DNA from: Saccharopolyspora rosea
GTDB lineage: Bacteria > Actinomycetota > Actinomycetes > Mycobacteriales > Pseudonocardiaceae
Length of the DNA stretch: 64,000 nt
Direction of reading: 5' to 3'
Assembly (NCBI RefSeq): GCF_025643595.1
Contig: NZ_CP102826.1
Coordinates: forward strand, 5,518,001 to 5,582,000
Made by a program: the position numbers and the translations under genes. Shown in pieces: positions 1-64,000 of the stretch. Each line of letters opens with the position of its first letter. Positions within the stretch are counted from its first letter, which is position 1. The notes beneath the pieces were generated by a model that saw nothing but the letters and a program-made list of their open reading frames with translations, did no database searches and was not told the DNA's origin.

Positions 1-1210
1 CCACGAAGTTCGGGTAGCCGCGGTCGATGTGGAAGACGTCCCACACCTCGGTCGCCCCGTCCGCGCACAGCCCGGCGAGCACCAGGCCCACCCCGGCGCG
101 GATGTCGGTGGCCCAGACCGGCGCGCTGGACAACCGGTCCTGCCCGCGGACCACGGCGTGGTGCCCGTCGGTGCGCGCGTCGGCACCCATGCGGACCAGT
201 TCCTCGATGAACCGGAACCGGGACTCGAACAGGTTCTCGGTGATCATGGAGGTGCCCTCGGCGACGGCGGACAGCGCCAGCGCCATGGGTTGCAGGTCGG
301 TGGGGAAACCCGGGAAGGGCAGGGTCACGAAGTCCACCGCCTGCGGGCGGCCGTCCATCCGCACCCGGAAGCTCTCCTCCCGGGTGGTCACCTCGGCCCC
401 GGCGGTGCGCAGCTTCTCCAGCACCAGGTTCACGTGCCCGGGGTCCACCCCGCGCACGGTGATGTCACCGCGCGTCGCCGCGGCGGCGAACGCCCAGGTC
501 GCGCCGACGATGCGGTCCCCGATGACGCGGTGCTCGACGGCCCGCAGCGACGGCACGCCGTGCACCGTGAGCGTCGAGGTGCCCGCGCCCTCGATCTTGG
601 CGCCCATCTGCTGCAACATCACGCACAGGTCGACGATCTCGGGCTCGCGCGCGGCGTTGTCGATCACCGTGACGCCCTCGGCCAGCACCGCCGCCATCAG
701 GATGTTCTCGGTGGCGCCGACGCTGGGGAAGTCCAGCCAGATCTGCGCGCCCCGCAGGTTCTCCGCCTCGGCGACCACCGCGCCGTGCTCGATGTGGCTG
801 GTGGCGCCGAGCTGCCGCAGCCCGTTCTGGTGCATGTCCAGCGGCCGGGAACCGATCGCGTCGCCGCCGGGCAGCGTCACCACGGCGCGGCGGCAGCGGG
901 CGACCAGCGGGCCGAGCACGCACACCGACGCGCGCAGCTTGCCCATCGACGGCGACACCGCCTCGTGGCTGATCTCCGCGGGCGTGGTGATGATCGCCCG
1001 GTCGCCCTCGATCGACACCTCGCAGCCGAGGCTGCGCAGCACGTCTCCCATCAGGGGAACGTCGAGGATCTCCGGGCAGTTGGTGATCGTCGTCGTGCCC
1101 TCCGCGAGCAGCGCCGCCGCCATCAACTTCAACACGCTGTTCTTCGCCCCGACCACGTCGACCTCGCCGACCAGTCGTGCGCCGCCGTGCACCCGGAAAT
1201 GTTCACTCAC
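1..1210 (-). CDS. murA: UDP-N-acetylglucosamine 1-carboxyvinyltransferase (MurA), 3' end outside window
   Basis: MurA transfers enolpyruvate from PEP to UDP-GlcNAc, the first committed cytoplasmic step of peptidoglycan synthesis. The translation starts [17 protein letters not shown] and keeps the family's N-terminal GAKNS lysine motif and the long inside-out alpha/beta repeats. About 403 residues are visible; the C-terminus runs off the left edge. At the loop where most bacteria have the catalytic cysteine (GGCxIGxRP), this protein reads GGDAIGSRP (around position 855), so Asp replaces Cys. That exchange is known in mycobacterial MurA and is associated with intrinsic fosfomycin insensitivity. 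The GTG at 1210 gives the usual N-terminus; an in-frame ATG lies two codons upstream (1216). The next gene is divergent. Confidence 0.95.
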
Positions 1211-1312
1211 GGGCATCGAGGTTACGGCCCCGGCCGGTTCCGCGCGGCCCCGGGCCGCCCGCGCCGGCGTCGTCCGCGACCGCTCCCCGGGCCCGCCGCC
1301 TAGGCTGGCCGC

Positions 1313-1885
1313 ATGGCAGTGCATCTCACCAAGATCTACACGCGCGCCGGGGACGGCGGGGTGACCCGGCTCTCGGACAATTCGCAGGTCCACAAGACGG
1401 ACCCGCGGCTGGTCGCCTACGCCGACGTGGACGAGACGAACTCGGTGCTGGGCGTGGCGCTGGCCACCGCGCGGCTGGACGACGACGTGGTCGAGGTGCT
1501 GCGCGCGGTGCAGAACGACCTGTTCGACGTGGGCGCCGACCTGTCCACCCCGGTCGCGGAGAACCCGAAGTACCCGCCGCTGCGCATCACCCAGAGCTAC
1601 GTCGACCGGCTGGAGGGCTGGTGCGACGAGTTCAACGCGCGGCTGGGCAAGCTGGACTCGTTCATCCTGCCCGGCGGCACGCCCGGCGGCGCACTGCTGC
1701 ACCAGGCCCGGTGCGTGGCCCGCCGCGCCGAGCGCAGCGCGTGGGCGCTGGTCGAAGCGGACGCCGAACACACCTCCGCGCTGCCCGCCAAGTACCTCAA
1801 CCGCCTGTCGGACCTGCTGTTCATCCTCGCCCGGGTCGCCAACCCGGACGGCGACGTGCTCTGGCAGCCCGGCGGCAACGCCTGA
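1313..1885 (+). CDS. PduO-type ATP:cob(I)alamin adenosyltransferase
   Basis: This enzyme transfers the 5'-deoxyadenosyl group of ATP to cob(I)alamin to make adenosylcobalamin. The 190-residue protein shows the family's N-terminal [10 protein letters not shown] segment, which forms the ATP-binding loop, the DETNSVLG motif, and the helical-bundle signature around ARRAERS near residue 140. The ATG at 1313 gives the normal family N-terminus. The gene is divergent from murA. In mycobacteria a cobalamin adenosyltransferase sits beside murA downstream of the ATP synthase operon, so this pair is the conserved neighbourhood, here separated from atp by an accessory block. Confidence 0.93.
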
Positions 1886-2067
1886 CGCAAGATTCGAACA
1901 GCGCTGTCGGATTTTCCACAACGAAGCCTTCTTCTCACGACACGGCGACGCGGATAACGTTGCGCGCCAACACGCGAGGTGCGGCAGCTCACAAGGCCGC
2001 GCCGCCGAACCGGCACGGCGCGCCACCTCGCGACGGACAAAGCAGTCCATTGTGGAGGAAATTCGTC

Positions 2068-3537
2068 GTGGAGGACTCGCACGCGTCCGCGCGCACCACC
2101 GGTCTCGGCGCACAACTGCTGCGCCGCAAACCGGTCGACGACATCGTCACCGACAGCGGCCGCGGTGAAGGCGGTGCGCTGCGGCGCACCCTCGGACTCC
2201 GCCAGCTGACCATGATCAGCGTCGGGGCCACGCTCGGCACCGGGATCTTCGTCGTGCTCGGCGAGGCGGTCCCGCTCGCCGGACCGGCGGTGGCGCTGGC
2301 GTTCGTGTTCGCCGGGATCACCGCACTGCTGTCGGCCCTGTCGTACGCCGAACTCGCGGGCATGATCCCGGTCGCCGGGTCGTCGTACTCCTACGCCTAC
2401 GCCACGCTCGGCGAACTGGTCGCCTGGATCTGCGGTTGGTGCCTGATCCTGGAGTACGGGGTGTCGGTGGCCGCGGTCGCCGTCGGCTGGGGCCAGTACG
2501 TCAACGAACTGCTGCGGCTGACCCTCGGGGTGGCGCTGCCGGACGCGCTGAGCGCCCCGCCCGGGGACGGCGGCGTGGTGAACCTGCCCGCCGCGGTGGT
2601 CGTCGTGCTCGCCATGGTCGCGCTGCTCGGCGGGGCGAAGGAGAGCGCCCGGGTGAACAGCGCCATGGTGCTGATCAAAACGGTGACGCTGGTGCTGTTC
2701 TGCGCGCTGGCGTTCGCGGCCGTCCGCGACGGCAACTTCAGCCCGTTCCTGCCGCTGGGCCTCGGCGGCGTGAGCGCGGCGGGGGCGAAGGTGTTCTTCT
2801 CCTACATCGGTTTCGACGCCGCCTCGACCGCGGGCGCCGAGGCCCGCGCCCCGCAGCGGGACCTGCCGCGCGCGATCATGCTGTCCCTGGGCGTGGTCAC
2901 GGTGCTGTACTGCCTGGTCTCGCTGGCCGCGGTCGGTGCGATGCACTGGACCCGGTTCGCGGGCACCGAGGCGGCGCTGAGCAAGGTCCTGGGTGGACAC
3001 GCGGGATCGGTGCTGCTGTCGGTCGGCGCGGTCGTCGCCGTCGCGAGCGTCGTGCTGGCCGTCCTCTACGGACAGACGCGGGTGCTGTTCGCGATGTCCC
3101 GGGACGGCCTGGTTCCCAAGCTGTTCTCCCGCGTCAACCCGCGCACCGGCGTGCCGAGCGCCAACACCGTCATCGTCGCCGGGTTCATCGCGGTGCTCGC
3201 GGCCGTGGTGCCGCTCGGAGACCTCGCCGACGCCACGAGCATCGGCACCCTGTTCGCGTTCGCGCTGGTCAACGTCGCCGTGCTGGTGCTGCGCCGCACC
3301 CGCCCGGACCTGCCGCGCACGTTCCGGGCCCCGTTCGCGCCGGTCACGCCGATCCTCGGGGTCGCCTCGTGCGGGTGGATGATGGCCAGCCTGGCGGCGC
3401 CGACCTGGATCGCCTTCGGCGGCTGGATGCTGGTCGGACTCGTCGTCTACTTCGCCTACGGGCGGCGGCACTCCGCACTGGCCCATCGTTGCGCGACCCA
3501 GGTCACGGAGGACAACGATTCACCGGTAGTGAGCTGA
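2068..3537 (+). CDS. APC-family amino-acid permease (cationic amino acid transporter type)
   Basis: This 489-residue polytopic membrane protein has a short cytoplasmic N-terminus of about 50 residues followed by some 12 hydrophobic segments. The first carries the APC-superfamily substrate-site motif [10 protein letters not shown]. The consensus of the eukaryotic CAT and bacterial YfnA-type transporters ([18 protein letters not shown] and [17 protein letters not shown]) is also present. It probably imports a basic or neutral amino acid. The GTG at 2068 is chosen because GGAGGA lies 8 bases upstream. Longer in-frame extensions to 1177 run through the preceding gene and are not real. It lies 105 bp upstream of a lysine-monooxygenase and amidase pair in the same direction, so lysine is the likely substrate; that assignment is inference from context. 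Confidence 0.9.
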
Positions 3538-3559
3538 GCAACGCAACGAACAGCTGATG

Positions 3560-3592
3560 AGGACGCAATATAACCTGGTTGTATTGCGTCCT
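3560..3592. promoter_or_regulatory. 33-bp near-perfect palindrome, probable operator
   Basis: The left arm AGGACGCAATATAACC and right arm GGTTGTATTGCGTCCT pair at 15 of 16 positions around a single central T. A one-base centre is too tight for a normal intrinsic terminator hairpin, and no T tract follows. The site lies 22 bp after the permease stop and 50 bp before the amidase start. It is therefore best read as a DNA-binding site controlling the amidase–monooxygenase genes. The cognate regulator is unknown; the LysR protein at 7586 is one candidate, but its sites are usually shorter and interrupted. Confidence 0.6.
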
Positions 3593-3642
3593 CGCGCTTC
3601 CTAGTGTCGAGGTGTTGCGCCGAAGACGCCCAGGAAGCAAGG

Positions 3643-4461
3643 ATGCGAACCACCCCGCTGACGGTCGCGCTGGACCAGGGTCCGCACGAACCGCACTCCC
3701 CCGACGCCGCCCTCCGGCGGCTCGACGCCCTCGCTCGCCGAGCCGCCTCGCGCGGCGCGCGGCTGCTGGTGTGCCCGGAGATGTCGCTCACCGGGTACAA
3801 CATCGCCGAGCGGATCCCCGCGCTGGCCGAGCCCGCGGACGGACCGCTGGCCGCGGAAGTCGGCCGGATCGCCGCCGCGACGGGCGTGGCGATCCTGCAC
3901 GGGTTCCCCGAACTGCGCGGCCCGCACGTGCACAACAGCGCGTCGCTGGTCTCGTCGACCGGCGAAACCCTCGCCACGTACCGGAAAACCCACCTGTACG
4001 GCGACCTGGACCGCGCCTGGTTCACCCCCGGCGGCACACCCGTCGTCCAGGCCACTGTGGACGGAGTCAGAATCGGCGTGCTGATCTGCTACGACGTCGA
4101 ATTCCCCGAAATGGCCCGGGCGCACGCGCTCGCGGGCACCGAGTTGCTGCTGGTGCCCACCGCGCTCATGAGCCCGTACGACTTCGTCGCCGACACGCTG
4201 GTCCCCGCCCGCGCCTACGAGAACCAGCTGCACGTCGCCTACGTCAACCGCTGCGGCGACGAAGCCGATCTGCACTACTGCGGCCGGTCCTGCCTCATCG
4301 GCCCGGACGGGACCGAACTCCTCCGGGCAGGCGACGGCGAGGAACTGCTCGTCGGCGACGTCGACCCCGCCGCCGGGCACGCCGCCCGCCGGGACAACAC
4401 CCAGCTCGCCGACCGCCGCCCCGAGCTCTACCCCGGACTCGCCCAAGCACTGCGCGCCTGA
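3643..4461 (+). CDS. davA: Nitrilase-superfamily amidase, probable 5-aminopentanamidase (DavA-like)
   Basis: This 272-residue carbon-nitrogen hydrolase has the catalytic Glu in LLVCPEMSLTGYN (about residue 46), the catalytic Lys in YRKTHLYG (about 113) and the nucleophile Cys in CYDVEFPE (about 147). The family hydrolyses amides or nitriles to acids. The next gene is a homologue of L-lysine 2-monooxygenase, whose product is 5-aminopentanamide, so the expected reaction is hydrolysis to 5-aminovalerate, as done by Pseudomonas DavA. The ATG at 3643 follows AGGA at 3632; an extension to 3604 has no ribosome site. The substrate is inferred from the neighbour; the fold and triad are directly visible. 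Confidence 0.82.
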   Translation: MRTTPLTVALDQGPHEPHSPDAALRRLDALARRAASRGARLLVCPEMSLTGYNIAERIPALAEPADGPLAAEVGRIAAATGVAILHGFPELRGPHVHNSASLVSSTGETLATYRKTHLYGDLDRAWFTPGGTPVVQATVDGVRIGVLICYDVEFPEMARAHALAGTELLLVPTALMSPYDFVADTLVPARAYENQLHVAYVNRCGDEADLHYCGRSCLIGPDGTELLRAGDGEELLVGDVDPAAGHAARRDNTQLADRRPELYPGLAQALRA

Positions 4462-4625
4462 ACGGCGTTCCGCCGCAGCGGTTCGCGCCGCCGCGTCCAC
4501 TGAGGACGACCGAGCGGGCCCGCGCACCGGAAGCGAAAGCCGCTGCGCCGCCAGCGAAAGACCTCCGCCAGCCGGTTCCGCCGCGCGGAACGGTCGGCGG
4601 AAACCCCGATCCCAGCGAGGAGACC

Positions 4626-6305
4626 GTGACCTCAGCACTGCCCACCCGCACCGACCGCTCCGACGCCCCGATCACCATGTTCGGCCCGGACTTCCCGTTC
4701 GCCTACGACGAGTACCTGCGCCACCCCGCCGGGCTCGGTGCCGTCCCGGCGACCCGGCACGGCACCGAGGTCGCCGTCATCGGCGGTGGGCTGTCCGGCA
4801 TCGTCACCGCCTACGAGCTGATGAAGGCGGGGCTGCGCCCGGTCGTGTACGAGGCCGACCAGCTCGGCGGACGGCTGCGCACCAACTCGCTGCCGGGCTG
4901 CCCGGACGAGGTGGTGGCCGAGATGGGCGCGATGCGGTTCCCGCCCGCGTCGACCGCGCTGTTCCACTACATCGACGAGGTCGGCCTGCGCACCACGCCG
5001 TTCCCGAACCCGCTGGCCGAGTGCACCCCGAGCACCGTCATCGACCTCAAGGGCCGCAGCCACTACGCGCGCACCGCCGACGACCTGCCGCCGGTGTTCG
5101 CCGAGGTGTCCCGGGCGTGGGACCAGGCCCTCGAACACGGCGCCCGGTTCGGCGAGCTGCAGCGCGCGATCCGCGACCGCGACACGGCGCGCATCAAGGA
5201 GATCTGGAACGACCTCGTCCCGCGCATGGACGACCAGACCTTCTACGGATTCCTGTGCGAGTCGCCGTCGTTCGCCTCGTTCCGGCACCGCGAGATCTTC
5301 GGCCAGGTCGGTTTCGGCACCGGCGGCTGGGACACCGACTTCCCCAACTCGATCCTGGAGATCCTGCGCGTGGTCGCCACCGGCGCCGACGACGACCACG
5401 TGAGCATCGTCGGCGGCTGCCAGCAGCTCCCGCAGCGGCTGTGGGAACGCGTGCCGGACAAGCTCGTGCACTGGCCCGGCGACACCAGCCTCAGTTCGCT
5501 GCACCCCGGCGGTCCGCTCCCGGGGGTCACCGCGCTGCGCCGCGACGGCGGCGGGTTCGCCGTCACCGACGCCACCGGTCGGACGCGGCACTACCCGGCC
5601 GCGGTGTTCACCGCGCAGAGCTGGATGCTGCTCAGCAAGATCGACTGCGCCGAGGACCTGCTGCCGACCGACCACTGGACCGCGATCGAACGCACCCACT
5701 ACATGGAGTCGTCGAAGCTGTTCGTGCCGGTCGACCGGCCGTTCTGGCGCGACGTCGACCCGGTGACCGGCCGCGACCGGATGAGCATGACCCTCACCGA
5801 CCGCATGACCCGCGGCACCTACCTGCTCGACCACGGCCCCGACCAGCCCGCCGCGATCTGCCTGTCCTACACGTGGTGCGACGACTCGCTGAAGTGGCTG
5901 CCGCTGCCGGCCGCCGAGCGCATGGAGGTCATGCTCAAGTCGCTCGGCGAGATCTACCCGGACGTCGACATCCGCTCGCACATCATCGGCGACCCGGTCA
6001 CCGTCTCCTGGGAGGCCGAGCCGCACTTCCTCGGCGCCTTCAAGGCCAACCTCCCGGGCCACTACCGCTACCAGCGGCGCCTGTTCACCCACTTCAAGCA
6101 GGACCGCCTCGACCCCGCGCACACCGGGTTGTTCCTCGCCGGGGACGACATCTCCTGGACCGCGGGCTGGGCCGAGGGCGCGGTGCAGACCGCGCTGAAC
6201 GCCGTCTGGGGCGTGCTCACCCACTTCGGCGGCGGCACCGACCCCACCAACCCGGGCCCGGGTGACGTGTTCGACGACATCGCCCCGATCGAACTGCCGG
6301 ACTGA
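4626..6305 (+). CDS. davB: L-lysine 2-monooxygenase homologue (DavB-like flavin amine oxidase)
   Basis: This flavin-containing amino-acid monooxygenase is 559 residues long. The dinucleotide-binding motif VIGGGLSGIVTAYELMKAG starts near residue 53, followed by the FAD motif GGRLRT and the C-terminal GDDISWTAGWAEGAVQTALN. From memory the whole protein follows Pseudomonas putida DavB closely: the start ITMFGPDFPF, the HPAGLG segment, FGTGGWDTDFPNS and the tail NPGPGDVF all match. DavB oxidatively decarboxylates L-lysine to 5-aminopentanamide. The GTG at 4626 follows a GGAG site at 4619; the frame is open upstream through the amidase but without homology. With the permease and amidase it makes a compact lysine uptake and degradation set. 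A related tryptophan or phenylalanine oxidase remains possible. Confidence 0.85.
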   Translation: MTSALPTRTDRSDAPITMFGPDFPFAYDEYLRHPAGLGAVPATRHGTEVAVIGGGLSGIVTAYELMKAGLRPVVYEADQLGGRLRTNSLPGCPDEVVAEMGAMRFPPASTALFHYIDEVGLRTTPFPNPLAECTPSTVIDLKGRSHYARTADDLPPVFAEVSRAWDQALEHGARFGELQRAIRDRDTARIKEIWNDLVPRMDDQTFYGFLCESPSFASFRHREIFGQVGFGTGGWDTDFPNSILEILRVVATGADDDHVSIVGGCQQLPQRLWERVPDKLVHWPGDTSLSSLHPGGPLPGVTALRRDGGGFAVTDATGRTRHYPAAVFTAQSWMLLSKIDCAEDLLPTDHWTAIERTHYMESSKLFVPVDRPFWRDVDPVTGRDRMSMTLTDRMTRGTYLLDHGPDQPAAICLSYTWCDDSLKWLPLPAAERMEVMLKSLGEIYPDVDIRSHIIGDPVTVSWEAEPHFLGAFKANLPGHYRYQRRLFTHFKQDRLDPAHTGLFLAGDDISWTAGWAEGAVQTALNAVWGVLTHFGGGTDPTNPGPGDVFDDIAPIELPD

Positions 6306-6310
6306 GGCGC

Positions 6311-6769
6311 CTACCCGAGCTCCTTGGCGAAGAACCGGGACAACGGGTCGTCCCGGTACGCGCCGAACGGGGCGATCGGGTGGTACCCGGCCGACAGGTA
6401 CAGCCCGATCGCCTCCGGCTGCCGCAGCCCGGTCTCCAGCACCATCCGCGTCCGCCCCGCCGACGCGGCGGTGCGCTCCACCTCGGCGAGCATCCGCCGC
6501 GCCAACCCCCGGCCCCGGGCGTCGGGAACCACGTACACCCGCTTCATCTCGGCATCGCCGTCCTGCGGCCCACCCCGGCGCCACGCCCCGGACGCCACCG
6601 GCGTCCGCTCCAGGTAGCCGACGAGGAACACGCCGTTCGGCGCCTCGAAGTCACCGGCCTGAACGACCGCCGCGTCCTGCTCGCCGTAGCGCTCCACGTA
6701 CTCCTGCTGCACCCCGGCGACCAACAGCCGAGCATCCGGATGCGCGTACTCCACCACCTCGATCCGCAC
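6311..6769 (-). CDS. GNAT-family N-acetyltransferase
   Basis: This 152-residue protein has the GNAT fold. The acetyl-CoA pyrophosphate-binding motif A reads VYVVPDARGRGLARRMLAEVE (about residues 83-103), and motif B follows with EAIGLYLSAGYHPI. The substrate is unknown. The frame is open upstream to 6985, but that extension crosses a MITE-like repeat and a palindrome. The GTG at 6769 (VRIEVVEY) is therefore taken as the start. The stop lies 5 bp from the end of the convergent lysine monooxygenase gene. Confidence 0.8.
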   Translation of the reverse strand: MRIEVVEYAHPDARLLVAGVQQEYVERYGEQDAAVVQAGDFEAPNGVFLVGYLERTPVASGAWRRGGPQDGDAEMKRVYVVPDARGRGLARRMLAEVERTAASAGRTRMVLETGLRQPEAIGLYLSAGYHPIAPFGAYRDDPLSRFFAKELG

Positions 6770-6784
6770 GCCCCGAAGCCTAAG

Positions 6785-6927
6785 AGCCTGTCTTTGAACT
6801 CGTTTTGGGTGGCGGTGCCGGTGGCGGAACCTCAGCGGCGGTGCAAGTGGCGAGACCGCGCACCGAAAGAGAAAGCGGCTGGCGCCGCTTGCCACGTGGG
6901 TTCCGGGAGCAGGTTCAAAGACAGGCA
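6785..6927. mobile_element. MITE-like element, 143 bp, with terminal inverted repeats
   Basis: The ends carry a perfect 14-bp inverted repeat, GCCTGTCTTTGAAC at 6786-6799 and its complement at 6913-6926. The element is flanked by a direct repeat CTAAG (6780-6784 and 6928-6932), which looks like a target duplication. The 143-bp interior is GC-rich and has no coding capacity, as expected of a non-autonomous miniature element mobilised in trans. No transposase with these ends is in the window. It sits 15 bp upstream of the GNAT gene at 6769, so it may have altered that gene's promoter. Confidence 0.6.
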
Positions 6928-6964
6928 CTAAGCGGGCCGCCCGACACCGCACTCGCCCTGGAGC

Positions 6965-7004
6965 AAGGGAACTTTCCTGCCACATGTGGCAGGAAAGTTC
7001 CCTT
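6965..7004. repeat. Interspersed palindrome, copy 1 (perfect, 40 bp)
   Basis: The half unit is AAGGGAACTTTCCTGCCACA and the other half is its exact complement, centred on CACATGTG between 6984 and 6985. It lies between two minus-strand GNAT genes, just beyond the MITE-like element. It is one of eight full copies in the window. Confidence 0.9.
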
Positions 7005-7031
7005 CATCGCTGCCCGCCACCGGGCCGCGAC

Positions 7032-7514
7032 CTACGTCGCGTCGCCGAGGACCTTCTCGAACCAGTGCCGGGCGTACTGGTTGTCGTTGTAGGCGGGGAT
7101 CTCGACGTATCCCGACGACTCGTACAACGACCTCGCCTCGTGCAGCTCGGCCGCGGTGTCCAACCGGACCCGACGGCAACCCAGCTGCCGGGCGCGCTCC
7201 TCCAACTCCGCCAGCAACGCCCGCCCAGCTCCCCGGCCGCGCAGCTCCGGCGCGATCCACATGCGACGGATCTCGCCGATCCCACCGGACTCGGTGCGCA
7301 GCGCACCACAGCCCAGCACCCGCTCGTGCATCCGCACGACCAGGAAGATCCCGGCAGGAGGTGTGAAGTCGGCCTTCGCCGGGGGCGCCGCCCGGGCGGC
7401 GTCGAACCCGCTCGGGAACCGGCGGTCCAGCTCGGCGACGTAGGAGTCGAGCGCGGCGCGCGCCGCCGGGCCGTCGACGGGTTCGGGGTCGATGTTCCAG
7501 TGTTCCTCGCTCAC
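7032..7514 (-). CDS. GNAT-family N-acetyltransferase
   Basis: This 160-residue acetyltransferase has motif A in IRRMWIAPELRGRGAGRALL (about residues 84-103) and motif B in EARSLYESSGYVEIPAYN. The ending FEKVLGD is typical of small GNAT proteins that act on amino acids or small amines. The substrate is not predictable. The GTG at 7514 is followed by SEEHWNIDP and gives a full-length domain. The gene is divergent from the LysR regulator 71 bp away, an arrangement in which LysR proteins often control the neighbour; that link is only inferred. Confidence 0.82.
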   Translation of the reverse strand: MSEEHWNIDPEPVDGPAARAALDSYVAELDRRFPSGFDAARAAPPAKADFTPPAGIFLVVRMHERVLGCGALRTESGGIGEIRRMWIAPELRGRGAGRALLAELEERARQLGCRRVRLDTAAELHEARSLYESSGYVEIPAYNDNQYARHWFEKVLGDAT

Positions 7515-7585
7515 CCGGTCAGTCTCACCCCGACAACCCGTTCACCTCCATTTATCTGTCCTTGCCAAGCGTAAAGTGGAGTTTC

Positions 7586-8485
7586 ATGCTCGACCCGACC
7601 CGCCTGCTGGTGCTGTCCGCCCTCCGCGACCACGGCAGCGTGACCCGAACCGCCGAACACCTGGGCCGGACCCCGCCGGCGGTGTCCCAGCAGCTCGCCC
7701 GCCTGGAAGACGAGGCAGGCGCCCGGCTCGTCGAACGCCACGCGCACGGCGTCCACCTCACCCCGCTGGGCACCCAGCTGGCCGACCGCGCGGACCGCAT
7801 CGCCGCGGCCCTGCACGACGCCGAAGAGGTCGCCGCCCGCTTCCGCGACGAACACCGCAACCGCCTGCGGCTCGGCGCCTTCCCGACCGCCGGGCTCGGC
7901 CTGCTGCCGGACGCGCTCGCCGCGCTGCGCCACCGCCATCCCGGCGCCGAACTGTCGGTCGTCGACCTCGGCCCGCACGAGGGCATCGCCCGCGTCGCCG
8001 CCCACGAACTCGACCTCGCGCTCGTCGGGGAGTACGCGGAACCGCTCGACACCCCGCGCGGCGTCCGGCTCGTCCACCTCGCCGAGGACCCGATCCACGC
8101 CGTGCTGCCCGCCGAACACCCGGCCGCCACCCGCAGCTCCGTCCGGCTCGTCGACTTCCACGGCGCCGCCTGGGTCGCCGCCCCCACCAGCCTGCCCAAC
8201 CGGCGTCAACTGGAAGCCGCCGCGCACTCCCAGGGCTTCACCCCGAACGTCACCTTCGAGTTCGAGTCCTACGCGGTCGCCGAGGCGGTCGTGTCGGCCG
8301 GGGTGGCGGTCTCGTTCATCCCGCGGCTCGCCCTCACCAACCGCCCGGGCACCACCCACCGCCCCCTCACCCCGCCGCTGTCCCGCCACATCCACGCCGC
8401 GGTACCGACCGACACCCGGCACGCGCCGCTGACCGAGGTGTTCCTGGGGCTGCTGCGCACCCTCTGCGCGGAGTCGACGTGTTGA
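7586..8485 (+). CDS. LysR-family transcriptional regulator
   Basis: This 299-residue protein has an N-terminal winged helix-turn-helix (residues 5-62: LLVLSALRDHGSVTRTAEHLGRTPPAVSQQLARLE) and a LysR substrate-binding domain from about residue 88 onward. LysR proteins bind DNA as tetramers and respond to a small molecule. The ATG at 7586 is chosen because GGAG lies 5 bases upstream; a TTG at 7562 is also in frame. The stop codon lies inside an interspersed palindrome. Candidate targets are the divergent GNAT gene and the nearby lysine genes; neither is shown by the sequence. Confidence 0.88.
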   Translation: MLDPTRLLVLSALRDHGSVTRTAEHLGRTPPAVSQQLARLEDEAGARLVERHAHGVHLTPLGTQLADRADRIAAALHDAEEVAARFRDEHRNRLRLGAFPTAGLGLLPDALAALRHRHPGAELSVVDLGPHEGIARVAAHELDLALVGEYAEPLDTPRGVRLVHLAEDPIHAVLPAEHPAATRSSVRLVDFHGAAWVAAPTSLPNRRQLEAAAHSQGFTPNVTFEFESYAVAEAVVSAGVAVSFIPRLALTNRPGTTHRPLTPPLSRHIHAAVPTDTRHAPLTEVFLGLLRTLCAESTC

Positions 8486-8533
8486 TGAAGGGAACCTTCC
8501 TGTCACATGTGGCAGGAAGGTTCCCTTCATCAA
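8482..8533. repeat. Interspersed palindrome, copy 2 (52 bp)
   Basis: This is the longest copy. The outer arm TTGATGAAGGGAACC pairs with GGTTCCCTTCATCAA, and the centre is CACATGTG at 8504-8511. One position in the inner arm is a T opposite G, which would still pair as a wobble in RNA. It contains the stop codon of the LysR gene (8483-8485) and lies between convergent genes. Confidence 0.9.
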
Positions 8534-8544
8534 ACTCGGGCACG

Positions 8545-8569
8545 AAAAAAGGGGCCCGAACCGGACCCC
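8545..8569 (-). terminator. Intrinsic terminator at the end of the ATP synthase transcript
   Basis: Read on the minus strand, GGGGTCC-GGTTC-GGGCCCC folds into a 7-bp stem (one G·T pair) and is followed directly by six T residues. It lies 17 bp past the stop of the DUF2550 gene and suits the end of the atp–DUF2550 transcript. Confidence 0.7.
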
Positions 8570-8585
8570 GCGGAGAAGAATCAGA

Positions 8586-9032
8586 TCAGGACGCCCACGG
8601 CACCGACCGCCCCGGCGGGGCGGATTCGAGCCAGGACAGGAAACCGGTCAGCGCGTCGGAACCCATCGCGAGTTCGAGTTCCGGGCCGCGGCCGGTCAGG
8701 TCGAGCACGGTGGCCCCGGACGGCATGGCGTAGCTCTCCGCCAGGGACGGCGTGCGGCGCTGGGCGATCTCCACGTCACGCCGGTTGATCACCCAGTTCG
8801 GCCCGGAGCGCAGGCTCAGCGCCCGGTACCAGGCGAATTCCTCACCCCGGTAGTGCGCCACACCCAGGTGCCAGCCCCGGCCGCGCGCGTCCTTGGCGAC
8901 GCGCAGCGCCACGTCGATCCCACCGACCCGCAGATCGCGCAGCCGACGCCAGGCGAACACCACCACGACCAGGGCTGCCACGACGAGCGCCAGCCCAAGC
9001 AACGCTGCGAACCACACCACCGGGGAGCCCAT
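8586..9032 (-). CDS. DUF2550 membrane-anchored protein
   Basis: This 148-residue protein has one N-terminal membrane segment (residues 5-28) followed by a short positively charged stretch and a soluble domain (WHLGVAHYRGEEFAWYRALSL). This is the actinobacterial DUF2550 family, whose gene sits directly after atpC in mycobacteria and relatives. Its function is unknown. The ATG at 9032 lies 13 bp downstream of the atpC stop, so it is co-transcribed with the ATP synthase. Confidence 0.88.
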   Translation of the reverse strand: MGSPVVWFAALLGLALVVAALVVVVFAWRRLRDLRVGGIDVALRVAKDARGRGWHLGVAHYRGEEFAWYRALSLRSGPNWVINRRDVEIAQRRTPSLAESYAMPSGATVLDLTGRGPELELAMGSDALTGFLSWLESAPPGRSVPWAS

Positions 9033-9045
9033 GCGGCGACCCGGT

Positions 9046-9411
9046 TCAGGCCGTCTGCCCGGCCGCCCGCAGTCGACTGGTAGCCCGTGCTCGGGCCTCT
9101 TCGTCAGCGCTCTTGACGTCCTGGCGCGCCTGCGCCACGTCGATCTCCTCGGCCAGCTCGGCGGACTCCGCGAGCACGCTCACGCCCTCGTTGGTGACCG
9201 AGAGGAACCCGCCGTGCACCGCGGCCGTCACCGTCTCCTTGTCCGGCGTGGTGATCTTGACGACGCCACCCTCGATCAGCTCGCCGAGCAACGGCTCGTG
9301 CCCCGGCAGGACACCGATCTCGCCCTCGGTGGTCTGGGCCACCAGCGCGGTCGCTTCCCCGGACCACAGGCGGCGCTCGACAGCGACCAGTTGGACGGAC
9401 ATGTTGGCCAC
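9046..9411 (-). CDS. atpC: F1Fo ATP synthase subunit epsilon
   Basis: The epsilon subunit is part of the central stalk and can inhibit ATP hydrolysis. The 121-residue protein has the N-terminal beta-sandwich ([35 protein letters not shown]) and a C-terminal helix beginning [17 protein letters not shown]. The GTG at 9411 follows AGGAG with a 7-base gap. It lies 122 bp after the atpD stop, the largest gap in the operon. Confidence 0.96.
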
Positions 9412-9533
9412 GCGCGTCTCCTTTGTCGGGTGTGTGCCCGCAGTCTAACCGGTGTGCGACCCCGGCCGGGCGGGTGGTTGCTGCTGGCAAAAGGGCCGGG
9501 GCCCACCCGGACCCCGACCCCGCTGCCGTCCGC

Positions 9534-11895
<2,362 letters not shown>

Positions 11896-11906
11896 GGCCT
11901 ATCCGG

Positions 11907-13553
11907 TCACTTCTTCGGGGCGGGGCGGTTGACCTTGACGGTCTCCTGCCCCACCTCGTCGGCCGCCAGCGCCTCGGCGTCGGGCTCCTCCGGCGCCGCG
12001 GAGGTGCCTTCGCTGGTGGTGAACTGCTTCTTGTAGTCCTCCACCGCGTCCACGACCGCCTTCTCGCCGTCCTCGGACAGCTTGCCGGTCTCCACGATGT
12101 CCTTCAGGACCGTCTCGTGGGTGCGGCGCAGGTGCGCCAGGAACTCGGACTCGAACCGGCGGACGTCACCGACCGGAACGGAGTCCAGGTGGCCCTTGGT
12201 GCCGATGAAGAGGGAGACGACCTCCTCCTCGACCGGCAGCGGCTCACCCTGGCCCTGCTTGAGCACCTCCATCAGGCGCGCACCGCGGTCCAGCTGCGCC
12301 TTCGAGGCGGCGTCCAGGTCGGAGGCGAACGCGGAGAACGCCTCCAGCTCCCGGTACTGGGCCAGGTCCAGGCGCAGCGAACCGGTGACCGACTTCATCG
12401 CCTTGATCTGCGCGGAACCACCGACTCGGGACACCGAGATACCGACGTCGATGGCCGGGCGCTGACCGGCGTTGAACAGGTCGGACTGCAGGAAGCACTG
12501 GCCGTCGGTGATGGAGATGACGTTGGTCGGGATGTAGGCCGACACGTCGTTGGCCTTGGTCTCGATGATCGGCAGACCCGTCATCGACCCGGCGCCCATC
12601 TCGTCGGACAGCTTCGCGCAGCGCTCCAGCAGCCGCGAGTGCAGGTAGAACACGTCGCCCGGGTACGCCTCGCGCCCCGGCGGACGACGCAGCAGCAGGG
12701 AGATCGCGCGGTACGCCTCGGCCTGCTTGGTCAGGTCGTCGAAGATGATCAGGACGTGCTTGCCCTGGTACATCCAGTGCTGGCCGATCGCCGAACCAGC
12801 GTAGGGGGCCAGCCACTTCAGACCCGGCGAGTCGGAGGCCGGCGCGGCGACGATGGTGGTGTACTCCATCGCCCCGGCTTCCTCCAGGGACCGCTTCACA
12901 CCCGCGATCGTGGAGCCCTTCTGGCCGACCGCGACGTAGATGCAGCGGACCTGCTTGTCGGGGTCGCCGGACTCCCAGTTGCTCTTCTGGTTGATGATCG
13001 TGTCGACCGCGACCGTGGTCTTGCCGGTCTTGCGGTCGCCGATGATCAGCTGCCGCTGGCCGCGCCCGATCGGGGTCATCGAGTCGATGGCCTTGATGCC
13101 GGTCTGCAGCGGCTCGTGCACGCCCTTGCGCTGCACGACCGTGGCGGCCTGCAGCTCCATGGCGCGGTTGTCCTCGGCGACGATGTCACCGAGGCCGTCG
13201 ACGGGCTCACCCAGCGGGTTGACCACGCGGCCGAGGAAGCCGTCGCCGACCGGCACGGACAGCACCTTGCCGGTCCGGCGGACCTCCTGGCCCTCCTCGA
13301 TCTTCTCGGATTCGCCCAGGATGACGGCACCGATCTCCTGGCTCTCCAGGTTCATCGCGACGCCGTAGATGCCGCCCGGGAACTCCAGCAGCTCCTCGGT
13401 CATGACCGAAGGCAGGCCCTCGACATGGGCGATGCCGTCACCGGTATCGGTGACGACCCCGACCTCCTCGCGGCTGACCTCCGGGGAGTAGCTGGAGACG
13501 TACTTCTCGATCGCACTGCGGATCTCGTCCGACGAGATCGTCAGCTCCGCCAT
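11907..13553 (-). CDS. atpA: F1Fo ATP synthase subunit alpha
   Basis: The regulatory nucleotide-binding alpha subunit has 548 residues. Its P-loop is [13 protein letters not shown] (about residue 173) and it contains the conserved [20 protein letters not shown] segment. The C-terminal tail after residue 510 ([20 protein letters not shown]) is an acidic extension like that of other actinobacterial alpha subunits. ATG 13553 is the start; the gap from atpH is 50 bp. Confidence 0.98.
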
Positions 13554-13603
13554 GTCTCGTTCCTGCCCTCGGTTCGTTCTTGGAAGGGAGTTGGTATCGG
13601 CGC

Positions 13604-14434
13604 TCAGTCGGCGAGATCGCGCCGCAGGGAGTCCAGCCGACCCTTGATGCTGCCGTCGATGACCTCGTCACCGACCCGGATCAGCAGTCCGCCGCCCACC
13701 TCGGGATCGATCTCCAGGTGCAGGGCGATCGGCCGCGCGTAGATCCGCTGCAGGGTGCGCGCGAGCCGCTGCTGCTGCTCCTCGCCGAGCGGTGTGGCCG
13801 AGCGGACGTGCGCCACCGAGCGCTCCCGCCGCCTGGCCGACAGCTCGGCCAGCTCCTCCAGACCCTCGCTGACCCGCCTGCCGTGCGGCTGCGCGACGAG
13901 CTGGCGCACCAGGCTCAGGGTCACCGGCTCGACCTTGCCGGAGACGAGCTGGTCGACGACCGCGTACTTGCCTTCCACGTCCGCGGTCGGATCGGACAGC
14001 AGCCGCTCCAGGTCCACCTGCGACCCGATGATGCGGCCCAGCCGGAACAGCTCGTCCTCGACGGCGTCGAGCCGCCCGGCCCGTTCGGCCTGCACCAGCA
14101 GCGCGGTGCGGGCCATCCGTTCCAGGCCGCTGACCAGGTCCCGGGGGCTGGACCAGCGGGCCCGCACCGCCTCCACGACCACCGGCAGCGCCCGCGGACC
14201 GAGCCGGTCCGCCAGCAGCCCGCGGGCCAGGTCCTCCCTGGACCGCGGGTCGGTGGAGGCGTCGGCGAGCGCTCGGCGCAGCGTGGACTCGCGCCCCAGC
14301 AGGGCGGCCACGCCGAACAGCTCGTCGGCGAGCCCGGTGATCTCCGCGGCCTGGGCCCCGTCGGTGGCCTGCAGCAGCTGCAGCTCGGTGGCTGCCAGTG
14401 CGTCGCGGCTCGCGGCGTTCACGAGGGTGCTCAA
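13604..14434 (-). CDS. atpH: F1Fo ATP synthase subunit delta
   Basis: The delta subunit links F1 to the peripheral stalk. The 276-residue protein is longer than the roughly 180-residue proteobacterial form but normal for actinobacteria, whose delta often carries extra helical length. The C-terminal OSCP signature reads [33 protein letters not shown]. The start is a TTG at 14434 (translated [13 protein letters not shown]). It lies 21 bp after the atpF stop. Confidence 0.95.
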
Positions 14435-14455
14435 CTCTCAGCGCCTTTCACTCGA

Positions 14456-15013
14456 TCAGGACCTGGCCGATTCCGACGCCGGGGCCGCCGTGGCTTCCAG
14501 TTCGTCGAGGAACCGGTCGACGGTGCCGCGACGACGGGCCTCGTCCTCCAGGGACTCGCCGACCACCCGGCTGGCCAGGTCGACCGCGTGCCGACCGAGG
14601 TCGGCGCGCAGCTCGGCGACGATCTGCGCCCGCTGGGCCGCCAGCTGGGACTGGCCCTGGCTGACGATCCGCTCGGACTCGGCCTGCGCCTGGGCGCGCA
14701 TCTCCTCCAGGATCTGCTGCCCCTCGGCGCGGGCGTCGTCGCGGATGCGGGCGGCCTCGGCACGGGCCTCGGCCAGTTGCGCCTTGTACTGCTCCAGCGT
14801 CCGCTGGGCCTCGGCCTGAGCCGCCTCGGCCTTGGCGATGCCGCCCTCGATCCGCTCGCTGCGCTCCGCGTAGACCTTCTCGAAGCGCGGGACCGCGAAC
14901 TTCCAGAGCACGAACAGCAGCAGCAGGAAGGCGATCAGACCGACGATGATCTCCGCCGGGTTCGGGACGATCGGGTTCTCCGATGCCGCCAACAGCATCT
15001 GCGTCTTCACCAC
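14456..15013 (-). CDS. atpF: F1Fo ATP synthase subunit b
   Basis: This 185-residue peripheral stalk subunit has one N-terminal membrane segment (about residues 22-40: [20 protein letters not shown]) followed by a long charged, Ala/Glu/Arg-rich helix that forms the dimeric coiled coil ([24 protein letters not shown]). The GTG at 15013 opens MVKTQMLLA. The gap from atpE is 27 bp. Confidence 0.95.
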
Positions 15014-15040
15014 AACGTCTCCCTACGCGTTGGGCCGATA

Positions 15041-15298
15041 TCAGGCGGCGGACGCGATGAAGTAGACGACCAGACCGATCAGCGCCAGCACCTCGACCAG
15101 AACGAAGGAGATCCAGGCGATGCCCTGCAGCTGGCCCTGGGCCTCCGGCTGGCGCGCGGTGCCGTTGATGACCGCGGCCCAGATCAGGCCGACGCCGACA
15201 CCCGGGCCGATGGCGCCCAGGCCGTAGCCGATCGCGGCAAGACCGGGGTTGATGTTGCCCGCGGCTTCGGCGGCCTGCGCAAGAACGATGTTGCTCAC
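15041..15298 (-). CDS. atpE: F1Fo ATP synthase subunit c
   Basis: The c-ring subunit has two hydrophobic helices joined by a polar loop (RQPEAQGQL). The essential carboxylate Glu lies in helix 2, in [19 protein letters not shown]. The GTG at 15298 ([12 protein letters not shown], 85 residues) is preferred because AAAGG lies 8 bases upstream; the in-frame GTG at 15304 has only 2 bases of spacing. Confidence 0.95.
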
Positions 15299-15356
15299 TT
15301 TCACTACCTTTCACTCGGTCCGCATTCTGCGCGGATCGGAGGTCTTGGTCTTTCTC

Positions 15357-16136
15357 TCAGTGCTCCTCGGCCAGCGCTGCACCGATGAAGTTGGCGGTCA
15401 GCAGCGCGAAGATGTAGGCCTGCAGCACCTGGATCAAGGCTTCGACGAACGTCAAGGCAATGGCGAAGGCGACCGAGACGACCGAGATCGGCTTGAACGC
15501 CGTGCTCGCCTCCATGAGCAGGTACTCCCCGCCCATCGTGAACACCAGCAGGATCAGGTGCCCCGCGAACATCGCGGCGAACACCCGGATCGCCAGTGCG
15601 ACCGGCTGCGCGACGAACTTCTGGAAGAACTCGATCGGCGCGAGCAGGACGTAGATCGGCTTCGGCACGCCGGGCGGGAACATGACGTGCTTGAAGTACC
15701 CGAAGAAGCCGTGCCGCCGGAAGCCGACGGTGTGGATCACCACGTACGCCACGAGGAACAACGCGATCGGGAAGCCGATCCGCGACATCGTGGGGAACTG
15801 GATGAACGGGATCACGCCGAAGATGTTGTTCACCAGGATGAAGGTGAACATGGCGAAGATCAGCGGCACGAAGGGGCGGAACTCCTGGGCCCCGATCTGC
15901 TCGCGCGCGATCTTGTTCCGGCTGAACTCGTACAGGTACTCCGCCACGAACTGGCCCTTCCCCGGGACCAGCTTCATCTTGCGAGTCGCGATCACGAAGT
16001 ACGCGGCAACGATGACGGCCGACAGCACGACGAGCACCATCGGCTTGGTGACTCCGCCGAAGATGGGCGGGAAAACAAAGCTATCGGCACCGGGCGGTTG
16101 GAACGTGCCGCCTTCAGCCAGCATCAGCGCGCCCAA
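15357..16136 (-). CDS. atpB: F1Fo ATP synthase subunit a
   Basis: Subunit a forms the proton half-channels next to the c-ring. It has five or six hydrophobic segments and the conserved essential Arg in VALAIRVFAAMFAGHLI (helix 4), with the later EALIQVLQAYIFALLT helix. The TTG at 16136 is chosen (MGALMLAEGG, 259 residues) because AAGGAG precedes it and the length matches the family. An in-frame GTG at 16199 would add 21 residues without a clear ribosome site. Confidence 0.9.
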   Translation of the reverse strand: MGALMLAEGGTFQPPGADSFVFPPIFGGVTKPMVLVVLSAVIVAAYFVIATRKMKLVPGKGQFVAEYLYEFSRNKIAREQIGAQEFRPFVPLIFAMFTFILVNNIFGVIPFIQFPTMSRIGFPIALFLVAYVVIHTVGFRRHGFFGYFKHVMFPPGVPKPIYVLLAPIEFFQKFVAQPVALAIRVFAAMFAGHLILLVFTMGGEYLLMEASTAFKPISVVSVAFAIALTFVEALIQVLQAYIFALLTANFIGAALAEEH

Positions 16137-16389
16137 CTGGGCTCCTTCCGGTTCTCCCGGCCGACTTAACTCCACCGGGGGAATCGTCACGTTTTGCACT
16201 TAACGTACCCGATACGTGATCTGGCACGCGGAGGGGCCCTCCCCGCGGCCCGGGCCGGGAGTTCCGAAGATCCCGTTTGCCCAGCGCTCGTGCGGAGAAG
16301 GCGGAAGTTACGGCTGGACCATACCAGCGGGTAAACCTAACCCCCGAAGGCTGGTCCACTTGATTTCGGACACACCCGACAGAGTGACA

Positions 16390-16860
16390 TCAACTGCCCG
16401 GGACCACGGTGGGGATACGGGTCTTCTTGAACGCCACCACCTCGGCGCCCGCCCAGACGAGCACGGTGGCGAGCATGGTGAACGCCAGCGACTCGCGGTG
16501 GATCGCCGCGATCCCGCCCAGCAGGGTCATCACCACGAGCAGCACCAGCATCTTGCCGACGTAGCCGCCCAACGCGGCGACCATGACGAACGCCGGGTTC
16601 ATCCCCCCGGTGGTCCGCATCAGCCACAGCGTCACCAGCGACGACGCGAACGCCACCGCGCCGCCGATCAGCGCCCCGACCAGGCCGGTCATCCCGACCA
16701 CCAGGGTCGCCACGACCACGCCGAGCACGACGGTCGCCGCGGCGGGCCACACCGCGGTGCGGAACATGGCGCGCGCCAGCCGGCGGACCGTTTCGGCGTG
16801 CGGGTTCACCGGTTCCTCGGCGGCCGCGCCGCCCTGGGGCTGCTCGGTTGCTTCGCTCAT
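16390..16860 (-). CDS. atpI: ATP synthase subunit I-like membrane protein
   Basis: This 156-residue protein has a polar N-terminus and four hydrophobic segments, from FRTAVWPAAATVVLGVVVAT to LAFTMLATVLVWAGAEVVAF. Position and topology match the AtpI-type protein encoded just upstream of atpB in actinobacteria, thought to help c-ring assembly or cation uptake. The ATG at 16860 shares one base with the stop codon of the upstream glycosyltransferase gene (TGATG), which implies coupling. The 253-bp space before atpB may hold the promoter of the main atp operon. Confidence 0.85.
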   Translation of the reverse strand: MSEATEQPQGGAAAEEPVNPHAETVRRLARAMFRTAVWPAAATVVLGVVVATLVVGMTGLVGALIGGAVAFASSLVTLWLMRTTGGMNPAFVMVAALGGYVGKMLVLLVVMTLLGGIAAIHRESLAFTMLATVLVWAGAEVVAFKKTRIPTVVPGS

Positions 16861-18029
16861 CACGTCTCTCGATCGGCTCGGGTCCGCATGCGCGGTATCA
16901 GCGAAATGATAGCCGCCACCAGCACCCCCAAGCCCACGACCCAGGCCACCACGACCGCGTTGAACAGGGTCAACGACACCGCGCCGAACGCGATGACCGC
17001 GGCCCACAGGTAGATGAGCAGCACCGCACGACGCTGCGAATGGCCGATCTCCAACAGCCGGTGGTGCAGGTGCATCTTGTCCGCGTGGAACGGGCTCTTG
17101 CCCGCCCGGGTGCGGCGCACCACAGCCATGATCAGGTCCAGCAGCGGGACGAACAGCACCGCCGCGACCACCAGCAGCGGCGACAGCAGCGCGATCGTGT
17201 CGGTCGGGTTCGGCCCGGTGTAGTCCATCTTGCCGGACGCGCTGGTGCTCGCGGACGCCAGCATCAGACCGATCAGCATCGATCCGGAGTCGCCCATGAA
17301 GATCCGCGCCGGCTGGAAGTTGTGCGGCAGGAAGCCCAGGCACGCCCCGGCGATGGTGGCCGCGATCAGCGCAGGCGGGTAGGCGGTCACGTCACCGTCG
17401 TGCCGGTCCAGCAACCCCAGGCAGAACAGGCAGGTGGCGCTGGCCGCGATGAGACCGATCCCGGAGGCCAGCCCGTCCAGCCCGTCGACGAAGTTCATCG
17501 CGTTGACCATCGCCACGATGAGCAGCACGGTCAGCAGCTGCCCCTGGTTGCTGCCCAGCACCATCAGCGTGCCGACCTTGCCGTCGGTGCCGCCCCACGG
17601 CACCCAGAACATGAACCACTGCACGCCGAACAGGACCATGATCCCGGCCGCGGTCACCTGCCCGGCGAGCTTGGTCAACGAGTCCATCTCGAACCGGTCG
17701 TCCAGCGCCCCGACCACCACGATGAGCCCGCCCGCGACGACCACCGCGCGCGCGTCGTTGGAGTAGTCGAACCCGCGCGACAACGCCGGCAGGTTCTTCG
17801 CCAGGAACATGGCGGCCAGCACCCCGCCGTACATCGCCACGCCGCCCATCCGCGGGATCGGCGCCACGTGCACGTCCCGGCGCCGCGGGTAGGCGACCGC
17901 GCCCACCCTGATCGCCACCAGCCGGATCAGACCGGTCAGCAGGAACGTCACCGCCGCGGCGGTGAACAGGACGAGCAGGTATTCCCGAGCGGGAAGACCC
18001 GCGGGGGCCCAGGAGGGTGTGTCGTCCAT
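16860..18029 (-). CDS. wecA: Undecaprenyl-phosphate GlcNAc-1-phosphate transferase (WecA/MraY family)
   Basis: This integral membrane enzyme moves GlcNAc-1-phosphate from UDP-GlcNAc to decaprenyl phosphate, the first lipid-linked step in arabinogalactan linker synthesis in mycobacteria and relatives. The 389-residue protein has about 11 membrane segments and the family motifs NAMNFVDGLDGLA (about residue 175), FMGDSGSM (about 250) and the cytosolic HLHHRLLEIG (about 325). The start is ATG 18029. It lies upstream of atpI with a 1-base overlap, the arrangement seen around mycobacterial atp loci. Confidence 0.92.
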   Translation of the reverse strand: MDDTPSWAPAGLPAREYLLVLFTAAAVTFLLTGLIRLVAIRVGAVAYPRRRDVHVAPIPRMGGVAMYGGVLAAMFLAKNLPALSRGFDYSNDARAVVVAGGLIVVVGALDDRFEMDSLTKLAGQVTAAGIMVLFGVQWFMFWVPWGGTDGKVGTLMVLGSNQGQLLTVLLIVAMVNAMNFVDGLDGLASGIGLIAASATCLFCLGLLDRHDGDVTAYPPALIAATIAGACLGFLPHNFQPARIFMGDSGSMLIGLMLASASTSASGKMDYTGPNPTDTIALLSPLLVVAAVLFVPLLDLIMAVVRRTRAGKSPFHADKMHLHHRLLEIGHSQRRAVLLIYLWAAVIAFGAVSLTLFNAVVVAWVVGLGVLVAAIISLIPRMRTRADRET

Positions 18030-18221
18030 GCCGGTGGGTCACCCCCGCGGAACTTCGGCCCGCGGGAAATCGCTGTCCAGCCCCCAGAACGGCGTGTTCA
18101 AGCTCGGCGCTCCTCGTCGCTGTCCACGTTGCGAATCCGACCACTAACGCTATCGACACGCGTCCCCCGGGAGTGTCCCGGGGCTCCGTTGCCGCCCCAC
18201 CGCCGACGGCGGGGCGGCAGC

Positions 18222-18261
18222 AAGGGAACTTCCCTGTCACATGTGGCAGAAAGGTTCCCTT
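18222..18261. repeat. Interspersed palindrome, copy 3 (imperfect)
   Basis: This 40-bp copy is centred on CACATGTG (18238-18245). The outer arms AAGGGAAC and GTTCCCTT are intact, but the middle of the arms (TTCCCTGT against GCAGAAAG) has several mismatches, suggesting an older or decaying copy. It lies with copy 4 in the 358-bp gap between wecA and the tsaC/sua5 gene, which otherwise shows no gene. Confidence 0.85.
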
Positions 18262-18312
18262 CATCCACACAGGACCCGCCGACCCGGGCCGAGGACGGCG
18301 CGGGCCGGTGGA

Positions 18313-18356
18313 GCAAGGGAACTTTCCTGTCAGATCTGACAGGAAGGTTCCCTTGC
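18313..18356. repeat. Interspersed palindrome, copy 4 with variant core CAGATCTG
   Basis: The arms GCAAGGGAACTTTCCTGTCA and TGACAGGAAGGTTCCCTTGC pair along the whole 44 bp except one T/G-type position. The centre is CAGATCTG rather than CACATGTG, so both halves changed together and the palindrome was preserved. It lies 52 bp downstream of copy 3. Confidence 0.9.
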
Positions 18357-18387
18357 CCCGCCCGGCCGACCGGCGGGGCGCACGGCC

Positions 18388-19038
18388 TCACGACGCGGGC
18401 TCGACCGGCACGCCGAGGACCTCGGAGAGCTCCTCGGCGGAGATCGCGCCGAGGCGCAGGACCCGCGGGGTGCCGCCGGTGAGGTCGACGATGGTCGAGG
18501 GCACCGGCTCGCCGGACGGGCCGCCGTCGAGGTAGACCGACACCGAGTCGCCGAGCTGGTCGCGCGCTTCGGCGGCGGTGGAGGCGGGCGGCTGCCCCGT
18601 GCGGTTGGCGCTGGAGACGGCCATCGGGCCGACCTCGCGGAGCAGGTCGAGGGCGACCGGGTGCAGTGGCATCCGCAGGTTGACGGTGCCCCGGGTGTTG
18701 CCGAGGTTCCAGGACAGCGATGGTGCCTGCGGCAGGATGATGGACAGCCCACCCGGCCAGAACGCCTCGATGAGCGCCCGCGCCTGCTGCGGCACGGACA
18801 TCACCAGACCATCCACTGTGGACCAGGAACCGACGAGGACGGGCACCGGCATGTCCGGTCCTCGCCCCTTGGCGGCCAGCAGCGCGGCCACCGCGTTGGA
18901 GTCGAAGGCGTCGGCGCCGATCCCGTAGACGGTGTCGGTGGGCAGCACGACGAGCCCACCGGCACGAACCGTGTTGGCCGCGGCGGCGAGACCGGACTCT
19001 CGGCCGTCCGGGCGACTGCAGTCGAAGACGGTGCTCAC
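18388..19038 (-). CDS. tsaC: L-threonylcarbamoyladenylate synthase (Sua5/YciO/YrdC family)
   Basis: This 216-residue enzyme makes threonylcarbamoyl-AMP from threonine, bicarbonate and ATP for t6A modification of ANN-decoding tRNAs. The YrdC domain covers nearly the whole protein: GGLVVLPTDTVYGIGADAF (about residue 28), the KGRGPDMPVPVLV segment and the SSANRTGQPP loop. There is no C-terminal Sua5 domain, so it is the short form. Start at GTG 19038. In actinobacteria the gene follows prmC closely; here an alpha/beta hydrolase gene lies between them on the opposite strand. Confidence 0.93.
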   Translation of the reverse strand: MSTVFDCSRPDGRESGLAAAANTVRAGGLVVLPTDTVYGIGADAFDSNAVAALLAAKGRGPDMPVPVLVGSWSTVDGLVMSVPQQARALIEAFWPGGLSIILPQAPSLSWNLGNTRGTVNLRMPLHPVALDLLREVGPMAVSSANRTGQPPASTAAEARDQLGDSVSVYLDGGPSGEPVPSTIVDLTGGTPRVLRLGAISAEELSEVLGVPVEPAS

Positions 19039-19196
19039 AACCCGATCCTGACACGCCCGGCCGAAACCCGTTCAGGTGGTGCACTGGATCACCATCGGGG
19101 AGCATTCCGCTCGGTAACGTCCGCCCGCTCGGGCAAGATCGGACAAGTGTGCCGGAGAACACGGCACGTGACGAACCGACGAACAAGAGGAGTGAC

Positions 19197-20063
19197 ATGA
19201 CCGCCCCGCCCGAGGGTGTCGAGGTCGAACACATCGAGTTCCCCGCCGGGAAGATCCGCTACCACCGGGCCGGGTCGTCCGGCCCCGCGATCGTCCTGCT
19301 GCACGGCGGTGGCCCGGACAACGCGATGCTGAGCTGGCGGCACGCCGTCGGGGTGCTCGCGGCCGACCACCGGGTGTTCGCCCCCGACCTGCCGGGCCAG
19401 GGCGGCAGCATGCCGTGGCGCGGCAAGGCCAACCAACGCACCTTCGAGGAGGTGCTGCGCTGGCTGCTCGACGCGTGGCGGGTGCCGGACGCGGCCCTGG
19501 TGGGGCTGTCGATGGGCGCGAGCATCGCCGCCGGATTCACGCTGCGGCACCCGCAGCGGGTGCGCGGGCTCGTGCTGGTCGACGCGCTCGGCGTGCAGCC
19601 GAGGCTGCCGCACCACCTGGCCACCTACTGCGCGCTGCGGCTGCGGTTCCCCGGCCCGCTGGCGGCGAAGCTGCTGGCCAACCGCGCGATCGCCCGGAAG
19701 GTGCTGAACCGGTGGTTCTTCGCCGGTGACCAACCGGTGCCGGACCTGAACTCGGTGGTCGAGGAGGTCATCGCCGAGGCCCGCGCCCGCGGCTCGGTGT
19801 TCGCCGACTGGCACGGCGACGCCGTCGACCGGCGGTCGATGCGCATCAACCACCTGCCGCACCTCGGTCAGATCCGCTGCCCGACCACGCTGATCCACGG
19901 CGAGAAGGACGCGATCGTGCCGGTGGCCTCCGCGCACGACGCGGCCGCAGCGATCCCCGGTGCCACGCTGCGCACCATCGCCGGAGCCGGGCACTGGCCG
20001 AACCGGGAGAAGCCGAACGAATTCAACGCGCTGCTGCGGGAATTCGTCAACTCCCAGCACTGA
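19197..20063 (+). CDS. Alpha/beta-fold hydrolase
   Basis: This 288-residue hydrolase shows an oxyanion-hole strand [14 protein letters not shown] (about residue 34), the nucleophile elbow GLSMGAS (Ser near 105), an acid in [10 protein letters not shown] (about 233) and the catalytic His in [11 protein letters not shown] (about 266). The substrate is unknown; the sequence resembles hydrolases of the haloperoxidase and C-C-bond type. The ATG at 19197 follows AGAGGAG; an in-frame start at 19149 has no such site. It is the only plus-strand gene inserted in this housekeeping run, and its 3' end overlaps prmC by 17 bp tail to tail. Confidence 0.85.
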
Positions 20064-20964
20064 CCGAAGTGGACGGGTCCGCTGTGGACCCGTCCGCGGG
20101 CTCCGTGCGCCGCGCGGTCGCGAAGCGGGGCCGCCCGGCCAGGTCGGTGTGGTCCCGCACGTCGCACAGCACCCGTCGCGCGGACAGCAGCGCGGGGACC
20201 GAGCCGCCGTGCGTGTCGTCGTGCTCGATGGCCACCCCGCCGCCGGGCCGCAGCAGCCGGGCCGCGCAGCCGATGACGTGGCGCACGACGTCCAGCCCGT
20301 CCCGCCCGCCGAACACCGCGTCGTGCGGGTCGTGCTCGCCGACCTCCGGAGGCACCGGCGTCCCCTCCGGCACGTACGGCGGATTGCACAACACCAGGTC
20401 GACCAGCCCCTCCAGCTCCATGAGCAGCATCGGGTCGGTGACGTCACCGGAGTACAGCCGGATCGGGTTGTCACCGGCCTCGGCCTGCCGGTCGGCGTTG
20501 CGCCGCGCCCACGTCAACGCGCCCGGGTCCTTCTCGACGGCGTGCACCTGCGCGTCCGGACGCGCGTTGGCCACGGCCAGCGCCAGCGCGCCCGAACCCG
20601 TGCACAGGTCGACGACCACGGGCCGCTCGACATCTTCGAGCGTCGCCAGGCCCCAGGCGAGCAGCAGTTCGGTCTCCGGGCGCGGCACGAAAACGCCGGG
20701 CCCCACCTCCAATGTCACGTCCCCCAGGGCCGCGTTGCCGGTGATGTGCTGCAACGGGATCCGCGCCGCGCGCTTGCGCACCAGCTCGTGCAGCGCCCGC
20801 ACCACCGGCGGGTCCACCAGCGGCACCATCATCAGCTTGGTGCGCTCGACGCCGAGCAGGTGCGCGGCGAGCAGTTCGGCGTCGGTGCGCGGGCTCGCCA
20901 CCCCGGCCGCGGACAGCATGCGTTCCGCTTCGAGAATGGCCAGCCGAAGGGGCTGTCGGATCAC
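20047..20964 (-). CDS. prmC: Peptide chain release factor N5-glutamine methyltransferase
   Basis: PrmC (HemK) methylates the glutamine of the GGQ motif in release factors RF1 and RF2 using S-adenosylmethionine. The 305-residue protein has an N-terminal helical domain, the Rossmann SAM-binding motif [16 protein letters not shown] (about residue 116) and the catalytic [12 protein letters not shown] (about 188). The C-terminal tail of some 30 residues is Thr/Ser/Pro-rich and overlaps the convergent hydrolase gene. GTG 20964 is the start. It lies immediately after prfA, which encodes its substrate. Confidence 0.93.
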
Positions 20965-20986
20965 GTTCGCCAGCTTAGAGCGCCGA

Positions 20987-22060
20987 TCAGGAAGTGGCGG
21001 CCAACCGCTCCTGGCGGTCGGCGGCGATGAGCGCGTCGAGCACCGCGTCGAGGTCGCCGTCGAGGACCTGGTCCAGGTTGTAGGCCTTGTAGTTGACGCG
21101 GTGGTCGGAGATGCGGTTCTCCGGGAAGTTGTAGGTGCGCACGCGTTCCGAGCGGTCCACGGTGCGGACCTGGCTGCGCCGGGTTTCGGCCGCCTCCCGC
21201 TCGGCCTCCTCCTCGGCCAGCGCCTGCAACCGGGCCTTGAGAACGAGGATGGCGCGCTGCTTGTTCTGCAGCTGCGACTTCTCGTTCTGGCAGGACACCA
21301 CGATCCCGGTCGGCAGGTGGGTGACGCGCACCGCCGAGTCGGTGGTGTTCACGCTCTGCCCGCCCGGGCCGGAGGACCGGTAGACGTCGATGCGCAGGTC
21401 CTTCTCGTCGACGTCGACCTCGACCTCCTCGGGTTCGGGGTAGACCAGCACGCCCGCCGCGGAGGTGTGCACCCGGCCCTGCGACTCGGTCACCGGCACC
21501 CGCTGCACGCGGTGCACGCCCCCTTCGAACTTCAGCTTCGACCAGACCCCGTCCAGCCCGGTGTCGCCCACCTTGGTCTTGACCGACAGCGTCACGTCCT
21601 TGTAGCCGCCGAGGTCGGACTCGGTGGCGTCGAGCACCTCGGCCCGCCACCCCTGCCGCTCGGCGAACCGCAGGTACATCCGCAGCAGGTCGCCCGCGAA
21701 CAGCGCGGACTCCTCGCCGCCCTCCCCGGACTTGACCTCCAGCACCACGTCGGAGCCGTCGTGCGGGTCGCGCGGCAGCAGCAGTTCGGTGAGCCGGTCG
21801 TCCAGTTCGTCGACCGCTTCGGCCAGCCGGTCGGCCTCCTCGGCGAACGCCGGGTCCTCCTCGGCGAGCTCCCGCGCGGTGACCAGGTCGGAACGGGTCT
21901 GGTCGAGTTCCCGCGCGCACCGCACGACCGGGGTCAGTTCGGCGTAGCGGCGGCCGAGCTTGCGCGCGTTGGCCTGGTCGGCGTGCACGTCCGGGTCGGC
22001 CAGCCGCCGTTCCAGCTCGGCGTACTCGTCGAGCAGCGCTTCGAGCTTCGATGTCTGCAC
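20987..22060 (-). CDS. prfA: Peptide chain release factor 1
   Basis: RF1 recognises UAA and UAG and triggers peptide release. The 357-residue protein has the domain-2 tripeptide region around [17 protein letters not shown] (with the variant order usual for RF1 after [10 protein letters not shown]) and the universal GGQ motif in [17 protein letters not shown] (about residue 228). GTG 22060, preceded by GGAGAGG, gives the standard start [17 protein letters not shown]; upstream extensions run into rpmE. It forms a tight pair with prmC. Confidence 0.96.
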
Positions 22061-22100
22061 TGGCGACCCTCTCCGGGAGCGGACGGCTGGGAACACGGCA

Positions 22101-22138
22101 ACGGCGCCCGCCCCGCGAGGTCGCGGAACGGGCGCCGT
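22101..22138 (-). terminator. Nested hairpin after rpmE, probable terminator
   Basis: ACGGCGCCCG (22101-22110) pairs perfectly with CGGGCGCCGT (22129-22138), and the interior CCGCGA/TCGCGG forms a second stem. It lies 8 bp past the rpmE stop and 40 bp before prfA. No clear T tract follows, so it may only attenuate. Confidence 0.6.
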
Positions 22139-22146
22139 CGGCGTCG

Positions 22147-22371
22147 CTACTTCTTGGCGCTCTTGGGACGACGGCCGTAGCGGGCCTCGAACCGGGCGAC
22201 GCGACCGCCGGTGTCCAGGATCTTCTGCTTGCCCGTGTAGAACGGGTGGCAGTTCGAGCAGATCTCGACCGTGATGTGGCCGCTGGTCCGGGTGCTGCGG
22301 GTGGTGAAGGTGTTGCCGCAGCCGCAGACCACCTCGGTCTCGACGTACTCGGGGTGAATACCACTCTTCAA
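22147..22371 (-). CDS. rpmE: 50S ribosomal protein L31 (zinc-binding form)
   Basis: This 74-residue L31 has the zinc ligands of the C+ form: CGC near residue 17 and [13 protein letters not shown] near residues 38-41. It ends with the basic tail [12 protein letters not shown]. The start is a TTG at 22371 with AGAGGA upstream, giving the standard [10 protein letters not shown]-terminus. It precedes prfA in the typical actinobacterial order rho-rpmE-prfA-prmC. Confidence 0.95.
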
Positions 22372-22587
22372 GGCCTTGTCCTCTCTTCTGGGCCGCCGGG
22401 TCCCGTGACCTCCTCATGCCTCGGAGCACGGGTGAACCGGAGCCGGAACCAACTTCGCATTCTGCCAGACGAAGGCTGCTGACCTGGAACGCAGGGGGTC
22501 CGCCCGGTATTCCCGGCGACCGCTCGTCGCGCCGGTCACACCGCCCGTCGCAGAGTCGTGACCGTCTGTCGCTGAACCCCGCGCGGG

Positions 22588-23022
22588 GTGATGCGCTCGT
22601 CACCTGATCGCTCGCATAGTGACGTCGTGCTGCTGTGTTCGGTGTTGGGCAGGCTCACGGTCCGGTCGTGGGTCTCGCTTCCCCTGCTCTTCGTCGGCAG
22701 CACGGTCGGCGTCGCCGCGGTGCTGGACCTGGTGGTCGGGCGGGCGCACGTGCTGCACCAGGACCTCACGGTGTCCGCGCCGCTGCTGTTCGGCTTCGCC
22801 GCCGCGCTGACCCTGCTCAGCGGTGACCAGGTGCGCTGGACGTTCCGCTGGCAGCGCCGCGGCCTGCGGTTCCCGTACCCGCTGCTGCTGGCGGCGTGCG
22901 CGCTGACCGCGGACGGGGTGCGCCTGCCGGTGCCGGCCGCCCTGGTCGTCGGCGTGGTCGCACTGGCACTGCTGACGTTGCTGCTGGTGCGCGGCCACCG
23001 CGATCCGGTCGAGTGCCCCTGA
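22588..23022 (+). CDS. Small predicted membrane protein of unknown function
   Basis: I do not recognise this 144-residue protein. It has about four hydrophobic segments ([67 protein letters not shown]) separated by short basic loops. The start is uncertain: the GTG at 22588 opens the frame, and an internal GTG at 22627 would give a 131-residue version. It lies alone on the plus strand, between rpmE and rho, and ends just before a strong hairpin shared with rho. High third-position GC supports it being coding. Confidence 0.5.
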
Positions 23023-23042
23023 CAGGCTGCGAGGGGGAACGA

Positions 23043-23076
23043 CGAAGGCCCGCACCACTTCCGGTGCGGGCCTTCG
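23043..23076. terminator. Bidirectional hairpin between the small membrane gene and rho
   Basis: CGAAGGCCCGCACC (23043-23056) and GGTGCGGGCCTTCG (23063-23076) form a perfect 14-bp stem with a 6-base loop. It sits between the convergent ends of the membrane-protein gene (23022) and rho (23095) and can serve both. Confidence 0.8.
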
Positions 23077-23094
23077 CCACGGGGCGACGGCGAC

Positions 23095-24963
23095 TCAGTC
23101 GTCGTCCTTGCCCGGGGTGTTCTTGGCCACCGTCATCAGGAACTCGATGTTGGTGCGCGTCTTGCGCAGCCGGTCCTGCAGGAGTTCCAGCGCCTGCTGC
23201 GCGTCGAGCGCGGCGAGCACCCGGCGCAGCTTGTGCGTGACGGCCAGCTCGTCCGGGGACAGCAGGATCTCGTCCTTGCGGGTGCTGGAGGAGTCCACGT
23301 CCACGGCCGGGAACAGCCGCTTGTCGGCGAGCTTGCGGTCGAGCTTGAGCTCGGCGTTGCCGGTGCCCTTGAACTCCTCGAAGATCACCGTGTCCATCGT
23401 GGACCCGGTCTCCACCAGGGCCGTCGCGAAGATGGTCAGCGAGCCGCCGTTCTCGATGTTGCGGGCGGCGCCGAGGAACCGCTTCGGCGGGTACAGCGCG
23501 GTGGAGTCCACACCACCGGACAGGATGCGCCCGGACGCCGGGGCCGCCAGGTTGTAGGCGCGTCCCAGACGGGTGATCGAGTCCAGCAGGACGACCACGT
23601 CGTGACCCATCTCGACGAGCCGCTTAGCCCGTTCGATGGACAGCTCGGCGACCGTGGTGTGGTCCGACGGCGGCCGGTCGAAGGTCGAGGCGATGACCTC
23701 GCCCTTGACCGAGCGCTGCATGTCGGTGACCTCTTCGGGCCGCTCGTCGGCGAGCACGACCATGAGGTGGCACTCGGGGTTGTTCGTGGTGATCGCGTTG
23801 GCGATCGCCTGGAGCACCATCGTCTTGCCCGCCTTCGGCGGCGAGACGATGAGCGCGCGCTGCCCCTTGCCGACGGGCATCACCAGGTCGATGATCCGGC
23901 CGGTCAGGTTCTGCGGCTCGGTCTCCAGCCGGAGCCGCTCGTTCGGGTACAGCGGCGTCAGCTTGTGGAACTCGGAGCGCCCGCGGGCCGCCTCCGGGTC
24001 CAGGCCGTTGATGGAGTCGACGCGCACCAGCGGGTTGAACTTCTGCCGCTGCTGCTCGCCCTCCCGCGGCTGGCGGATGACGCCCTTGATCGCGTCACCG
24101 CGGCGCAGTCCGTACTTGCGGACCAGCGACAGCGACACGTAGACGTCGTTCGGCCCCGCGAGGTAGCCGGAGGTGCGCACGAACGCGTAGTTCTCCAGCA
24201 CGTCGAGGATGCCGGCCACCGGCAGGAGCACGTCGTCCTCGCGGACCTCGGGCTCGCCACCGTCGCCGCGTCCCCGGTTGCGGCGGCGGTCCCGGAACCG
24301 CCGGCCCCGGCCGCGGCGGCCGCCTTCCTCCTCGCCGTCGTCCTGGCGGTTGCTCTGCCCGCCGCCCTGCTGGCGGTTGTCCTGGGCGGGCTGCCGCTCG
24401 GTGCGCTGCTGCTCGGCCGGACGCTGCTGCTGCTCGTCCTGGCCGGAGCCCTGGTCACCACCGCCGGAACGACCGCCGGACCGCCGACGGCGGCTGCCGC
24501 CGCGCCGGTTGTCGTCCTCGCCCTGGGTCTCGGCCGCCTGCTGCCGCCGGGACCGACCCCGGGTGGGCGCGGTGCCGTTGGACCCGGAACCGCTGTCGGT
24601 CTCCTGCGACGTGGAGCCGGCCTCGTCGAGCGCGGGCTGGTGGGCCTTGCCCGCGCCGGCCTTGCCGTCCTCCGCGGGAGCCTGGGTCTTCTTGGTCGAA
24701 CGGGACCGCGGCGCCGTGGTGCCGCCCTGCTTCTCCTTGATGGCGGCGATCAGGTCACCCTTGCGCAGGCCACCCGTCTCGATCCCCAGTTCCCCCGCGA
24801 GTTGGCGCAGCTCGGCAAGAACCATGCCGGAGAGTCCACCGCGGCGACGCGGGGTGCCGTTGCTGCTCTCCGACGTCCCGGCGTTCGACCGTCCGGATTC
24901 CTGCTGGCCAGCCGGAGAGGTGCCGTTGGCCGCCTCGCTGCTCAACAGTTCGGTGTTGCTCAC
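23095..24963 (-). CDS. rho: Transcription termination factor Rho
   Basis: Rho is the hexameric RNA-dependent ATPase that ends transcription. The 622-residue protein is longer than the 419-residue E. coli form because of a low-complexity insert of roughly 170 residues (about 60-235), rich in Gln, Arg, Gly and Asn, between the first helical part of the RNA-binding domain and the cold-shock-like part. Such inserts are usual in actinobacteria. The core carries the P-loop PPKAGKTMVLQ (about residue 375) and Walker B VVLLDSITRL. GTG 24963 is the start. An untranslated stretch of up to 720 bp precedes it, with a GC-rich hairpin 50 bp upstream. Confidence 0.97.
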   Translation of the reverse strand: MSNTELLSSEAANGTSPAGQQESGRSNAGTSESSNGTPRRRGGLSGMVLAELRQLAGELGIETGGLRKGDLIAAIKEKQGGTTAPRSRSTKKTQAPAEDGKAGAGKAHQPALDEAGSTSQETDSGSGSNGTAPTRGRSRRQQAAETQGEDDNRRGGSRRRRSGGRSGGGDQGSGQDEQQQRPAEQQRTERQPAQDNRQQGGGQSNRQDDGEEEGGRRGRGRRFRDRRRNRGRGDGGEPEVREDDVLLPVAGILDVLENYAFVRTSGYLAGPNDVYVSLSLVRKYGLRRGDAIKGVIRQPREGEQQRQKFNPLVRVDSINGLDPEAARGRSEFHKLTPLYPNERLRLETEPQNLTGRIIDLVMPVGKGQRALIVSPPKAGKTMVLQAIANAITTNNPECHLMVVLADERPEEVTDMQRSVKGEVIASTFDRPPSDHTTVAELSIERAKRLVEMGHDVVVLLDSITRLGRAYNLAAPASGRILSGGVDSTALYPPKRFLGAARNIENGGSLTIFATALVETGSTMDTVIFEEFKGTGNAELKLDRKLADKRLFPAVDVDSSSTRKDEILLSPDELAVTHKLRRVLAALDAQQALELLQDRLRKTRTNIEFLMTVAKNTPGKDDD

Positions 24964-25683
24964 GAATGTCCTTCCTGACCGGACCGCGCCTCCTACGCGG
25001 CCCAGCGGATTGCCCGCCCGCTCTGGAGTGCGGGCGGCCGGTGTGTGCTACCAGCCCTTGTGCCGGTCGGATTTCACACTCGCCCGCGGCATGACCGGCT
25101 TCGGCGATGGCTCGGGGAACCAGCAGCACCGGGCGGTGGGAGGTACCCGGCTCGCGTGATTGCCCTGATGCCATGTCGTGGTGTCGATCCACACTCGCCG
25201 ATGCGCGCCCTGCTGCCGCCGTGGACCAGGAATCGTCGCCTCAGATGGAGCCTGAACTCCGGACCTCGGTCCGCCCACCATGGTCACCTTGGGGGCCACA
25301 CCGTGGAACCTAGAGCCCCCACCCCGACTTCGGCAACGATGCGCAGGCCGATTCTCCCGAAGCGAACCGCATTGAGTTGACAACTCCTGCCTCGGTCACC
25401 GCCATCGGGTACCCGCCAACTTGATCTTCGCCCGTGCCGGGCGGAGCCAATTCACAGCGGGAGATGCGTTCCGGGAATCGATGTCCCGGACACGGCACCG
25501 GCGCCCTGCGCGCGGTGACTGATTGACCTTGAGGGTAGACGCCCTGCGATCCAGGTGCAACAACCCCCCGGGAGCGTGGCACGCTCTCGACGATCATGCC
25601 GTCGACGACCGCTGTGCACGGCCCCGACACCTCCCTTTGTACCACTCCTCGGCGGTGGGGCGGTGGTGGGGCCGCGCGTGCGG
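24964..25683. other. 720-bp gap between thrB and rho; no gene seen
   Basis: Open frames here have no recognisable product on either strand. The clearest structure is an 8-bp hairpin CCGCCCGC/GCGGGCGG (25014-25021 with 25030-25037), about 50 bp upstream of the rho start. The stretch probably contains the rho promoter and a long leader. No convincing -10/-35 pair could be assigned. Confidence 0.5.
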
Positions 25684-26601
25684 TCAGGCGTGGTCGACGG
25701 TGGTGCGCACGCCGGTGGTGTCCACCGGAAGGCGCAGTTCGGTGAACCCGTTCAGCGGGATTCCGGACGGCAGCTCGCCGCCGCGCGGCAGCGCCAGCAC
25801 GGTCGGTCCCGCGCCGGACACGGCCGCGGGCACGCCGGCCGCCCGCAGCGCGCGGACCAGGGCGACGGTGCCGGGCCAGGCGGGTTCGCGGTAGTCCTGG
25901 TGCAGCCTGTCGTCGGTGGCGGCCATCAGCAGGTCCGGGTCGCGGGTCAGCGCGTGCACCGCCAGCGCCGCGCGACCGGCCGCGAACGCCGCGTCGGCGT
26001 GCGGAACCCGTTCGGGCAGCAGGCCGCGCGTGGTGTGCGTGGCCGACTCCTCTTGGGGGACAAGGACGATCGGTGCGATGTCGGGGTGCGGCCGCAGCGC
26101 GGCGGCGTGGAAACGACCCGCGTCGTTCCAGGCGATGACCAGTCCGCCGTGCAGGCTGGCCGCGACGTTGTCGGCGTGGCCTTCCCACTCGGCGGCGAGT
26201 TGCAGCGCGCGGTCGGCGTTCTCGCCGTCCCGCGGGTCGAGCCCGCCCAGGGCGTGGGCCGCGGCGACACCGGCGATGATGGCCGCCGCGGAGGACCCGA
26301 GTCCGCGCGAGTGCGGGATCGCGTTGCGGCAGTGCAACCGCAACGCGGGAACGGCGTAGCCGAGTTCGGACAGCGCCTTGGCGATCACCCGCACCACCAG
26401 GTGGTGCTCGTCGGCGGGGACCGCTCCCGCGCCCTGGCCCTCGACGGTGACGGCCGCCGAACCGGGCACGCCGTCGACGACCTCGACGTGCACCTCGTCG
26501 TGCAGGGCCAGGGCCATGCCGAGCGCGTCGAACCCGGAACCGAGGTTCGCCGTGGACGCCGGGACCGCGACCCGGACGGACGAGCGCGGTGGTGCCGTCA
26601 C
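25684..26601 (-). CDS. thrB: Homoserine kinase
   Basis: This GHMP-family kinase phosphorylates homoserine on its way to threonine. The 305-residue protein starts [23 protein letters not shown], has the ATP-binding motif [22 protein letters not shown] (about residue 97) and the C-terminal [12 protein letters not shown] motif (about 265). GTG 26601 overlaps the thrC stop by four bases (GTGA), so the two are translationally coupled. Confidence 0.96.
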
Positions 26602-27683
26602 GTCAGCTCCAGGGCGGTGGCCACCGCGTTCGGGTCCACCGGCAGCGGCTCGACCTCAAGCATCCCGGACAGCGCGGTGTCCGGGTCCTTCAGGCCGTGG
26701 CCGGTCACCGTGCACACCACCCGGGACCCGGCGGGCAGCCGCCCGTCCGCGGCGGTGGCCAGCAGACCGGCGACGCTGGAGGCCGAGGCGGGTTCGACGA
26801 ACACACCTTCGCGGGAGGCCAGCAGCCGGTAGGCGGCCAGGATCTCGTCGTCGCCGACCGCCGCGAACAGCCCGTCCGACTCGGCCTTGGCGGCCACCGC
26901 GCCCTGCCAGGAGGCGGGGCTGCCGACGCGGATGGCGGTGGCCACGGTCTCCGGGTCCGCCACCGGCTCGCCGTGCACCAGCGGGGCCGCACCGGCGGCC
27001 TGGAAGCCGAACATCCGCGGGGTGGCCGGGACGACGCCGTCGGCGGCGTACTCCTGGTAGCCCTTCCAGTAGGCGGTGATGTTGCCCGCGTTGCCGACCG
27101 GCAGGCAGTGCACGTCCGGCGCCCGGCCGAGCACGTCGCAGATCTCGAACGCCGCGGTCTTCTGACCTTCCAGCCGGACCTTGTTCACCGAGTTGACCAG
27201 CGTCACCGGGTGTTGGGCGGCGGTCTTGCGGGCCAGCTCCAGGCAGTCGTCGAAGTTGCCCTGCACCTGCAGGATCCGGGCGCCGTGCACCACGGCCTGG
27301 GCCAGCTTGCCCATCGCGATCTTGCCCTGCGGCACCAGCACCGCGGAGGTCAGCCCGGCGCGGGCGGCGTAGGCGGCGGCCGAGGCCGAGGTGTTGCCGG
27401 TGGACGCGCAGATCACCGCCTTGCTGCCGGCGGCCAGCGCGTGCGTGATGGCCACCGTCATGCCCCGGTCCTTGAACGACCCGGTGGGGTTGGCGCCCTC
27501 CACCTTGAGGTGGACCTCGCAGCCGGTCAGCTCGGACAGGTGGTGTGCGGGCACCAGGGGCGTGTTGCCCTCCTGCAGGGTGACGACGCGCGCCCCCTCC
27601 GGAACCGCGATGCGGTCCCGGTACGCCTCGATGAGGCCCGGCCATCCGGCACGCACCGGAGCACCCTGGATGTTCGACGTCAC
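26598..27683 (-). CDS. thrC: Threonine synthase
   Basis: This PLP enzyme converts O-phosphohomoserine to threonine. The 361-residue protein has the PLP-lysine motif [15 protein letters not shown] (Lys near residue 69), the phosphate-binding loop [14 protein letters not shown] (about 189) and the [15 protein letters not shown] segment. Length and motifs fit the short class of threonine synthase. GTG 27683 overlaps the hom stop by four bases. Confidence 0.97.
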
Positions 27684-28984
27684 GACGGTTCACCTTCCAC
27701 GCGCATCACGCTGACCACCTCGCGCACCACCGGGAGCTGCGCGATTTTGTCCACTGTGGACCTGAGTGCGGCGTCGGGCGCGGTGTGGGTGACCACGACC
27801 AGGCTGGCGTCGTCGCCGCGGCCCTGTTGACGCACCACCGAAATGCTCACATCGTGCTCGTTGAACGTGGCCGCGACCTGCGAGAGCACGCCCGCCTTGT
27901 CGGCCACGTCCAGGCTGATGTGGTAGCGGGTCGGAGTCCGGCCCATCGGCTGGACCGGCAGCTGGGCGTGCGCCGACTCGCGCGGCCCCTTGCCCGCCAC
28001 CACCAGGTTACGGGCGACCGCGACGAGGTCGCCGAGCACCGCGCTCGCCGTCGGCGCGCCACCGGCGCCCTGCCCGTAGAACATCAGCTGCCCGGCCGCC
28101 TCGGCCTCCACGAACACCGCGTTGAACGCGTCGCCGACCCCGGCCAGCGGGTGGCTGCGCGGGATCATCGCCGGGTGCACGCGGGCCGAGACCGACTCCG
28201 TGCCGTCCTCGTCGACCACCCGCTCGCAGATCGCCAGCAGCTTGACCGTGCGCCCGAGGGCCTGCGCGGCGGCGATGTCGCCCGGCGTGACCTGGGAGAT
28301 GCCCTCCCGGTGGACGTCGCTGGCGGTGACCCGGGTGTGGAACGCCAGGGACGCGAGGATCGCGGCCTTGGCGGCGGCGTCGAACCCGTCCACGTCGGCG
28401 GTCGGGTCCGCCTCGGCGTAGCCCAGCCGCCCGGCCTCGTCCAGCGTCTCGGCGTAGCCGGCGCCGGTCGAGTCCATCGCCGAGAGGATGAAGTTGGTGG
28501 TGCCGTTGACGATGCCCATGACCCGGTTGATCCGGTCCCCGGCCAGCGACTCGCGCAGCGGGCGCAGCAGCGGGATGGCCCCGGCCACGGCGGCCTCGAA
28601 GTAGATGTCGGCGCCCGAGGCGTCGGCCGCCGCGTACAGCTCCGAGCCGTGCTCGGCCAGCAGCGCCTTGTTCGCGGTCACCACCGACTTGCCCGCCCGC
28701 AGTGCGCGCAGCAGCAGCGAGCGAGCGGGTTCGATGCCGCCGATCAGCTCGACGACGACGTCCACGTCACCGTCGACGAGCGCGGCGGCGTCGGTGGTGA
28801 TCAGGTGCTGGGGCACCGCGGGATGTTTGTGCGGGCGGCGCACCGCCACGCCGGTCACCTCCACCGGCGCGCCGGTTCGCGCCGCGAACTCCTCCGGCTG
28901 GTCCTGCAGCAGTCGCAGCACCTCGGTCCCGACGGTGCCGCAGCCCAGCAGCGCGACGCGGATCGGTGCACGGTCCTCGATCAC
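27680..28984 (-). CDS. hom: Homoserine dehydrogenase
   Basis: This enzyme reduces aspartate semialdehyde to homoserine with NAD(P)H. The 434-residue protein has the Rossmann motif [17 protein letters not shown] at residue 9, the catalytic-domain signature [30 protein letters not shown] (about 185-215) and a C-terminal ACT domain ([27 protein letters not shown], from about residue 350). The ACT domain is the site of threonine feedback in the family. GTG 28984 begins one base past the lysA stop, so hom-thrC-thrB and lysA look like one unit. Confidence 0.96.
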
Positions 28985-30403
28985 TCACACCTCCAGCCGG
29001 AGCAGGTCGTCCTCGGTCTCCCTGCGCAGCAGCAACCGCGCCTGCCCGTCGCGCACCGCCACCACGGGCGGCTTGGGCAGGCGGTTGTAGTTGCTGGCCA
29101 TCACGTAGCAGTAGGCGCCGGTGGCGGCCACCGCCAGCAGGTCGCCCGGAGCAATGTCCTCCGGGAGCCAGCAGTCTCGCACCACTACGTCACCGGATTC
29201 ACAGTGCTTGCCCACGATGCGGGACAGCACCGGCTCGGCCTCGGGTGCGCGGGACACCAGGCGGCAGTCGTAGACGGCGTCGTAGAGGGCGGTGCGGATG
29301 TTGTCGCTCATGCCGCCGTCGACGCTGACGTAGCGGCGGCGCGCACCGCCGTCCAGCGCCACGTCCTTGATCGTGCCGACCTCGTAGACCGTGACCATAC
29401 CCGGCCCGACGATGGCCCGGCCCGGCTCGACGGCGATGGCCGGTTCCGGGATGCCCGCGTCGGCGGCCTCCTTGCCGACGATGTCGCGCAACCGACCGGC
29501 CAGTTCGGCGGCTGGCAGCGGGTCCTCGTCCGGCGTGTAGGCGATGCCCAACCCGCCACCGAGATCCACAGTGGACAGCGAGGAGAGCGCGTCGGCGCCG
29601 TGTTCGGCGCGCAGCTCGGCCAGCAGCCGCACCACCCGGTGCGCGGCCAGTTCGAAACCGTCGACGTCGAAGATCTGCGAACCGATGTGGCTGTGCAGGC
29701 CGACCAGCTCCAGCGAGTCGGCCTTGACCACCCGGCGCACCGCCTCGGCGGCCTGGCCCGAGGCCAGCGAGAACCCGAACTTCTGGTCCTCGTGGGCGGT
29801 CGCGATGAACTCGTGGGTGTGCGCCTCCACACCCACGGTCACCCGCACCAGCACCCGCTGGCGGGTGCCGTGCTGACCGGCGATGTGGTCCAGGCGCGCG
29901 ATCTCGTGGAACGAGTCCAGCACCACCGACCCCACCCCGGCGCGCACCGCGGCGGTCAGTTCGGCCGAGGACTTGTTGTTGCCGTGGAAGGTGATCCGCT
30001 CGGGCGGGAACCCGCCGCGCAGCGCCACGGCGAGTTCGCCGCCGCTGCACACGTCGAGGCTCAGGCCCTCCTCGGCGACCCAGCGGGCGACCTCGGTGCA
30101 CAGGAACGCCTTGGAGGCGTAGTGCACGGCCGCCGGGTCGCCGAACGCGGACGCGTAGTCCCGGCAGCGGGACCGGAAGTCGTCCTCGTCGAGGACGAAC
30201 AGCGGTGTGCCGTATTCCTGGGCGAGATCGCGGACGTCGAGACCGGCGAGCCGGACGGTGCCGTCGGCGCCGCGGGAGCTGTTGCGCGGCCACACCTGGG
30301 GGTGCAGCGCGCCGAGCTCCTCGGCGGTCGACGGGGCGGGGCCTGCGGTGTTGCCGGGCGGCACGACGTCGGCGTGCCGAGGACCGGCGGGATGGGCGCG
30401 CAT
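28985..30403 (-). CDS. lysA: Diaminopimelate decarboxylase
   Basis: This PLP-dependent, fold-type III enzyme decarboxylates meso-diaminopimelate to L-lysine. In the 472-residue protein the PLP-lysine lies in [17 protein letters not shown] (about residue 85), with [11 protein letters not shown] (about 236), the [10 protein letters not shown] phosphate loop (about 330) and the substrate-binding [16 protein letters not shown] near residue 395. ATG 30403 has AAGGAG upstream; longer frames run into argS. The argS–lysA–hom order is the common actinobacterial one. Confidence 0.97.
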
Positions 30404-30447
30404 TGCTACGGCTCCTTCGCACGGCCCGCGGGCGCGGGCCGCTCGTA

Positions 30448-32109
30448 CTACATCTGTTCCGGTGCGCTGACGCCGAGCAGGGCCAGCCCGTTGGCGAGCA
30501 CCCGGCGGGTCGCCTCGCACAGGTGCAGGCGGGCGATGGTCAGCGGACTCGCCTGGTCGTCGCCGGGTTGCAGCACCCGGCACGCGTCGTAGAACTTGTG
30601 GTACGCGCTGGCGACGTCCTCCAGGTAGCGGGCGACGCGGTGCGGTTCGCGCAGTTCCGCCGCCGTCCGCGTGACCCGCGGGAATTCCCCGAGGGTGCGG
30701 ATCAGGTCGCCCTCGCGTTCGTGGGTGAGCAGCGACAGGTCCGCGTCGGTCACCGAACCCCGGTCGATGCCCAGCGACGCGGCGTTGCGCTGCAACGACG
30801 ACAGCCGCGCGTGCGCGTACTGGACGTAGAAGACGGGATTCTCGTTGGTGCGTTTGCTGATCAGGTCCAGGTCGATGTCGACCGCGGTGTCCACTGAGGA
30901 CCGGATCAGCGAGTAGCGGGCGGCGTCCACGCCGACCGCTTCGACCAGGTCCTCCATCGTGACCACGGTGCCCGCGCGCTTGCTCATGCGGACCGGTTTG
31001 CCGTCGCGCACCAGGTTCACCAGCTGTCCGATGAGGACCTCGACGACGTCCGGGTCGTCGCCGAACGCGGCGGCGGCGGCCTTCAGCCGCGCGATGTAGC
31101 CGTGGTGGTCCGCGCCGAGCATGTAGATGCACAGGTCGAAACCGCGGTTGCGCTTGTCGCGCAGGTAGGCCACGTCGCCGGCGATGTAGGCGGGGGCGCC
31201 GTCGCTCTTGAGCAGCACCCGGTCCTTGTCGTCGCCGAACTCGGTGGAGCGCAGCCACCACGCGCCGTCGGCGAAGTAGACGTGCCCGGACTTCTTGAGC
31301 TCTTCGACGGCCCGGGCGACCGCGCCCGAGGTGTGCAGCGAGTCCTCGTGGAAGAAGACGTCGAAGTCGGTGCCGAACTCGTGCAGGCTGCGCTTGATCT
31401 CGTCGAACATCAGGCCGACGCCGACCCGGCGGAACGTCTCGTGCCGCTCGTCGTCCGGCTTGTCCAGCACACCCGGCTCGGCCTGGACGACCTGGGCGGC
31501 GATGTCGGCGATGTAGTCACCGCCGTAGCCGTCCTCCGGCGCCGGCTCGCCCTGCGCCGCAGCGATCAGCGACCGCACGAACCGGTCGATCTGCGCGCCC
31601 GCGTCGTTGAAGTAGTACTCGCGGGTCACGTCCGCGCCCTGCACGGCCAGCACGCGGCCCAGCGCGTCGCCGACCGCGGCCCACCGGGTGCCGCCCAGGT
31701 GGATCGGGCCGGTGGGGTTGGCGGAGACGAACTCCAGGTTGACCTTCAGCCCCTGGTACAGGTCGCCGCGGCCGTAGGCGTCGGCGGCGCCCAGCACCTC
31801 GCGCACGATCTGGGCCTGCGCGTCGGCGGCCAGCCGCAGGTTCAGGAAGCCCGGTCCGGCGACGTCGGCGGAGGCGACGGCGTCCTGGCCGGTCAGCGCT
31901 TCGGCCAGCCACCCGGCGAGGTCCCGCGGCGCCACCCCGGCCTTCTTGGCGACCTGCATGGCGAGGTTGGTCGCGTAGTCCCCGTGCTCGGGGTTGCGGG
32001 GTCGCTCGACGGTCACCACCTCGGGCAGTACGGAAGTGTCCAGCCCGCGGGCGGACAGCACCTCGAAGGCGGTGTTGCGTACCAGTTCAGCGAGCGCGGC
32101 GGGAGTCAC
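30448..32109 (-). CDS. argS: Arginyl-tRNA synthetase
   Basis: This class I synthetase has 553 residues. The HIGH-type motif is in [20 protein letters not shown] (about residue 125), the KMSKS-equivalent is [11 protein letters not shown] (about 355), and the C-terminal DALR anticodon-binding domain starts near residue 430 ([13 protein letters not shown]). GTG 32109 gives the family N-terminus [10 protein letters not shown]; the frame is open upstream to 32439 without homology. Divergent from the DUF3105 gene, 163 bp away. Confidence 0.97.
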
Positions 32110-32272
32110 CTTATGGAGTCTAAGGAAGCGTCGTCGCTGTTCAGCGAACGGGTTGGCGCATCGCCCACCAACGGCGCTCCGCTTTGTACCGATCCGGGGA
32201 TCTTCGTGGACACGTGGCGTGTCCGCCGGTATCCATTCTGTCGCCACCTGTTGATCGAGTGCGAGGTCCGAC

Positions 32273-32989
32273 ATGGCGAGCAGTGACGTCCGGAGGAGTT
32301 CCCCCGCGTGGGTCGTCGCGGCCACCGTCGCGCTGGTGCTCGCGGCGGTGTTCTTCGGCCACGTACTGGGCCGCAGCACCGGGCAGGCCGCTCCCTCGTT
32401 CCGGCCGACCCCGCAGAACCCCGACCCGTCGCGGGCCATCCCCGGCGTGCAGATCGTCCAGTACCGGGACCGGCCGCACGTCGCCCCGGACCAGCGGGTC
32501 GCCTACGACCACAGCCCGCCGTTCGGCGGACCGCACGACGGGGTGTGGGCCGACTGCACCGGCGTGGTCTACCCGCGGCCGGTGCGCAGCGAGAACATGG
32601 TCCACTCGCTGGAGCACGGGGCCGTGTGGATCGCCTACGCCCCCGGGCGGGTCGACGACGCCGGACTGCGGCGCCTCGCGGCCCGCGTCGACGGCAAGCC
32701 GTACACCATGATGTCGCCCTACCCCGGGCTCGACCGGCCGATCTCGTTGCAGTCCTGGGGCCACCAGCTCAAGGTCGACCGCGCCGACGACCCGCGCATC
32801 GACCAGTTCATCGCCGCGCTGCGGCTGAACTCCCACGGCGTCTACCCGGAAGTGGGGGCGACTTGCCAGGCGCACCCCGGGACCTTCGACATCTCCGCCC
32901 CACCACCGTTCGATCCCACCCCGCCCGGCCCGGACGCGGTGCCCATGAACGGCCGCGGCGCCGCGGGCGGCGGCCCGATGGGGCGGTGA
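32273..32989 (+). CDS. DUF3105 membrane-anchored protein
   Basis: This 238-residue protein has one N-terminal membrane segment ([21 protein letters not shown], residues 13-33) and an extracytoplasmic DUF3105 domain with [15 protein letters not shown] (about residue 110) and [19 protein letters not shown] (about 143). The conserved His residues may bind metal, but the function is not established. The start ATG 32273 opens [10 protein letters not shown]. It overlaps the DUF305 gene by four bases; the two families are frequently adjacent in actinobacteria. Confidence 0.9.
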
Positions 32990-33630
32990 CCGTGCGCGTC
33001 CTCACCGCCACCGCGGGCACCCTGGCGCTGCTGCTGCTCGGCGCGGCGCTCGGCCTGCTCATCAAGGTCCCGACGCTGTCCGCCGATCCGCGTCCGACCG
33101 CCGTCGACACCGGCTTCGCGCAGGACATGACCACCCACCACCAGCAGGCGGTGACCATGGCCACCCTGGCGCGCGAACGCACCTCCGACGCCGCGGTGCG
33201 CCAGCTCGCCTTCGACATCGACACCAACCAGCGGGACCAGATCGGCCGCATGCAGGGCTGGCTCGACCTCTGGGGCCAACCCGCGCAACCCACCGGCCCG
33301 GCCATGCAGTGGATGACCGCGCAGCACCACCACGCCGCCTCGCTGACCGCCGACGCCCGGACCACCGGCCCCATGCCTGGCATGGCCACCGCGGACGAAC
33401 TCTCCCGCCTCCGGGCGCTGCGCGGCCCGGAGTTCGACGTCTACTTCCTCCAGCTGATGCTGCGCCACCACGAGGGCGGCGCCCCCATGGCCGACTACGG
33501 CGCCCGGCACGCGGCCGTGCCCGCCGTCCGCGAGCTGGCCGCGAACATGCTGGGCGCGCAACGGGCGGAGGCCGAGTTCATGCGTCGGATGCTCGCGGCT
33601 CGCCACGCCGGGGTCCTGCCTTCCCGGTGA
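32986..33630 (+). CDS. DUF305 secreted or membrane-anchored protein
   Basis: This 214-residue protein has an N-terminal signal or anchor (residues 5-25, TATAGTLALLLLGAALGLLIK) and a His/Met-rich DUF305 domain: DMTTHHQQAVTMATLA, QHHHAASL, and the second repeat FLQLMLRHHEGGAPMADY. DUF305 is a ferritin-like, often metal-associated helical domain; its role is not settled. GTG 32986 overlaps the DUF3105 stop (GTGA). His-rich motifs and the CDF exporter gene nearby suggest a metal-handling neighbourhood, which is inference. Confidence 0.9.
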   Translation: MTVRVLTATAGTLALLLLGAALGLLIKVPTLSADPRPTAVDTGFAQDMTTHHQQAVTMATLARERTSDAAVRQLAFDIDTNQRDQIGRMQGWLDLWGQPAQPTGPAMQWMTAQHHHAASLTADARTTGPMPGMATADELSRLRALRGPEFDVYFLQLMLRHHEGGAPMADYGARHAAVPAVRELAANMLGAQRAEAEFMRRMLAARHAGVLPSR

Positions 33631-33632
33631 GG

Positions 33633-33652
33633 AAGGGAACCTTTCTGTCACG
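33633..33652. repeat. Half copy of the interspersed palindrome
   Basis: AAGGGAACCTTTCTGTCACG matches the left half of the palindrome and stops at the centre. It begins 2 bp past the DUF305 stop and is followed 12 bp later by a degenerate full copy. Confidence 0.75.
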
Positions 33653-33664
33653 CAGGGCGCGAGG

Positions 33665-33704
33665 AAGGGAACTCCTCCGCCACGGATGACAGGAAGGTTC
33701 CCTT
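33665..33704. repeat. Interspersed palindrome, copy 5 (degenerate core)
   Basis: Outer arms AAGGGAAC and GTTCCCTT are intact over the 40-bp span, but the core is CACGGATG rather than CACATGTG and the inner arms no longer pair well. It is followed by the CATCGTC flank also seen near other copies. Confidence 0.8.
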
Positions 33705-33744
33705 CATCGTCATGGCACCCGACCGTCCTCTCGCTGGTGCGAGG

Positions 33745-33784
33745 AAGGGAACTTTTCTGCCACATGTGACAGGAAAGTTCCCTT
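33745..33784. repeat. Interspersed palindrome, copy 6
   Basis: 40 bp centred on CACATGTG (33761-33768). The left arm is AAGGGAACTTTTCTGCCACA and the right arm differs from its complement at two positions. It is the third unit in a 152-bp cluster between the DUF305 gene and the convergent CDF gene. Confidence 0.88.
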
Positions 33785-33795
33785 GCTCCCCTTCC

Positions 33796-34713
33796 TCACC
33801 AGGTGAGCGCCTGGCAGCGCCTGGCGCACTCCGCCGGTTCGACCTGGAGCGTGGCGTGGTCGATGCGGTAGCGCTCGGACAGCAGGCGCTGCGCGGCGAC
33901 CAGGACACCACCGTGGTCGGCGTCCGCGCCGGTGGTCAGGTGGGCCGAGGCGACCTCCATACCGGAAGTGAGGGTCCACACGTGCAGGTCGTGGACCTCG
34001 GTGACCGACGGGAGCTTGGCCAGCTCGTCGCGCAGCTCGGTGACGTCGACGCGGTCGGGGGCCTGTTGGACGAGGATCCGCAGCGCCTGGCGGGCGAGCT
34101 TGAAGGTGCGCGGCAGGACGAACAGGCCCACCGCGACCGCCACGATCGGGTCGGCCAGGTACCAGCCGAAAGCCCAGGTCAGCAGCCCACCGAACAGGAC
34201 CCCGACGGATCCGACGGTGTCGGCGAGCACTTCCAGGTAGGCGCCGCGAACGTTCAGGCTCTCGTCCGCGCCACTCCGGAGCAGGCCGAACACGGCGAGG
34301 TTCGCCACGAGCCCGGTCGCCGCGGTGAGGATCATCGGCAGCCCGGCGACCTCCGGGGGCTGGCGGAGCCGGTCGACGGCCTCGTAGACGATGTAGCCGG
34401 CGACGCCGAACAGCAACATCGCGTTAGCGAGCGCCGCCAGCACTTCCACGCGGTAGAGGCCGAAGGTCCGCTTGCCGCTGGTGGGCCGTTGAGCAGCGGT
34501 GATCGCCGCGAGCGCCATCCCCACCCCGAGCACGTCGGTGAGCATGTGCCCGGCATCGGACAGCAGCGCGAGCGACGAGCTGGTGAACCCGACGACCGCC
34601 TCCAGCACGAAGAAGGCGAACAGGATCACGAACGCCCCGACCATCCGCCGCCGGTACCTTCCGGACGCGCTCACCGCATCGGCTGCGGTGCCGTGCCCGT
34701 GGCCATGCCCCAT
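33796..34713 (-). CDS. Cation diffusion facilitator family metal exporter
   Basis: This 305-residue CDF (CzcD/ZitB-type) transporter has a His-rich start MGHGHGHG, six membrane segments, and the metal-binding HxxxD sites in LLSDAGHMLTDV (about residue 50) and LEVLADTVGSVGVL (about 155). A C-terminal cytoplasmic metal-binding domain ends VHDLHVWTLTSGMEVASAHL. It exports zinc, cobalt or a similar divalent metal by proton antiport. ATG 34713 follows a strong AGGAGGTG; upstream extension crosses a palindrome repeat and is rejected. Confidence 0.92.
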   Translation of the reverse strand: MGHGHGHGTAADAVSASGRYRRRMVGAFVILFAFFVLEAVVGFTSSSLALLSDAGHMLTDVLGVGMALAAITAAQRPTSGKRTFGLYRVEVLAALANAMLLFGVAGYIVYEAVDRLRQPPEVAGLPMILTAATGLVANLAVFGLLRSGADESLNVRGAYLEVLADTVGSVGVLFGGLLTWAFGWYLADPIVAVAVGLFVLPRTFKLARQALRILVQQAPDRVDVTELRDELAKLPSVTEVHDLHVWTLTSGMEVASAHLTTGADADHGGVLVAAQRLLSERYRIDHATLQVEPAECARRCQALTW

Positions 34714-34740
34714 CGGCACACCTCCTTCCGCCTCCACCAG

Positions 34741-34768
34741 ATATATAGTCAGATGCGCATGGTTGCAA
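34741..34768 (-). promoter_or_regulatory. Possible promoter and operator of the metal exporter gene
   Basis: On the minus strand TTGCAA (34763-34768) and an ATATAT/TATATA box (34741-34747) lie 15-16 bp apart, unusually AT-rich for this genome. An 8-bp palindrome ATGCGCAT (34753-34760) sits between them, where a metal sensor could act. Assigned by pattern only. Confidence 0.35.
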
Positions 34769-34798
34769 GTACCCGTGGCAGCGGGCCGCTGCGACCTG

Positions 34799-34846
34799 GA
34801 GCAAGGGAACTTTTCTGCCACATGTGGCAGAAAAGTTCCCTTGCTC
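34799..34846. repeat. Interspersed palindrome, copy 7 (perfect, 48 bp)
   Basis: Every position pairs: GAGCAAGGGAACTTTTCTGC on the outside left and its complement on the right, centred on CACATGTG (34819-34826). It is the best-preserved copy with the GAGC/GCTC ends. It lies between the CDF gene promoter region and the tRNA-Arg gene. Confidence 0.92.
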
Positions 34847-34951
34847 TCCACTGCCCCGCCGGGATCGGGCCCCGGAGAGACGCGGAAGGCGCCCCCGGTT
34901 CGGAGGGCGCCGGGAGGGTGCGCTAAGCTAGTGATCGTCCGCAGGGAACAA

Positions 34952-35024
34952 GCCCTCGTAGCTCAGCGGATAGAGCACTGCCCTCCGGAGGCAGGTGTCG
35001 CAGGTTCGAGTCCTGCCGAGGGCG
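34952..35024 (+). tRNA. tRNA-Arg (anticodon CCG)
   Basis: A complete cloverleaf can be read. The acceptor GCCCTCG pairs with CGAGGGC. The D arm is GCTCAGCGGATAGAGC. The anticodon stem CTGCC/GGCAG holds the loop CTCCGGA with anticodon CCG. The T arm is GCAGG-TTCGAGT-CCTGC, and a discriminator G ends the 73-nt gene. It reads CGG codons. Its 3' 51 bases form part of the left attachment site of the integrated element, and the gene stays intact because the element restores the same sequence. Confidence 0.96.
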
Positions 35025-35025
35025 C
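34974..35025. other. attL core (52-bp direct repeat, left)
   Basis: This 52-bp stretch, from the last D-arm bases of tRNA-Arg to one base past the discriminator, is identical to 54147-54198. The match begins AGCACTGCCCTCCGG and ends CGAGGGCGC, and the sequences diverge on both sides. It is the crossover core used by the tyrosine integrase encoded 130 bp away. Confidence 0.93.
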
Positions 35026-35040
35026 ACAGCAAGACCAGCC

Positions 35041-35083
35041 AGAACCGCCCCTGAGCAGGCAGAACGCCGCCAAGGGCGGTTCT
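35041..35083. terminator. Hairpin between tRNA-Arg and the integrase gene
   Basis: AGAACCGCCC (35041-35050) and GGGCGGTTCT (35074-35083) form a perfect 10-bp stem with a 23-nt loop. It lies 17 bp past the tRNA and 70 bp past the integrase stop, so it can end both convergent transcripts. It belongs to the element: the tRNA's own terminator is now at the right end near 54206. Confidence 0.6.
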
Positions 35084-35132
35084 GTCGTTCGGTCACCGTC
35101 TGCCACTGGCGGGCAGGGTCTGCCGTAGTTCA

Positions 35133-35146
35133 CGTGCAATGCACGT
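35133..35146. other. Possible integrase arm-type site, left
   Basis: CGTGCAATGCACGT, itself almost palindromic, lies 108 bp inside attL. The right end has CGTGCAATCCACGT at 54074-54087, 60 bp inside attR, matching 13 of 14 bases. Paired motifs flanking a core are what arm-binding tyrosine integrases need. Confidence 0.4.
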
Positions 35147-35153
35147 ACACGCC

Positions 35154-36527
35154 TCAGGCGTCGGATCGGTAGCCGAAGAAGTCCTCTACCCGCTGGCGCG
35201 AAACCACGTCCTGTCCGTGCAGGCATGCCGCGTAGATCTCCAGCAGCACGGCCACGGAGTGACCCGCCCAGCGGGCCACCGTCGCCGGATCGACCCCGGC
35301 TGCGAGCCAGGAGCTGACCGCGGCATGCCGCAGGGAGTACGGGCGCCGGCACAGCCGCGAGGCCACCACCTCCTTGGTGAAAGTCGCCGCGCGTGCGGCT
35401 CGCCACACCCGCATGTAGGTCATCTTCGGCACGTCCTCTCCTCGCTCGCCGGTGAAGACCAAGCCCGTGGGCTCGTACTCGGCCAGGTGCCTGTTCAGCA
35501 GATCGGTGAGTTCGGGAGAGCACGGGACCGGCCTCCCCTCGTCCGTCCCTCTGTTCTTGAGCCCTCGGACCTCGCGTGCTTTCCCGGTCCCGGTCCAGTG
35601 GCGTCCGGCGTGAGGGTGGGCGTCTTCGACGTAGATCTCCCCCCAACCCGCCTTCGGGAGGTTCAGGTTGGAGACGCGGAGCGCGACGGCCTCTTCTGGC
35701 CGCAGCCCGGCGAAATACATCACGCCGAAGAACGCCTCCAGGCGCGGGCCGCTCCGCTGGATCTGGCGGACTCCGGCCAACAGCGTGCGGGCCTGCACCG
35801 GGTTGGGAACGGTTCGGGGATCGATCGTGCGGGATCCCTTCGGCATCGATGCCCACTTCTCCTCGCGGAGCGGGTTGTCGTCCAGGGCTCCCCGCTTGGC
35901 GCCGTAGGACAGGACGCTCGACAAGACGGTGCGGGTCTTGCGCGCCACCGACGGTGCGTACTTCTCTCCGGACAGGCGCGTAGTGACCGCTTTCTCAAGG
36001 GCGTCCAGCACTCGCTGTTCCTGAGCCACGCTCACCGGCAGGCTGTGGCGTGAGCACCAGTCGAGAATCTCCTTGACCTCGACGGGAACTTCCTCCGAGC
36101 GCTTCTGCGGGTTGAACCCCCATCCACGAAGTGCGGACCGGATGGCGCGGTCATCGGGTCGCCCGCGACCCTGCGGCAGGAACACGGGGGTGACCCGAAT
36201 CAGGGCCTCGGCCAACGTTTGTCGGGCCGTCGCCGCGGACTCGGGCCACTTCATGTCGACGTACTCGCATGCGAGGTCGAACCAGGGCATGTCGCGACGC
36301 CTACGTCCCATCGACGCCGGGAGGCCGGCAACCGTGTCGAAGGGCTCGCCACGGTTCTGGGCGGAGACGAGGTCGGAACGAAAGCCGTCCGCTTGGGCGC
36401 GCGACTTGAACGACTCGTAGAACTCGGCGGAGCCGACGCGCCACCGAACGCTGTAGCTGGTCACTCTGCCGTGCTTGTTCTTGCGCGGCTTGATGTTCCA
36501 CACGCTCACGTCGAAGCTGGTCGGCAT
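35154..36527 (-). CDS. int: Tyrosine recombinase integrase of the AICE
   Basis: This 457-residue phage-type integrase catalyses site-specific insertion at the tRNA-Arg 3' end. It has an N-terminal arm-binding region, a SAM-like core-binding domain (about 160-235) and a catalytic domain with Arg in FAGLRPEEAVALR (about 275), Arg and His in PYSLRHAAVSSWL (about 398, with Tyr replacing the usual first His as in related AICE integrases), GH in WAGHSV and the nucleophile Tyr in LLEIYAACLHG (about 431). ATG 36527 directly abuts the xis stop (TGAATG), so excisionase and integrase are coupled. It lies next to attL with its 3' end facing the core. Confidence 0.94.
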   Translation of the reverse strand: MPTSFDVSVWNIKPRKNKHGRVTSYSVRWRVGSAEFYESFKSRAQADGFRSDLVSAQNRGEPFDTVAGLPASMGRRRRDMPWFDLACEYVDMKWPESAATARQTLAEALIRVTPVFLPQGRGRPDDRAIRSALRGWGFNPQKRSEEVPVEVKEILDWCSRHSLPVSVAQEQRVLDALEKAVTTRLSGEKYAPSVARKTRTVLSSVLSYGAKRGALDDNPLREEKWASMPKGSRTIDPRTVPNPVQARTLLAGVRQIQRSGPRLEAFFGVMYFAGLRPEEAVALRVSNLNLPKAGWGEIYVEDAHPHAGRHWTGTGKAREVRGLKNRGTDEGRPVPCSPELTDLLNRHLAEYEPTGLVFTGERGEDVPKMTYMRVWRAARAATFTKEVVASRLCRRPYSLRHAAVSSWLAAGVDPATVARWAGHSVAVLLEIYAACLHGQDVVSRQRVEDFFGYRSDA

Positions 36528-36716
36528 TCAGGCGGCCTCCTTGCAGGTGTCGAGCCACATGTCGAGGTCGTCGCGGCAGACGCGGAGTTCTCCGTTCGGC
36601 AGCTTTGTGCAACGCGGCGCGATTCCCTTGGCGCGCCACTTGTAGAAGGTGTCTCGGGAGATCCCGATCTCCTCGCAGAGATCGGGGATGGTGAGGTACT
36701 CGCGTCGGCGAGCCAT
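36528..36716 (-). CDS. xis: Excisionase (HTH_17 / MerR-like DNA-binding protein)
   Basis: This 62-residue protein is a single winged helix: YLTIPDLCEEIGISRDTFYKWRAKGIAPRC, then LRVCRDDLDMWLD. Such proteins bend the attachment DNA and direct the integrase towards excision. Its stop is immediately followed by the int ATG. The gene lies downstream of the GTTACG dyad, which may also carry its promoter. Confidence 0.9.
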   Translation of the reverse strand: MARRREYLTIPDLCEEIGISRDTFYKWRAKGIAPRCTKLPNGELRVCRDDLDMWLDTCKEAA

Positions 36717-36769
36717 GGCGTCCCCTTAGATGGAGTCGTGGCGGTCCGTAGTACAGAGCGGCTCCTGGG

Positions 36770-36937
36770 CGTAACTTGCGTAACTGGCGTAACTTCACTG
36801 GTCAGGCGGTTACGTATGGTTTCGGCGGTTACGCATGGATGCGTAACTGAACAGGCGGGGTTACGGATCTGGACGTAACCCGGGTTCTTTGCCGTAACCG
36901 CCTGACCTGGATGGTTACGCTGGTTACGCAAGTTACG
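36770..36937. other. Dyad array of twelve GTTACG hexamers, candidate replication origin or control region
   Basis: Six CGTAAC copies start at 36770, 36779, 36788, 36842, 36874 and 36893. Six GTTACG copies start at 36809, 36828, 36860, 36914, 36923 and 36932. The leftmost three and rightmost three are each spaced exactly 9 bp and point towards each other. Within the array a 15-bp perfect inverted repeat pairs GGTCAGGCGGTTACG (36800-36814) with CGTAACCGCCTGACC (36893-36907). This density is typical of iterons or of a cooperatively bound operator. It lies between the helicase-like gene and xis; the last copy covers the helicase gene's stop. Confidence 0.75.
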
Positions 36938-38300
36938 CAGGAATACGGGTCTCCGGCGGCAGGTAGCGACGCCATGCGTCGCTGAGGCCGACCTGCTCAA
37001 CCGGCTTGACGGTGGCGAAGGTGACATAGCCGCGGCGCGACTCGTTGGCTGCGTCCTTGAACACCATCGGTTTGACGCCGTAGCGTCCAAGCTCCTTGGC
37101 TAGTCGGCGGTTGTCGAGCGGTTTGCCGTTCAGATCGGCCCACGGTGCCTCGTCCAACTCGTGCAGGGCGGGGAGGATCTCGGAGGTGGGCATGCGGTCG
37201 CTTCCTCGCGCTGTGAACAGCTCCCGCAGGTCTGCCAGGAGTCGCACACCGATCGAGCCGTTGGTGTTGGTGGCGGCGACGAAGTGGGTGCAGGCAGCAC
37301 GGGCGGTGTCGGGCCAGTGGCCCCCAGCGGCGTCGGCGATGGCCAGCAGCGGTTCCCAGATCTCGGCGGGCCGGTCGACGACACCGTCGGGCATCTGCGG
37401 ACGCGCGGCGGCCAGCTGGTCGGCGACGCTGGTGATCCAGGCGGCCATCTCGTCACGCAACGGGCGAGCCTGGGCTTCGACGTCGCGTTCGCGGAAGGGT
37501 TCGACGTACTCGTCCGGTGCGCGCTTGCGCATGTGGATGGTGATCGCGCGAGTAGTGATGGTGGCCGGCATGCCCCCGGCGATCCCGGCCAGCGCGGCCG
37601 GGGCGTAGACCGGGAAGCGTTGCACGTCCATTTTCTTCGCGTCACCGACGCAGCGGGCGATGGTGGCTGAGCGCTTGTACCCGGCGTTGAGCATTCCGCG
37701 CAGATCCTCGTAGTTCCCGCCGGTTTTCGGGTTGAAGATCGTGTCGACCTCATCGAAGAGGATCGTGATCGGCCCGTCGGCGACCATGCGGAACAGCGCC
37801 GCCGTGGTCGCGGAGATGGTCATCTCCGGTGCCTTGACGAGGTACTGGGCCACTTCGAGCACGCGGGTCTTGCCGCTGCCGGGCTCGGCGGAGTCCAGGA
37901 TCAGCCGCGGGGAGACGTAGAAGTACTCGGCGGCGTGGGTGTGGGCGTACCACAACGCCAGGGTCGGCGCGCAGTGCTCGTCCGGGAAAGCGTTGAACCG
38001 CCGGATGAACGCGGTCACGTCGTCGAGCACCTGGTGCCCATCGCGCCCGGTCGGTGCGGGGTGTCCCAGCCAGGTCAACGGTTCCTCTCTCGCGCTGCCG
38101 GTCGTGGGCGTCTCGGGGCTGCGCCCGCCGTCGACGGGCACGGAGCTGGCCTGGTCAACCAGCCACGCGCTCTGGCAATCCTCGGTGCAGAAGTCCAGCG
38201 AGGGGGAATCCCCGAGCGGCTGTCCACAGCGAGCGCACTCGCCCCGGTCGGACAGAACCTGATCGATCGCCGACACGGCACGGTCGAATTCAGCGCTCAT
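36933..38300 (-). CDS. DUF3631 protein with P-loop, probable AICE replication helicase
   Basis: This 455-residue protein has an N-terminal zinc-ribbon-like region (CARCGQPLG ... FCTEDCQSAWL, residues 21-50), a P-loop LDSAEPGSGKTRVLEVA (about 140), a Walker B in ITILFDEVDTIF (about 182) and the DUF3631 C-terminal domain (ADLRELFTARG ... LNGKPLDNRRLAKELGRYGV). DUF3631 occurs in plasmid and phage primase-helicase proteins. Start ATG 38300 has AGGAGG 6 bases upstream. The position beside the hexamer dyad supports a replication initiation role; the exact activity is inferred. Confidence 0.78.
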   Translation of the reverse strand: MSAEFDRAVSAIDQVLSDRGECARCGQPLGDSPSLDFCTEDCQSAWLVDQASSVPVDGGRSPETPTTGSAREEPLTWLGHPAPTGRDGHQVLDDVTAFIRRFNAFPDEHCAPTLALWYAHTHAAEYFYVSPRLILDSAEPGSGKTRVLEVAQYLVKAPEMTISATTAALFRMVADGPITILFDEVDTIFNPKTGGNYEDLRGMLNAGYKRSATIARCVGDAKKMDVQRFPVYAPAALAGIAGGMPATITTRAITIHMRKRAPDEYVEPFRERDVEAQARPLRDEMAAWITSVADQLAAARPQMPDGVVDRPAEIWEPLLAIADAAGGHWPDTARAACTHFVAATNTNGSIGVRLLADLRELFTARGSDRMPTSEILPALHELDEAPWADLNGKPLDNRRLAKELGRYGVKPMVFKDAANESRRGYVTFATVKPVEQVGLSDAWRRYLPPETRIPA

Positions 38301-38893
38301 GCAGCCCTCCTGTTGGTCGACGGCTGTTCCGGGGCGGGGCGTACGACCTGCTCGGGGGCGGGCTCGCGGTCCCAGGCGCGGAGTTCGTTCTCGGTGCGGT
38401 GCCAGAGGTCGACGAGGTCGTCGTCGAGGTCGACGAGGGTGTGCAGGTCGGTGAGGCTGGCGTGTGCGGCGGCGGTGAGCAGGCGTTGGGCGTGTTCGGC
38501 CACTGCCCACCGCAGCGCGGATTCCAGGACGTCGGCCTTCAGCCGCGCTCCGGCCTCGGGGTAGGGCGCGAACTGGTGGGTTTCGAAGATCCAGTGGGCG
38601 AACTGCTTGTGTCGGTCCTCGGTGTCGAGCAGGCCGCGGCGGCGGGCCTCGCCGAGCAGCACCCGCGGGTCCGGGTCGATCCCGGCGGCCACGACGGTGA
38701 GGATCAGCTCGACCACGACGCCGCGGATGCCGGGTCCGGCGTCGGTGGGCCGCATGCCGGCCAGCAGCTCTCGGGCGCGGTGGGCCGGGCAGGTCATCAG
38801 GCAGCCAAGGAATCCGCGTACGGGGTCGAGTTCGCCCTCCCGGGGTGGGAACAGGCTGTCGGGCAGGTGGTCGGGCATGGTGTCCTCCGGCAA
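38297..38893 (-). CDS. DnaB N-terminal-domain-like protein
   Basis: This 198-residue protein resembles the helical N-terminal domain of replicative helicase DnaB: VRGFLGCLMTCPAHRARELL, then IRGVVVELILTVVAAGIDPDPRVLLGEARRRGLL, and a closing LESALRWAVAEHAQRLLTAA. There is no ATPase domain. It could recruit primase or interact with the host or element helicase. Its end overlaps the start of the DUF3631 gene by four bases (ATGA), so the two are made together. Assignment rests on pattern similarity. Confidence 0.6.
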   Translation of the reverse strand: MPEDTMPDHLPDSLFPPREGELDPVRGFLGCLMTCPAHRARELLAGMRPTDAGPGIRGVVVELILTVVAAGIDPDPRVLLGEARRRGLLDTEDRHKQFAHWIFETHQFAPYPEAGARLKADVLESALRWAVAEHAQRLLTAAAHASLTDLHTLVDLDDDLVDLWHRTENELRAWDREPAPEQVVRPAPEQPSTNRRAA

Positions 38894-38914
38894 AGGCGAT
38901 TCGGGTGGTGGGGC

Positions 38915-39949
38915 TCAGGCGGCCTGCTCGTCGTGGCGTGGGGCGAGCGCGGGGCTGGTTCGTGGCAGCAGCGTGGCGAGCGCGGCGGTGGCTTGTTGGG
39001 GGACGACGCCGTTGCCGAGCAGTCGGAGTTGGTCGTTGCGGGTCAGGCCGGGCACGGCGGTGACGTGTCCGGCCGGCAGGCCCATCGGCCACTCGACGAA
39101 GGCGGGGGCGAGTTGTTCGCCGCCGCGTCGTCCGGGTCGGGTCGGTGCGGGTGCGCGCCGGCCGAGGAGCTGTTCCCAGCGGTGGATGGCGGCCCCGTAG
39201 GGGCCCCAATCGCGGTCACCGCCGAGGGCAGCGTCAGATCCCCCGCCGAGCCCCGCTGGTTCGGCCCGCCCTTCGCCCCGTCGGTGGCTCGGGGCGTGGG
39301 CAGCAGGGTCACCATGGTGCGCAGGTCCGGCGCCCCGGTGCCGTGGTGACCGGGGCCGTTGGCGTCCGAGGTCGTCGGCGTGGGCAGCAGCCGCCCGTCG
39401 GTGGGCGAGGAGGAAGACGCGGAACCTGGCATGGGGGGCGCCGATGTCGGCAGCAGCCAGGCCGCACCACGCCGCGTCATACCCGAGGTCGGCCAGCTCG
39501 CCGAGTACGGCTCCGAGTGCCCGCAGAACGCGGGTTGGCCGGTCTCCCACACACCACGGGCAGGGTTCCAGGTCGCCAGCGGCTGCTGGGGCGGACAGGA
39601 GTCCGCGGACATTCTCGATCACCACCAGTCCAGGTCGAAGGGCGTCGATGGCGCGGGCCATGTGCTCCCACAGCCCGGAGCGGGCACCGGCCAGGCCGAC
39701 GCGGCGCCCGGCCAAACTGAGGTCCTGGCAGGGGAATCCGCCGGTGAGCACATCGACCGGCTCGGTGGTGGTCCAGTCGATGGCGGTGACGTCGCCGAGG
39801 TTCGGCACGTCGGGCTGGTGATACGCCAGCACCGCGCTCGCGGCGGGGTCGTTGTCGGCGTGCCAGACCACCGCCCCGCCGAGCGCGTCCTCGACGGCGA
39901 GGTCGAGGCCGCCGTACCCGGTGAACAGGCTGCCGATGCGCAGGCTCAT
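38915..39949 (-). CDS. C5-cytosine DNA methyltransferase
   Basis: This 344-residue SAM-dependent methyltransferase has motif I in GSLFTGYGGLDLAVEDAL (residue 7), motif IV with the catalytic Cys in LTGGFPCQDLSLAG (about 74), motif VI VIENVRGLL (about 112), motif VIII ARFRVFLLAH (about 173) and motif X QLRLLGNGVVPQQA (about 310). No restriction endonuclease is adjacent, so it is an orphan enzyme that may protect or mark the element's DNA on transfer. The variable target-recognition stretch (about 182-245) is Ala/Arg/His-rich and reads in another frame as two LLPTP repeats, suggesting a compensated frameshift. ATG overlaps the upstream DnaN-like stop. Confidence 0.88.
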   Translation of the reverse strand: MSLRIGSLFTGYGGLDLAVEDALGGAVVWHADNDPAASAVLAYHQPDVPNLGDVTAIDWTTTEPVDVLTGGFPCQDLSLAGRRVGLAGARSGLWEHMARAIDALRPGLVVIENVRGLLSAPAAAGDLEPCPWCVGDRPTRVLRALGAVLGELADLGYDAAWCGLAAADIGAPHARFRVFLLAHRRAAAAHADDLGRQRPRSPRHRGAGPAHHGDPAAHAPSHRRGEGRAEPAGLGGGSDAALGGDRDWGPYGAAIHRWEQLLGRRAPAPTRPGRRGGEQLAPAFVEWPMGLPAGHVTAVPGLTRNDQLRLLGNGVVPQQATAALATLLPRTSPALAPRHDEQAA

Positions 39950-41094
39950 GCGGCCTCCTGGTCCTGGTCGAAGAGCTGGGCGGGGATGACCATGTGCCGG
40001 TAGGTGTCATCCGGGGTGCCGTGGTCGGTGACCGGGCGCAGCAGCCAGGGCCGGTTCGGTTGGGGCGGCACGGTCAGGTGCGCCAGGTCGGTGCCGAGGC
40101 TTCCCAGGGCGGTGGCCAGGCGGTGGGTGAACATGCCGACGGTGACCGGCTCGCCCGTGTAGTCCACCGCAAGAATCTCCTCGCTGTGGCCGTGCTGGCC
40201 GCACACCGCCAGACGCAGCTCGTTGGCACGGCAGTCGATCCGGGCTTTCGGGGCGTCCTTGTGCAGCGACAGCCGCTTGAGCGCCCCCTCCAGTTCACCG
40301 CGGTGCACCACGAACTCCTGCCCGGACGCCGCGGAGAGGACGCCCTCGTAGTCGTGGCCCTTTAGGTCCACCGTGGACAGGGCGATACGGCGCGTGTCGT
40401 TCTGCAACGCCAGCACGCGACCCGAGACCCCGATCCCGATCCGGCCGGGCTCGGCGGCCAGGGTGCGCGCGGCGGTGTCGACCGCGACGGCCGACACCAG
40501 CACCCGCCCCGACTCCCCCGCCTGATCGCCGACAGGCTCGGCCGCCACACGGGCGGCGGCCAGGTTGGCCCGGTCGGTGGCATACAACCGCAGCGGCCCA
40601 CCGTCGGCCCCGGGCAGCTCCAGTGCCACGCAGGCCAGAGCCGCCGCCCCGACCTCGCGGGAGGCCGCCACCGCCACCCGACCGACCGCGGCGGCCAGCT
40701 CGCCGGCGTCGCACCACCACGCGGGCCGGGGCGCGGTCGGCCGGGGCGGGTAGTCCTCGACCGGCATCAACGGCAGCCGGGCCCGGCTGGCCCCGCAGGC
40801 CAGGGTCAGCTCGGTGTCGGTCGTGGCCAGCTCGACCGCGTGGTGCGGCAGCAGCCGGGTGATCTCGGCCAACAGTCGTGCCGACACCACCGCCGTGCCC
40901 GACTCCTGCGTTCCGGCGGGCATCCGGAACCAGGTGGCCGTGTTGCTGTCGTAGCCCTCCACCAACAGCACACCCTCGGACGCGGCCAACAGCAGCCCGC
41001 CGTAGATCGGCTCGGCGGCGCGGGTGTGCAGGTTGCGCACCGCCCACCCGGCCGCCGCGGCCAACCAACCACGGTCCTCGATCCGCACGCGCAT
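39946..41094 (-). CDS. DNA polymerase III beta-clamp homologue (DnaN-like)
   Basis: This 382-residue protein follows the three-domain sliding clamp layout. Domain 1 has AVRNLHTRAAEPIYGGLLLAA, a SARLLAEITRLLP segment and RARLPLMPVEDYPPRP, the signature turn of DnaN. Domain 2 contains VLVSAVAVDTAARTL, and domain 3 ends with HMVIPAQLFDQD in place of the usual M-P-x-R-L tail. Similarity to the chromosomal clamp is clear in pattern but low in identity. Clamps recruit polymerases to DNA; an element-borne clamp may support its own replication. ATG 41094 is the start; the stop overlaps the methyltransferase start. Confidence 0.72.
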   Translation of the reverse strand: MRVRIEDRGWLAAAAGWAVRNLHTRAAEPIYGGLLLAASEGVLLVEGYDSNTATWFRMPAGTQESGTAVVSARLLAEITRLLPHHAVELATTDTELTLACGASRARLPLMPVEDYPPRPTAPRPAWWCDAGELAAAVGRVAVAASREVGAAALACVALELPGADGGPLRLYATDRANLAAARVAAEPVGDQAGESGRVLVSAVAVDTAARTLAAEPGRIGIGVSGRVLALQNDTRRIALSTVDLKGHDYEGVLSAASGQEFVVHRGELEGALKRLSLHKDAPKARIDCRANELRLAVCGQHGHSEEILAVDYTGEPVTVGMFTHRLATALGSLGTDLAHLTVPPQPNRPWLLRPVTDHGTPDDTYRHMVIPAQLFDQDQEAA

Positions 41095-41345
41095 CACGCC
41101 ACCTCCTTCCCGTCCAGCGAGGTCAGGGCCATTTGGGATCCGACCGGGGTGGCGTGGGTGACGCCGCGGGTGCCCGTGCAGCGGACCAGACCGGTGGTCA
41201 CGTGCTCCCACACCCGCCGATCACGGCGGTGCGGGCGGACCGGCGAACCGCAACGACGGCACGCCACCGCCTCCGGAACCCGGTCGAAAAGCCGGGCAAG
41301 GCGGTCAGAACGGGTCTCGGTGGTGGGTCGGTCCTGAGTGGACAT
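41094..41345 (-). CDS. Small Cys-containing protein, AICE
   Basis: This 83-residue protein has one CxxC pair in AVACRRCGSPVRPHRRDRRVW (residue 29) and a further Cys in LVRCTGTRGVTHA, which could form a small zinc ribbon. I do not recognise a family. Its stop overlaps the ATG of the DnaN-like gene, so expression is coupled. ATG 41345 has GGAGGAA nearby. Confidence 0.65.
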   Translation of the reverse strand: MSTQDRPTTETRSDRLARLFDRVPEAVACRRCGSPVRPHRRDRRVWEHVTTGLVRCTGTRGVTHATPVGSQMALTSLDGKEVA

Positions 41346-41356
41346 CGGTTCCTCCT

Positions 41357-41605
41357 TCAGCGGTGGTGGTCGCGACGTCGGGCTTGGTGGGTGCGGCGGT
41401 AGCGGTTCCAGGCGCGCCGCCCGGCCCGCAGTCGCAGGCCGCTGCCCTCGCAGGCAGGACAGATCCGCACCGCCCGCAGCAGGCGGACCCGGAACTGCCC
41501 GACACCCCGGCAGGTGCGGCAGGTGGTGTACGGCCAGGCCAGGCAGGTGGCCAGGTAGGCACCCGCGGCGAGAGCGGCGAGCAGGACGACATCGAACGTG
41601 GTCAC
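41357..41605 (-). CDS. Small membrane protein with DnaJ-type CxxCxGxG motifs
   Basis: This 82-residue protein has one N-terminal membrane segment (FDVVLLAALAAGAYLATCLAW) followed by two DnaJ-like zinc motifs, CRTCRGVG (residue 29) and CPACEGSG (residue 49), and a basic tail. Together they could bind one zinc ion on the cytoplasmic side. The start is GTG 41605. Similar small proteins accompany transfer genes in AICEs; the function is unknown. Confidence 0.65.
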   Translation of the reverse strand: MTTFDVVLLAALAAGAYLATCLAWPYTTCRTCRGVGQFRVRLLRAVRICPACEGSGLRLRAGRRAWNRYRRTHQARRRDHHR

Positions 41606-41688
41606 GGAGCCCCCAGGGCTGATTCGGTTCGGTTTCGATGCGGGAAGGGGCCCGGCCGGTCGAGACACCGACCGGGCCCGCGGGGCGG

Positions 41689-41793
41689 TCAGTCGCTGCC
41701 GTCGACCGCGCCACAGAACGCGCAGCCATGGGGCGTGCCCTCGTTGGCACACTCCGGACAGATCCAGTCGCCGCGCTCGTCGAACTCGTCCAT
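41689..41793 (-). CDS. 34-residue zinc-finger-like peptide
   Basis: MDEFDERGDWICPECANEG begins this tiny protein, which continues to CAFCGAVDGSD. The two CxxC pairs (CPEC and CAFC) are spaced as in a minimal zinc ribbon. GGAGG lies 6-10 bases upstream of the ATG at 41793. It is too short for routine gene calls but keeps frame and motif structure. Confidence 0.5.
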   Translation of the reverse strand: MDEFDERGDWICPECANEGTPHGCAFCGAVDGSD

Positions 41794-41834
41794 CAGAACC
41801 TCCAATCGATTACTGTGTGTGACTGGTTTGGGTC

Positions 41835-41958
41835 GGGAACGGTGCGGGAATGGGGCAGGGAATGCGGGCGTGGGGAGGGAAAACTCCCTGCGCGGTTCCC
41901 TGTGGCCATTCCCTCGGGTTGAGCTGGGGAAATGCGTCGGGAGGGAGTGAGGGAACGG
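41835..41958. other. Cluster of GGGAA/TTCCC repeats beyond traB, candidate clt transfer locus
   Basis: Eight copies of GGGAA or its complement occur in 124 bp, at 41835, 41846, 41858, 41877, 41896, 41909, 41927 and 41951. Six lie in one orientation and most continue with ACGG or TG. TraB-type DNA translocases of Streptomyces plasmids recognise a clt locus of short repeats near traB. This non-coding stretch lies at the 3' end of the traB-like gene, so it is a good candidate, unproven. Confidence 0.45.
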
Positions 41959-42002
41959 CGGTGGGCGCCCCTCGATGACCAGCCTGGGGGCCGAGTGTGG
42001 GC

Positions 42003-44240
42003 CTAGGCGGTCTCGTTCCCGCCCTCGCGGGCAGCGAGGGCCTTGCGGACACGCTCCGCATACACCGTCAGCACACCCGCCTTGGTCACCTCTGCGCCCT
42101 CGGCGTCCAGCCGCTCCTTGAGCTTTTCGGCGTTGAGCTGCTCGTAGGGCTGGTAGCGCGGGGCGAGCTTGCGCAGCCGGGCCACGACGTCGGTGGCCTT
42201 GACCTTGTCCTCGTCGCCGAGGACTTCGGCGACGTCGGCCAGCAGGTCCCGCTGTTCGACCTCCGCGGTGCGGGTGCGGGGCGTGGTGGTGCGGATCTTC
42301 TGGGCGCGTTCGGCGATGGCCTCGGCGGTGGCGCCGTCGATGTAGTGGGTGCGGACGGTCTCGATGGTGTTGTCGGCGTCCTTGACCACCAGCACGCCCT
42401 TGTCCTTGCCCTGCCGCAGCTCGTGGGGCGCGGCGCCACCGGCGTCCACGGCGGCGTCGCCGAGGCCCATGCGGGACTGGGACTCGGTGGCCACCACCAG
42501 GGAGGCGCGGATGTGAGCGCCGTTGCGGGCCCGGATGGGCAGGTTCTCGTTGGTGGGGTCCTGGGTGCCCTGCCAGAACGTCACGTTCACCGCCCGGCCC
42601 TGATTCTGGATCTTGCGCACGGCGTTGAAGAATCGGCTGGTCGCCTTGGCACCGCCGTACGGGGCGCCCTGGGCGTCCTTGGCGGGGCACTCGTAGGCCA
42701 CCTGGGCCTCGTCGACAACTAGGACGATCGGGTGGAACCCGCTGTTCGGGTCGCGGGAGAGCTCGGCGGTGACGCCGTTGGGATACTTGTCGGCGTTGGC
42801 CTCCAGCTCCGCGATCCGCTCGTTCATCACCTCCACACCCCACTCGACCATCTCGGTCGCGGCGGCCACGTGCTCGTCCGACGGCCCGGCCACGTAGGTG
42901 GTGACCAGGGGTTTGAGCATGTTGTAGTCACCGACGCCCTTGAGATCGGCCAGGTGGATCTCCACCGAGGGGTCCAGCAGCAGCCACAGCAGCAGCGCCC
43001 GCAGGGCAGCGGTCTTGCCCTGGTTGGACAACCCGGTGATCAGCAGGTGGCACTGCCAGAGCTTGAGCAGGAAGGCGTCCCCGCGCAGGGTCACACCCCA
43101 CGGCGCGCGGCCGGAGAAGACGTCGGCGGCATCGAACTCGTCGTTGATCAGCGGCGACGGTCCGATCGGTTCGTCGAGCGCCCCAGGATCGGCAATCCAG
43201 AGCCGCACGGTGCGGGCGGCTTCAGCCGAGGTGATGAACACCTCGTGCTCGTGCCGTCCCAACCCTTCGGCGATCGCGCTCCGTTTGGCGCGGACCTGCT
43301 CGGTGGTCACCGTGGTGTCGCCGCTGGAGGGCAGGGTGATGTCCACCTCCACGCCGCATCCGGCGAGCTTGACCGGCGAGAGCATCGCGGCACGCTGGTG
43401 CTCGTCCATGCGCTCGATCGCCCGCCGCAGCGCCGGAATCCCCGACCGCTGCAACGCCGAGACCACGATGGTCGGGGTGATCTCGACCTCCTGACTACGG
43501 GTACCGGGCGCGACCAGGAACCCGGGCACGTCCTGACGGCGCCGCCGGGTGTTGTAGCCCTTGATCACCACCCCGGCCAGCAGCACGATCCCGGACCACG
43601 GGGCCCACGACGCCGCCCACAACGCCCACTCGAACCCGGCGGCCACCGCATCGAACAGGCCGGTCCACACCGAGGTGAAGGTCATCCCGCCCGGCTGAAT
43701 CTGCGCTGCGATCGAGATGACCAGCGTGGTGGCCAACATCAACAACCCCACCCCGGCCAGGAACTTCGGCACCTGCAACAGCAGCTTGCCGAACACCTGG
43801 ATGCGCTCCAGGAACAACTTGCGGTTCTCGGTGCGCTGCCGCAGCAGGTCGGCGGCCACCCCGTGCTCACCCGCGGCCTTAGCCTGGCGGATCTGCTCGT
43901 CGATGTCGCGGCCGGTCCACCGCGCGTAGGCACCGGCGAAGATGTCGAACGCCCCGCCACCCAGGCAGTACAGGTGACGGCCGGCGAACCGTGCCGCCCG
44001 AGCCCCGACCGGCAACGCGGCCTTGGCCTTGCCCGTGAGCGCGGGCGGAATCGCCGGGCGACGCTCGCCCCGCTCGACCAGCTCGGTCGACGGTGCAGCC
44101 TGGTCGGCGGTCGTCTCGGTGGTGTCGTCGTGGCCGATGCGTTCGGCGACCGCGCGCACGACCGTACCGTCGGTCTGCTCGGTGGCCTCACGGTGAGGGA
44201 ACCGGATCACCTCACCCATGTGCTCGTCGTGCGGCATCAT
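42003..44240 (-). CDS. FtsK/SpoIIIE-type conjugal transfer ATPase (TraB-like)
   Basis: This 745-residue DNA translocase is likely the single protein that moves the element as double-stranded DNA between mycelia. The N-terminal third holds two or three membrane segments (VPKFLAGVGLLMLATTLVIS and WAPWSGIVLLAGVVI). The motor has Walker A ITGLSNQGKTAALRALL (about residue 403) and Walker B HPIVLVVDEAQVAYE (about 505). The C-terminus is helical (QPYEQLNAEKLKERLDAEGAEVTKAGV) and may be the winged-helix DNA-recognition part. The start ATG 44240 has a second ATG one codon on. It is followed by a repeat cluster that could be its recognition locus. Confidence 0.88.
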   Translation of the reverse strand: MMPHDEHMGEVIRFPHREATEQTDGTVVRAVAERIGHDDTTETTADQAAPSTELVERGERRPAIPPALTGKAKAALPVGARAARFAGRHLYCLGGGAFDIFAGAYARWTGRDIDEQIRQAKAAGEHGVAADLLRQRTENRKLFLERIQVFGKLLLQVPKFLAGVGLLMLATTLVISIAAQIQPGGMTFTSVWTGLFDAVAAGFEWALWAASWAPWSGIVLLAGVVIKGYNTRRRRQDVPGFLVAPGTRSQEVEITPTIVVSALQRSGIPALRRAIERMDEHQRAAMLSPVKLAGCGVEVDITLPSSGDTTVTTEQVRAKRSAIAEGLGRHEHEVFITSAEAARTVRLWIADPGALDEPIGPSPLINDEFDAADVFSGRAPWGVTLRGDAFLLKLWQCHLLITGLSNQGKTAALRALLLWLLLDPSVEIHLADLKGVGDYNMLKPLVTTYVAGPSDEHVAAATEMVEWGVEVMNERIAELEANADKYPNGVTAELSRDPNSGFHPIVLVVDEAQVAYECPAKDAQGAPYGGAKATSRFFNAVRKIQNQGRAVNVTFWQGTQDPTNENLPIRARNGAHIRASLVVATESQSRMGLGDAAVDAGGAAPHELRQGKDKGVLVVKDADNTIETVRTHYIDGATAEAIAERAQKIRTTTPRTRTAEVEQRDLLADVAEVLGDEDKVKATDVVARLRKLAPRYQPYEQLNAEKLKERLDAEGAEVTKAGVLTVYAERVRKALAAREGGNETA

Positions 44241-44334
44241 CAGTGCTCACCTCGGTGCTGGATGGCGGGAAAAGGGATGAGTCGGCCCCGCCCCACCGCC
44301 GGGCGTGCGGCGGGGCCGTGGGAATCAGCAGGGG

Positions 44335-45507
44335 CTAGGCGGCCGACGCGGTGGTCTCGCGCCACTCGGCGAGGAAGTCGCGGGCGTTCTCCCAGCGGGT
44401 GCCGATCCGCTTGGCGATCGCGTTGACCTTCTCGGTGGCGGGGTCGAGTTCTCCGGCCTCCACCAGTCGCCAGAACTCGTCGCGGGCGCGTTCCTTGGAG
44501 CCGTAGCGGGCGGGGGTGCGCGCCGGGCTCTCCGGCCGGTTCTCGGCCTCCCCGGAGAACCCAGCGCGCGGGTTCTCCCGATGCAGGTCAGAGACGGTGG
44601 AGAGCCCCCCGTTCTCGCTCGGGTTCTCCGCGGTGTCCGACGCCTCGGTCGACCACTCCCGCAGGGCCTGGCGGATGTCGGTGACCAGGCGGGGAACCAG
44701 GTAGGCCGAGAACGCCAGCCCGGACGGGACCACCAGCCACACCAGGTCGCCGGACCAATGGCCGGCCGGCAACCAGTGCGGCACCACGTTGAGCACGACC
44801 GCGACGAGGGTGAGGCCGACCTCCATGCCCAGATAGCGGTTCGTGCGGAACGCCGCCTTGGGGCCGCGGGAGAAGTCGGGCTTGGGCAGCGCACCGAGCA
44901 TCTGCGCCAGCAGGATCACCACCAGGGGGAACGTGTACAGCGGTTCGACCGCCCAGTTGATCGCCGCGGTACCAGGGTTGATCCGAGTCAACTGGTCGAA
45001 CACGTTGAGCGCTCCCGCGACCAGGGCGAACACGGCAGGCACGAGCCCCAGTCCGGGCAGGTGCTTCTCCGCCCAGGACAGGCGGACCAGCGTGGTCGTC
45101 GGATCGGTCGCCCGGTCCCTGCGCCGCTGGGCGGCGCGCACGTGGTTGTCATGCTCGCGCTGATCGTCGGCGACCTGGGCGTCGTGGCCGATCTGCTTGC
45201 GCTGCTGATCGAGGCCGTGCTGGTGCCGCAGGTCCTCCAGGTCGCGCAACTCGGCGCGGTGCCGCGCCCCCTGAGCGATCACCTCGGCGATCTCGTCATG
45301 ACTGGGAGCCTCGGCCAGCTCGCCGATGTCGTAGCGGCGCATCTCCCGCGCCCGCCGTACCGCGGTCTGCACCGCCGCCGGGTCCGGTCGGTACGAACGC
45401 ACCGCGTTGCCCTTGCGGTCACGCACCGTCGGCCACAGCGCGGCGTCGTCGACCTCGATGGTGAGGTAGGAGTCGACCACGTCGCCGCCGGGCTGTCGAG
45501 CACTCAT
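44335..45507 (-). CDS. Membrane protein, probable spread (SpdB-type) protein
   Basis: This 390-residue protein begins with a charged helical region (REMRRYDIGELAEAPSHDEIAEV). It then has four hydrophobic segments (LGLVPAVFALVAGALNVF, LYTFPLVVILLAQMLGALP, MEVGLTLVAVVLNVV, LVWLVVPSGLAFSAYLVP). The C-terminal soluble tail is helical (KERARDEFWRLVEAGELDP). Membrane proteins in this position next to traB in AICEs promote intramycelial spread. Identity is inferred from context and topology. The ATG at 45507 shares one base with the upstream stop. Confidence 0.6.
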   Translation of the reverse strand: MSARQPGGDVVDSYLTIEVDDAALWPTVRDRKGNAVRSYRPDPAAVQTAVRRAREMRRYDIGELAEAPSHDEIAEVIAQGARHRAELRDLEDLRHQHGLDQQRKQIGHDAQVADDQREHDNHVRAAQRRRDRATDPTTTLVRLSWAEKHLPGLGLVPAVFALVAGALNVFDQLTRINPGTAAINWAVEPLYTFPLVVILLAQMLGALPKPDFSRGPKAAFRTNRYLGMEVGLTLVAVVLNVVPHWLPAGHWSGDLVWLVVPSGLAFSAYLVPRLVTDIRQALREWSTEASDTAENPSENGGLSTVSDLHRENPRAGFSGEAENRPESPARTPARYGSKERARDEFWRLVEAGELDPATEKVNAIAKRIGTRWENARDFLAEWRETTASAA

Positions 45508-45773
45508 CACGCACTCACCTCCACCAGGCGAGGCAGGTGCGGCGTGGGCACCGCGCGACCCGCGGCGTCGGCCAGGCGCACCGCCACGTAGGCCACGGCC
45601 ACCAGCGGGAACACCACCAGCAGCACGGCCGTGCGCACCAGGCCGGACACCAGGGCCGCCACCAGCAGGCCCACTGCGGGCAGCCCCGCGGTGACCAGGC
45701 CGGTCACCGCGTACCGGGCGCCGAGGATCAGCAGGCCCACCGTGATCAGCAGGGCTTCGGCCAGGCGGGTCAT
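45507..45773 (-). CDS. Small hydrophobic protein, AICE transfer region
   Basis: This 88-residue protein is almost entirely hydrophobic: three segments, ALLITVGLLILGARYAV, AGLPAVGLLVAALVSGLV and TAVLLVVFPLVAVAYVAV, then a short polar tail. It overlaps its neighbours by 1 base downstream and 4 bases upstream. Small Spd-type membrane proteins occupy this place in related elements, but no specific family is recognised. Confidence 0.65.
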   Translation of the reverse strand: MTRLAEALLITVGLLILGARYAVTGLVTAGLPAVGLLVAALVSGLVRTAVLLVVFPLVAVAYVAVRLADAAGRAVPTPHLPRLVEVSA

Positions 45774-46123
45774 CGCTGACCACCCCCGTCGCGGTGGGTC
45801 GTCATCGCGGTGTCGCAGCGTCGGCAGACCCGGACCAGCTCGGAGCAGCCGCTCGGCTGGTCAGCCGCCGCGCACTGGCACGGGTAGACGTGCCAGTCGT
45901 GGCCGGAATCCCCGCAGAGGCTGCGGGCGTAGCAGGCGTGGCACACCAGACCGCCCCCCGGCAACAACGACCATGCGCCATAGCCATCCGGCCCGTACTC
46001 GCTGGTGACCACCCAAAACGCGTCGGCCTCGTCGGCAAAGGCCAGGACCGTCGCGTCCTCGTCGCTGGCCGTAGTCCCGCAGTCATCGCAGATGGCGACG
46101 ACGCGAGAGACGGTGCGGAGCAT
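45770..46123 (-). CDS. Cys/His-rich protein, AICE (paralogue of the next gene)
   Basis: This 117-residue protein has a CDDCG pair near the N-terminus, CHACYARSLCGDSGHDWHVYPCQC in the middle and CRRCDT near the end, all likely zinc ligands. The order C-x2-C, C-x2-C, GHxW, CxC, C-x2-C is shared with the gene at 46174-46575, so the two are tandem duplicates. The ATG at 46123 has GGAGG upstream; an in-frame GTG further upstream is ignored. Confidence 0.65.
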   Translation of the reverse strand: MLRTVSRVVAICDDCGTTASDEDATVLAFADEADAFWVVTSEYGPDGYGAWSLLPGGGLVCHACYARSLCGDSGHDWHVYPCQCAAADQPSGCSELVRVCRRCDTAMTTHRDGGGQR

Positions 46124-46173
46124 CGGAAACCTCCAGAACGCCGTGGGAATGCGGACACACGCGGCGGCGGGCG

Positions 46174-46575
46174 TCACCAGCCCTCACCCGCCTCACGCGG
46201 GCCCTTGTCGTCGTGGGTGGTGTCGCGGTCGCAGCAGCGTCGGCAGTAACGGGTCCGCTCCCGGCACGGGGCAGGCCGCTCCTCGTCGCGGTGAGCGCCG
46301 GTGATGTGGCACAGGCACCGGCTCCACTCGCCCCAGACATGCCCCTGCTCGGAGCAGCGGGCACGGGCCCGGCATTGATCGCACCGCACGTGCCCGTCGG
46401 ACCAGAGATCCCACACCAGGCCGATCTCACCGGCGAGCGTGTCGCGGACGTCGGCGTCGAACTTGCGACGCACCTCGTCCACGCTGGCGAAGTGCCAGAC
46501 CACGCCCTCGGTCGACTCGTACCGGTCACCACACACGTCGCAGGCGACCACCAGGCAGTGGTGTTCGACTAGCAT
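46174..46575 (-). CDS. Cys/His-rich protein, AICE (paralogue of the previous gene)
   Basis: This 133-residue protein opens LVEHHCLVVACDVCGDRYES and contains CDQCRARARCSEQGHVWGEW, a CLC pair and CRRCCDRDT. The arrangement of Cys pairs and the GHxW motif match the neighbouring 117-residue protein. These could be zinc proteins that bind nucleic acid or protein; no function is known. GGAGGAG lies before ATG 46575. Confidence 0.65.
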   Translation of the reverse strand: MLVEHHCLVVACDVCGDRYESTEGVVWHFASVDEVRRKFDADVRDTLAGEIGLVWDLWSDGHVRCDQCRARARCSEQGHVWGEWSRCLCHITGAHRDEERPAPCRERTRYCRRCCDRDTTHDDKGPREAGEGW

Positions 46576-46664
46576 CAGACTCCTCCTGATCACTTCGGTG
46601 ATGAGTGGGAGACCCGGCCCGGCAGACCGGTTCTTAGCGGAAGGGCTGCCGGGCCGGGGCGCCG

Positions 46665-46946
46665 CTACTGGATCGCCGCGCCCACGCGGCCGTCGCGGGC
46701 GAGGTAGGCGGTGATGACCTGACCGGCCAGTCCGCGCATGCGGTTGGCCACAGCGCGGTCGGCGAAGTGCTCACCCAGCCCGGAGGCGAGTTCGCGGGCG
46801 GCGGCGTCCAGTCGAGCCGGGTCCAACGGGCTGGAACCGGTCTCGGCCCACTCCGCGACGCGCAGCGCCTCGTCGGTGGACAACTCCGGCAGCAGCTCCA
46901 ACACACGGGTCAGGGTCGCGATCCGGTCGGTGTTCACGGCACTCAT
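46665..46946 (-). CDS. Small helical protein of unknown function, AICE
   Basis: This 93-residue protein is predicted to be all helical: TDRIATLTRVLELLPELSTDEALRVAEWAE, then LDAAARELASGLGEHFADRAVANRMRGLAGQVI. I do not recognise a family. The ATG at 46946 is chosen because GAGGAG lies six bases upstream; an in-frame GTG two codons earlier is less likely. Confidence 0.6.
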   Translation of the reverse strand: MSAVNTDRIATLTRVLELLPELSTDEALRVAEWAETGSSPLDPARLDAAARELASGLGEHFADRAVANRMRGLAGQVITAYLARDGRVGAAIQ

Positions 46947-46976
46947 ATGCACTCCTCGGTTCTCGTTGGTGGCAGG

Positions 46977-47447
46977 TCAGGCGATTTCGAGCGCGCCGAG
47001 GCGCCGCATAAGGTCGTAGGCGTCGGTGAGGATTTGGGCGTGGTCGAACGCCAGGTGGGGGCTGACCTGGTAGAGGGGCACCCACTGGGCAACGGCAGCG
47101 TCAGATCCGGCGGTGGGGATGGGCATACGCGGGAGCACCGCGGTGAACGCCTCGCTGACCATCGGGCCGCGGGGGTCGCGTCCGGGCGTGTCGTAGCGGC
47201 CGACGCGCCTCAGCGTGACCGCGCTCGCGCTCAGGCCGGTTTCCTCGGCCAGTTCGCGGATGGCGGCTTGCAGGGCGGTTTCGCCGGGGTCGACGAATCC
47301 GCCGGGCAGTGCCCAGAAGCCGGGAAACGCGTCCGAGTCGTCGGAGCGGCGGACCAGCAGCACGTGGACGATGCCTTCGGATACGGCGAACAGGATGATG
47401 TCGGCGGTGTCCGGTGTGCTGTCGGTGTCGCGGATGTCGTGGTTCAT
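46977..47447 (-). CDS. Nudix hydrolase
   Basis: This 156-residue protein carries the complete Nudix box GGFVDPGETALQAAIRELAE followed by ETGLS (about residues 50-74), within the fold that cleaves nucleoside diphosphate-linked compounds. The substrate is unknown. In pSAM2 the Nudix protein Pif prevents redundant transfer between carriers, so a role in immunity is possible for this or for the second Nudix gene at 53232. ATG 47447 has AAGGA upstream. Confidence 0.85.
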   Translation of the reverse strand: MNHDIRDTDSTPDTADIILFAVSEGIVHVLLVRRSDDSDAFPGFWALPGGFVDPGETALQAAIRELAEETGLSASAVTLRRVGRYDTPGRDPRGPMVSEAFTAVLPRMPIPTAGSDAAVAQWVPLYQVSPHLAFDHAQILTDAYDLMRRLGALEIA

Positions 47448-47497
47448 CGCGTGGGTCCTTCCAGGACGGTGGGTCGGGTCGTGGTGGTGCGAGCGGT

Positions 47498-47755
47498 TCA
47501 CAGACGGGCGCCGTAGGACTCGATGGCCTGCTGGGCAATGCCGATGAGCCCGGTGGCCTCGGCGAGCTGGTCCAGCAGGCGTCCGACCGCGTTGAGGGCC
47601 TCGCTGGCCTCGGTGGCGTCCGCGCCGGAGAACACCCCGGCCAGCTGGCCGCGCACCGCGTCGCTGCGCTGCTCGACCTCGGCGGTCATGCCACGGAGCT
47701 CGTTCATCTCGCTGGACGCGGCGGCCAGGGTGTTCTTGATCTCCTCGATCCCCAT
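47498..47755 (-). CDS. Possible internal start giving the free 85-residue coiled-coil module (paralogue 2)
   Basis: Inside the larger frame, ATG 47755 is preceded by AAGGAG with 7 bases of spacing. It would yield an 85-residue protein starting MGIEEIKNTL. The same arrangement at the same distance from the stop occurs in the paralogue, which argues for real internal initiation. Conventional gene callers would miss it because it is in frame. Confidence 0.5.
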   Translation of the reverse strand: MGIEEIKNTLAAASSEMNELRGMTAEVEQRSDAVRGQLAGVFSGADATEASEALNAVGRLLDQLAEATGLIGIAQQAIESYGARL

Positions 47756-48559
47756 AGATGTGCTCCTTCCCGAAACGGTGGTGGTGAGGGGTTCTGGGGC
47801 CGCGAGCAGGTCGCTGCCGGCCCGCGGGGAGGTGGTGCCGCCGATGCTTGGCGGCGCGAGGGCGGCGCGGCGACGGCGGCGACCGTCACGGATCGCGCAC
47901 TTCACGGCGTCGCGGTCCAGCCGGCCTCGGCGTCGGAGTTCTTCTGAGACGTCCTCGATCTCGTGCCACTGATCGGCGATCAGGTTCGCGGCATCGGCGC
48001 GGCCCTGCGCGAACGTGTCATCGGTGACCGCGTCGGCGCAGTTGGCGATCATTTCCATGTCATAGGTCGACCCGAACGCGACGTCGAGCAGGTTTTCCGG
48101 TGTGTTCCAGCCGCGTTCCCGTAGCCATCTGGCCTCGACGACGGCGCCCGCGGTGCACACGGCCGCGTAATCGGCCACGCTCACCGAGGGGTCGTCGGTG
48201 AGGTCCCAGACGACCCGTCCGCCCAGCTCGGTCTCACTGCCCGCCACGGCCGCGGCGCTTTTGCCCACCACAGCCTGATCGACCCGCAAACCAACATGCT
48301 CACCGAGCACGGCGTGTGCCGCCTCATGCCAGGACGCCAACTCCTGCTTCGATGCCTGGTCCAGCCAGGTGTACGGGCTGACGACGAGTCCGTCGTGGTG
48401 CTGGTTGAGCAAGCGCTTGATCACCTCGCGGCACCCGCCGCACCGAACCTCGGCCAGATCGTTCTTGAGCAGGCCGAAGAACCGCGGTCTCCACCCGCCG
48501 CTGACGATCTGGTGCGCGCACGACTCGCACAACACATCCGACCAGCGCACGCGCCCCAT
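47498..48559 (-). CDS. Zinc-ribbon / HExxH / coiled-coil protein, AICE (paralogue 2)
   Basis: This 353-residue protein has an N-terminal Cys motif (LCESCAHQIV and VRCGGCREVIKRLL), a metallopeptidase-like SWHEAAHAVLGEHVG (HEAAH, about residue 80), a middle helical part, a Ser/Pro/Arg linker, and an 85-residue helical module starting MGIEEIKNTLAAASSEMNELRG. The same layout recurs in the gene at 48913-49935. HExxH is the zinc-binding motif of many metallopeptidases; here the protease role is not proven and a third ligand cannot be assigned. GGGAGGTG precedes ATG 48559. An internal start with its own strong ribosome site precedes the last module. Confidence 0.7.
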   Translation of the reverse strand: MGRVRWSDVLCESCAHQIVSGGWRPRFFGLLKNDLAEVRCGGCREVIKRLLNQHHDGLVVSPYTWLDQASKQELASWHEAAHAVLGEHVGLRVDQAVVGKSAAAVAGSETELGGRVVWDLTDDPSVSVADYAAVCTAGAVVEARWLRERGWNTPENLLDVAFGSTYDMEMIANCADAVTDDTFAQGRADAANLIADQWHEIEDVSEELRRRGRLDRDAVKCAIRDGRRRRRAALAPPSIGGTTSPRAGSDLLAAPEPLTTTVSGRSTSMGIEEIKNTLAAASSEMNELRGMTAEVEQRSDAVRGQLAGVFSGADATEASEALNAVGRLLDQLAEATGLIGIAQQAIESYGARL

Positions 48560-48612
48560 CACGCACCTCCCATCACGACGGCGGCTTGTCGACGGCAGCG
48601 ACTCATCTGCCC

Positions 48613-48879
48613 TCACTCCTGGCTGTTGGCCTGGTTGAGCAGGGCGAGTCGCTGTTCGGCGGTTTTGCCGCGGCCGATCCAGCGGCGCAGGCGTCGGGTG
48701 TGGCGGGGGTGTTCGGCCAGGGCGGGCACGGGCTTGCGGGTGGTGTGGCCGCAGACGACGCAGGTGGCGCGGCCGTCGGGGTGGATGTTCCAGGCCCAGG
48801 TGGCCGGGCGGCGTCCGGCGGCGTGGCACGGCGGGCAGGGCACTCGGGTTCCGCGCAGGTCACTGTGGACGGTGTCCAT
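48613..48879 (-). CDS. Small zinc-ribbon protein, AICE
   Basis: This 88-residue protein has CPPCHAAG (residue 15) and CVVCGHTTRKPVP (residue 40), a classical two-knuckle zinc ribbon, followed by a basic region RHTRRLRRWIGRGKTAEQRL that could contact nucleic acid. ATG 48879 follows GAGGAAA. It lies between the two HExxH paralogues, which suggests the three form a functional group. Confidence 0.65.
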   Translation of the reverse strand: MDTVHSDLRGTRVPCPPCHAAGRRPATWAWNIHPDGRATCVVCGHTTRKPVPALAEHPRHTRRLRRWIGRGKTAEQRLALLNQANSQE

Positions 48880-48912
48880 CGTCTTTCCTCCAGGCGATTT
48901 CGAGGGGACGGT

Positions 48913-49170
48913 TTAGAGGCGTCCGGCGTAGCCGGTCAGGCCGGTGCTGATCTGGGTGAGCTGTCCGGCCAGCTGGTCGAGCTGGTCGCTGATCTGGTGC
49001 TGCTGGCCGATCGCGGTGTGCACGTCGCTGTCGCTGCTCTGCCCGAGGTAGTGCTGGAGGAGCCCGGCCGCCTGCTCGATCTCGGTCTTGGCCTGGACGA
49101 GCTGGCTGGCCACCGTGTTGTTGCGCTGCTCGACCTCGGCGATCAAGCCTCGGATCTCTTCGATGCCCAT
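48913..49170 (-). CDS. Possible internal start giving the free 85-residue coiled-coil module (paralogue 1)
   Basis: ATG 49170, in frame with the larger gene, follows AAAGGAA with 9 bases of spacing and gives an 85-residue MGIEEIRGLI protein. The length is identical to the module in the second paralogue. Confidence 0.45.
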   Translation of the reverse strand: MGIEEIRGLIAEVEQRNNTVASQLVQAKTEIEQAAGLLQHYLGQSSDSDVHTAIGQQHQISDQLDQLAGQLTQISTGLTGYAGRL

Positions 49171-49935
49171 GGATGCGGTTCCTTTCGTGGTGTTGGTGGG
49201 TGCGGGGGCGGGTTGGGGTGTGGGGTGCCGGGCTGGCCGCGCCGGCGCCGGGGCCGGGGCCGGGGTCGCGCGAGGTCGGTCGAGGGCTCGCAGGGCGCGG
49301 TGCACGTGGTCGGCGTCCATGTGGCCCGTGCGGGCCAGTTCGCCGCCGAGGTGCTGGATGCGCTGCCAGTGGGTCGAGATCAGATCGGTGGCCTTGTCCA
49401 GGGCTCCGGTGGGCAAGCCACCGAGCTGGTTGACCAGACCGACGATGTCTTCACTGGCGCCTTTGGACAGATCCACCAGGTCGGCGACGTCGAGTTGGTA
49501 GCCCTGGGCTTCCAACCAGCGGCGTTGCGCCAGGGCCCCGGCGTAGGTCATGGCGCCGTACTCGTCGTTGCTGACGACGTGCCGGTTGAAGTCCCACCAC
49601 ACCTCGCCATCGGCGTTGGGGTTTGAGGAAGAGCCCACTGCGGCATGGCTGAGGGGGTAGCCGAACTCCAGGCCGAGGACGGCGTGTCCGGCCTCGTGCG
49701 CGGCGACCATCTCCCGGCGCACCGACGGCGGCAGGTACGCGAAGGTGGACGCCACCTGGAGCTGACCGCCGTGACGATCTATCGCCTCGTCGAGCAACTG
49801 CTTGCACGCGAAGCAGTCCCAGTTGTCCTGCTGAGTCAGGTGCTTCCAGCGCAGCCCCCAGGAGAACGGCTCGGCCAACACCTGGTCGGTGCAGTCAGGG
49901 CACAGCAGATCGGCCCACCGAACATCCCCAGCCAT
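48913..49935 (-). CDS. Zinc-ribbon / HEAGH / coiled-coil protein, AICE (paralogue 1)
   Basis: This 340-residue protein has Cys pairs LLCPDCTDQVL and WDCFACKQLLDEA near the N-terminus, then MVAAHEAGHAVLGLEFGYPLSHAAVG (about residue 84). HEAGHAVLG is the zinc-binding helix of the FtsH/M41 peptidase type. An Ala/Pro-rich linker (RPRATPAPAPAPARPARHP) leads to an 85-residue helical module MGIEEIRGLIAEVEQRNNTV. The FtsH ATPase is absent, so this would be a stand-alone peptidase-like domain. The ATG at 49935 is preceded by a GTG at 49938; both are possible. The gene couples to the DUF3307 stop. Confidence 0.72.
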   Translation of the reverse strand: MAGDVRWADLLCPDCTDQVLAEPFSWGLRWKHLTQQDNWDCFACKQLLDEAIDRHGGQLQVASTFAYLPPSVRREMVAAHEAGHAVLGLEFGYPLSHAAVGSSSNPNADGEVWWDFNRHVVSNDEYGAMTYAGALAQRRWLEAQGYQLDVADLVDLSKGASEDIVGLVNQLGGLPTGALDKATDLISTHWQRIQHLGGELARTGHMDADHVHRALRALDRPRATPAPAPAPARPARHPTPQPAPAPTNTTKGTASMGIEEIRGLIAEVEQRNNTVASQLVQAKTEIEQAAGLLQHYLGQSSDSDVHTAIGQQHQISDQLDQLAGQLTQISTGLTGYAGRL

Positions 49936-50408
49936 CACACACCCCCGACCACAGCCGTGACCAGCGCGGCGACGAACAGCCAGGCCCAGTGCCAGGACTG
50001 GTCCAGCACATAGGCCCCGGTACCCAAGTGCGGGTTGTCGTCCTTCCCGGTCCGCGGCGCGCCGAGCCGGTAGAACCCGCCCAGGCCAAGTCGTTCAACC
50101 AAGCGCTTGAGCATGAATCGGCGGTCAGCCCAGTAGTGCGTCACCGCCGAAACCAGCTGGCCCGCAACGAACCCGACCAGCGTGATCGACAGCCCCAGCA
50201 CCGCCCACACCAGACCGACCACACCGGCGGTGACCGCGGTGTAGGTGGCGACATGCTTGGCGCAGTTCCACCGGCCCGTCCAGGACCGCAGGTGCTTGTG
50301 GCCCGACTGGTGCGAGGTCTGCACCCAGTGATCCGCCACGTTGTGCGCCACCAACAACGACGGCAACACCACCCCGAACGTCACCGCCGAATCCAACTGC
50401 CCGACCAT
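49935..50408 (-). CDS. DUF3307-type membrane protein
   Basis: This 157-residue protein has the DUF3307-like start LPSLLVAHNVADHWVQTSHQSGHKH (conserved HxxAD and Q), then hydrophobic segments AVTAGVVGLVWAVLGLSITLVGFVAG, a HYWADRRFMLKRLVERLG motif and a C-terminal membrane helix WLFVAALVTAVVG. Function unknown; it recurs in AICE and phage neighbourhoods. ATG 50408 shares one base with the whiB stop. Confidence 0.7.
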   Translation of the reverse strand: MVGQLDSAVTFGVVLPSLLVAHNVADHWVQTSHQSGHKHLRSWTGRWNCAKHVATYTAVTAGVVGLVWAVLGLSITLVGFVAGQLVSAVTHYWADRRFMLKRLVERLGLGGFYRLGAPRTGKDDNPHLGTGAYVLDQSWHWAWLFVAALVTAVVGGV

Positions 50409-50989
50409 CACGCCGCCACCCCCTCGGCGGCCTCGTCGCCGCCCAGGCGACGCAGCTCCGGACGCAACACCGCGAGCACCGCCGCAGAGGTCTGCTCGAC
50501 ACCGTCACCACGCCGCCGGCAGTCCGACAGCCGAGTGGCGACCCGGTGCCGCACCAGCGGCAGCTCGTGCCCGGCGATGCGCTCCAACGCGTCCACCGCC
50601 CGGTGCGCCCCCGCGGTCACCGCCCCGATCGAGCCGGACACCACGTCCAACGCCTCGACCGCGGCCGCACGGGACACCCGCGGCCCCTGCCCGGCCGCCC
50701 GGCGCTCACGCAGGATCTCCTCGCGCTCCCACTCGGTCAGCCCACCCCACACGCCGTGCGGCTCGGCGGTCCGCAGCGCCCGCTCCCGGCACACCGCCCG
50801 GAGCCCGCAGCCGGCGCACACGGCCTTGGCCGCCTCGATCCGCTCGGCATCCTGCGGCGAGACCGGGAAGAACACCTCCGGGTCCGCCACGTCGGCACAA
50901 GCCGGGGACTCGGCGAGCTGGTCGCCCGGCACGTGCGTCATCAGCTGGTACAAGCTGTCAGCACGCGCGATGCGCTCCTGGCTGGTCAT
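50408..50989 (-). CDS. WhiB-family iron-sulfur transcription factor
   Basis: This 193-residue protein has the four WhiB cysteines (SPACADV, then AVCAGCGLRAVCRERAL) that hold a 4Fe-4S cluster. The GVWGG turn follows in HGVWGGLTEWEREEIL, about residues 78-93. A C-terminal extension of about 100 residues beyond the usual WhiB length is helical and basic (VRHRVATRLSDCRRRG). WhiB proteins act with sigma factor A; here it probably controls element genes. The gene overlaps its upstream neighbour by four bases. Confidence 0.88.
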   Translation of the reverse strand: MTSQERIARADSLYQLMTHVPGDQLAESPACADVADPEVFFPVSPQDAERIEAAKAVCAGCGLRAVCRERALRTAEPHGVWGGLTEWEREEILRERRAAGQGPRVSRAAAVEALDVVSGSIGAVTAGAHRAVDALERIAGHELPLVRHRVATRLSDCRRRGDGVEQTSAAVLAVLRPELRRLGGDEAAEGVAA

Positions 50990-51228
50990 GCGATCTCCCC
51001 CTCCTCTTCAGCAACCACGCGGGTCTTCAGCAGCCGGGCCGCGTCCGCACGCCGAGCGCGCCGCGCCGCCCGCCGCAGCTCCAACTCATCCAGGCCCGGA
51101 CCGCCCAGCACGCCCGCCGCGTAGGCATCCATCGCCTCTTGCAGCGCATTGGCCAGCAGCTCCCGGTCCGACAACTCCGACTCCGGCATGACCTCCGAAG
51201 GGAGCGGCTTCACGGTCTGGTCGTTCAT
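50986..51228 (-). CDS. Small helical protein, first gene of the AICE operon
   Basis: This 80-residue protein is acidic then basic (LSDRELLANALQEAMDAYAAG; LELRRAARRARRADAARLLK), all helical by composition. No family is recognised. It is the first gene downstream of the TTGACA/TACTGT promoter overlapped by the GntR operators, so it leads the roughly 14-kb run of minus-strand genes. ATG 51228 with GGAAG upstream. Confidence 0.65.
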   Translation of the reverse strand: MNDQTVKPLPSEVMPESELSDRELLANALQEAMDAYAAGVLGGPGLDELELRRAARRARRADAARLLKTRVVAEEEGEIA

Positions 51229-51240
51229 CAGCTTCCTTTC

Positions 51241-51252
51241 TGACTTAAGTCA
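51241..51252. promoter_or_regulatory. Operator O1 (TGACTTAAGTCA)
   Basis: Perfect 12-bp palindrome 12 bp upstream of the first gene of the leftward operon. With O2 and O3 it defines the consensus TGRCTTAAGYCA, presumably bound by the adjacent GntR protein. Confidence 0.65.
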
Positions 51253-51258
51253 CCGTTC

Positions 51259-51270
51259 TGACTTGAGACA
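51259..51270. promoter_or_regulatory. Operator O2 (TGACTTGAGACA)
   Basis: Imperfect copy of O1 (10 of 12 identical), overlapping the -10 element of the leftward promoter at 51268-51273. A repressor here would block polymerase directly. Confidence 0.55.
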
Positions 51271-51297
51271 GTAGGGTCCCCGGCTCCCGTGTGTCAA
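51268..51297 (-). promoter_or_regulatory. Promoter of the AICE leftward operon
   Basis: On the minus strand TTGACA (51292-51297) and TACTGT (51268-51273) are separated by 18 bp, close to the SigA consensus. Transcription would start near 51260 and run into the small protein–whiB operon. It overlaps operator O2. Confidence 0.65.
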
Positions 51298-51301
51298 CAC
51301 G

Positions 51302-51313
51302 TGGCTTAAGCCA
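51302..51313. promoter_or_regulatory. Operator O3 (TGGCTTAAGCCA)
   Basis: Perfect 12-bp palindrome 34 bp upstream of the gntR start, just before a possible -10 TAGACT (51318-51323). It would allow autoregulation of the repressor gene. Confidence 0.6.
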
Positions 51314-51347
51314 GCGGTAGACTCAGGGAGCGAGCGAAAGGGGTTAC

Positions 51348-51707
51348 ATGGGTCTCGATCGCACCGAAATCGCAGATCAGCTGCGCAAGGAAATCAGGTC
51401 GGGCACGCGCCCGGCTGGGAGCGAACTTCCCCCATATCGAGTACTCGCCAAGCAACTCGGAGCGGCCCCCAACACCGTCGGAGAAGCCATCCGGCTCCTC
51501 GCGACCGAGGGGCTGGTAACCATCAGGACGAAGAGGCCTGCCAAGGTCCGCGAGGTCGACGACGACACCGGACCGTCGCAGGAAGAACGCACCTCGGCCT
51601 TCCGGAACGAACTGAACGAGGCGCAAGCCGAACTCCGCGACATCCGGGCCCGGATCAACGCTCTGGACCGGAGGCTCAGCGGCCTGCTCACCGAACTCAA
51701 CACCTGA
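51348..51707 (+). CDS. GntR-family repressor (KorSA-like)
   Basis: This 119-residue regulator has a GntR winged helix (IADQLRKEIRSGTRPAGSELPPYRVLAKQLGAAPNTVGEAIRLL, residues 8-51). It is followed by a short C-terminal helical tail (AQAELRDIRARINALDRRLS) in place of a full ligand-binding domain. Small GntR repressors such as KorSA of pSAM2 silence replication and transfer genes. The three palindromes at 51241-51313 are the likely sites. ATG 51348, with AAAGGGG upstream. Confidence 0.88.
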   Translation: MGLDRTEIADQLRKEIRSGTRPAGSELPPYRVLAKQLGAAPNTVGEAIRLLATEGLVTIRTKRPAKVREVDDDTGPSQEERTSAFRNELNEAQAELRDIRARINALDRRLSGLLTELNT

Positions 51708-51714
51708 CCGCACC

Positions 51715-51921
51715 TCAGTCGAGGACGCCGCGGAGGAACGTCGTCAGACCGTCCACCGCCCCAGCGAGAGCAGTGGAGGCGTTCCGGGCGAACTCCGCGG
51801 CGTCCGTCGGGTGCTTCACCACCAGCGCAAGGACGGCCAGCAACACGAGGCCACCAAGAACCTTCGAGAGAAGACCGCTGCCGGCCTTCGGCATCGGGAA
51901 CGGGAACTGGGACTTGCCCAT
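51715..51921 (-). CDS. Small single-span membrane protein
   Basis: This 68-residue protein has a polar start MGKSQFPFPMPKAGSG, one membrane helix (LLSKVLGGLVLLAVLALVV) and an amphipathic tail (FARNASTALAGAVDGLTTFLRGVL). No family is recognised. It is convergent with gntR, 7 bp from its stop, and divergent from the HTH-TPR gene. Both could be driven from the repeat-rich 200-bp space. Confidence 0.6.
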   Translation of the reverse strand: MGKSQFPFPMPKAGSGLLSKVLGGLVLLAVLALVVKHPTDAAEFARNASTALAGAVDGLTTFLRGVLD

Positions 51922-52035
51922 GTTGACTACCCCTTTCGAGAGTCAGGACGGCTCCGACGACCTGCCGCATTGCGGGGATCGGAACCGTTTTCGCTGTCAT
52001 GACTCAAGAATCGGGGCGATCTGCAAGGATGAATA

Positions 52036-52135
52036 GATGAGTCGGAGGTGAGTCGGGGGTGAGCGAGCCGACTCACCAGGCGGTGACCAGCCGAAACGTT
52101 GAGAGGGGGCGGTGATCCGGTGGATGAGTCGGAGG
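52036..52135. promoter_or_regulatory. TGAGTCGG repeat cluster, candidate operator of the HTH-TPR regulator
   Basis: GATGAGTCGGAGG occurs twice (52036-52048 and 52123-52135, the second at the regulator's start codon). A 10-bp perfect inverted repeat GGTGAGTCGG/CCGACTCACC (52047-52056 with 52068-52077) lies between. Such clustering next to a regulator gene suggests autoregulation. Confidence 0.45.
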
Positions 52136-53235
52136 CGACGACGCTGAAGCGGGCGCGGCTGGCCGCAGGAATGAGCCAGAGCGAGGTACGCGCCAAGCTC
52201 CGCGAAGCCCGGAAGCGACACGGGAAGATGCCTCCGAAGGACGGCAGCCTCAAGCGGATGTACACCGAGTGGGAACAGGGGCGGGTTTCCCCTGTGGACT
52301 GGAAGGACGAGCTGTGCGAGGTCTTCCAGCTGCCGCCGGCGGCGCTCGGTTTCGTAGAGGTTGCCGCGCCACCATCGATCGAGTTGCCGTCGACGCTGGA
52401 CGTCGTGCGCATCGATGCCGAGCTGGTGGAGATGCTGGACGGCCAGACGAACCACTATCGACTGATGGACCGCCGCGTCGGGTCGGCGATCATCCCTCAG
52501 ACCGTCGCCCACGTCGAACACATGCAGGGCATCCTGCGGGCCGCCCTGCCCGGCAAGCACTTCGGTGAGGCTGCCGTGGCGCTCGCCGAAGCGGCTGCGC
52601 TAGCGGGTTGGCAGTCACTCGACGCCGGTGACGTCAAGCAGGCTTGGAACCTGCACGACGTCGCTCGGACCGCCGCGCGCCAAGGCGACGATCCAGCTGC
52701 GTTGGCACACGTCACGGCGCAGCAGGCGTACGCGCTGTTGGACGCGGGGAGGGCTTCCGAGGCGGTCGAGCTGGTGCAGTACGCGCACAATCCGGAGGCG
52801 GCGAAGAGGGTGCCGCCTCGGCTCCGAGCATGGCTCGCCGCGGCCGAAGCAGAGTTCCTCGCCGCTGCCGGGCAGGGAGACCGGGCACGTCACCTGCTCG
52901 ACATGGCGGCCGACGTCCTCCCCGAAGGGGATGTCGATCCCGAACTGCCGTACCTGATGCTCAACCAGACGCACCTCGCACGTTGGCGCGGGCACTGTCT
53001 CGCCCGACTCGGCGCGGACGAAGCGGTCGACGACCTGACGGCCGCGCTCGACGGCGACCAGGCGTTGTCCTCGAAGCGCGCGGAATCGAGCCTGCGCGTG
53101 GACCTGGCGCTGGCGCTCCGGAAGCGTGGCGACGTCGCGGGATCGAAGGAACATGCACACCGGGCGCTGGAGCTGGCGGGCCGTACAGGGTCGGCCCGCC
53201 AGCGTGCGCGCATGACTCGACTCCTTGCCGACTAG
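52120..53235 (+). CDS. HTH-TPR transcriptional regulator
   Basis: This 371-residue protein has an N-terminal HTH of XRE type (LKRARLAAGMSQSEVRAKLREA ... MYTEWEQGRVSP, residues 8-55). It is followed by tetratricopeptide-like helical repeats (VAHVEHMQGILRAALPGKH to KEHAHRALELAGRTGSARQRA) for binding a peptide or protein ligand. Proteins of this layout control AICE and phage activation genes. The GTG at 52120 is used because GAGAGGGGG precedes it. Its stop codon is interlocked with that of the Nudix gene on the other strand at 53232-53235 (CTAG serves both). Confidence 0.8.
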   Translation: MDESEATTLKRARLAAGMSQSEVRAKLREARKRHGKMPPKDGSLKRMYTEWEQGRVSPVDWKDELCEVFQLPPAALGFVEVAAPPSIELPSTLDVVRIDAELVEMLDGQTNHYRLMDRRVGSAIIPQTVAHVEHMQGILRAALPGKHFGEAAVALAEAAALAGWQSLDAGDVKQAWNLHDVARTAARQGDDPAALAHVTAQQAYALLDAGRASEAVELVQYAHNPEAAKRVPPRLRAWLAAAEAEFLAAAGQGDRARHLLDMAADVLPEGDVDPELPYLMLNQTHLARWRGHCLARLGADEAVDDLTAALDGDQALSSKRAESSLRVDLALALRKRGDVAGSKEHAHRALELAGRTGSARQRARMTRLLAD

Positions 53236-53783
53236 GCATCGTCGCGGGGGAACGCCAGGTAGTGGAGCAGCCCGACGAGCGTGCCGGAGTTCTTGATCTG
53301 TCCCCCCTGGATGAGTTCGGGAACCTTAGCGAGGGGTACCCACTCGAACTTCCCCTCGTTGACCTCCGTCGCGTCTCCCACGCGCTCGGCTCCCCGACCG
53401 AGGAAGAGGTGGTTAGGGTTGCGAAGCATCCCGACAGCGGGCTCAAAGACGAGGATCGGCTCCAGTGACCGCGGGCGGTAGCCGGTCTCCTCGATGAGTT
53501 CCCGCAGCGCCGTCTCCCGTGGTTCCTCCCCAGCGTCGATGATCCCGCCGGGGAGTTCCCAGTTCCAGATGTCGGGCGCGAACCGGTGTCGCCACGCCAT
53601 AAGCACGTTCTGACCGCTGTCGTCGATCAGAACGGTCATCGCCGGGGCGGGGAACCAGACCGTGTGGTGTTCGAACCGCTGGCCGGACGGCTGCGAGATG
53701 TCGGCAAGGCCGACGCGTACCCAGTCGCTCTCGTAGACGGTGCGCTCACCGTGAACGATCCACTTGGACGCCTCATCGGTCAC
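53232..53783 (-). CDS. Nudix hydrolase, possible Pif-like immunity factor
   Basis: This 183-residue protein has the Nudix box GGIIDAGEEPRETALRELIE followed by ETGYR (about residues 80-104) and a fold like ADP-ribose pyrophosphatases (WNWELPGG). It lies beside the regulators at the right end. In pSAM2, pif encodes a Nudix protein that limits transfer to recipients already carrying the element and is repressed by KorSA. The gene position makes this the better Pif candidate of the two Nudix genes, but the role is inferred. GTG 53783 follows AGAAAGG. Confidence 0.8.
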   Translation of the reverse strand: MTDEASKWIVHGERTVYESDWVRVGLADISQPSGQRFEHHTVWFPAPAMTVLIDDSGQNVLMAWRHRFAPDIWNWELPGGIIDAGEEPRETALRELIEETGYRPRSLEPILVFEPAVGMLRNPNHLFLGRGAERVGDATEVNEGKFEWVPLAKVPELIQGGQIKNSGTLVGLLHYLAFPRDDA

Positions 53784-54146
53784 GAGTAGTTGACCTTTCT
53801 GCTCGACTTCGCTGGCGACGCGGTCACGGCGTGCCCTCTGGCCCCAGTCTCCCACCCTCAAGAGCGCCACAGAGCCCCGACGAGTACGAGTCGGCCGATC
53901 GGCCGAGATCGCAGTACGGGTGGCTCGACGGCGTACACAGGACGCATAACGGGGCAAATTTCGCGCCCTGAGATCCTCTGAGACGCGAGAAGGAGCGCTA
54001 GTGCAGGTCTTCCCCGCCGCTTCTTGTAGAAGCGGAATGAGAGCGTGGTCATCCTCTGCTGTTCCTCTCCCTGCGTGCAATCCACGTGCGATGCGCCCGT
54101 GGAAAGACCTCGTATGTGCCTCTGATCTGCATAAACGCCGGGTTCC
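53784..54146. other. 363-bp non-coding right end of the AICE
   Basis: No convincing gene is seen. A hairpin CCGCTTCT-TGT-AGAAGCGG lies at 54017-54035, and the arm-type motif at 54074-54087 sits 60 bp before attR. The stretch likely holds the upstream region of the Nudix gene and the right integrase-binding arm. Confidence 0.5.
54074..54087. other. Possible integrase arm-type site, right
   Basis: CGTGCAATCCACGT matches the left motif at 35133-35146 in 13 of 14 bases. In the circular form the two would flank the joined attP core. Confidence 0.4.
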
Positions 54147-54198
54147 AGCACTGCCCTCCGGAGGCAGGTGTCGCAGGTTCGAGTCCTGCCGAGGGCGC
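54147..54198. other. attR core (52-bp direct repeat, right)
   Basis: Exact second copy of the tRNA-Arg 3' segment at 34974-35025. It lacks the acceptor 5' strand and most of the D arm, so it is not a functional tRNA gene; it marks the right boundary of the element. Confidence 0.93.
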
Positions 54199-54205
54199 TT
54201 CCGGT

Positions 54206-54237
54206 GAAGCCGCGTCTGACCAGTCAGGCGCGGCTTC
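54206..54237. terminator. Original terminator of tRNA-Arg, now at the right end of the element
   Basis: GAAGCCGCG (54206-54214) and CGCGGCTTC (54229-54237) form a 9-bp stem with a 14-nt loop and a short T-rich tail. It lies 8 bp past the tRNA-derived repeat, where a tRNA terminator would be before insertion. Confidence 0.6.
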
Positions 54238-54331
54238 TTCGCGTGATGGTGCGAGCCGCGCCGGGGGCTAGGTGCCGCTGCGGGTTCCGCTCGTCGAATA
54301 CAGTTCCCGGCATGTCGATCCATGCGGGGAC

Positions 54332-56167
54332 ATGACGGGCGGACGACCGGCCTCGATGCTGTTGGTGGTCCTGGTGGTGGTCGGCGGGATCGGGGGCCTG
54401 GGAGCCGCGGTGGGGCTCGGGGCCGCGTCGGTGTTGGCGGCTCTCACCGGGTTGTTCTGCTTCATGGCCGCGGCCGGTGGTGCGTTGCGGCCCGATCTCC
54501 GGGTGCTCGCCGGGGTGGCGCCGGCGATGGTGGTCGGTGTCGCCGTGCCGCGCCTGGTCGCCGAAGCGTCCGAATGGGCGGGGATCGCGCTGGTCGCGCT
54601 GATCGTGTTCGTCGCAGCGCTGCTGCCCGCGCTGGGCAGGCGGTACGTCCAGGTGGGCCTCGGGTTGGGCATGGCGTCGCTGTTCGGCTACGGCTACCAG
54701 CTGACCGGGGTGGCGTCACCGGTGCAGATCGTCGGTGCACCCGTGCTGGCCGTGGTCGTGGTGGTGGCGTTGCGCGCGCTGATCGGCGCGCGTGACCCGA
54801 GCGGGCCGACGCGGGCGGTGCTGGCCGAGGCGTTGAGCGCGGAACCGCCGCCCGACCCGGCCGAATCGCTGCGCGCCTGGCACGGCGACCGGCCGGTGCG
54901 CTGGACCGCGCAGGTGCTCGCCGGTGCCATCGAGTTCCGCGCCGTTCTCGGCGTGCTGGCGGACCGCTGCCGGATGCTCCCGGCCGACCGGGCACAGGCC
55001 CTTGAGTCCACACTGGACTCCGCTCGGGAGGAGGCCGCGCGGCTCGCCGGAACGGTGCGCTCCCGGGTGCCGGACGATCCCGCCGAAGTGGCCCGGGAGG
55101 CCCTCTCCCCCGGGTTTCCCGGTGCGACGGCGGACTTGGTCGACCGGATGTGGAGCGCTCTGGATTCGGTCCGGTCGGCAGCGTTCAGGCGAGACACCAC
55201 GCGAGTGCGGGTCTCCGCCGAGCCGTGGCGGGAAGTCCTGCGCGTGACGTCCGGGGGCACGCTGTCGTGGCGTTCCACGCAATTGCGGCACGCCGTGCGC
55301 TGTGCGGTCGGGGTGCTCGTCGCGCTCGTCGTGGCGTCGCTGCGCCCCGGAGATCCGCTCACGGTGCCGTTCCTGATGACCACGTTCGCGATCATGCAGC
55401 CGGAATGGCGCGACACGCTGGCCAAGGCCGTCCAGCGGGTGGTCGGTGTCCTCGCCGGAGCCGTGGTGCTGGCAGCGGTGATCCGGTTCCTGCCGACGTC
55501 CGCACTGGTGCCGGTCGCCGTGCTGGCGTTGCTGGTCGGATTCTGGTTCATGCGCTCGCGACCAGTCGTCTTCAACGGCTGCATCGTGCTGATGAGCGTC
55601 GGTCTCAACGCGACCACGCGGCAGCTGGATCCGGCGGACGTGCTCGTCGAATACCTGGTGTTGATCGGCCTCGCCGTGGTCATCGGGCTGCTGTTCGGCT
55701 TCGCCGCCGTGCCCGGTGTGCGCCGGCCCGGCTCGCGGGAACTCGTCGACCGCGCGTGCTCGTCGGTCCGCGCTCTGCTGCTGCACGTCGCCGACGTCAT
55801 GCGCGGTCGGGAACGCGATCATCGGGAGATGGCGCGGCTCTTCCGGACGGCCGTGCGGGACCAGCAGGCGCTCGTCGCCGCCAAGCCCCGGAACGACGCG
55901 GCAGCCGAAGCGCTCGACACCGCGGCGGAAAGCCTGACCGGGCTCATGCGTCAGTCGGTCGCCCTGCTGCTCGCGCCCCGGAACGCCGGAACCGCCGCGG
56001 CCGTCGAGCGGACCGCGGAACTGCTGGTCACCCCGGAGGAGGGCGAACCCGCCGCGCTACCGGACGCGGACGACGAAACCCGGCTGGTGGTCGCCGCGGC
56101 CACGTCGGACGTCCTGCGGCTCAGACAGGTCGCCGACGTCGTGCGCGATGGTCAGCCGGTCCCGTAG
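54332..56167 (+). CDS. FUSC-family membrane protein
   Basis: This 611-residue protein has two sets of about five hydrophobic segments (residues 10-170, and about 335-480 with VGVLVALVVASLRPGDP and PFLMTTFAIMQPEWRDTLAKAVQRVVGVLAGAVV) separated and followed by helical cytoplasmic regions. This matches the FUSC family (fusaric acid resistance, aromatic acid exporter-like). The substrate is unknown. ATG 54332 is used; an earlier in-frame GTG at 54272 lies near the terminator. The stop overlaps the convergent GntR pseudogene by 16 bp. Confidence 0.8.
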   Translation: MTGGRPASMLLVVLVVVGGIGGLGAAVGLGAASVLAALTGLFCFMAAAGGALRPDLRVLAGVAPAMVVGVAVPRLVAEASEWAGIALVALIVFVAALLPALGRRYVQVGLGLGMASLFGYGYQLTGVASPVQIVGAPVLAVVVVVALRALIGARDPSGPTRAVLAEALSAEPPPDPAESLRAWHGDRPVRWTAQVLAGAIEFRAVLGVLADRCRMLPADRAQALESTLDSAREEAARLAGTVRSRVPDDPAEVAREALSPGFPGATADLVDRMWSALDSVRSAAFRRDTTRVRVSAEPWREVLRVTSGGTLSWRSTQLRHAVRCAVGVLVALVVASLRPGDPLTVPFLMTTFAIMQPEWRDTLAKAVQRVVGVLAGAVVLAAVIRFLPTSALVPVAVLALLVGFWFMRSRPVVFNGCIVLMSVGLNATTRQLDPADVLVEYLVLIGLAVVIGLLFGFAAVPGVRRPGSRELVDRACSSVRALLLHVADVMRGRERDHREMARLFRTAVRDQQALVAAKPRNDAAAEALDTAAESLTGLMRQSVALLLAPRNAGTAAAVERTAELLVTPEEGEPAALPDADDETRLVVAAATSDVLRLRQVADVVRDGQPVP

Positions 56168-56871
56168 AAGTCGTTGATGTGGTTGCGCACCAGGGCCGCG
56201 GCCCGCTCCGGATCGTGCCGTTCGACGGCCTCCAGGATCGCGCGGTGCTCGGCCCGCACCGGTCCGGAGGTCCGCTGCCAGTCGTCGACGCGTTCGCTGG
56301 CGTCGACCATCCGACGGTGGATCGCCGCGCGCAGCGAACTCATCAGGTAGCAGGCCAGGGCGTTCCCGGTGGACTCCGCGATGCGCACGTGGAACTCGGT
56401 GTCCAGCCGGTTGAAGTCGCGGGCGGACAGCTCCGGAGCGTCCATCCGGTCCAGGATCCGCCGCAGTTCGGCGTGGTCGGCTTCGGTCGCGTGCCTGGCC
56501 GCCTCGGCGACCGACCACTCCTCCAGCATCAGCCGGGTGCGGATCACGTCGCCGTCGCTGAAGTGGCCGAGCGCGAGCTGCATCTTCAGCAGAATCGCGA
56601 AACCGCCCTCGCCGGGTCTGCCGACGAACACCGTGCCGCCCTCCGGGCCGCGTCCCGGACGGACGTCGACGATGCCCATCGCTTCCAGCACGCGCAACGC
56701 CTCCCGCAGCGACGGGCGGCTGACCCCGAGCAGCTGCGCCAGCTCGCGCTCGCTGGGCAGCCGATCGCCCGGCGCCAGCAGACCGTCGAGCATGCGCTAC
56801 TCGATCTGCGCCATGACCTGCTCGTAGGTGCGCACCCTGCGCACCGGCTCCCACGCGCTCGCGGAACTCAC
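56152..56871 (-). pseudogene. FadR-type GntR regulator interrupted by an in-frame amber codon
   Basis: Downstream of the stop the frame encodes 213 residues. It shows the remainder of a GntR helix-turn-helix (LAPGDRLPSERELAQLLGVSRPSLREALRVLEAMGIV) and a FadR/FCD ligand domain (AELRRILDRMD, DTEFHVRIAESTGN, EHRAILEAVERHD). In the same frame just upstream lies VRTYEQVMAQIE, the normal first helix of such regulators, then TAG (56799-56797), then RMLDGLL. CAG to TAG would explain it. The original start is probably GTG 56871 with GAGGAG upstream. Translation could restart at ATG 56793, losing helix 1. It is the first of three damaged genes here. Confidence 0.75.
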
Positions 56872-56905
56872 GCTTCTCCTCAAGTGGGCCTGTGTTCGTT
56901 CCACC

Positions 56906-58240
56906 CTACGGCCGCGCCGCGGTTTCCAGCTCCCCGCGCAACCGCACCGCGAGCACGGAGTCGTCGACCTCGACGTCCGCCCAGCCGACGACACCACCCC
57001 GCCGGACATCCGCCCGCAGACGACATCCCCCGGCGAGTCCGATCGGCAGGGCCGCGCGGTTCAGCGACAGTTCGACCGGGGCGAGTCGCCCGTGGACCGC
57101 GTAGCCGCCCTCGCCGTCGAGGACCTCCCCCGCAGGTCGCGTTTGGCCACCGCCACGACATCTCCGCGGAACGCCGTCGGGCAACCCGTCGGCTCGTTGC
57201 GCAGCGCCGCCGAGGCGATGCTGACGCCCAGTTCCAGGCCGATCAGGTGGTACGGGCGGTACAGCGAGGCGTAGCGCCCGGCGGAATCGGTGCGCACCCC
57301 GTACTCGGCGAAGCACTGCGCCGCGTAGTCGGTGGGCGCTTCGAACGTCACGTACACGCCCCAGCGGAGATCGCGGAGCACCTCGCTGCCGTCGCGGTGC
57401 AGGCTGGAGGCGACCTCCACCGTGCCGTTGCGGCTCAGCTCGCCACCCACCTGGGCGGGGCGGAACACCTCGGGCAGCTCGTCCACTCCGCACGGCGGGA
57501 ACATCAGGCCCTGTCCTGCGGAGTCAGCCCGGTCGCGTTGGCCACCGCCGCCATCTCGATCGCCGACTTGGTGCCATCCAGGAACGAATTGAACATCCGC
57601 GGGTTGAAATCCCCGCGTGCCAACTGCTGTGCGGTCAATCCGTAGTGGTCCCAGACGGTGTCCGGAGTGGACTCGTGGTACGCGGGGAGGTACTTGGTGC
57701 CCTTCCCGGCCGCCACCACGCCGAAACCCGCGGTGCGCGCCCAGTCCACCAGCTCGCAGATCAGCGCGGGCTGGTCGCCGTAAGCCATCGAGTAGACGAC
57801 GCCGGCGCGGCGGGCGCGCTCGGTCAGCAGCGGTCCCACCAGGCAGTCGGCCTCGACGTTGACCATCACGACGTGATGTCCCGCGTCGATCGCGCGCACC
57901 GCGTGCTCCGTCCCGGCCACCGGGTCGCCCGTGACCTCCAGGACGACTTCGACGTGCGGGGCGGCGACCAGCACCCCCGCGTCGTCGGTGACGTGCGTGC
58001 CGCCGGTGCGCCGCGCCTCGGCGAGGCTCGTCGCCGCGTAGCGCTCGGCGGGCCAGCCGGTGCGTCCGAGCGCCGCCCGCGCCGCTGCGGGTCCAGGTCC
58101 GCCACGCCGACGACGTGGATGCCGGAGGTGGTGAGCGCCTGGGTGAGGAACATCGACGCGAACTTGCCCGCGCCGACCACACCGACCCGGACGGGGCCGC
58201 GCTCGCGCGCCCGCGCCTGCAGGAGCGCGTGGAGGTTCAT
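56906..58240 (-). pseudogene. NAD(P)-binding oxidoreductase with SAF domain, three frameshifts
   Basis: Pieces in three frames align end to end. Part 1 runs from ATG 58240 with the Rossmann motif [20 protein letters not shown] to about 58090. Part 2 (to 57504) reads [21 protein letters not shown] through GKGTKYLPAYHES to GLTPQD. Part 3 continues [15 protein letters not shown] to VVAVAKRDLR near 57130. Part 4 is EVLDGEGGYAVHGRLAPVEL, the SAF-type C-terminal part, ending at 56906. Together they make about 445 residues, the expected length of the homoserine-dehydrogenase-like SAF oxidoreductase family. Three indels mean no full product. Confidence 0.78.
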
Positions 58241-58308
58241 CCGGCACCCGTCCCTTCCGGCCGCGCGGTGCGGCCGCGGTTGGGGAGGATCTCCGATGGC
58301 CGGGTGGA

Positions 58309-58356
58309 GAGCAAGGGAACTTTTCTGCCACATGTGACAGAAAAGTTCCCTTGCTC
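58309..58356. repeat. Interspersed palindrome, copy 8 (48 bp)
   Basis: GAGCAAGGGAACTTTTCTGC on the left and its complement on the right, centred on CACATGTG (58329-58336), with a single C opposite A near the core. It is almost identical to copy 7, 23.5 kb away. It lies between two damaged genes. Confidence 0.9.
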
Positions 58357-58362
58357 CACTCC

Positions 58363-59728
58363 TCACGACGGCTTCGGGGAGTCGGTGCCGGGATGCGGCG
58401 TGGTCCAGCGGCCGCGTGTGAAGTCGGGGAAGTCGACTGGGGCGCTGCCGCGGGCGACGGAGCGGGCGCTGAGCGCGAACGGGGCGCTCCAGGTCGCCGA
58501 GTCGTAGACGTCGATGTCCGGCGGGAGCCCCAGGCGCATGGTCTGCGCGAGCCGGTAGAGCATCAGGTAGTCCATGCCGCCGTGGCCGCCCGGGCCCGGG
58601 CCGACGTCCTTCCACAGCCAGTGGTCGTGGTCGGCGTAGTCGTCCCAGTTCCCCCACTCGTCGGGCTTGTCGGTGGGTTCCAGGTAGATCCTCGGCGGGT
58701 AGTCCTCGAACACTCCTCTGGTCCCCTGCAGCTGGTTGAGCCTGCTGTAGGGACGAGCGTTGGACACGTCGTGCACGAGGTGGATGACCCGTCCGGCCTG
58801 CGTCTGGCAGGCTCATCGTGGCGTCGCCGTCGACGTAGTCCTCCTGCCACGTCGGATCACCGGGCGGCATGTGCTGCGCCCGGTACTCGGCGAGTCCCCG
58901 GGCAGGCGTGCTCATCGACGTGATGCGCACGAGCCGGTCACCGCGGTTGATGTCCAGATAGGACGCGACCGGCCCGAGCCCGTGCGTCGGGTAGAGGTCG
59001 CCGTTGACGCGGGTGTGCCAGGCTCGCCGCCACTGCCCGGCGTAGTAGGTTTTGGAGAACAACAGCTCCCGCAGGTCGTGCAGGTAGGCGCCGGAGCCGT
59101 GCAGCAGTTCGCCGAACATGCCGTCGTGCGCCATGCGCAGCACGCGCAACTCGTTCTGCCCGTAGCAGCAGTTCTCCAGCTGGATGCAGTGCCGCCGCGT
59201 CCGTTCGGAGGTGTCGACGAGCTGCCAGAGGTCCTCGATGCTCGTGCCGATGGGGCATTCGGAGCCGACGTGCTTCCCGGCTCGCATGGCGCTGAGCGCC
59301 ATCGGGGTGTGCCATTCCCACGGCGTGGCGATGTAGACGAAGTCGAGGTCGTCGCGGGCGCAGAGCTTCTCGAAGTCGTGGTCGCCGCGCGAGTACCCGG
59401 CGGGCTCGGGCTGCCCCGCGTCGACCACGGTCTTGGCCGCGCGGGCGACCGCGCCGGCGTTGACGTCGCACAGCGCGACGACGCGCACCGAGTCGAGCGC
59501 GAGGAACAGCGGCAACATCGAGGACCCGCGGTTGCCGAGGCCGACCATCCCGACCCGCACCACGTCCCGGGGTTCGAAGGGCACACCCATCATCGGTTCT
59601 CCTCCGGCACCGGGAGAAGCCGAGGCGGACGGTGCGAGTCCGGCGAGACCGAGTCCGGCACCGGCGGCGGCGCCGGTCCGCAGCAGGCTCCGCCGGGACA
59701 AGGGGGCGCTACCCGGCTCGTCGACCAT
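58363..59728 (-). pseudogene. Tat-exported GH109-like (Gfo/Idh/MocA) glycosidase with one frameshift
   Basis: The first part from ATG 59728 has a twin-arginine signal ([21 protein letters not shown]), a Rossmann motif [16 protein letters not shown] and the GH109 segment [20 protein letters not shown] followed by [20 protein letters not shown]. At about 58810 the frame shifts: the upstream frame ends in meaningless Arg/Pro-rich sequence. The rest ([20 protein letters not shown] to [14 protein letters not shown]) is in another frame. GH109 enzymes are NAD-dependent alpha-N-acetylgalactosaminidases. A ribosome site AGGAGGG precedes the start. The intact protein would be about 455 residues. Its sugar-cluster neighbours support a former amino-sugar role. 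Confidence 0.78.
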
Positions 59729-59873
59729 AAGCCCTCCTGGTTAAACCTGTGCATAACAGACCAATTTCACGCAGCATTGCACAGCAGTGATGGGGAGCAC
59801 ACCCGGCGCGCGGCGGGTTCCGCGGTGATCCGTTCGGCGCAGTGGAACCGGGGCGCTGTAGTAGCTTGCGGCT

Positions 59874-60656
59874 GTGAACCGGCACGAGAGGCTGAGCAGG
59901 CTGCTGGACATCGTGGGGCAGCGGCAGCGCGCCGACGTCGAGGAACTGGCCGCCGAACTCGACGTCTCGGCCGCCACCATCCGCCGCGACCTCGACCACC
60001 TCGCCGAACAGCAGTTGCTGGCCCGCACCCGGGGCGGGGCGGTGGCCACGAGCGTGGCCTACGACCTGCCGCTGCGGCACAAAGCGGCGCGGCACGCCCC
60101 GGAGAAGCAGCGGATCAGCGCGGCGGCCGCCCGGCTCGTCCAGCCCGGCATGGTCATCGGCCTCAACGGCGGCACCACGACCACCGAAGTGGCGCGCAGC
60201 CTCGCCACCCGCGCCGACCTGGCCGAGCACGGCGATCCCGGGCTCACAGTGGTGACCAACGCGCTCAACATCGCCAACGAACTGGTGGTCCGCCCGCACA
60301 TCAAGATCGTGGTCACCGGCGGTGTGGCCCGCCAGCAGTCGTTCGAGCTCACCGGGCCGCTGGCCACCCACATCCTCCGGGAGATCACCCTCGACCTGCT
60401 CTTCCTCGGAGTGGACGCGATCGAGCCCGGGCTGGGCGCGTCCGCGCACCACGAGGGCGAGGCGAGCATCAACCGCCTGATGGCCTCGCGGGCGGGCCGG
60501 GTCGTCGTGGTCGCCGACGGATCGAAGCTGGGACGCCGCGCCTTCGCCCAGATCTGCGCCACCGAGACGATCGACACGCTGATCACCGATGCCGGCGCCG
60601 AGGTCGAGGTCGTCCGCGCCTTCGAGATCGCGGGAGTTCGCGTCCTGACCGCCTGA
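59874..60656 (+). CDS. DeoR-family transcriptional regulator
   Basis: This 260-residue regulator has the DeoR HTH (RLSRLLDIVGQRQRADVEELAAELDVSAATIRRDLDHLAEQ, residues 6-46) and a sugar-phosphate-binding DeoRC domain with GLNGGTTTTEVARSLA (about residue 95) and VVVADGSKLGR. DeoR proteins of this type repress sugar catabolic operons until a phosphorylated sugar appears. GTG 59874. It is divergent from the damaged GH109 gene and lies before the SIS-kinase-transporter genes, which it probably controls. Confidence 0.9.
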   Translation: MNRHERLSRLLDIVGQRQRADVEELAAELDVSAATIRRDLDHLAEQQLLARTRGGAVATSVAYDLPLRHKAARHAPEKQRISAAAARLVQPGMVIGLNGGTTTTEVARSLATRADLAEHGDPGLTVVTNALNIANELVVRPHIKIVVTGGVARQQSFELTGPLATHILREITLDLLFLGVDAIEPGLGASAHHEGEASINRLMASRAGRVVVVADGSKLGRRAFAQICATETIDTLITDAGAEVEVVRAFEIAGVRVLTA

Positions 60657-60671
60657 CGCTCTGCGCGCACA

Positions 60672-60717
60672 AATGCTCGAACAGAGCATTGACCGTGCAA
60701 TTTCGAGCACTTACTGT
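60672..60717 (+). promoter_or_regulatory. Promoter and inverted-repeat operator of the SIS–kinase–transporter operon
   Basis: TTGACC (60689-60694) and TACTGT (60712-60717) are 17 bp apart, a standard promoter. An inverted repeat AATGCTC-GAACA-GAGCATT (60672-60690) overlaps the -35 box, and a second pair TGCTCGAA/TTCGAGCA (60674-60681 with 60702-60709) brackets it. The DeoR protein encoded just upstream is the likely binder. Confidence 0.6.
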
Positions 60718-60759
60718 CTCGCCTGTTTCCCAGCACACCGCGTGGCGGAGGAGCGTGCG

Positions 60760-61647
60760 ATGGCGCAGACGTTCGTGCAGGCCGAGATCACCAGCCAGCC
60801 CGCGTGCTGGCGCAGAGCCGCCGAACTCGCCGGATCGCTGCACGACGTGCTGCCCCGTGCCGGGGACCGGGTCGCGGTCGTGGGCTGCGGCACGTCGTGG
60901 TTCATGGCCCAGAGCTACGCGGCGCTGCGCGAAACCGCGGGACACGGCATCACCGATGCGTTCCCGGCGTCGGAGATGCCCACCTCCCGCTCCTACGACC
61001 AGGTAGTCGCGATCACCAGGTCCGGCACCACCACCGAGGTCCTGCGGCTGCTGGAGGTGCTGCGGGGCGCGACGCCGACGGTCGTGCTGACCGGGACGCC
61101 GGAAGCCGTGCGCGGGGCGGCCGACCACGTCGTCGACCTGTCCTTCAGCGACGAGCGTTCGGTCGTGCAGACGCGGTTCGCCACGACCACGTTGGCGCTG
61201 CTGCGAGCGCACCTCGGGGAATCGCTCGCCGAGGCCGCCGCCCAGGCCGAGGACGCGCTCGGCGAGGAACTCGCACCGGACCTGCTGGCGGCGGACCAGT
61301 TCACCTTCCTCGGCTCCGGGTGGACCGTCGGTCTCGCGCACGAGGCCGCGTTGAAGTTCCGCGAGGCGGCGGGGGCGTGGACCGAGTCCTATCCCGCGTG
61401 GGAGTACCGGCACGGGCCGGTGAGCATCGCCGAACCCGGCCGGGTCACGTGGATGTTCGGCGCTGCCCCGCCCGGGCTGGCCGCCGAGGTCGGACGCGCC
61501 GGAGCCGCGTTCGTCGAGCACTCCGGCGATCCCATGGCGGACCTGGTTCGCGCCCAGCTGCTCGCGGTCGGCCTCGCCCACCGACGCGGAGTCGACCCCG
61601 ACCGGCCGCGGAACCTGACGCGCTCGGTCGTGCTAGAGCAGGCGTGA
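60760..61647 (+). CDS. SIS-domain sugar isomerase/deaminase (AgaS-like)
   Basis: This 295-residue protein has two SIS domains. The first has VAVVGCGTSWFMAQSYAALRE (about residue 33) and AITRSGTTTEVLRLLE (about 84). The second has FTFLGSGWTVGLAHEAALKFRE and YPAWEYRHGPVSIAEPG (about 205). Such proteins convert phosphorylated amino sugars (glucosamine- or galactosamine-6-phosphate) to keto sugars. With a tagatose/fructose-type kinase next door and a GH109-like gene, galactosamine handling is likely; that is inference. ATG 60760 has GGAGGAG upstream; extension to 60673 is ignored. Confidence 0.82.
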   Translation: MAQTFVQAEITSQPACWRRAAELAGSLHDVLPRAGDRVAVVGCGTSWFMAQSYAALRETAGHGITDAFPASEMPTSRSYDQVVAITRSGTTTEVLRLLEVLRGATPTVVLTGTPEAVRGAADHVVDLSFSDERSVVQTRFATTTLALLRAHLGESLAEAAAQAEDALGEELAPDLLAADQFTFLGSGWTVGLAHEAALKFREAAGAWTESYPAWEYRHGPVSIAEPGRVTWMFGAAPPGLAAEVGRAGAAFVEHSGDPMADLVRAQLLAVGLAHRRGVDPDRPRNLTRSVVLEQA

Positions 61648-61653
61648 CCGGCG

Positions 61654-62586
61654 GTGATCCTCGTGGTGACGCCGAACCTGGCGTGGGACGTGACGTATGC
61701 GGTGGACCGGCTGGTCCCGCACCGCACGCACCGCGTCCGGTCCGTGCGCGGACGCGCCGGCGGCAAAGGCGTCAACGTGGCCCGCGTGCTGGGGCGGCTC
61801 GGTCGTCGCGCCGTCGTCGCGGGGCTCGCGGGTGGCCGGACCGGGGAGCTGATCCGGCAGGACCTGCTCGATTCGGGAATCGACGCCGACATCGCCGCCG
61901 TCCGCGAGGAATCCCGGCGCACCGTTGCAGTGGTGTCCACTGCGGACGGTGAGGCGACGTTGTTCAACGAACCCGGCCCGGTGGTGGGCCCCGCCGAGTG
62001 GACGGGGTTCCGGGAGGCGGTCCTGGCGCGGATTCCCGAGGCGTCGGCCGTGGTGCTGACCGGCAGCCTGCCGCCGGGCGTTCCGGATGACAGCAAGGTT
62101 CCCTTCATCCACCGCGCGACGGCGTCCGGGGTCCCGTGCATCGTGGACACCTCGGGACCGGCGCTGCGGCACGCCGTCAAGTCCCGTCCGGCTCTGGTGA
62201 AGCCGAACGCGGAGGAGCTGCGCGAGCTCACCTCTCGGCCGGATCCGCTGCGGGCGGCCGTCGACCTCCGGGACGAGCACGGCGTCGACGTCGTCGTCTC
62301 CCTCGGTGCCGAGGGCCTGGTCGCCGCCATCGGGCGCGGGGTGTGGCGCGCGAGACCCGGTGAGCCGGTGCGCGGCAACCCGACCGGGGCGGGAGACGCC
62401 GTGGTGGCCGCGCTCGTGAGCGGTCACGTCGACGGGACTCCCTGGCCGCACCGCCTCGCCGAGGCGGTGGCGATCTCGGCCGCCGCCGTCGCGGCGCCGG
62501 TGGCCGGCGAGTTCGACGCCGACGAATACCGGCGGCAACGCGACACCGTTCGAGTCCACCCACCGGAGGTCCTCGACGGAACCTGA
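61654..62586 (+). CDS. PfkB-family sugar kinase (tagatose-6-phosphate / 1-phosphofructokinase type)
   Basis: This 310-residue PfkB kinase has GRAGGKGVNVARVLGRLG (residue 33), a substrate lid region and the ATP/anion-hole motif GNPTGAGDAVVAAL with the catalytic Asp (about 247). The family phosphorylates fructose-1-phosphate or tagatose-6-phosphate; the amino-sugar context favours the latter. GTG 61654, 6 bp after the SIS gene stop. A 25-bp stretch matching half of the interspersed palindrome lies within the coding sequence (62086-62110) and encodes DDSKVPFI. Confidence 0.85.
   Translation: MILVVTPNLAWDVTYAVDRLVPHRTHRVRSVRGRAGGKGVNVARVLGRLGRRAVVAGLAGGRTGELIRQDLLDSGIDADIAAVREESRRTVAVVSTADGEATLFNEPGPVVGPAEWTGFREAVLARIPEASAVVLTGSLPPGVPDDSKVPFIHRATASGVPCIVDTSGPALRHAVKSRPALVKPNAEELRELTSRPDPLRAAVDLRDEHGVDVVVSLGAEGLVAAIGRGVWRARPGEPVRGNPTGAGDAVVAALVSGHVDGTPWPHRLAEAVAISAAAVAAPVAGEFDADEYRRQRDTVRVHPPEVLDGT
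62086..62110. repeat. Half copy of the interspersed palindrome inside the pfkB-type gene
   Basis: GATGACAGCAAGGTTCCCTT followed by CATCC resembles the right half of copy 5 (GATGACAGGAAGGTTCCCTT followed by CATCG) with one mismatch over 24 bases. It is in frame with the kinase and does not break the reading. Confidence 0.55.
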
Positions 62587-62605
62587 CCGCAACAAGGAGG
62601 GCGTC

Positions 62606-63991
62606 ATGTCCGCAGCCCCGCCCACGCCGGGCGCCATCTCCAGCACGGGCCGCCGGATCGCGATCACGGCCGCCACCATCGGCGTCATCTACGGCTACGA
62701 CATCGGCAACATCTCCGGTGCCCTGCTGTTCATCAGCGACGAGATGCGGCTGACGCCCGCTCTGCAGGGCAGCGTGACGACCGTCCTCGTCGCGGGCAAC
62801 ATCGTCGGCGCGCTCGTCGCGGGGAAACTCGCCACGGCCGTCGGCCGCAGGACGACGATGCTGCTGGTGGCCGTCGGGTACGCGTTGTTCTCGGCCTGGT
62901 CCGGAGTGGTGTCCGACGTGCTGTGGCTGGACGTCGCGCGGTTCTTCCTCGGCCTCAGCATCGGTCTGTCGCTGGTCGTCGCGCCGATCTTCCTCGCGGA
63001 GTCGGCGCCTGCGGCGATCCGCGGGGCGCTGGTCGTCGGATACCAGGTGGCCACCGTGACCGGCATCCTGCTCGCCTACCTCGTCGACTGGGCGTTGGCC
63101 GGATCCGGCAACTGGCGCCTGATGCTCGCGCTGTCGGCGGTGCCGTCGGTGCTGGTGATCTTCCTGCTGGTGCGGCTGCCGGACACCGCGCGCTGGTACG
63201 TCCTGAAAGGACAGCGCGAGCAGGCGCGGCGCACGCTGCGGCTGGTCGACCCCCAGGCCGATGCCGACCGCGAGATCTCCGCGATCCAGGCCGACATCGC
63301 GGCCGAGCGCGGTGGGCGGTTCGGCGAGATGTTCCGGCGGCCGTACTCCACCGCGACCGCGTTCGTGCTCGTGCTCGGGTTCCTCGTGCAGATCACCGGG
63401 ATCAACGCGATCACCTACTACAGTCCGATGATCTTCAAGGAGATGGGTTTCCGCGGCAACGCCACGGTGATCGGTCTCCCCGCACTCGTGCAGGCGGCGG
63501 CGTTGGTGGCGACCATCGGTTCGCTTTTCGTGGTGGACCGGGTGGGGCGGCGGCCGGTGCTGCTCGGCGGCATCAGCGCCATGATGCTCTCCGGTCTCGT
63601 CATGATCTCCGTGTTCGCCACCGGGTCGTTGGAAGGCGGCGGATCGCTGTGGGGGTTCGCCGCGATCCTCGTGTTCACCGCGGCGTTCAACTTCGGCTTC
63701 GGCTCGCTGGTGTGGGTGTACGCCTCGGAGAGCTTCCCGGCGCGGCTGCGCACCTTCGGTGCGTCACTGATGCTGACCGCCGACCTGGTCGCGAACCTCA
63801 TCGTGGCCCAGTTCTTCCTCCCGCTGCTCGACGGGCTCGGCGGCGTCACCACGTTCGCGCTCTTCCTCGTCCTCGCGGCCGTCTCCTGGGTGTTCGTTCA
63901 CCGCTATGCCCCGGAAACCAGCGGGCGGCCGTTGGAGAGCATCCGCACGTACTGGGAGAACGGGGCTCGGTGGCCCACCACGCCGCGGTGA
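62606..63991 (+). CDS. MFS sugar porter
   Basis: This 461-residue transporter has 12 membrane segments. Sugar-porter motifs include IGVIYGYDIGNISGALLFI in helix 1, GRRTTM after helix 2, a variant of the PESPRWL motif (LPDTARWYVLKGQ, about residue 192), QITGINAITYYSPMIF in helix 7 (about 268) and DRVGRRPVLL after helix 8. It likely imports a hexose or amino sugar by proton symport. AAGGAGG lies before ATG 62606. It ends the DeoR-linked cluster and the window. Confidence 0.9.
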   Translation: MSAAPPTPGAISSTGRRIAITAATIGVIYGYDIGNISGALLFISDEMRLTPALQGSVTTVLVAGNIVGALVAGKLATAVGRRTTMLLVAVGYALFSAWSGVVSDVLWLDVARFFLGLSIGLSLVVAPIFLAESAPAAIRGALVVGYQVATVTGILLAYLVDWALAGSGNWRLMLALSAVPSVLVIFLLVRLPDTARWYVLKGQREQARRTLRLVDPQADADREISAIQADIAAERGGRFGEMFRRPYSTATAFVLVLGFLVQITGINAITYYSPMIFKEMGFRGNATVIGLPALVQAAALVATIGSLFVVDRVGRRPVLLGGISAMMLSGLVMISVFATGSLEGGGSLWGFAAILVFTAAFNFGFGSLVWVYASESFPARLRTFGASLMLTADLVANLIVAQFFLPLLDGLGGVTTFALFLVLAAVSWVFVHRYAPETSGRPLESIRTYWENGARWPTTPR

Positions 63992-64000
63992 GGGCTGGAG

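Follow-up and report, generated by a model that had tools for sequence, protein, structure and literature searches.

The window analyzed here covers 64,000 nucleotides (positions 1..64000) of the Saccharopolyspora rosea chromosome (NZ_CP102826.1, 5,518,001-5,582,000; genome G000), and its genes were called with our own codon-usage script, not with a standard caller. A preliminary description of this DNA listed eight near-perfect palindromes between genes, and the described sequence is indeed present at all eight positions. The palindromes are inverted pairs of one 18-25 bp unit, AAGGGAACYTTYCTGYCAC, with a consensus of roughly [CG]A[GT]NA[AT]GGGAACYTTYCTGYCAC. Their centre reads CACATGTG in six of the eight, CAGATCTG in the copy originally placed at 18313, and CACGGATG in the copy at 33665. 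With at most 3 mismatches allowed, the window contains 18 half-units, including two single copies at 33633 and 62088 that the preliminary description did not list. The only Rfam matches in the window were a tRNA and an L31 leader, and none of the papers listed by literature searches by topic and by sequence described the unit. The family was not recognized in the preliminary description either.

The first palindrome (6965..7004) has two perfect 20-bp arms, formed by two half-units of 18 bp that are 4 bp apart, and the minus-strand gene 7032-7514 has its 3' end 27 bp away. The second (8482..8533; 26-bp arms, 1 mispair) occupies a convergent gap between gene ends at 8485 and 8586, and overlaps the stop codon of the former by 4 bp. 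Two further palindromes share the gap downstream of the minus-strand gene 18388-19038, one at 18222..18261 (20-bp arms, 4 mispairs) and the other at 18315..18354 (20-bp arms, 1 mispair). The convergent gap 33630-33796 contains a single half-unit on the plus strand (33633..33650), just past the plus-strand gene end at 33630 and absent from the preliminary description, followed by a palindrome with a degenerate left arm (33665..33704; 3 mismatches in 18, 8 mispairs in 20) and another with 20-bp arms and 2 mispairs (33745..33784). The seventh palindrome (34799..34846) has 24-bp arms without mispairs, and a tRNA gene (34952-35024) starts approximately 105 bp later. The eighth (58309..58356; 24-bp arms, 1 mispair) is situated downstream of the minus-strand gene 58363-58776, and a single half-unit on the minus strand with 1 mismatch (62088..62105) lies within the called ORF 60760-61647. 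When the inner 20-bp arms are considered, the qualification 'near-perfect' holds for six of the eight palindromes (0-2 mispairs), but not for those at 18222 (4/20) and 33665 (8/20). All eight are found between called genes, and most of them near the 3' end of a gene, as had been noted. No unit is present from 34847 to 58308, the stretch that contains the putative AICE of the preliminary description.

In the complete G000 genome, the half-unit pattern at ≤3 mismatches gave 42 + 42 matches against none for the same pattern read backwards, far more than expected by chance. Aside from inverted pairs, the unit occurs as single copies and as direct repeats or arrays. The preliminary description would have been contradicted by finding only a few copies genome-wide, but the search yielded 70 units, all within 203 kb of the 6.56-Mb chromosome (C1:5,477,996-5,681,200), a segment that encloses the entire window. 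When each genome was scored with its own pattern, and the fetched segment was compared with the whole genome, the same gene segment was found to hold 423 of the 429 units across seven genomes: 70/70 in G000, 68/68 in G020, 61/61 in G005, 126/127 in G013, 45/47 in G034, and, in two assemblies that are split into many contigs, 29/30 in G004 and 24/26 in G006. One outlier in G034 is a palindrome far off, at 4.71 Mb. The unit-bearing segment measures 0.16-0.29 Mb, is syntenic across genomes with ordinary ortholog divergence (75-88%), and has similar genes at its borders in six genomes, with which the samples from G412 are consistent. All five Saccharopolyspora loci retrieved carry the unit, and the carriers comprise 21 members of the genus together with G034 and G410-G413. 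In G412, which represents a third genus, the segment is located on the other side of dnaA, and 26 of its 78 genome units were recovered from 72 kb sampled inside the segment and none from ~490 kb sampled elsewhere. In G000 the unit density peaks in the middle of the segment and thins toward the edges, and a stretch of ~26 kb (G000 genes 179-203) is unit-free in G000, G013, G020, and G034, while G006 has five units there. The distance between the segment and dnaA is 0.8-1.4 Mb in G000, G034, G013, and G412 (chromosomes of 4.8-8.3 Mb), and the GC skew in G000, based on ten 20-kb samples, is weak, with no more than a hint of a sign change at 2.5-3.0 Mb. On these grounds origin or terminus sites were rejected, and the segment appears to be neither origin nor terminus, whereby the latter was judged from the weak GC skew.

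Positions of the units are shared between genomes. Counting gaps in which a unit is detectable in both genomes, G013 and G020 have 29 occupied gaps in common, with 2 occupied only in the first and 0 only in the second, and for G013 and G005, the best pair, these numbers are 22, 0, and 1 (22/23 shared). There are thus almost no newly occupied gaps among these three genomes. G000 and G013 have only 9 of 21 occupied gaps in common, and the cross-genus comparison of G034 with G005 gave 6 shared gaps, 5 only in the first, and 2 only in the second (P = 0.005). The sequence of the unit changes at about half the rate of the neighbouring spacer, with 0.074-0.094 substitutions per aligned site in units, 0.184-0.205 in adjacent spacer, although the alignment conceals some spacer divergence, and 0.138-0.152 in unit-free gaps. 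These rates require detection of the unit in the first genome only and are limited to gaps for which the orthologs on both sides are present (69 units of G013 compared with G020 and 45 with G005). Array copy number varies, as the fraction of unit positions that is gapped ranges from 0.05 to 0.19 among G013, G020, and G005, and the unit flanks are lineage-specific, which could be the result of concerted evolution. Some genomes are unit-free (G012, G408, and G409). G012 retains the units of 0 out of 15 gaps, as judged from one 115-kb contig of the segment, although it is as near to G013 (88.4%) as G020 is (88.1%). Between G013 and G012, the presence or absence of array blocks is clean-cut, an observation that also bears on a comparison with MITEs. 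Between G004 and G005, measured for 47 of the G005 units in gaps with both flanking orthologs, the units differ by 0.066, about as much as their flanks (0.060-0.076), and the G005 units are gapped for 45% in the G004 alignment, compared to 40% for their surroundings and 5-7% for other intergenic DNA; judged from these alignments, the units of G004 seem to be decaying. Because the units sit between the genes of one ~0.2-Mb stretch and almost nowhere else, and are conserved there, the data suggest a hitherto undescribed system for marking a single chromosomal region in bacteria.

The location of the units behind genes raises the possibility that they are RNA elements, either terminators or hairpins that stabilize the mRNA of upstream genes. 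In G020, units are present in 14 of 16 convergent gaps versus 5 of 33 divergent gaps (P = 1.5e-6), and divergent gaps are also significantly less used in G013 and G000, while this avoidance of promoters is weak in G005 (8/24 versus 6/33, P = 0.22) and absent in G034 (4/16 versus 6/22). Units in codirectional gaps lie at a median of 44-132 bp from the 3' end upstream of them, closer than to the next start in each of seven genomes, and the G013 units between codirectional genes are more often sense (37) than antisense (13). In addition, the arms of the G000 palindromes match at two variable positions more often than shuffled arms (P about 0.02 each), which favours RNA elements, whereas the lack of a match at a third variable position speaks against them. 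None of the 26 palindromes in the segment has six or more T residues within 10 nt beyond either of its arms, and the strand bias is inconsistent across the seven genomes, with sense, antisense, and mixed gaps numbering 15/6/8 in G013, 10/10/4 in G020, and 6/9/12 in G005. Moreover, G013 keeps the unit sequence although most of its copies are single or in direct arrays, and an RNA element would leave the confinement to one segment unexplained. We therefore consider intrinsic terminators and other RNA elements improbable, and the original impression that these are DNA sites more than normal terminators is borne out by the missing T-run, the inconsistent strand bias, and the existence of single and direct-repeat copies.

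REP and BIME elements are short palindromic extragenic repeats that cluster near 3' ends, and the units resemble them in being short, clustered, extragenic, palindromic, and present in many copies. A RAYT (Y1 transposase) as the mobilizing enzyme, for which the preliminary description advised a search, would be in line with a Y1_Tnp match in eight unit-bearing genomes. Such a match is present in 9 of the 24 genomes searched and absent from 15; it is lacking in the unit-bearing genomes G000, G013, G020, and G034, and occurs in the unit-free G012. REP elements and terminators fit poorly, since the host has no Y1 transposase and the palindromes have neither a T-run nor a consistent strand bias, and RAYT mobilization, highly improbable overall, was rejected for the host genome with the caveat of a transposase outside PF01797. 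Confinement to one segment also sets the units apart from genome-dispersed REPs and from two REP-like palindrome families in other Pseudonocardiaceae. The latter are likewise about 46-47 bp and located between genes, and the one in Amycolatopsis also has a GGGAACC core. However, its half-units in Amycolatopsis circi (652) and A. nivea (249) are spread, among the matches listed, over many contigs or most of the chromosome, and the 226 half-units of the G047 family are, again among the matches listed, spread genome-wide, so regional confinement is not a general rule for such palindromes. The similar genome-wide palindromes in both Amycolatopsis species could point to a segment imported from such a species that is now a relic, but the synteny and ordinary divergence of the segment, the constraint on the unit, and the shared positions make this very unlikely. 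Viral carriage was rejected, as a 19-mer gave 0 exact matches in viral contigs. The main rival explanation is an old non-autonomous repeat without domain function that originated from a founder near the middle of the segment, spread over short distances only (by template switching or local copying), and is now kept uniform by recombination among its copies. The expanding and contracting arrays, their clean presence or absence between G013 and G012, the mid-segment density peak in G000, the lineage-specific flanks, and the tolerance of insertions in gaps behind genes all agree with this. It is nevertheless less likely than the preferred reading given below, in view of how rarely G013, G020, and G005 differ by a newly occupied gap, the slow change of the unit, the similar end genes, the ~26-kb stretch that is unit-free in four genomes (though not in G006), and the failure of family searches with 68 of the 218 segment genes to detect a transposase.

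The reading we prefer, with a probability of about 45%, is that the unit is a candidate DNA site for a putative, dispensable DNA-binding protein acting in trans. Selection would keep these sites in one segment of genes, mostly in gaps behind genes, and the palindromes would be the inverted-pair form of the site beside singles and direct arrays. By binding them, the protein would set the segment apart as a chromosomal domain, perhaps through linking the sites to each other or directing SMC complexes there, in a manner comparable to MatP acting via matS in the Ter domain, but at another location and with another motif. The confinement, the shared positions, the slower change of the unit, and its absence or decay in some lineages are observed, and the lower use of divergent gaps agrees with this reading, while selection as the cause, the protein, its binding, and the domain role are inferred. 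We would tentatively add that this might be the first actinobacterial system for marking a domain outside both origin and terminus, in which a dedicated protein and tens of sites would define a 0.2-Mb core-gene domain that stays intact through rearrangement. Points against the domain proposal are the genomes that do without any unit (G012, G408, and G409), the variable array copy number, the low number of gaps shared by G000 and G013, the weak or absent promoter avoidance in G005 and G034, the distant palindrome of G034, and lineage-specific flanks that concerted evolution could explain. The 218 genes called in the segment of G000 were covered by family searches for 68 (59 with Pfam and 9 more with NCBIfam only), which found no convincing candidate for the binding protein. 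They returned ordinary enzymes, transporters, and regulators (MerR, LysR, MarR, TetR, and PucR type, and a sigma factor), with 10 of the 59 without a match. No segment gene is present in all five comparison genomes yet wholly missing from G004, and the genes that G004 does lack are not common to all unit-bearing genomes, so neither approach provided a convincing linked factor gene. Several segment genes match G004 only partly, which may reflect assembly frameshifts.

When sites are restricted to a single part of the bacterial chromosome, this often points to an organizing system, and the well-known examples act at the origin (parS) or at the terminus (matS). parS sites are few, clustered near oriC, and bound by ParB; the units are likewise clustered in one chromosome part, but at least 0.8 Mb from dnaA, and the parS consensus gave 0 matches at ≤2 mismatches in nine segments. 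The matS site is about 13 bp long, with the consensus GTGACRNYGTCAC, and this consensus had 0 exact matches in the same number of segments, seven of them unit-bearing. matS is bound by MatP and is linked to the Ter macrodomain of gamma-proteobacteria, with 28 (13 + 15) copies over the 838-kb Ter region of E. coli (PMC10945525). The near-complete confinement of the units recalls this arrangement of many copies of a short motif in a single large domain. However, matS surrounds the terminus, whereas the segment described here appears to have no such position, and the units are longer and occur in arrays. The accessible part of a study on S. erythraea describes transcriptional macro-regions, but not the unit motif (PMC3610266). 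The pattern described here spans three genera, with conserved sites and with some species that lack them, and bears on the question of whether bacterial chromosomes also form domains at a distance from origin and terminus. Should it reflect a locally spreading repeat instead, then copying that has remained at such short range over so long a time would be new in itself. The natural losses in G012, G408, and G409, and the one perhaps in progress in G004, make the domain reading testable, and a comparison of species with and without the sites could name the protein.

The preliminary description listed eight near-perfect palindromes in the window. All eight were present as listed, although only six are near-perfect and two are imperfect, and two single units were found besides. 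Each palindrome consists of two 18-bp units, AAGGGAACYTTYCTGYCA, placed head to head, and when arms with up to four mismatches were admitted, the distance between units in the unit-bearing segment was 4 bp in 24 of 26 palindromes and 5 bp in the remaining two. None of the 26 was followed by a T-run, which speaks against normal terminators. The conserved unit measures ~18-25 bp and reads GA[GT][GC]AAGGGAACYTTYCTGYCAC in the Saccharopolyspora rosea genome (G000), TGCGAGSAWGGGAACYTTCCTGTCAC in its congener G013 and GTGACAGNAAGGGAACHTTCCTGTCAC in G034, which belongs to another genus. In the G013 arrays, the spacers are mostly unrelated to each other.

The proposed genome-wide count went far beyond the window's few copies and gave 70 units in G000 with at most one mismatch, all of which lie in the segment C1:5,477,996-5,681,200 of the single 6,562,638-bp contig (probability ~1e-102 under random placement). 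With up to three mismatches, we obtained 42 + 42 matches versus none for a reversed control; the four located outside the segment each carried three mismatches and none was partnered. When relatives were searched, each with its own pattern, the fetched segment contained 126 of the 127 units of the whole genome in G013, 45 of 47 in G034, 68 of 68 in G020, 61 of 61 in G005, 24 of 26 in G006 (where a different contig carries the remaining two) and 29 of 30 in G004.

Unit matches occurred in 28 of the 390 family genomes searched. These included 21 of the 22 genomes of the own genus (the exception, G012, has none), G034, four of six genomes of genus g65 (68-88 units each; none in G408 and G409), and G196 with one match. 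Also among them is G212 (genus g16), where a variant differing at one position, AAGGGGACTTTCCTGTCA, occurs 14 times; the 10 matches listed lie on three contigs, so this may be a dispersed relation of the unit. There were no matches in 32 genomes from other families of the order. Among 80 listed alanine-dehydrogenase loci, units were present in all five named Saccharopolyspora and in none of the other 75, Actinopolyspora included, which points to Saccharopolyspora as the own genus.

The unit follows a gene segment and not a fixed chromosomal address. The segment is syntenic among G000, G034 and G013, and in six genomes the outermost units lie near similar genes (left, G000 genes 1-13; right, genes 172-209). 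Since dnaA lies close to base 1 of both G000 and G034, and at C2:2,705,796 of G013, the segment is located ~0.8-1.4 Mb away from it. The g65 genome G412 has dnaA at base 1; its orthologous segment (~1.06-1.22 Mb) is internally reordered and lies on the opposite side of dnaA. Nine 8-kb samples within it contained 26 of the 78 units of this genome, one sample (genes 183-190) being empty, and ~490 kb sampled outside, including two 4-kb edge samples, contained no unit matching that pattern and a single match to a looser one (~6 units expected if uniform, P = 0.002).

Positions are also conserved. Gaps between genes occupied in both, only the first, only the second, or neither genome numbered 29/2/0/77 for G013-G020, 22/0/1/51 for G013-G005 and 9/2/10/58 for G000-G013. 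At the G013-G005 fourfold-site difference of 0.358, the probability that an 18-mer free of constraint shows no more than one change is 0.004; for G013-G020 (0.225) this chance retention is 0.063, so that pair is less informative on constraint. Sharing across genera was weaker, yet above chance (P about 0.005-0.007 for each G034 pair), with both/G034 only/other only counts of 5/6/4 against G013, 6/7/5 against G020, 6/5/2 against G005 and 3/9/0 against G000. Convergent gaps were occupied more often than divergent ones in G000 (6/16 versus 1/30, P = 0.005), G013 (17/31 versus 7/46, P = 0.0004) and G020 (14/16 versus 5/33, P = 1.5e-6). The corresponding counts were 8/24 versus 6/33 in G005 (P = 0.22), 6/16 versus 4/30 in G006, 8/25 versus 4/32 in G004, and 4/16 versus 6/22, without convergent excess, in G034. 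Strand preference in codirectional gaps was inconsistent, G013 tending to sense and G005 to antisense. One unit pair lies within a coding sequence, that of gene 126 (L018:4033-6891), by eye a putative sensor kinase. Of the seven genomes examined, five have the pair at the equivalent position and in an unchanged frame (G000, G013, G020, with three mismatches in the second arm, G005 and G034); G004 retains one unit and G006 none.

The evidence favours the units being candidate DNA sites for a putative protein that is sequence-specific but dispensable and that would act there to mark one chromosomal domain. Its main competitor is the reading as an old repeat that spread over short range and whose uniformity is kept by recombination. 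This is made less probable by the near-absence of newly occupied gaps and by the slower change of units than of their surroundings: differences per aligned site were 0.074-0.094 at unit positions, 0.184-0.205 in adjoining spacer, 0.144-0.169 elsewhere in unit-bearing gaps and 0.138-0.152 in unit-free gaps. Against a simple picture of conservation, unit positions were gapped at 0.05-0.19 in the pairs used for these rates, indicating that array copy number turns over. RAYT-moved REP elements, suggested earlier, were rejected for the host genome: G000, like G013, G020 and G034, has no Y1 transposase, although eight unit-bearing genomes have one. Neither matS, the site of MatP, nor parS matched in nine segments, and viral contigs gave no exact unit match. 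matS sites work jointly over a domain, and in E. coli nine of them across 253 kb are enough to exclude MukBEF (PMC10945525); purely by analogy, the segments of G000, G013, G020 and G005, with 25-40 occupied places each, would be of similar scale.

G012, as close to G013 (88.4%) as G020 is (88.1%), has no unit genome-wide and keeps none of 15 comparable gaps on one 115-kb contig, many of its gaps lacking the array block altogether. In two G012 gaps that are unit-occupied in G013 (C77, L138, ~67680-67800 and 77840-77900), there are TTTCAATTGAAA/TTCCATTGAA palindromes. A palindrome in one of the gaps of G012 resembles a relic with a higher GC content. G004 and G005 (fourfold difference 0.068) share 16 occupied gaps; a further seven hold units in G005 alone, whereas no gap does so in G004 alone. 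Between them, G005 units differ by 0.066, like their flanks (0.060-0.076), and gapping affects 45% of unit positions, 40% of adjoining DNA and 5-7% of other intergenic DNA. This comparison is by itself silent on which lineage relaxed, and we placed the relaxation in G004 because the comparison with G013 shows constraint on G005 units (0.094 versus 0.205). Caution is needed, as some genes match G004 only in part, which hints at frameshift errors in its assembly. Constraint in some lineages with joint relaxation in others is what losing one trans-acting partner would give.

Judging by the matches listed, other Pseudonocardiaceae have two families of intergenic palindromes that extend genome-wide, unlike the confined unit. 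Family GTGAGGGGAACCCTNANGGA has 652 and 249 half-units in Amycolatopsis circi (L064) and A. nivea (L069) (genomes G081 and G083), and is absent from A. saalfeldensis and A. pretoriensis; the 46-bp family CTCGTGAGTGNTNNGNCCGGTT... has 226 half-units in G047:C1 (11.76 Mb). A 10-kb contig of Actinomadura sp. HBU206391 (L091) contains the 11-mer CGTGATCATGC 11 times, both strands counted, perhaps another intergenic repeat family. At 6824-6880, the window carries a different intergenic repeat (GCGGAACCTCAGCGG / GAGAAAGCGGC), which is present in the segment and in six of ten genome-spread samples (L025, L026, L028, L032, L033 and L034), and at 22391-22446 an L31-Actinobacteria ribosomal protein leader (RF03158).
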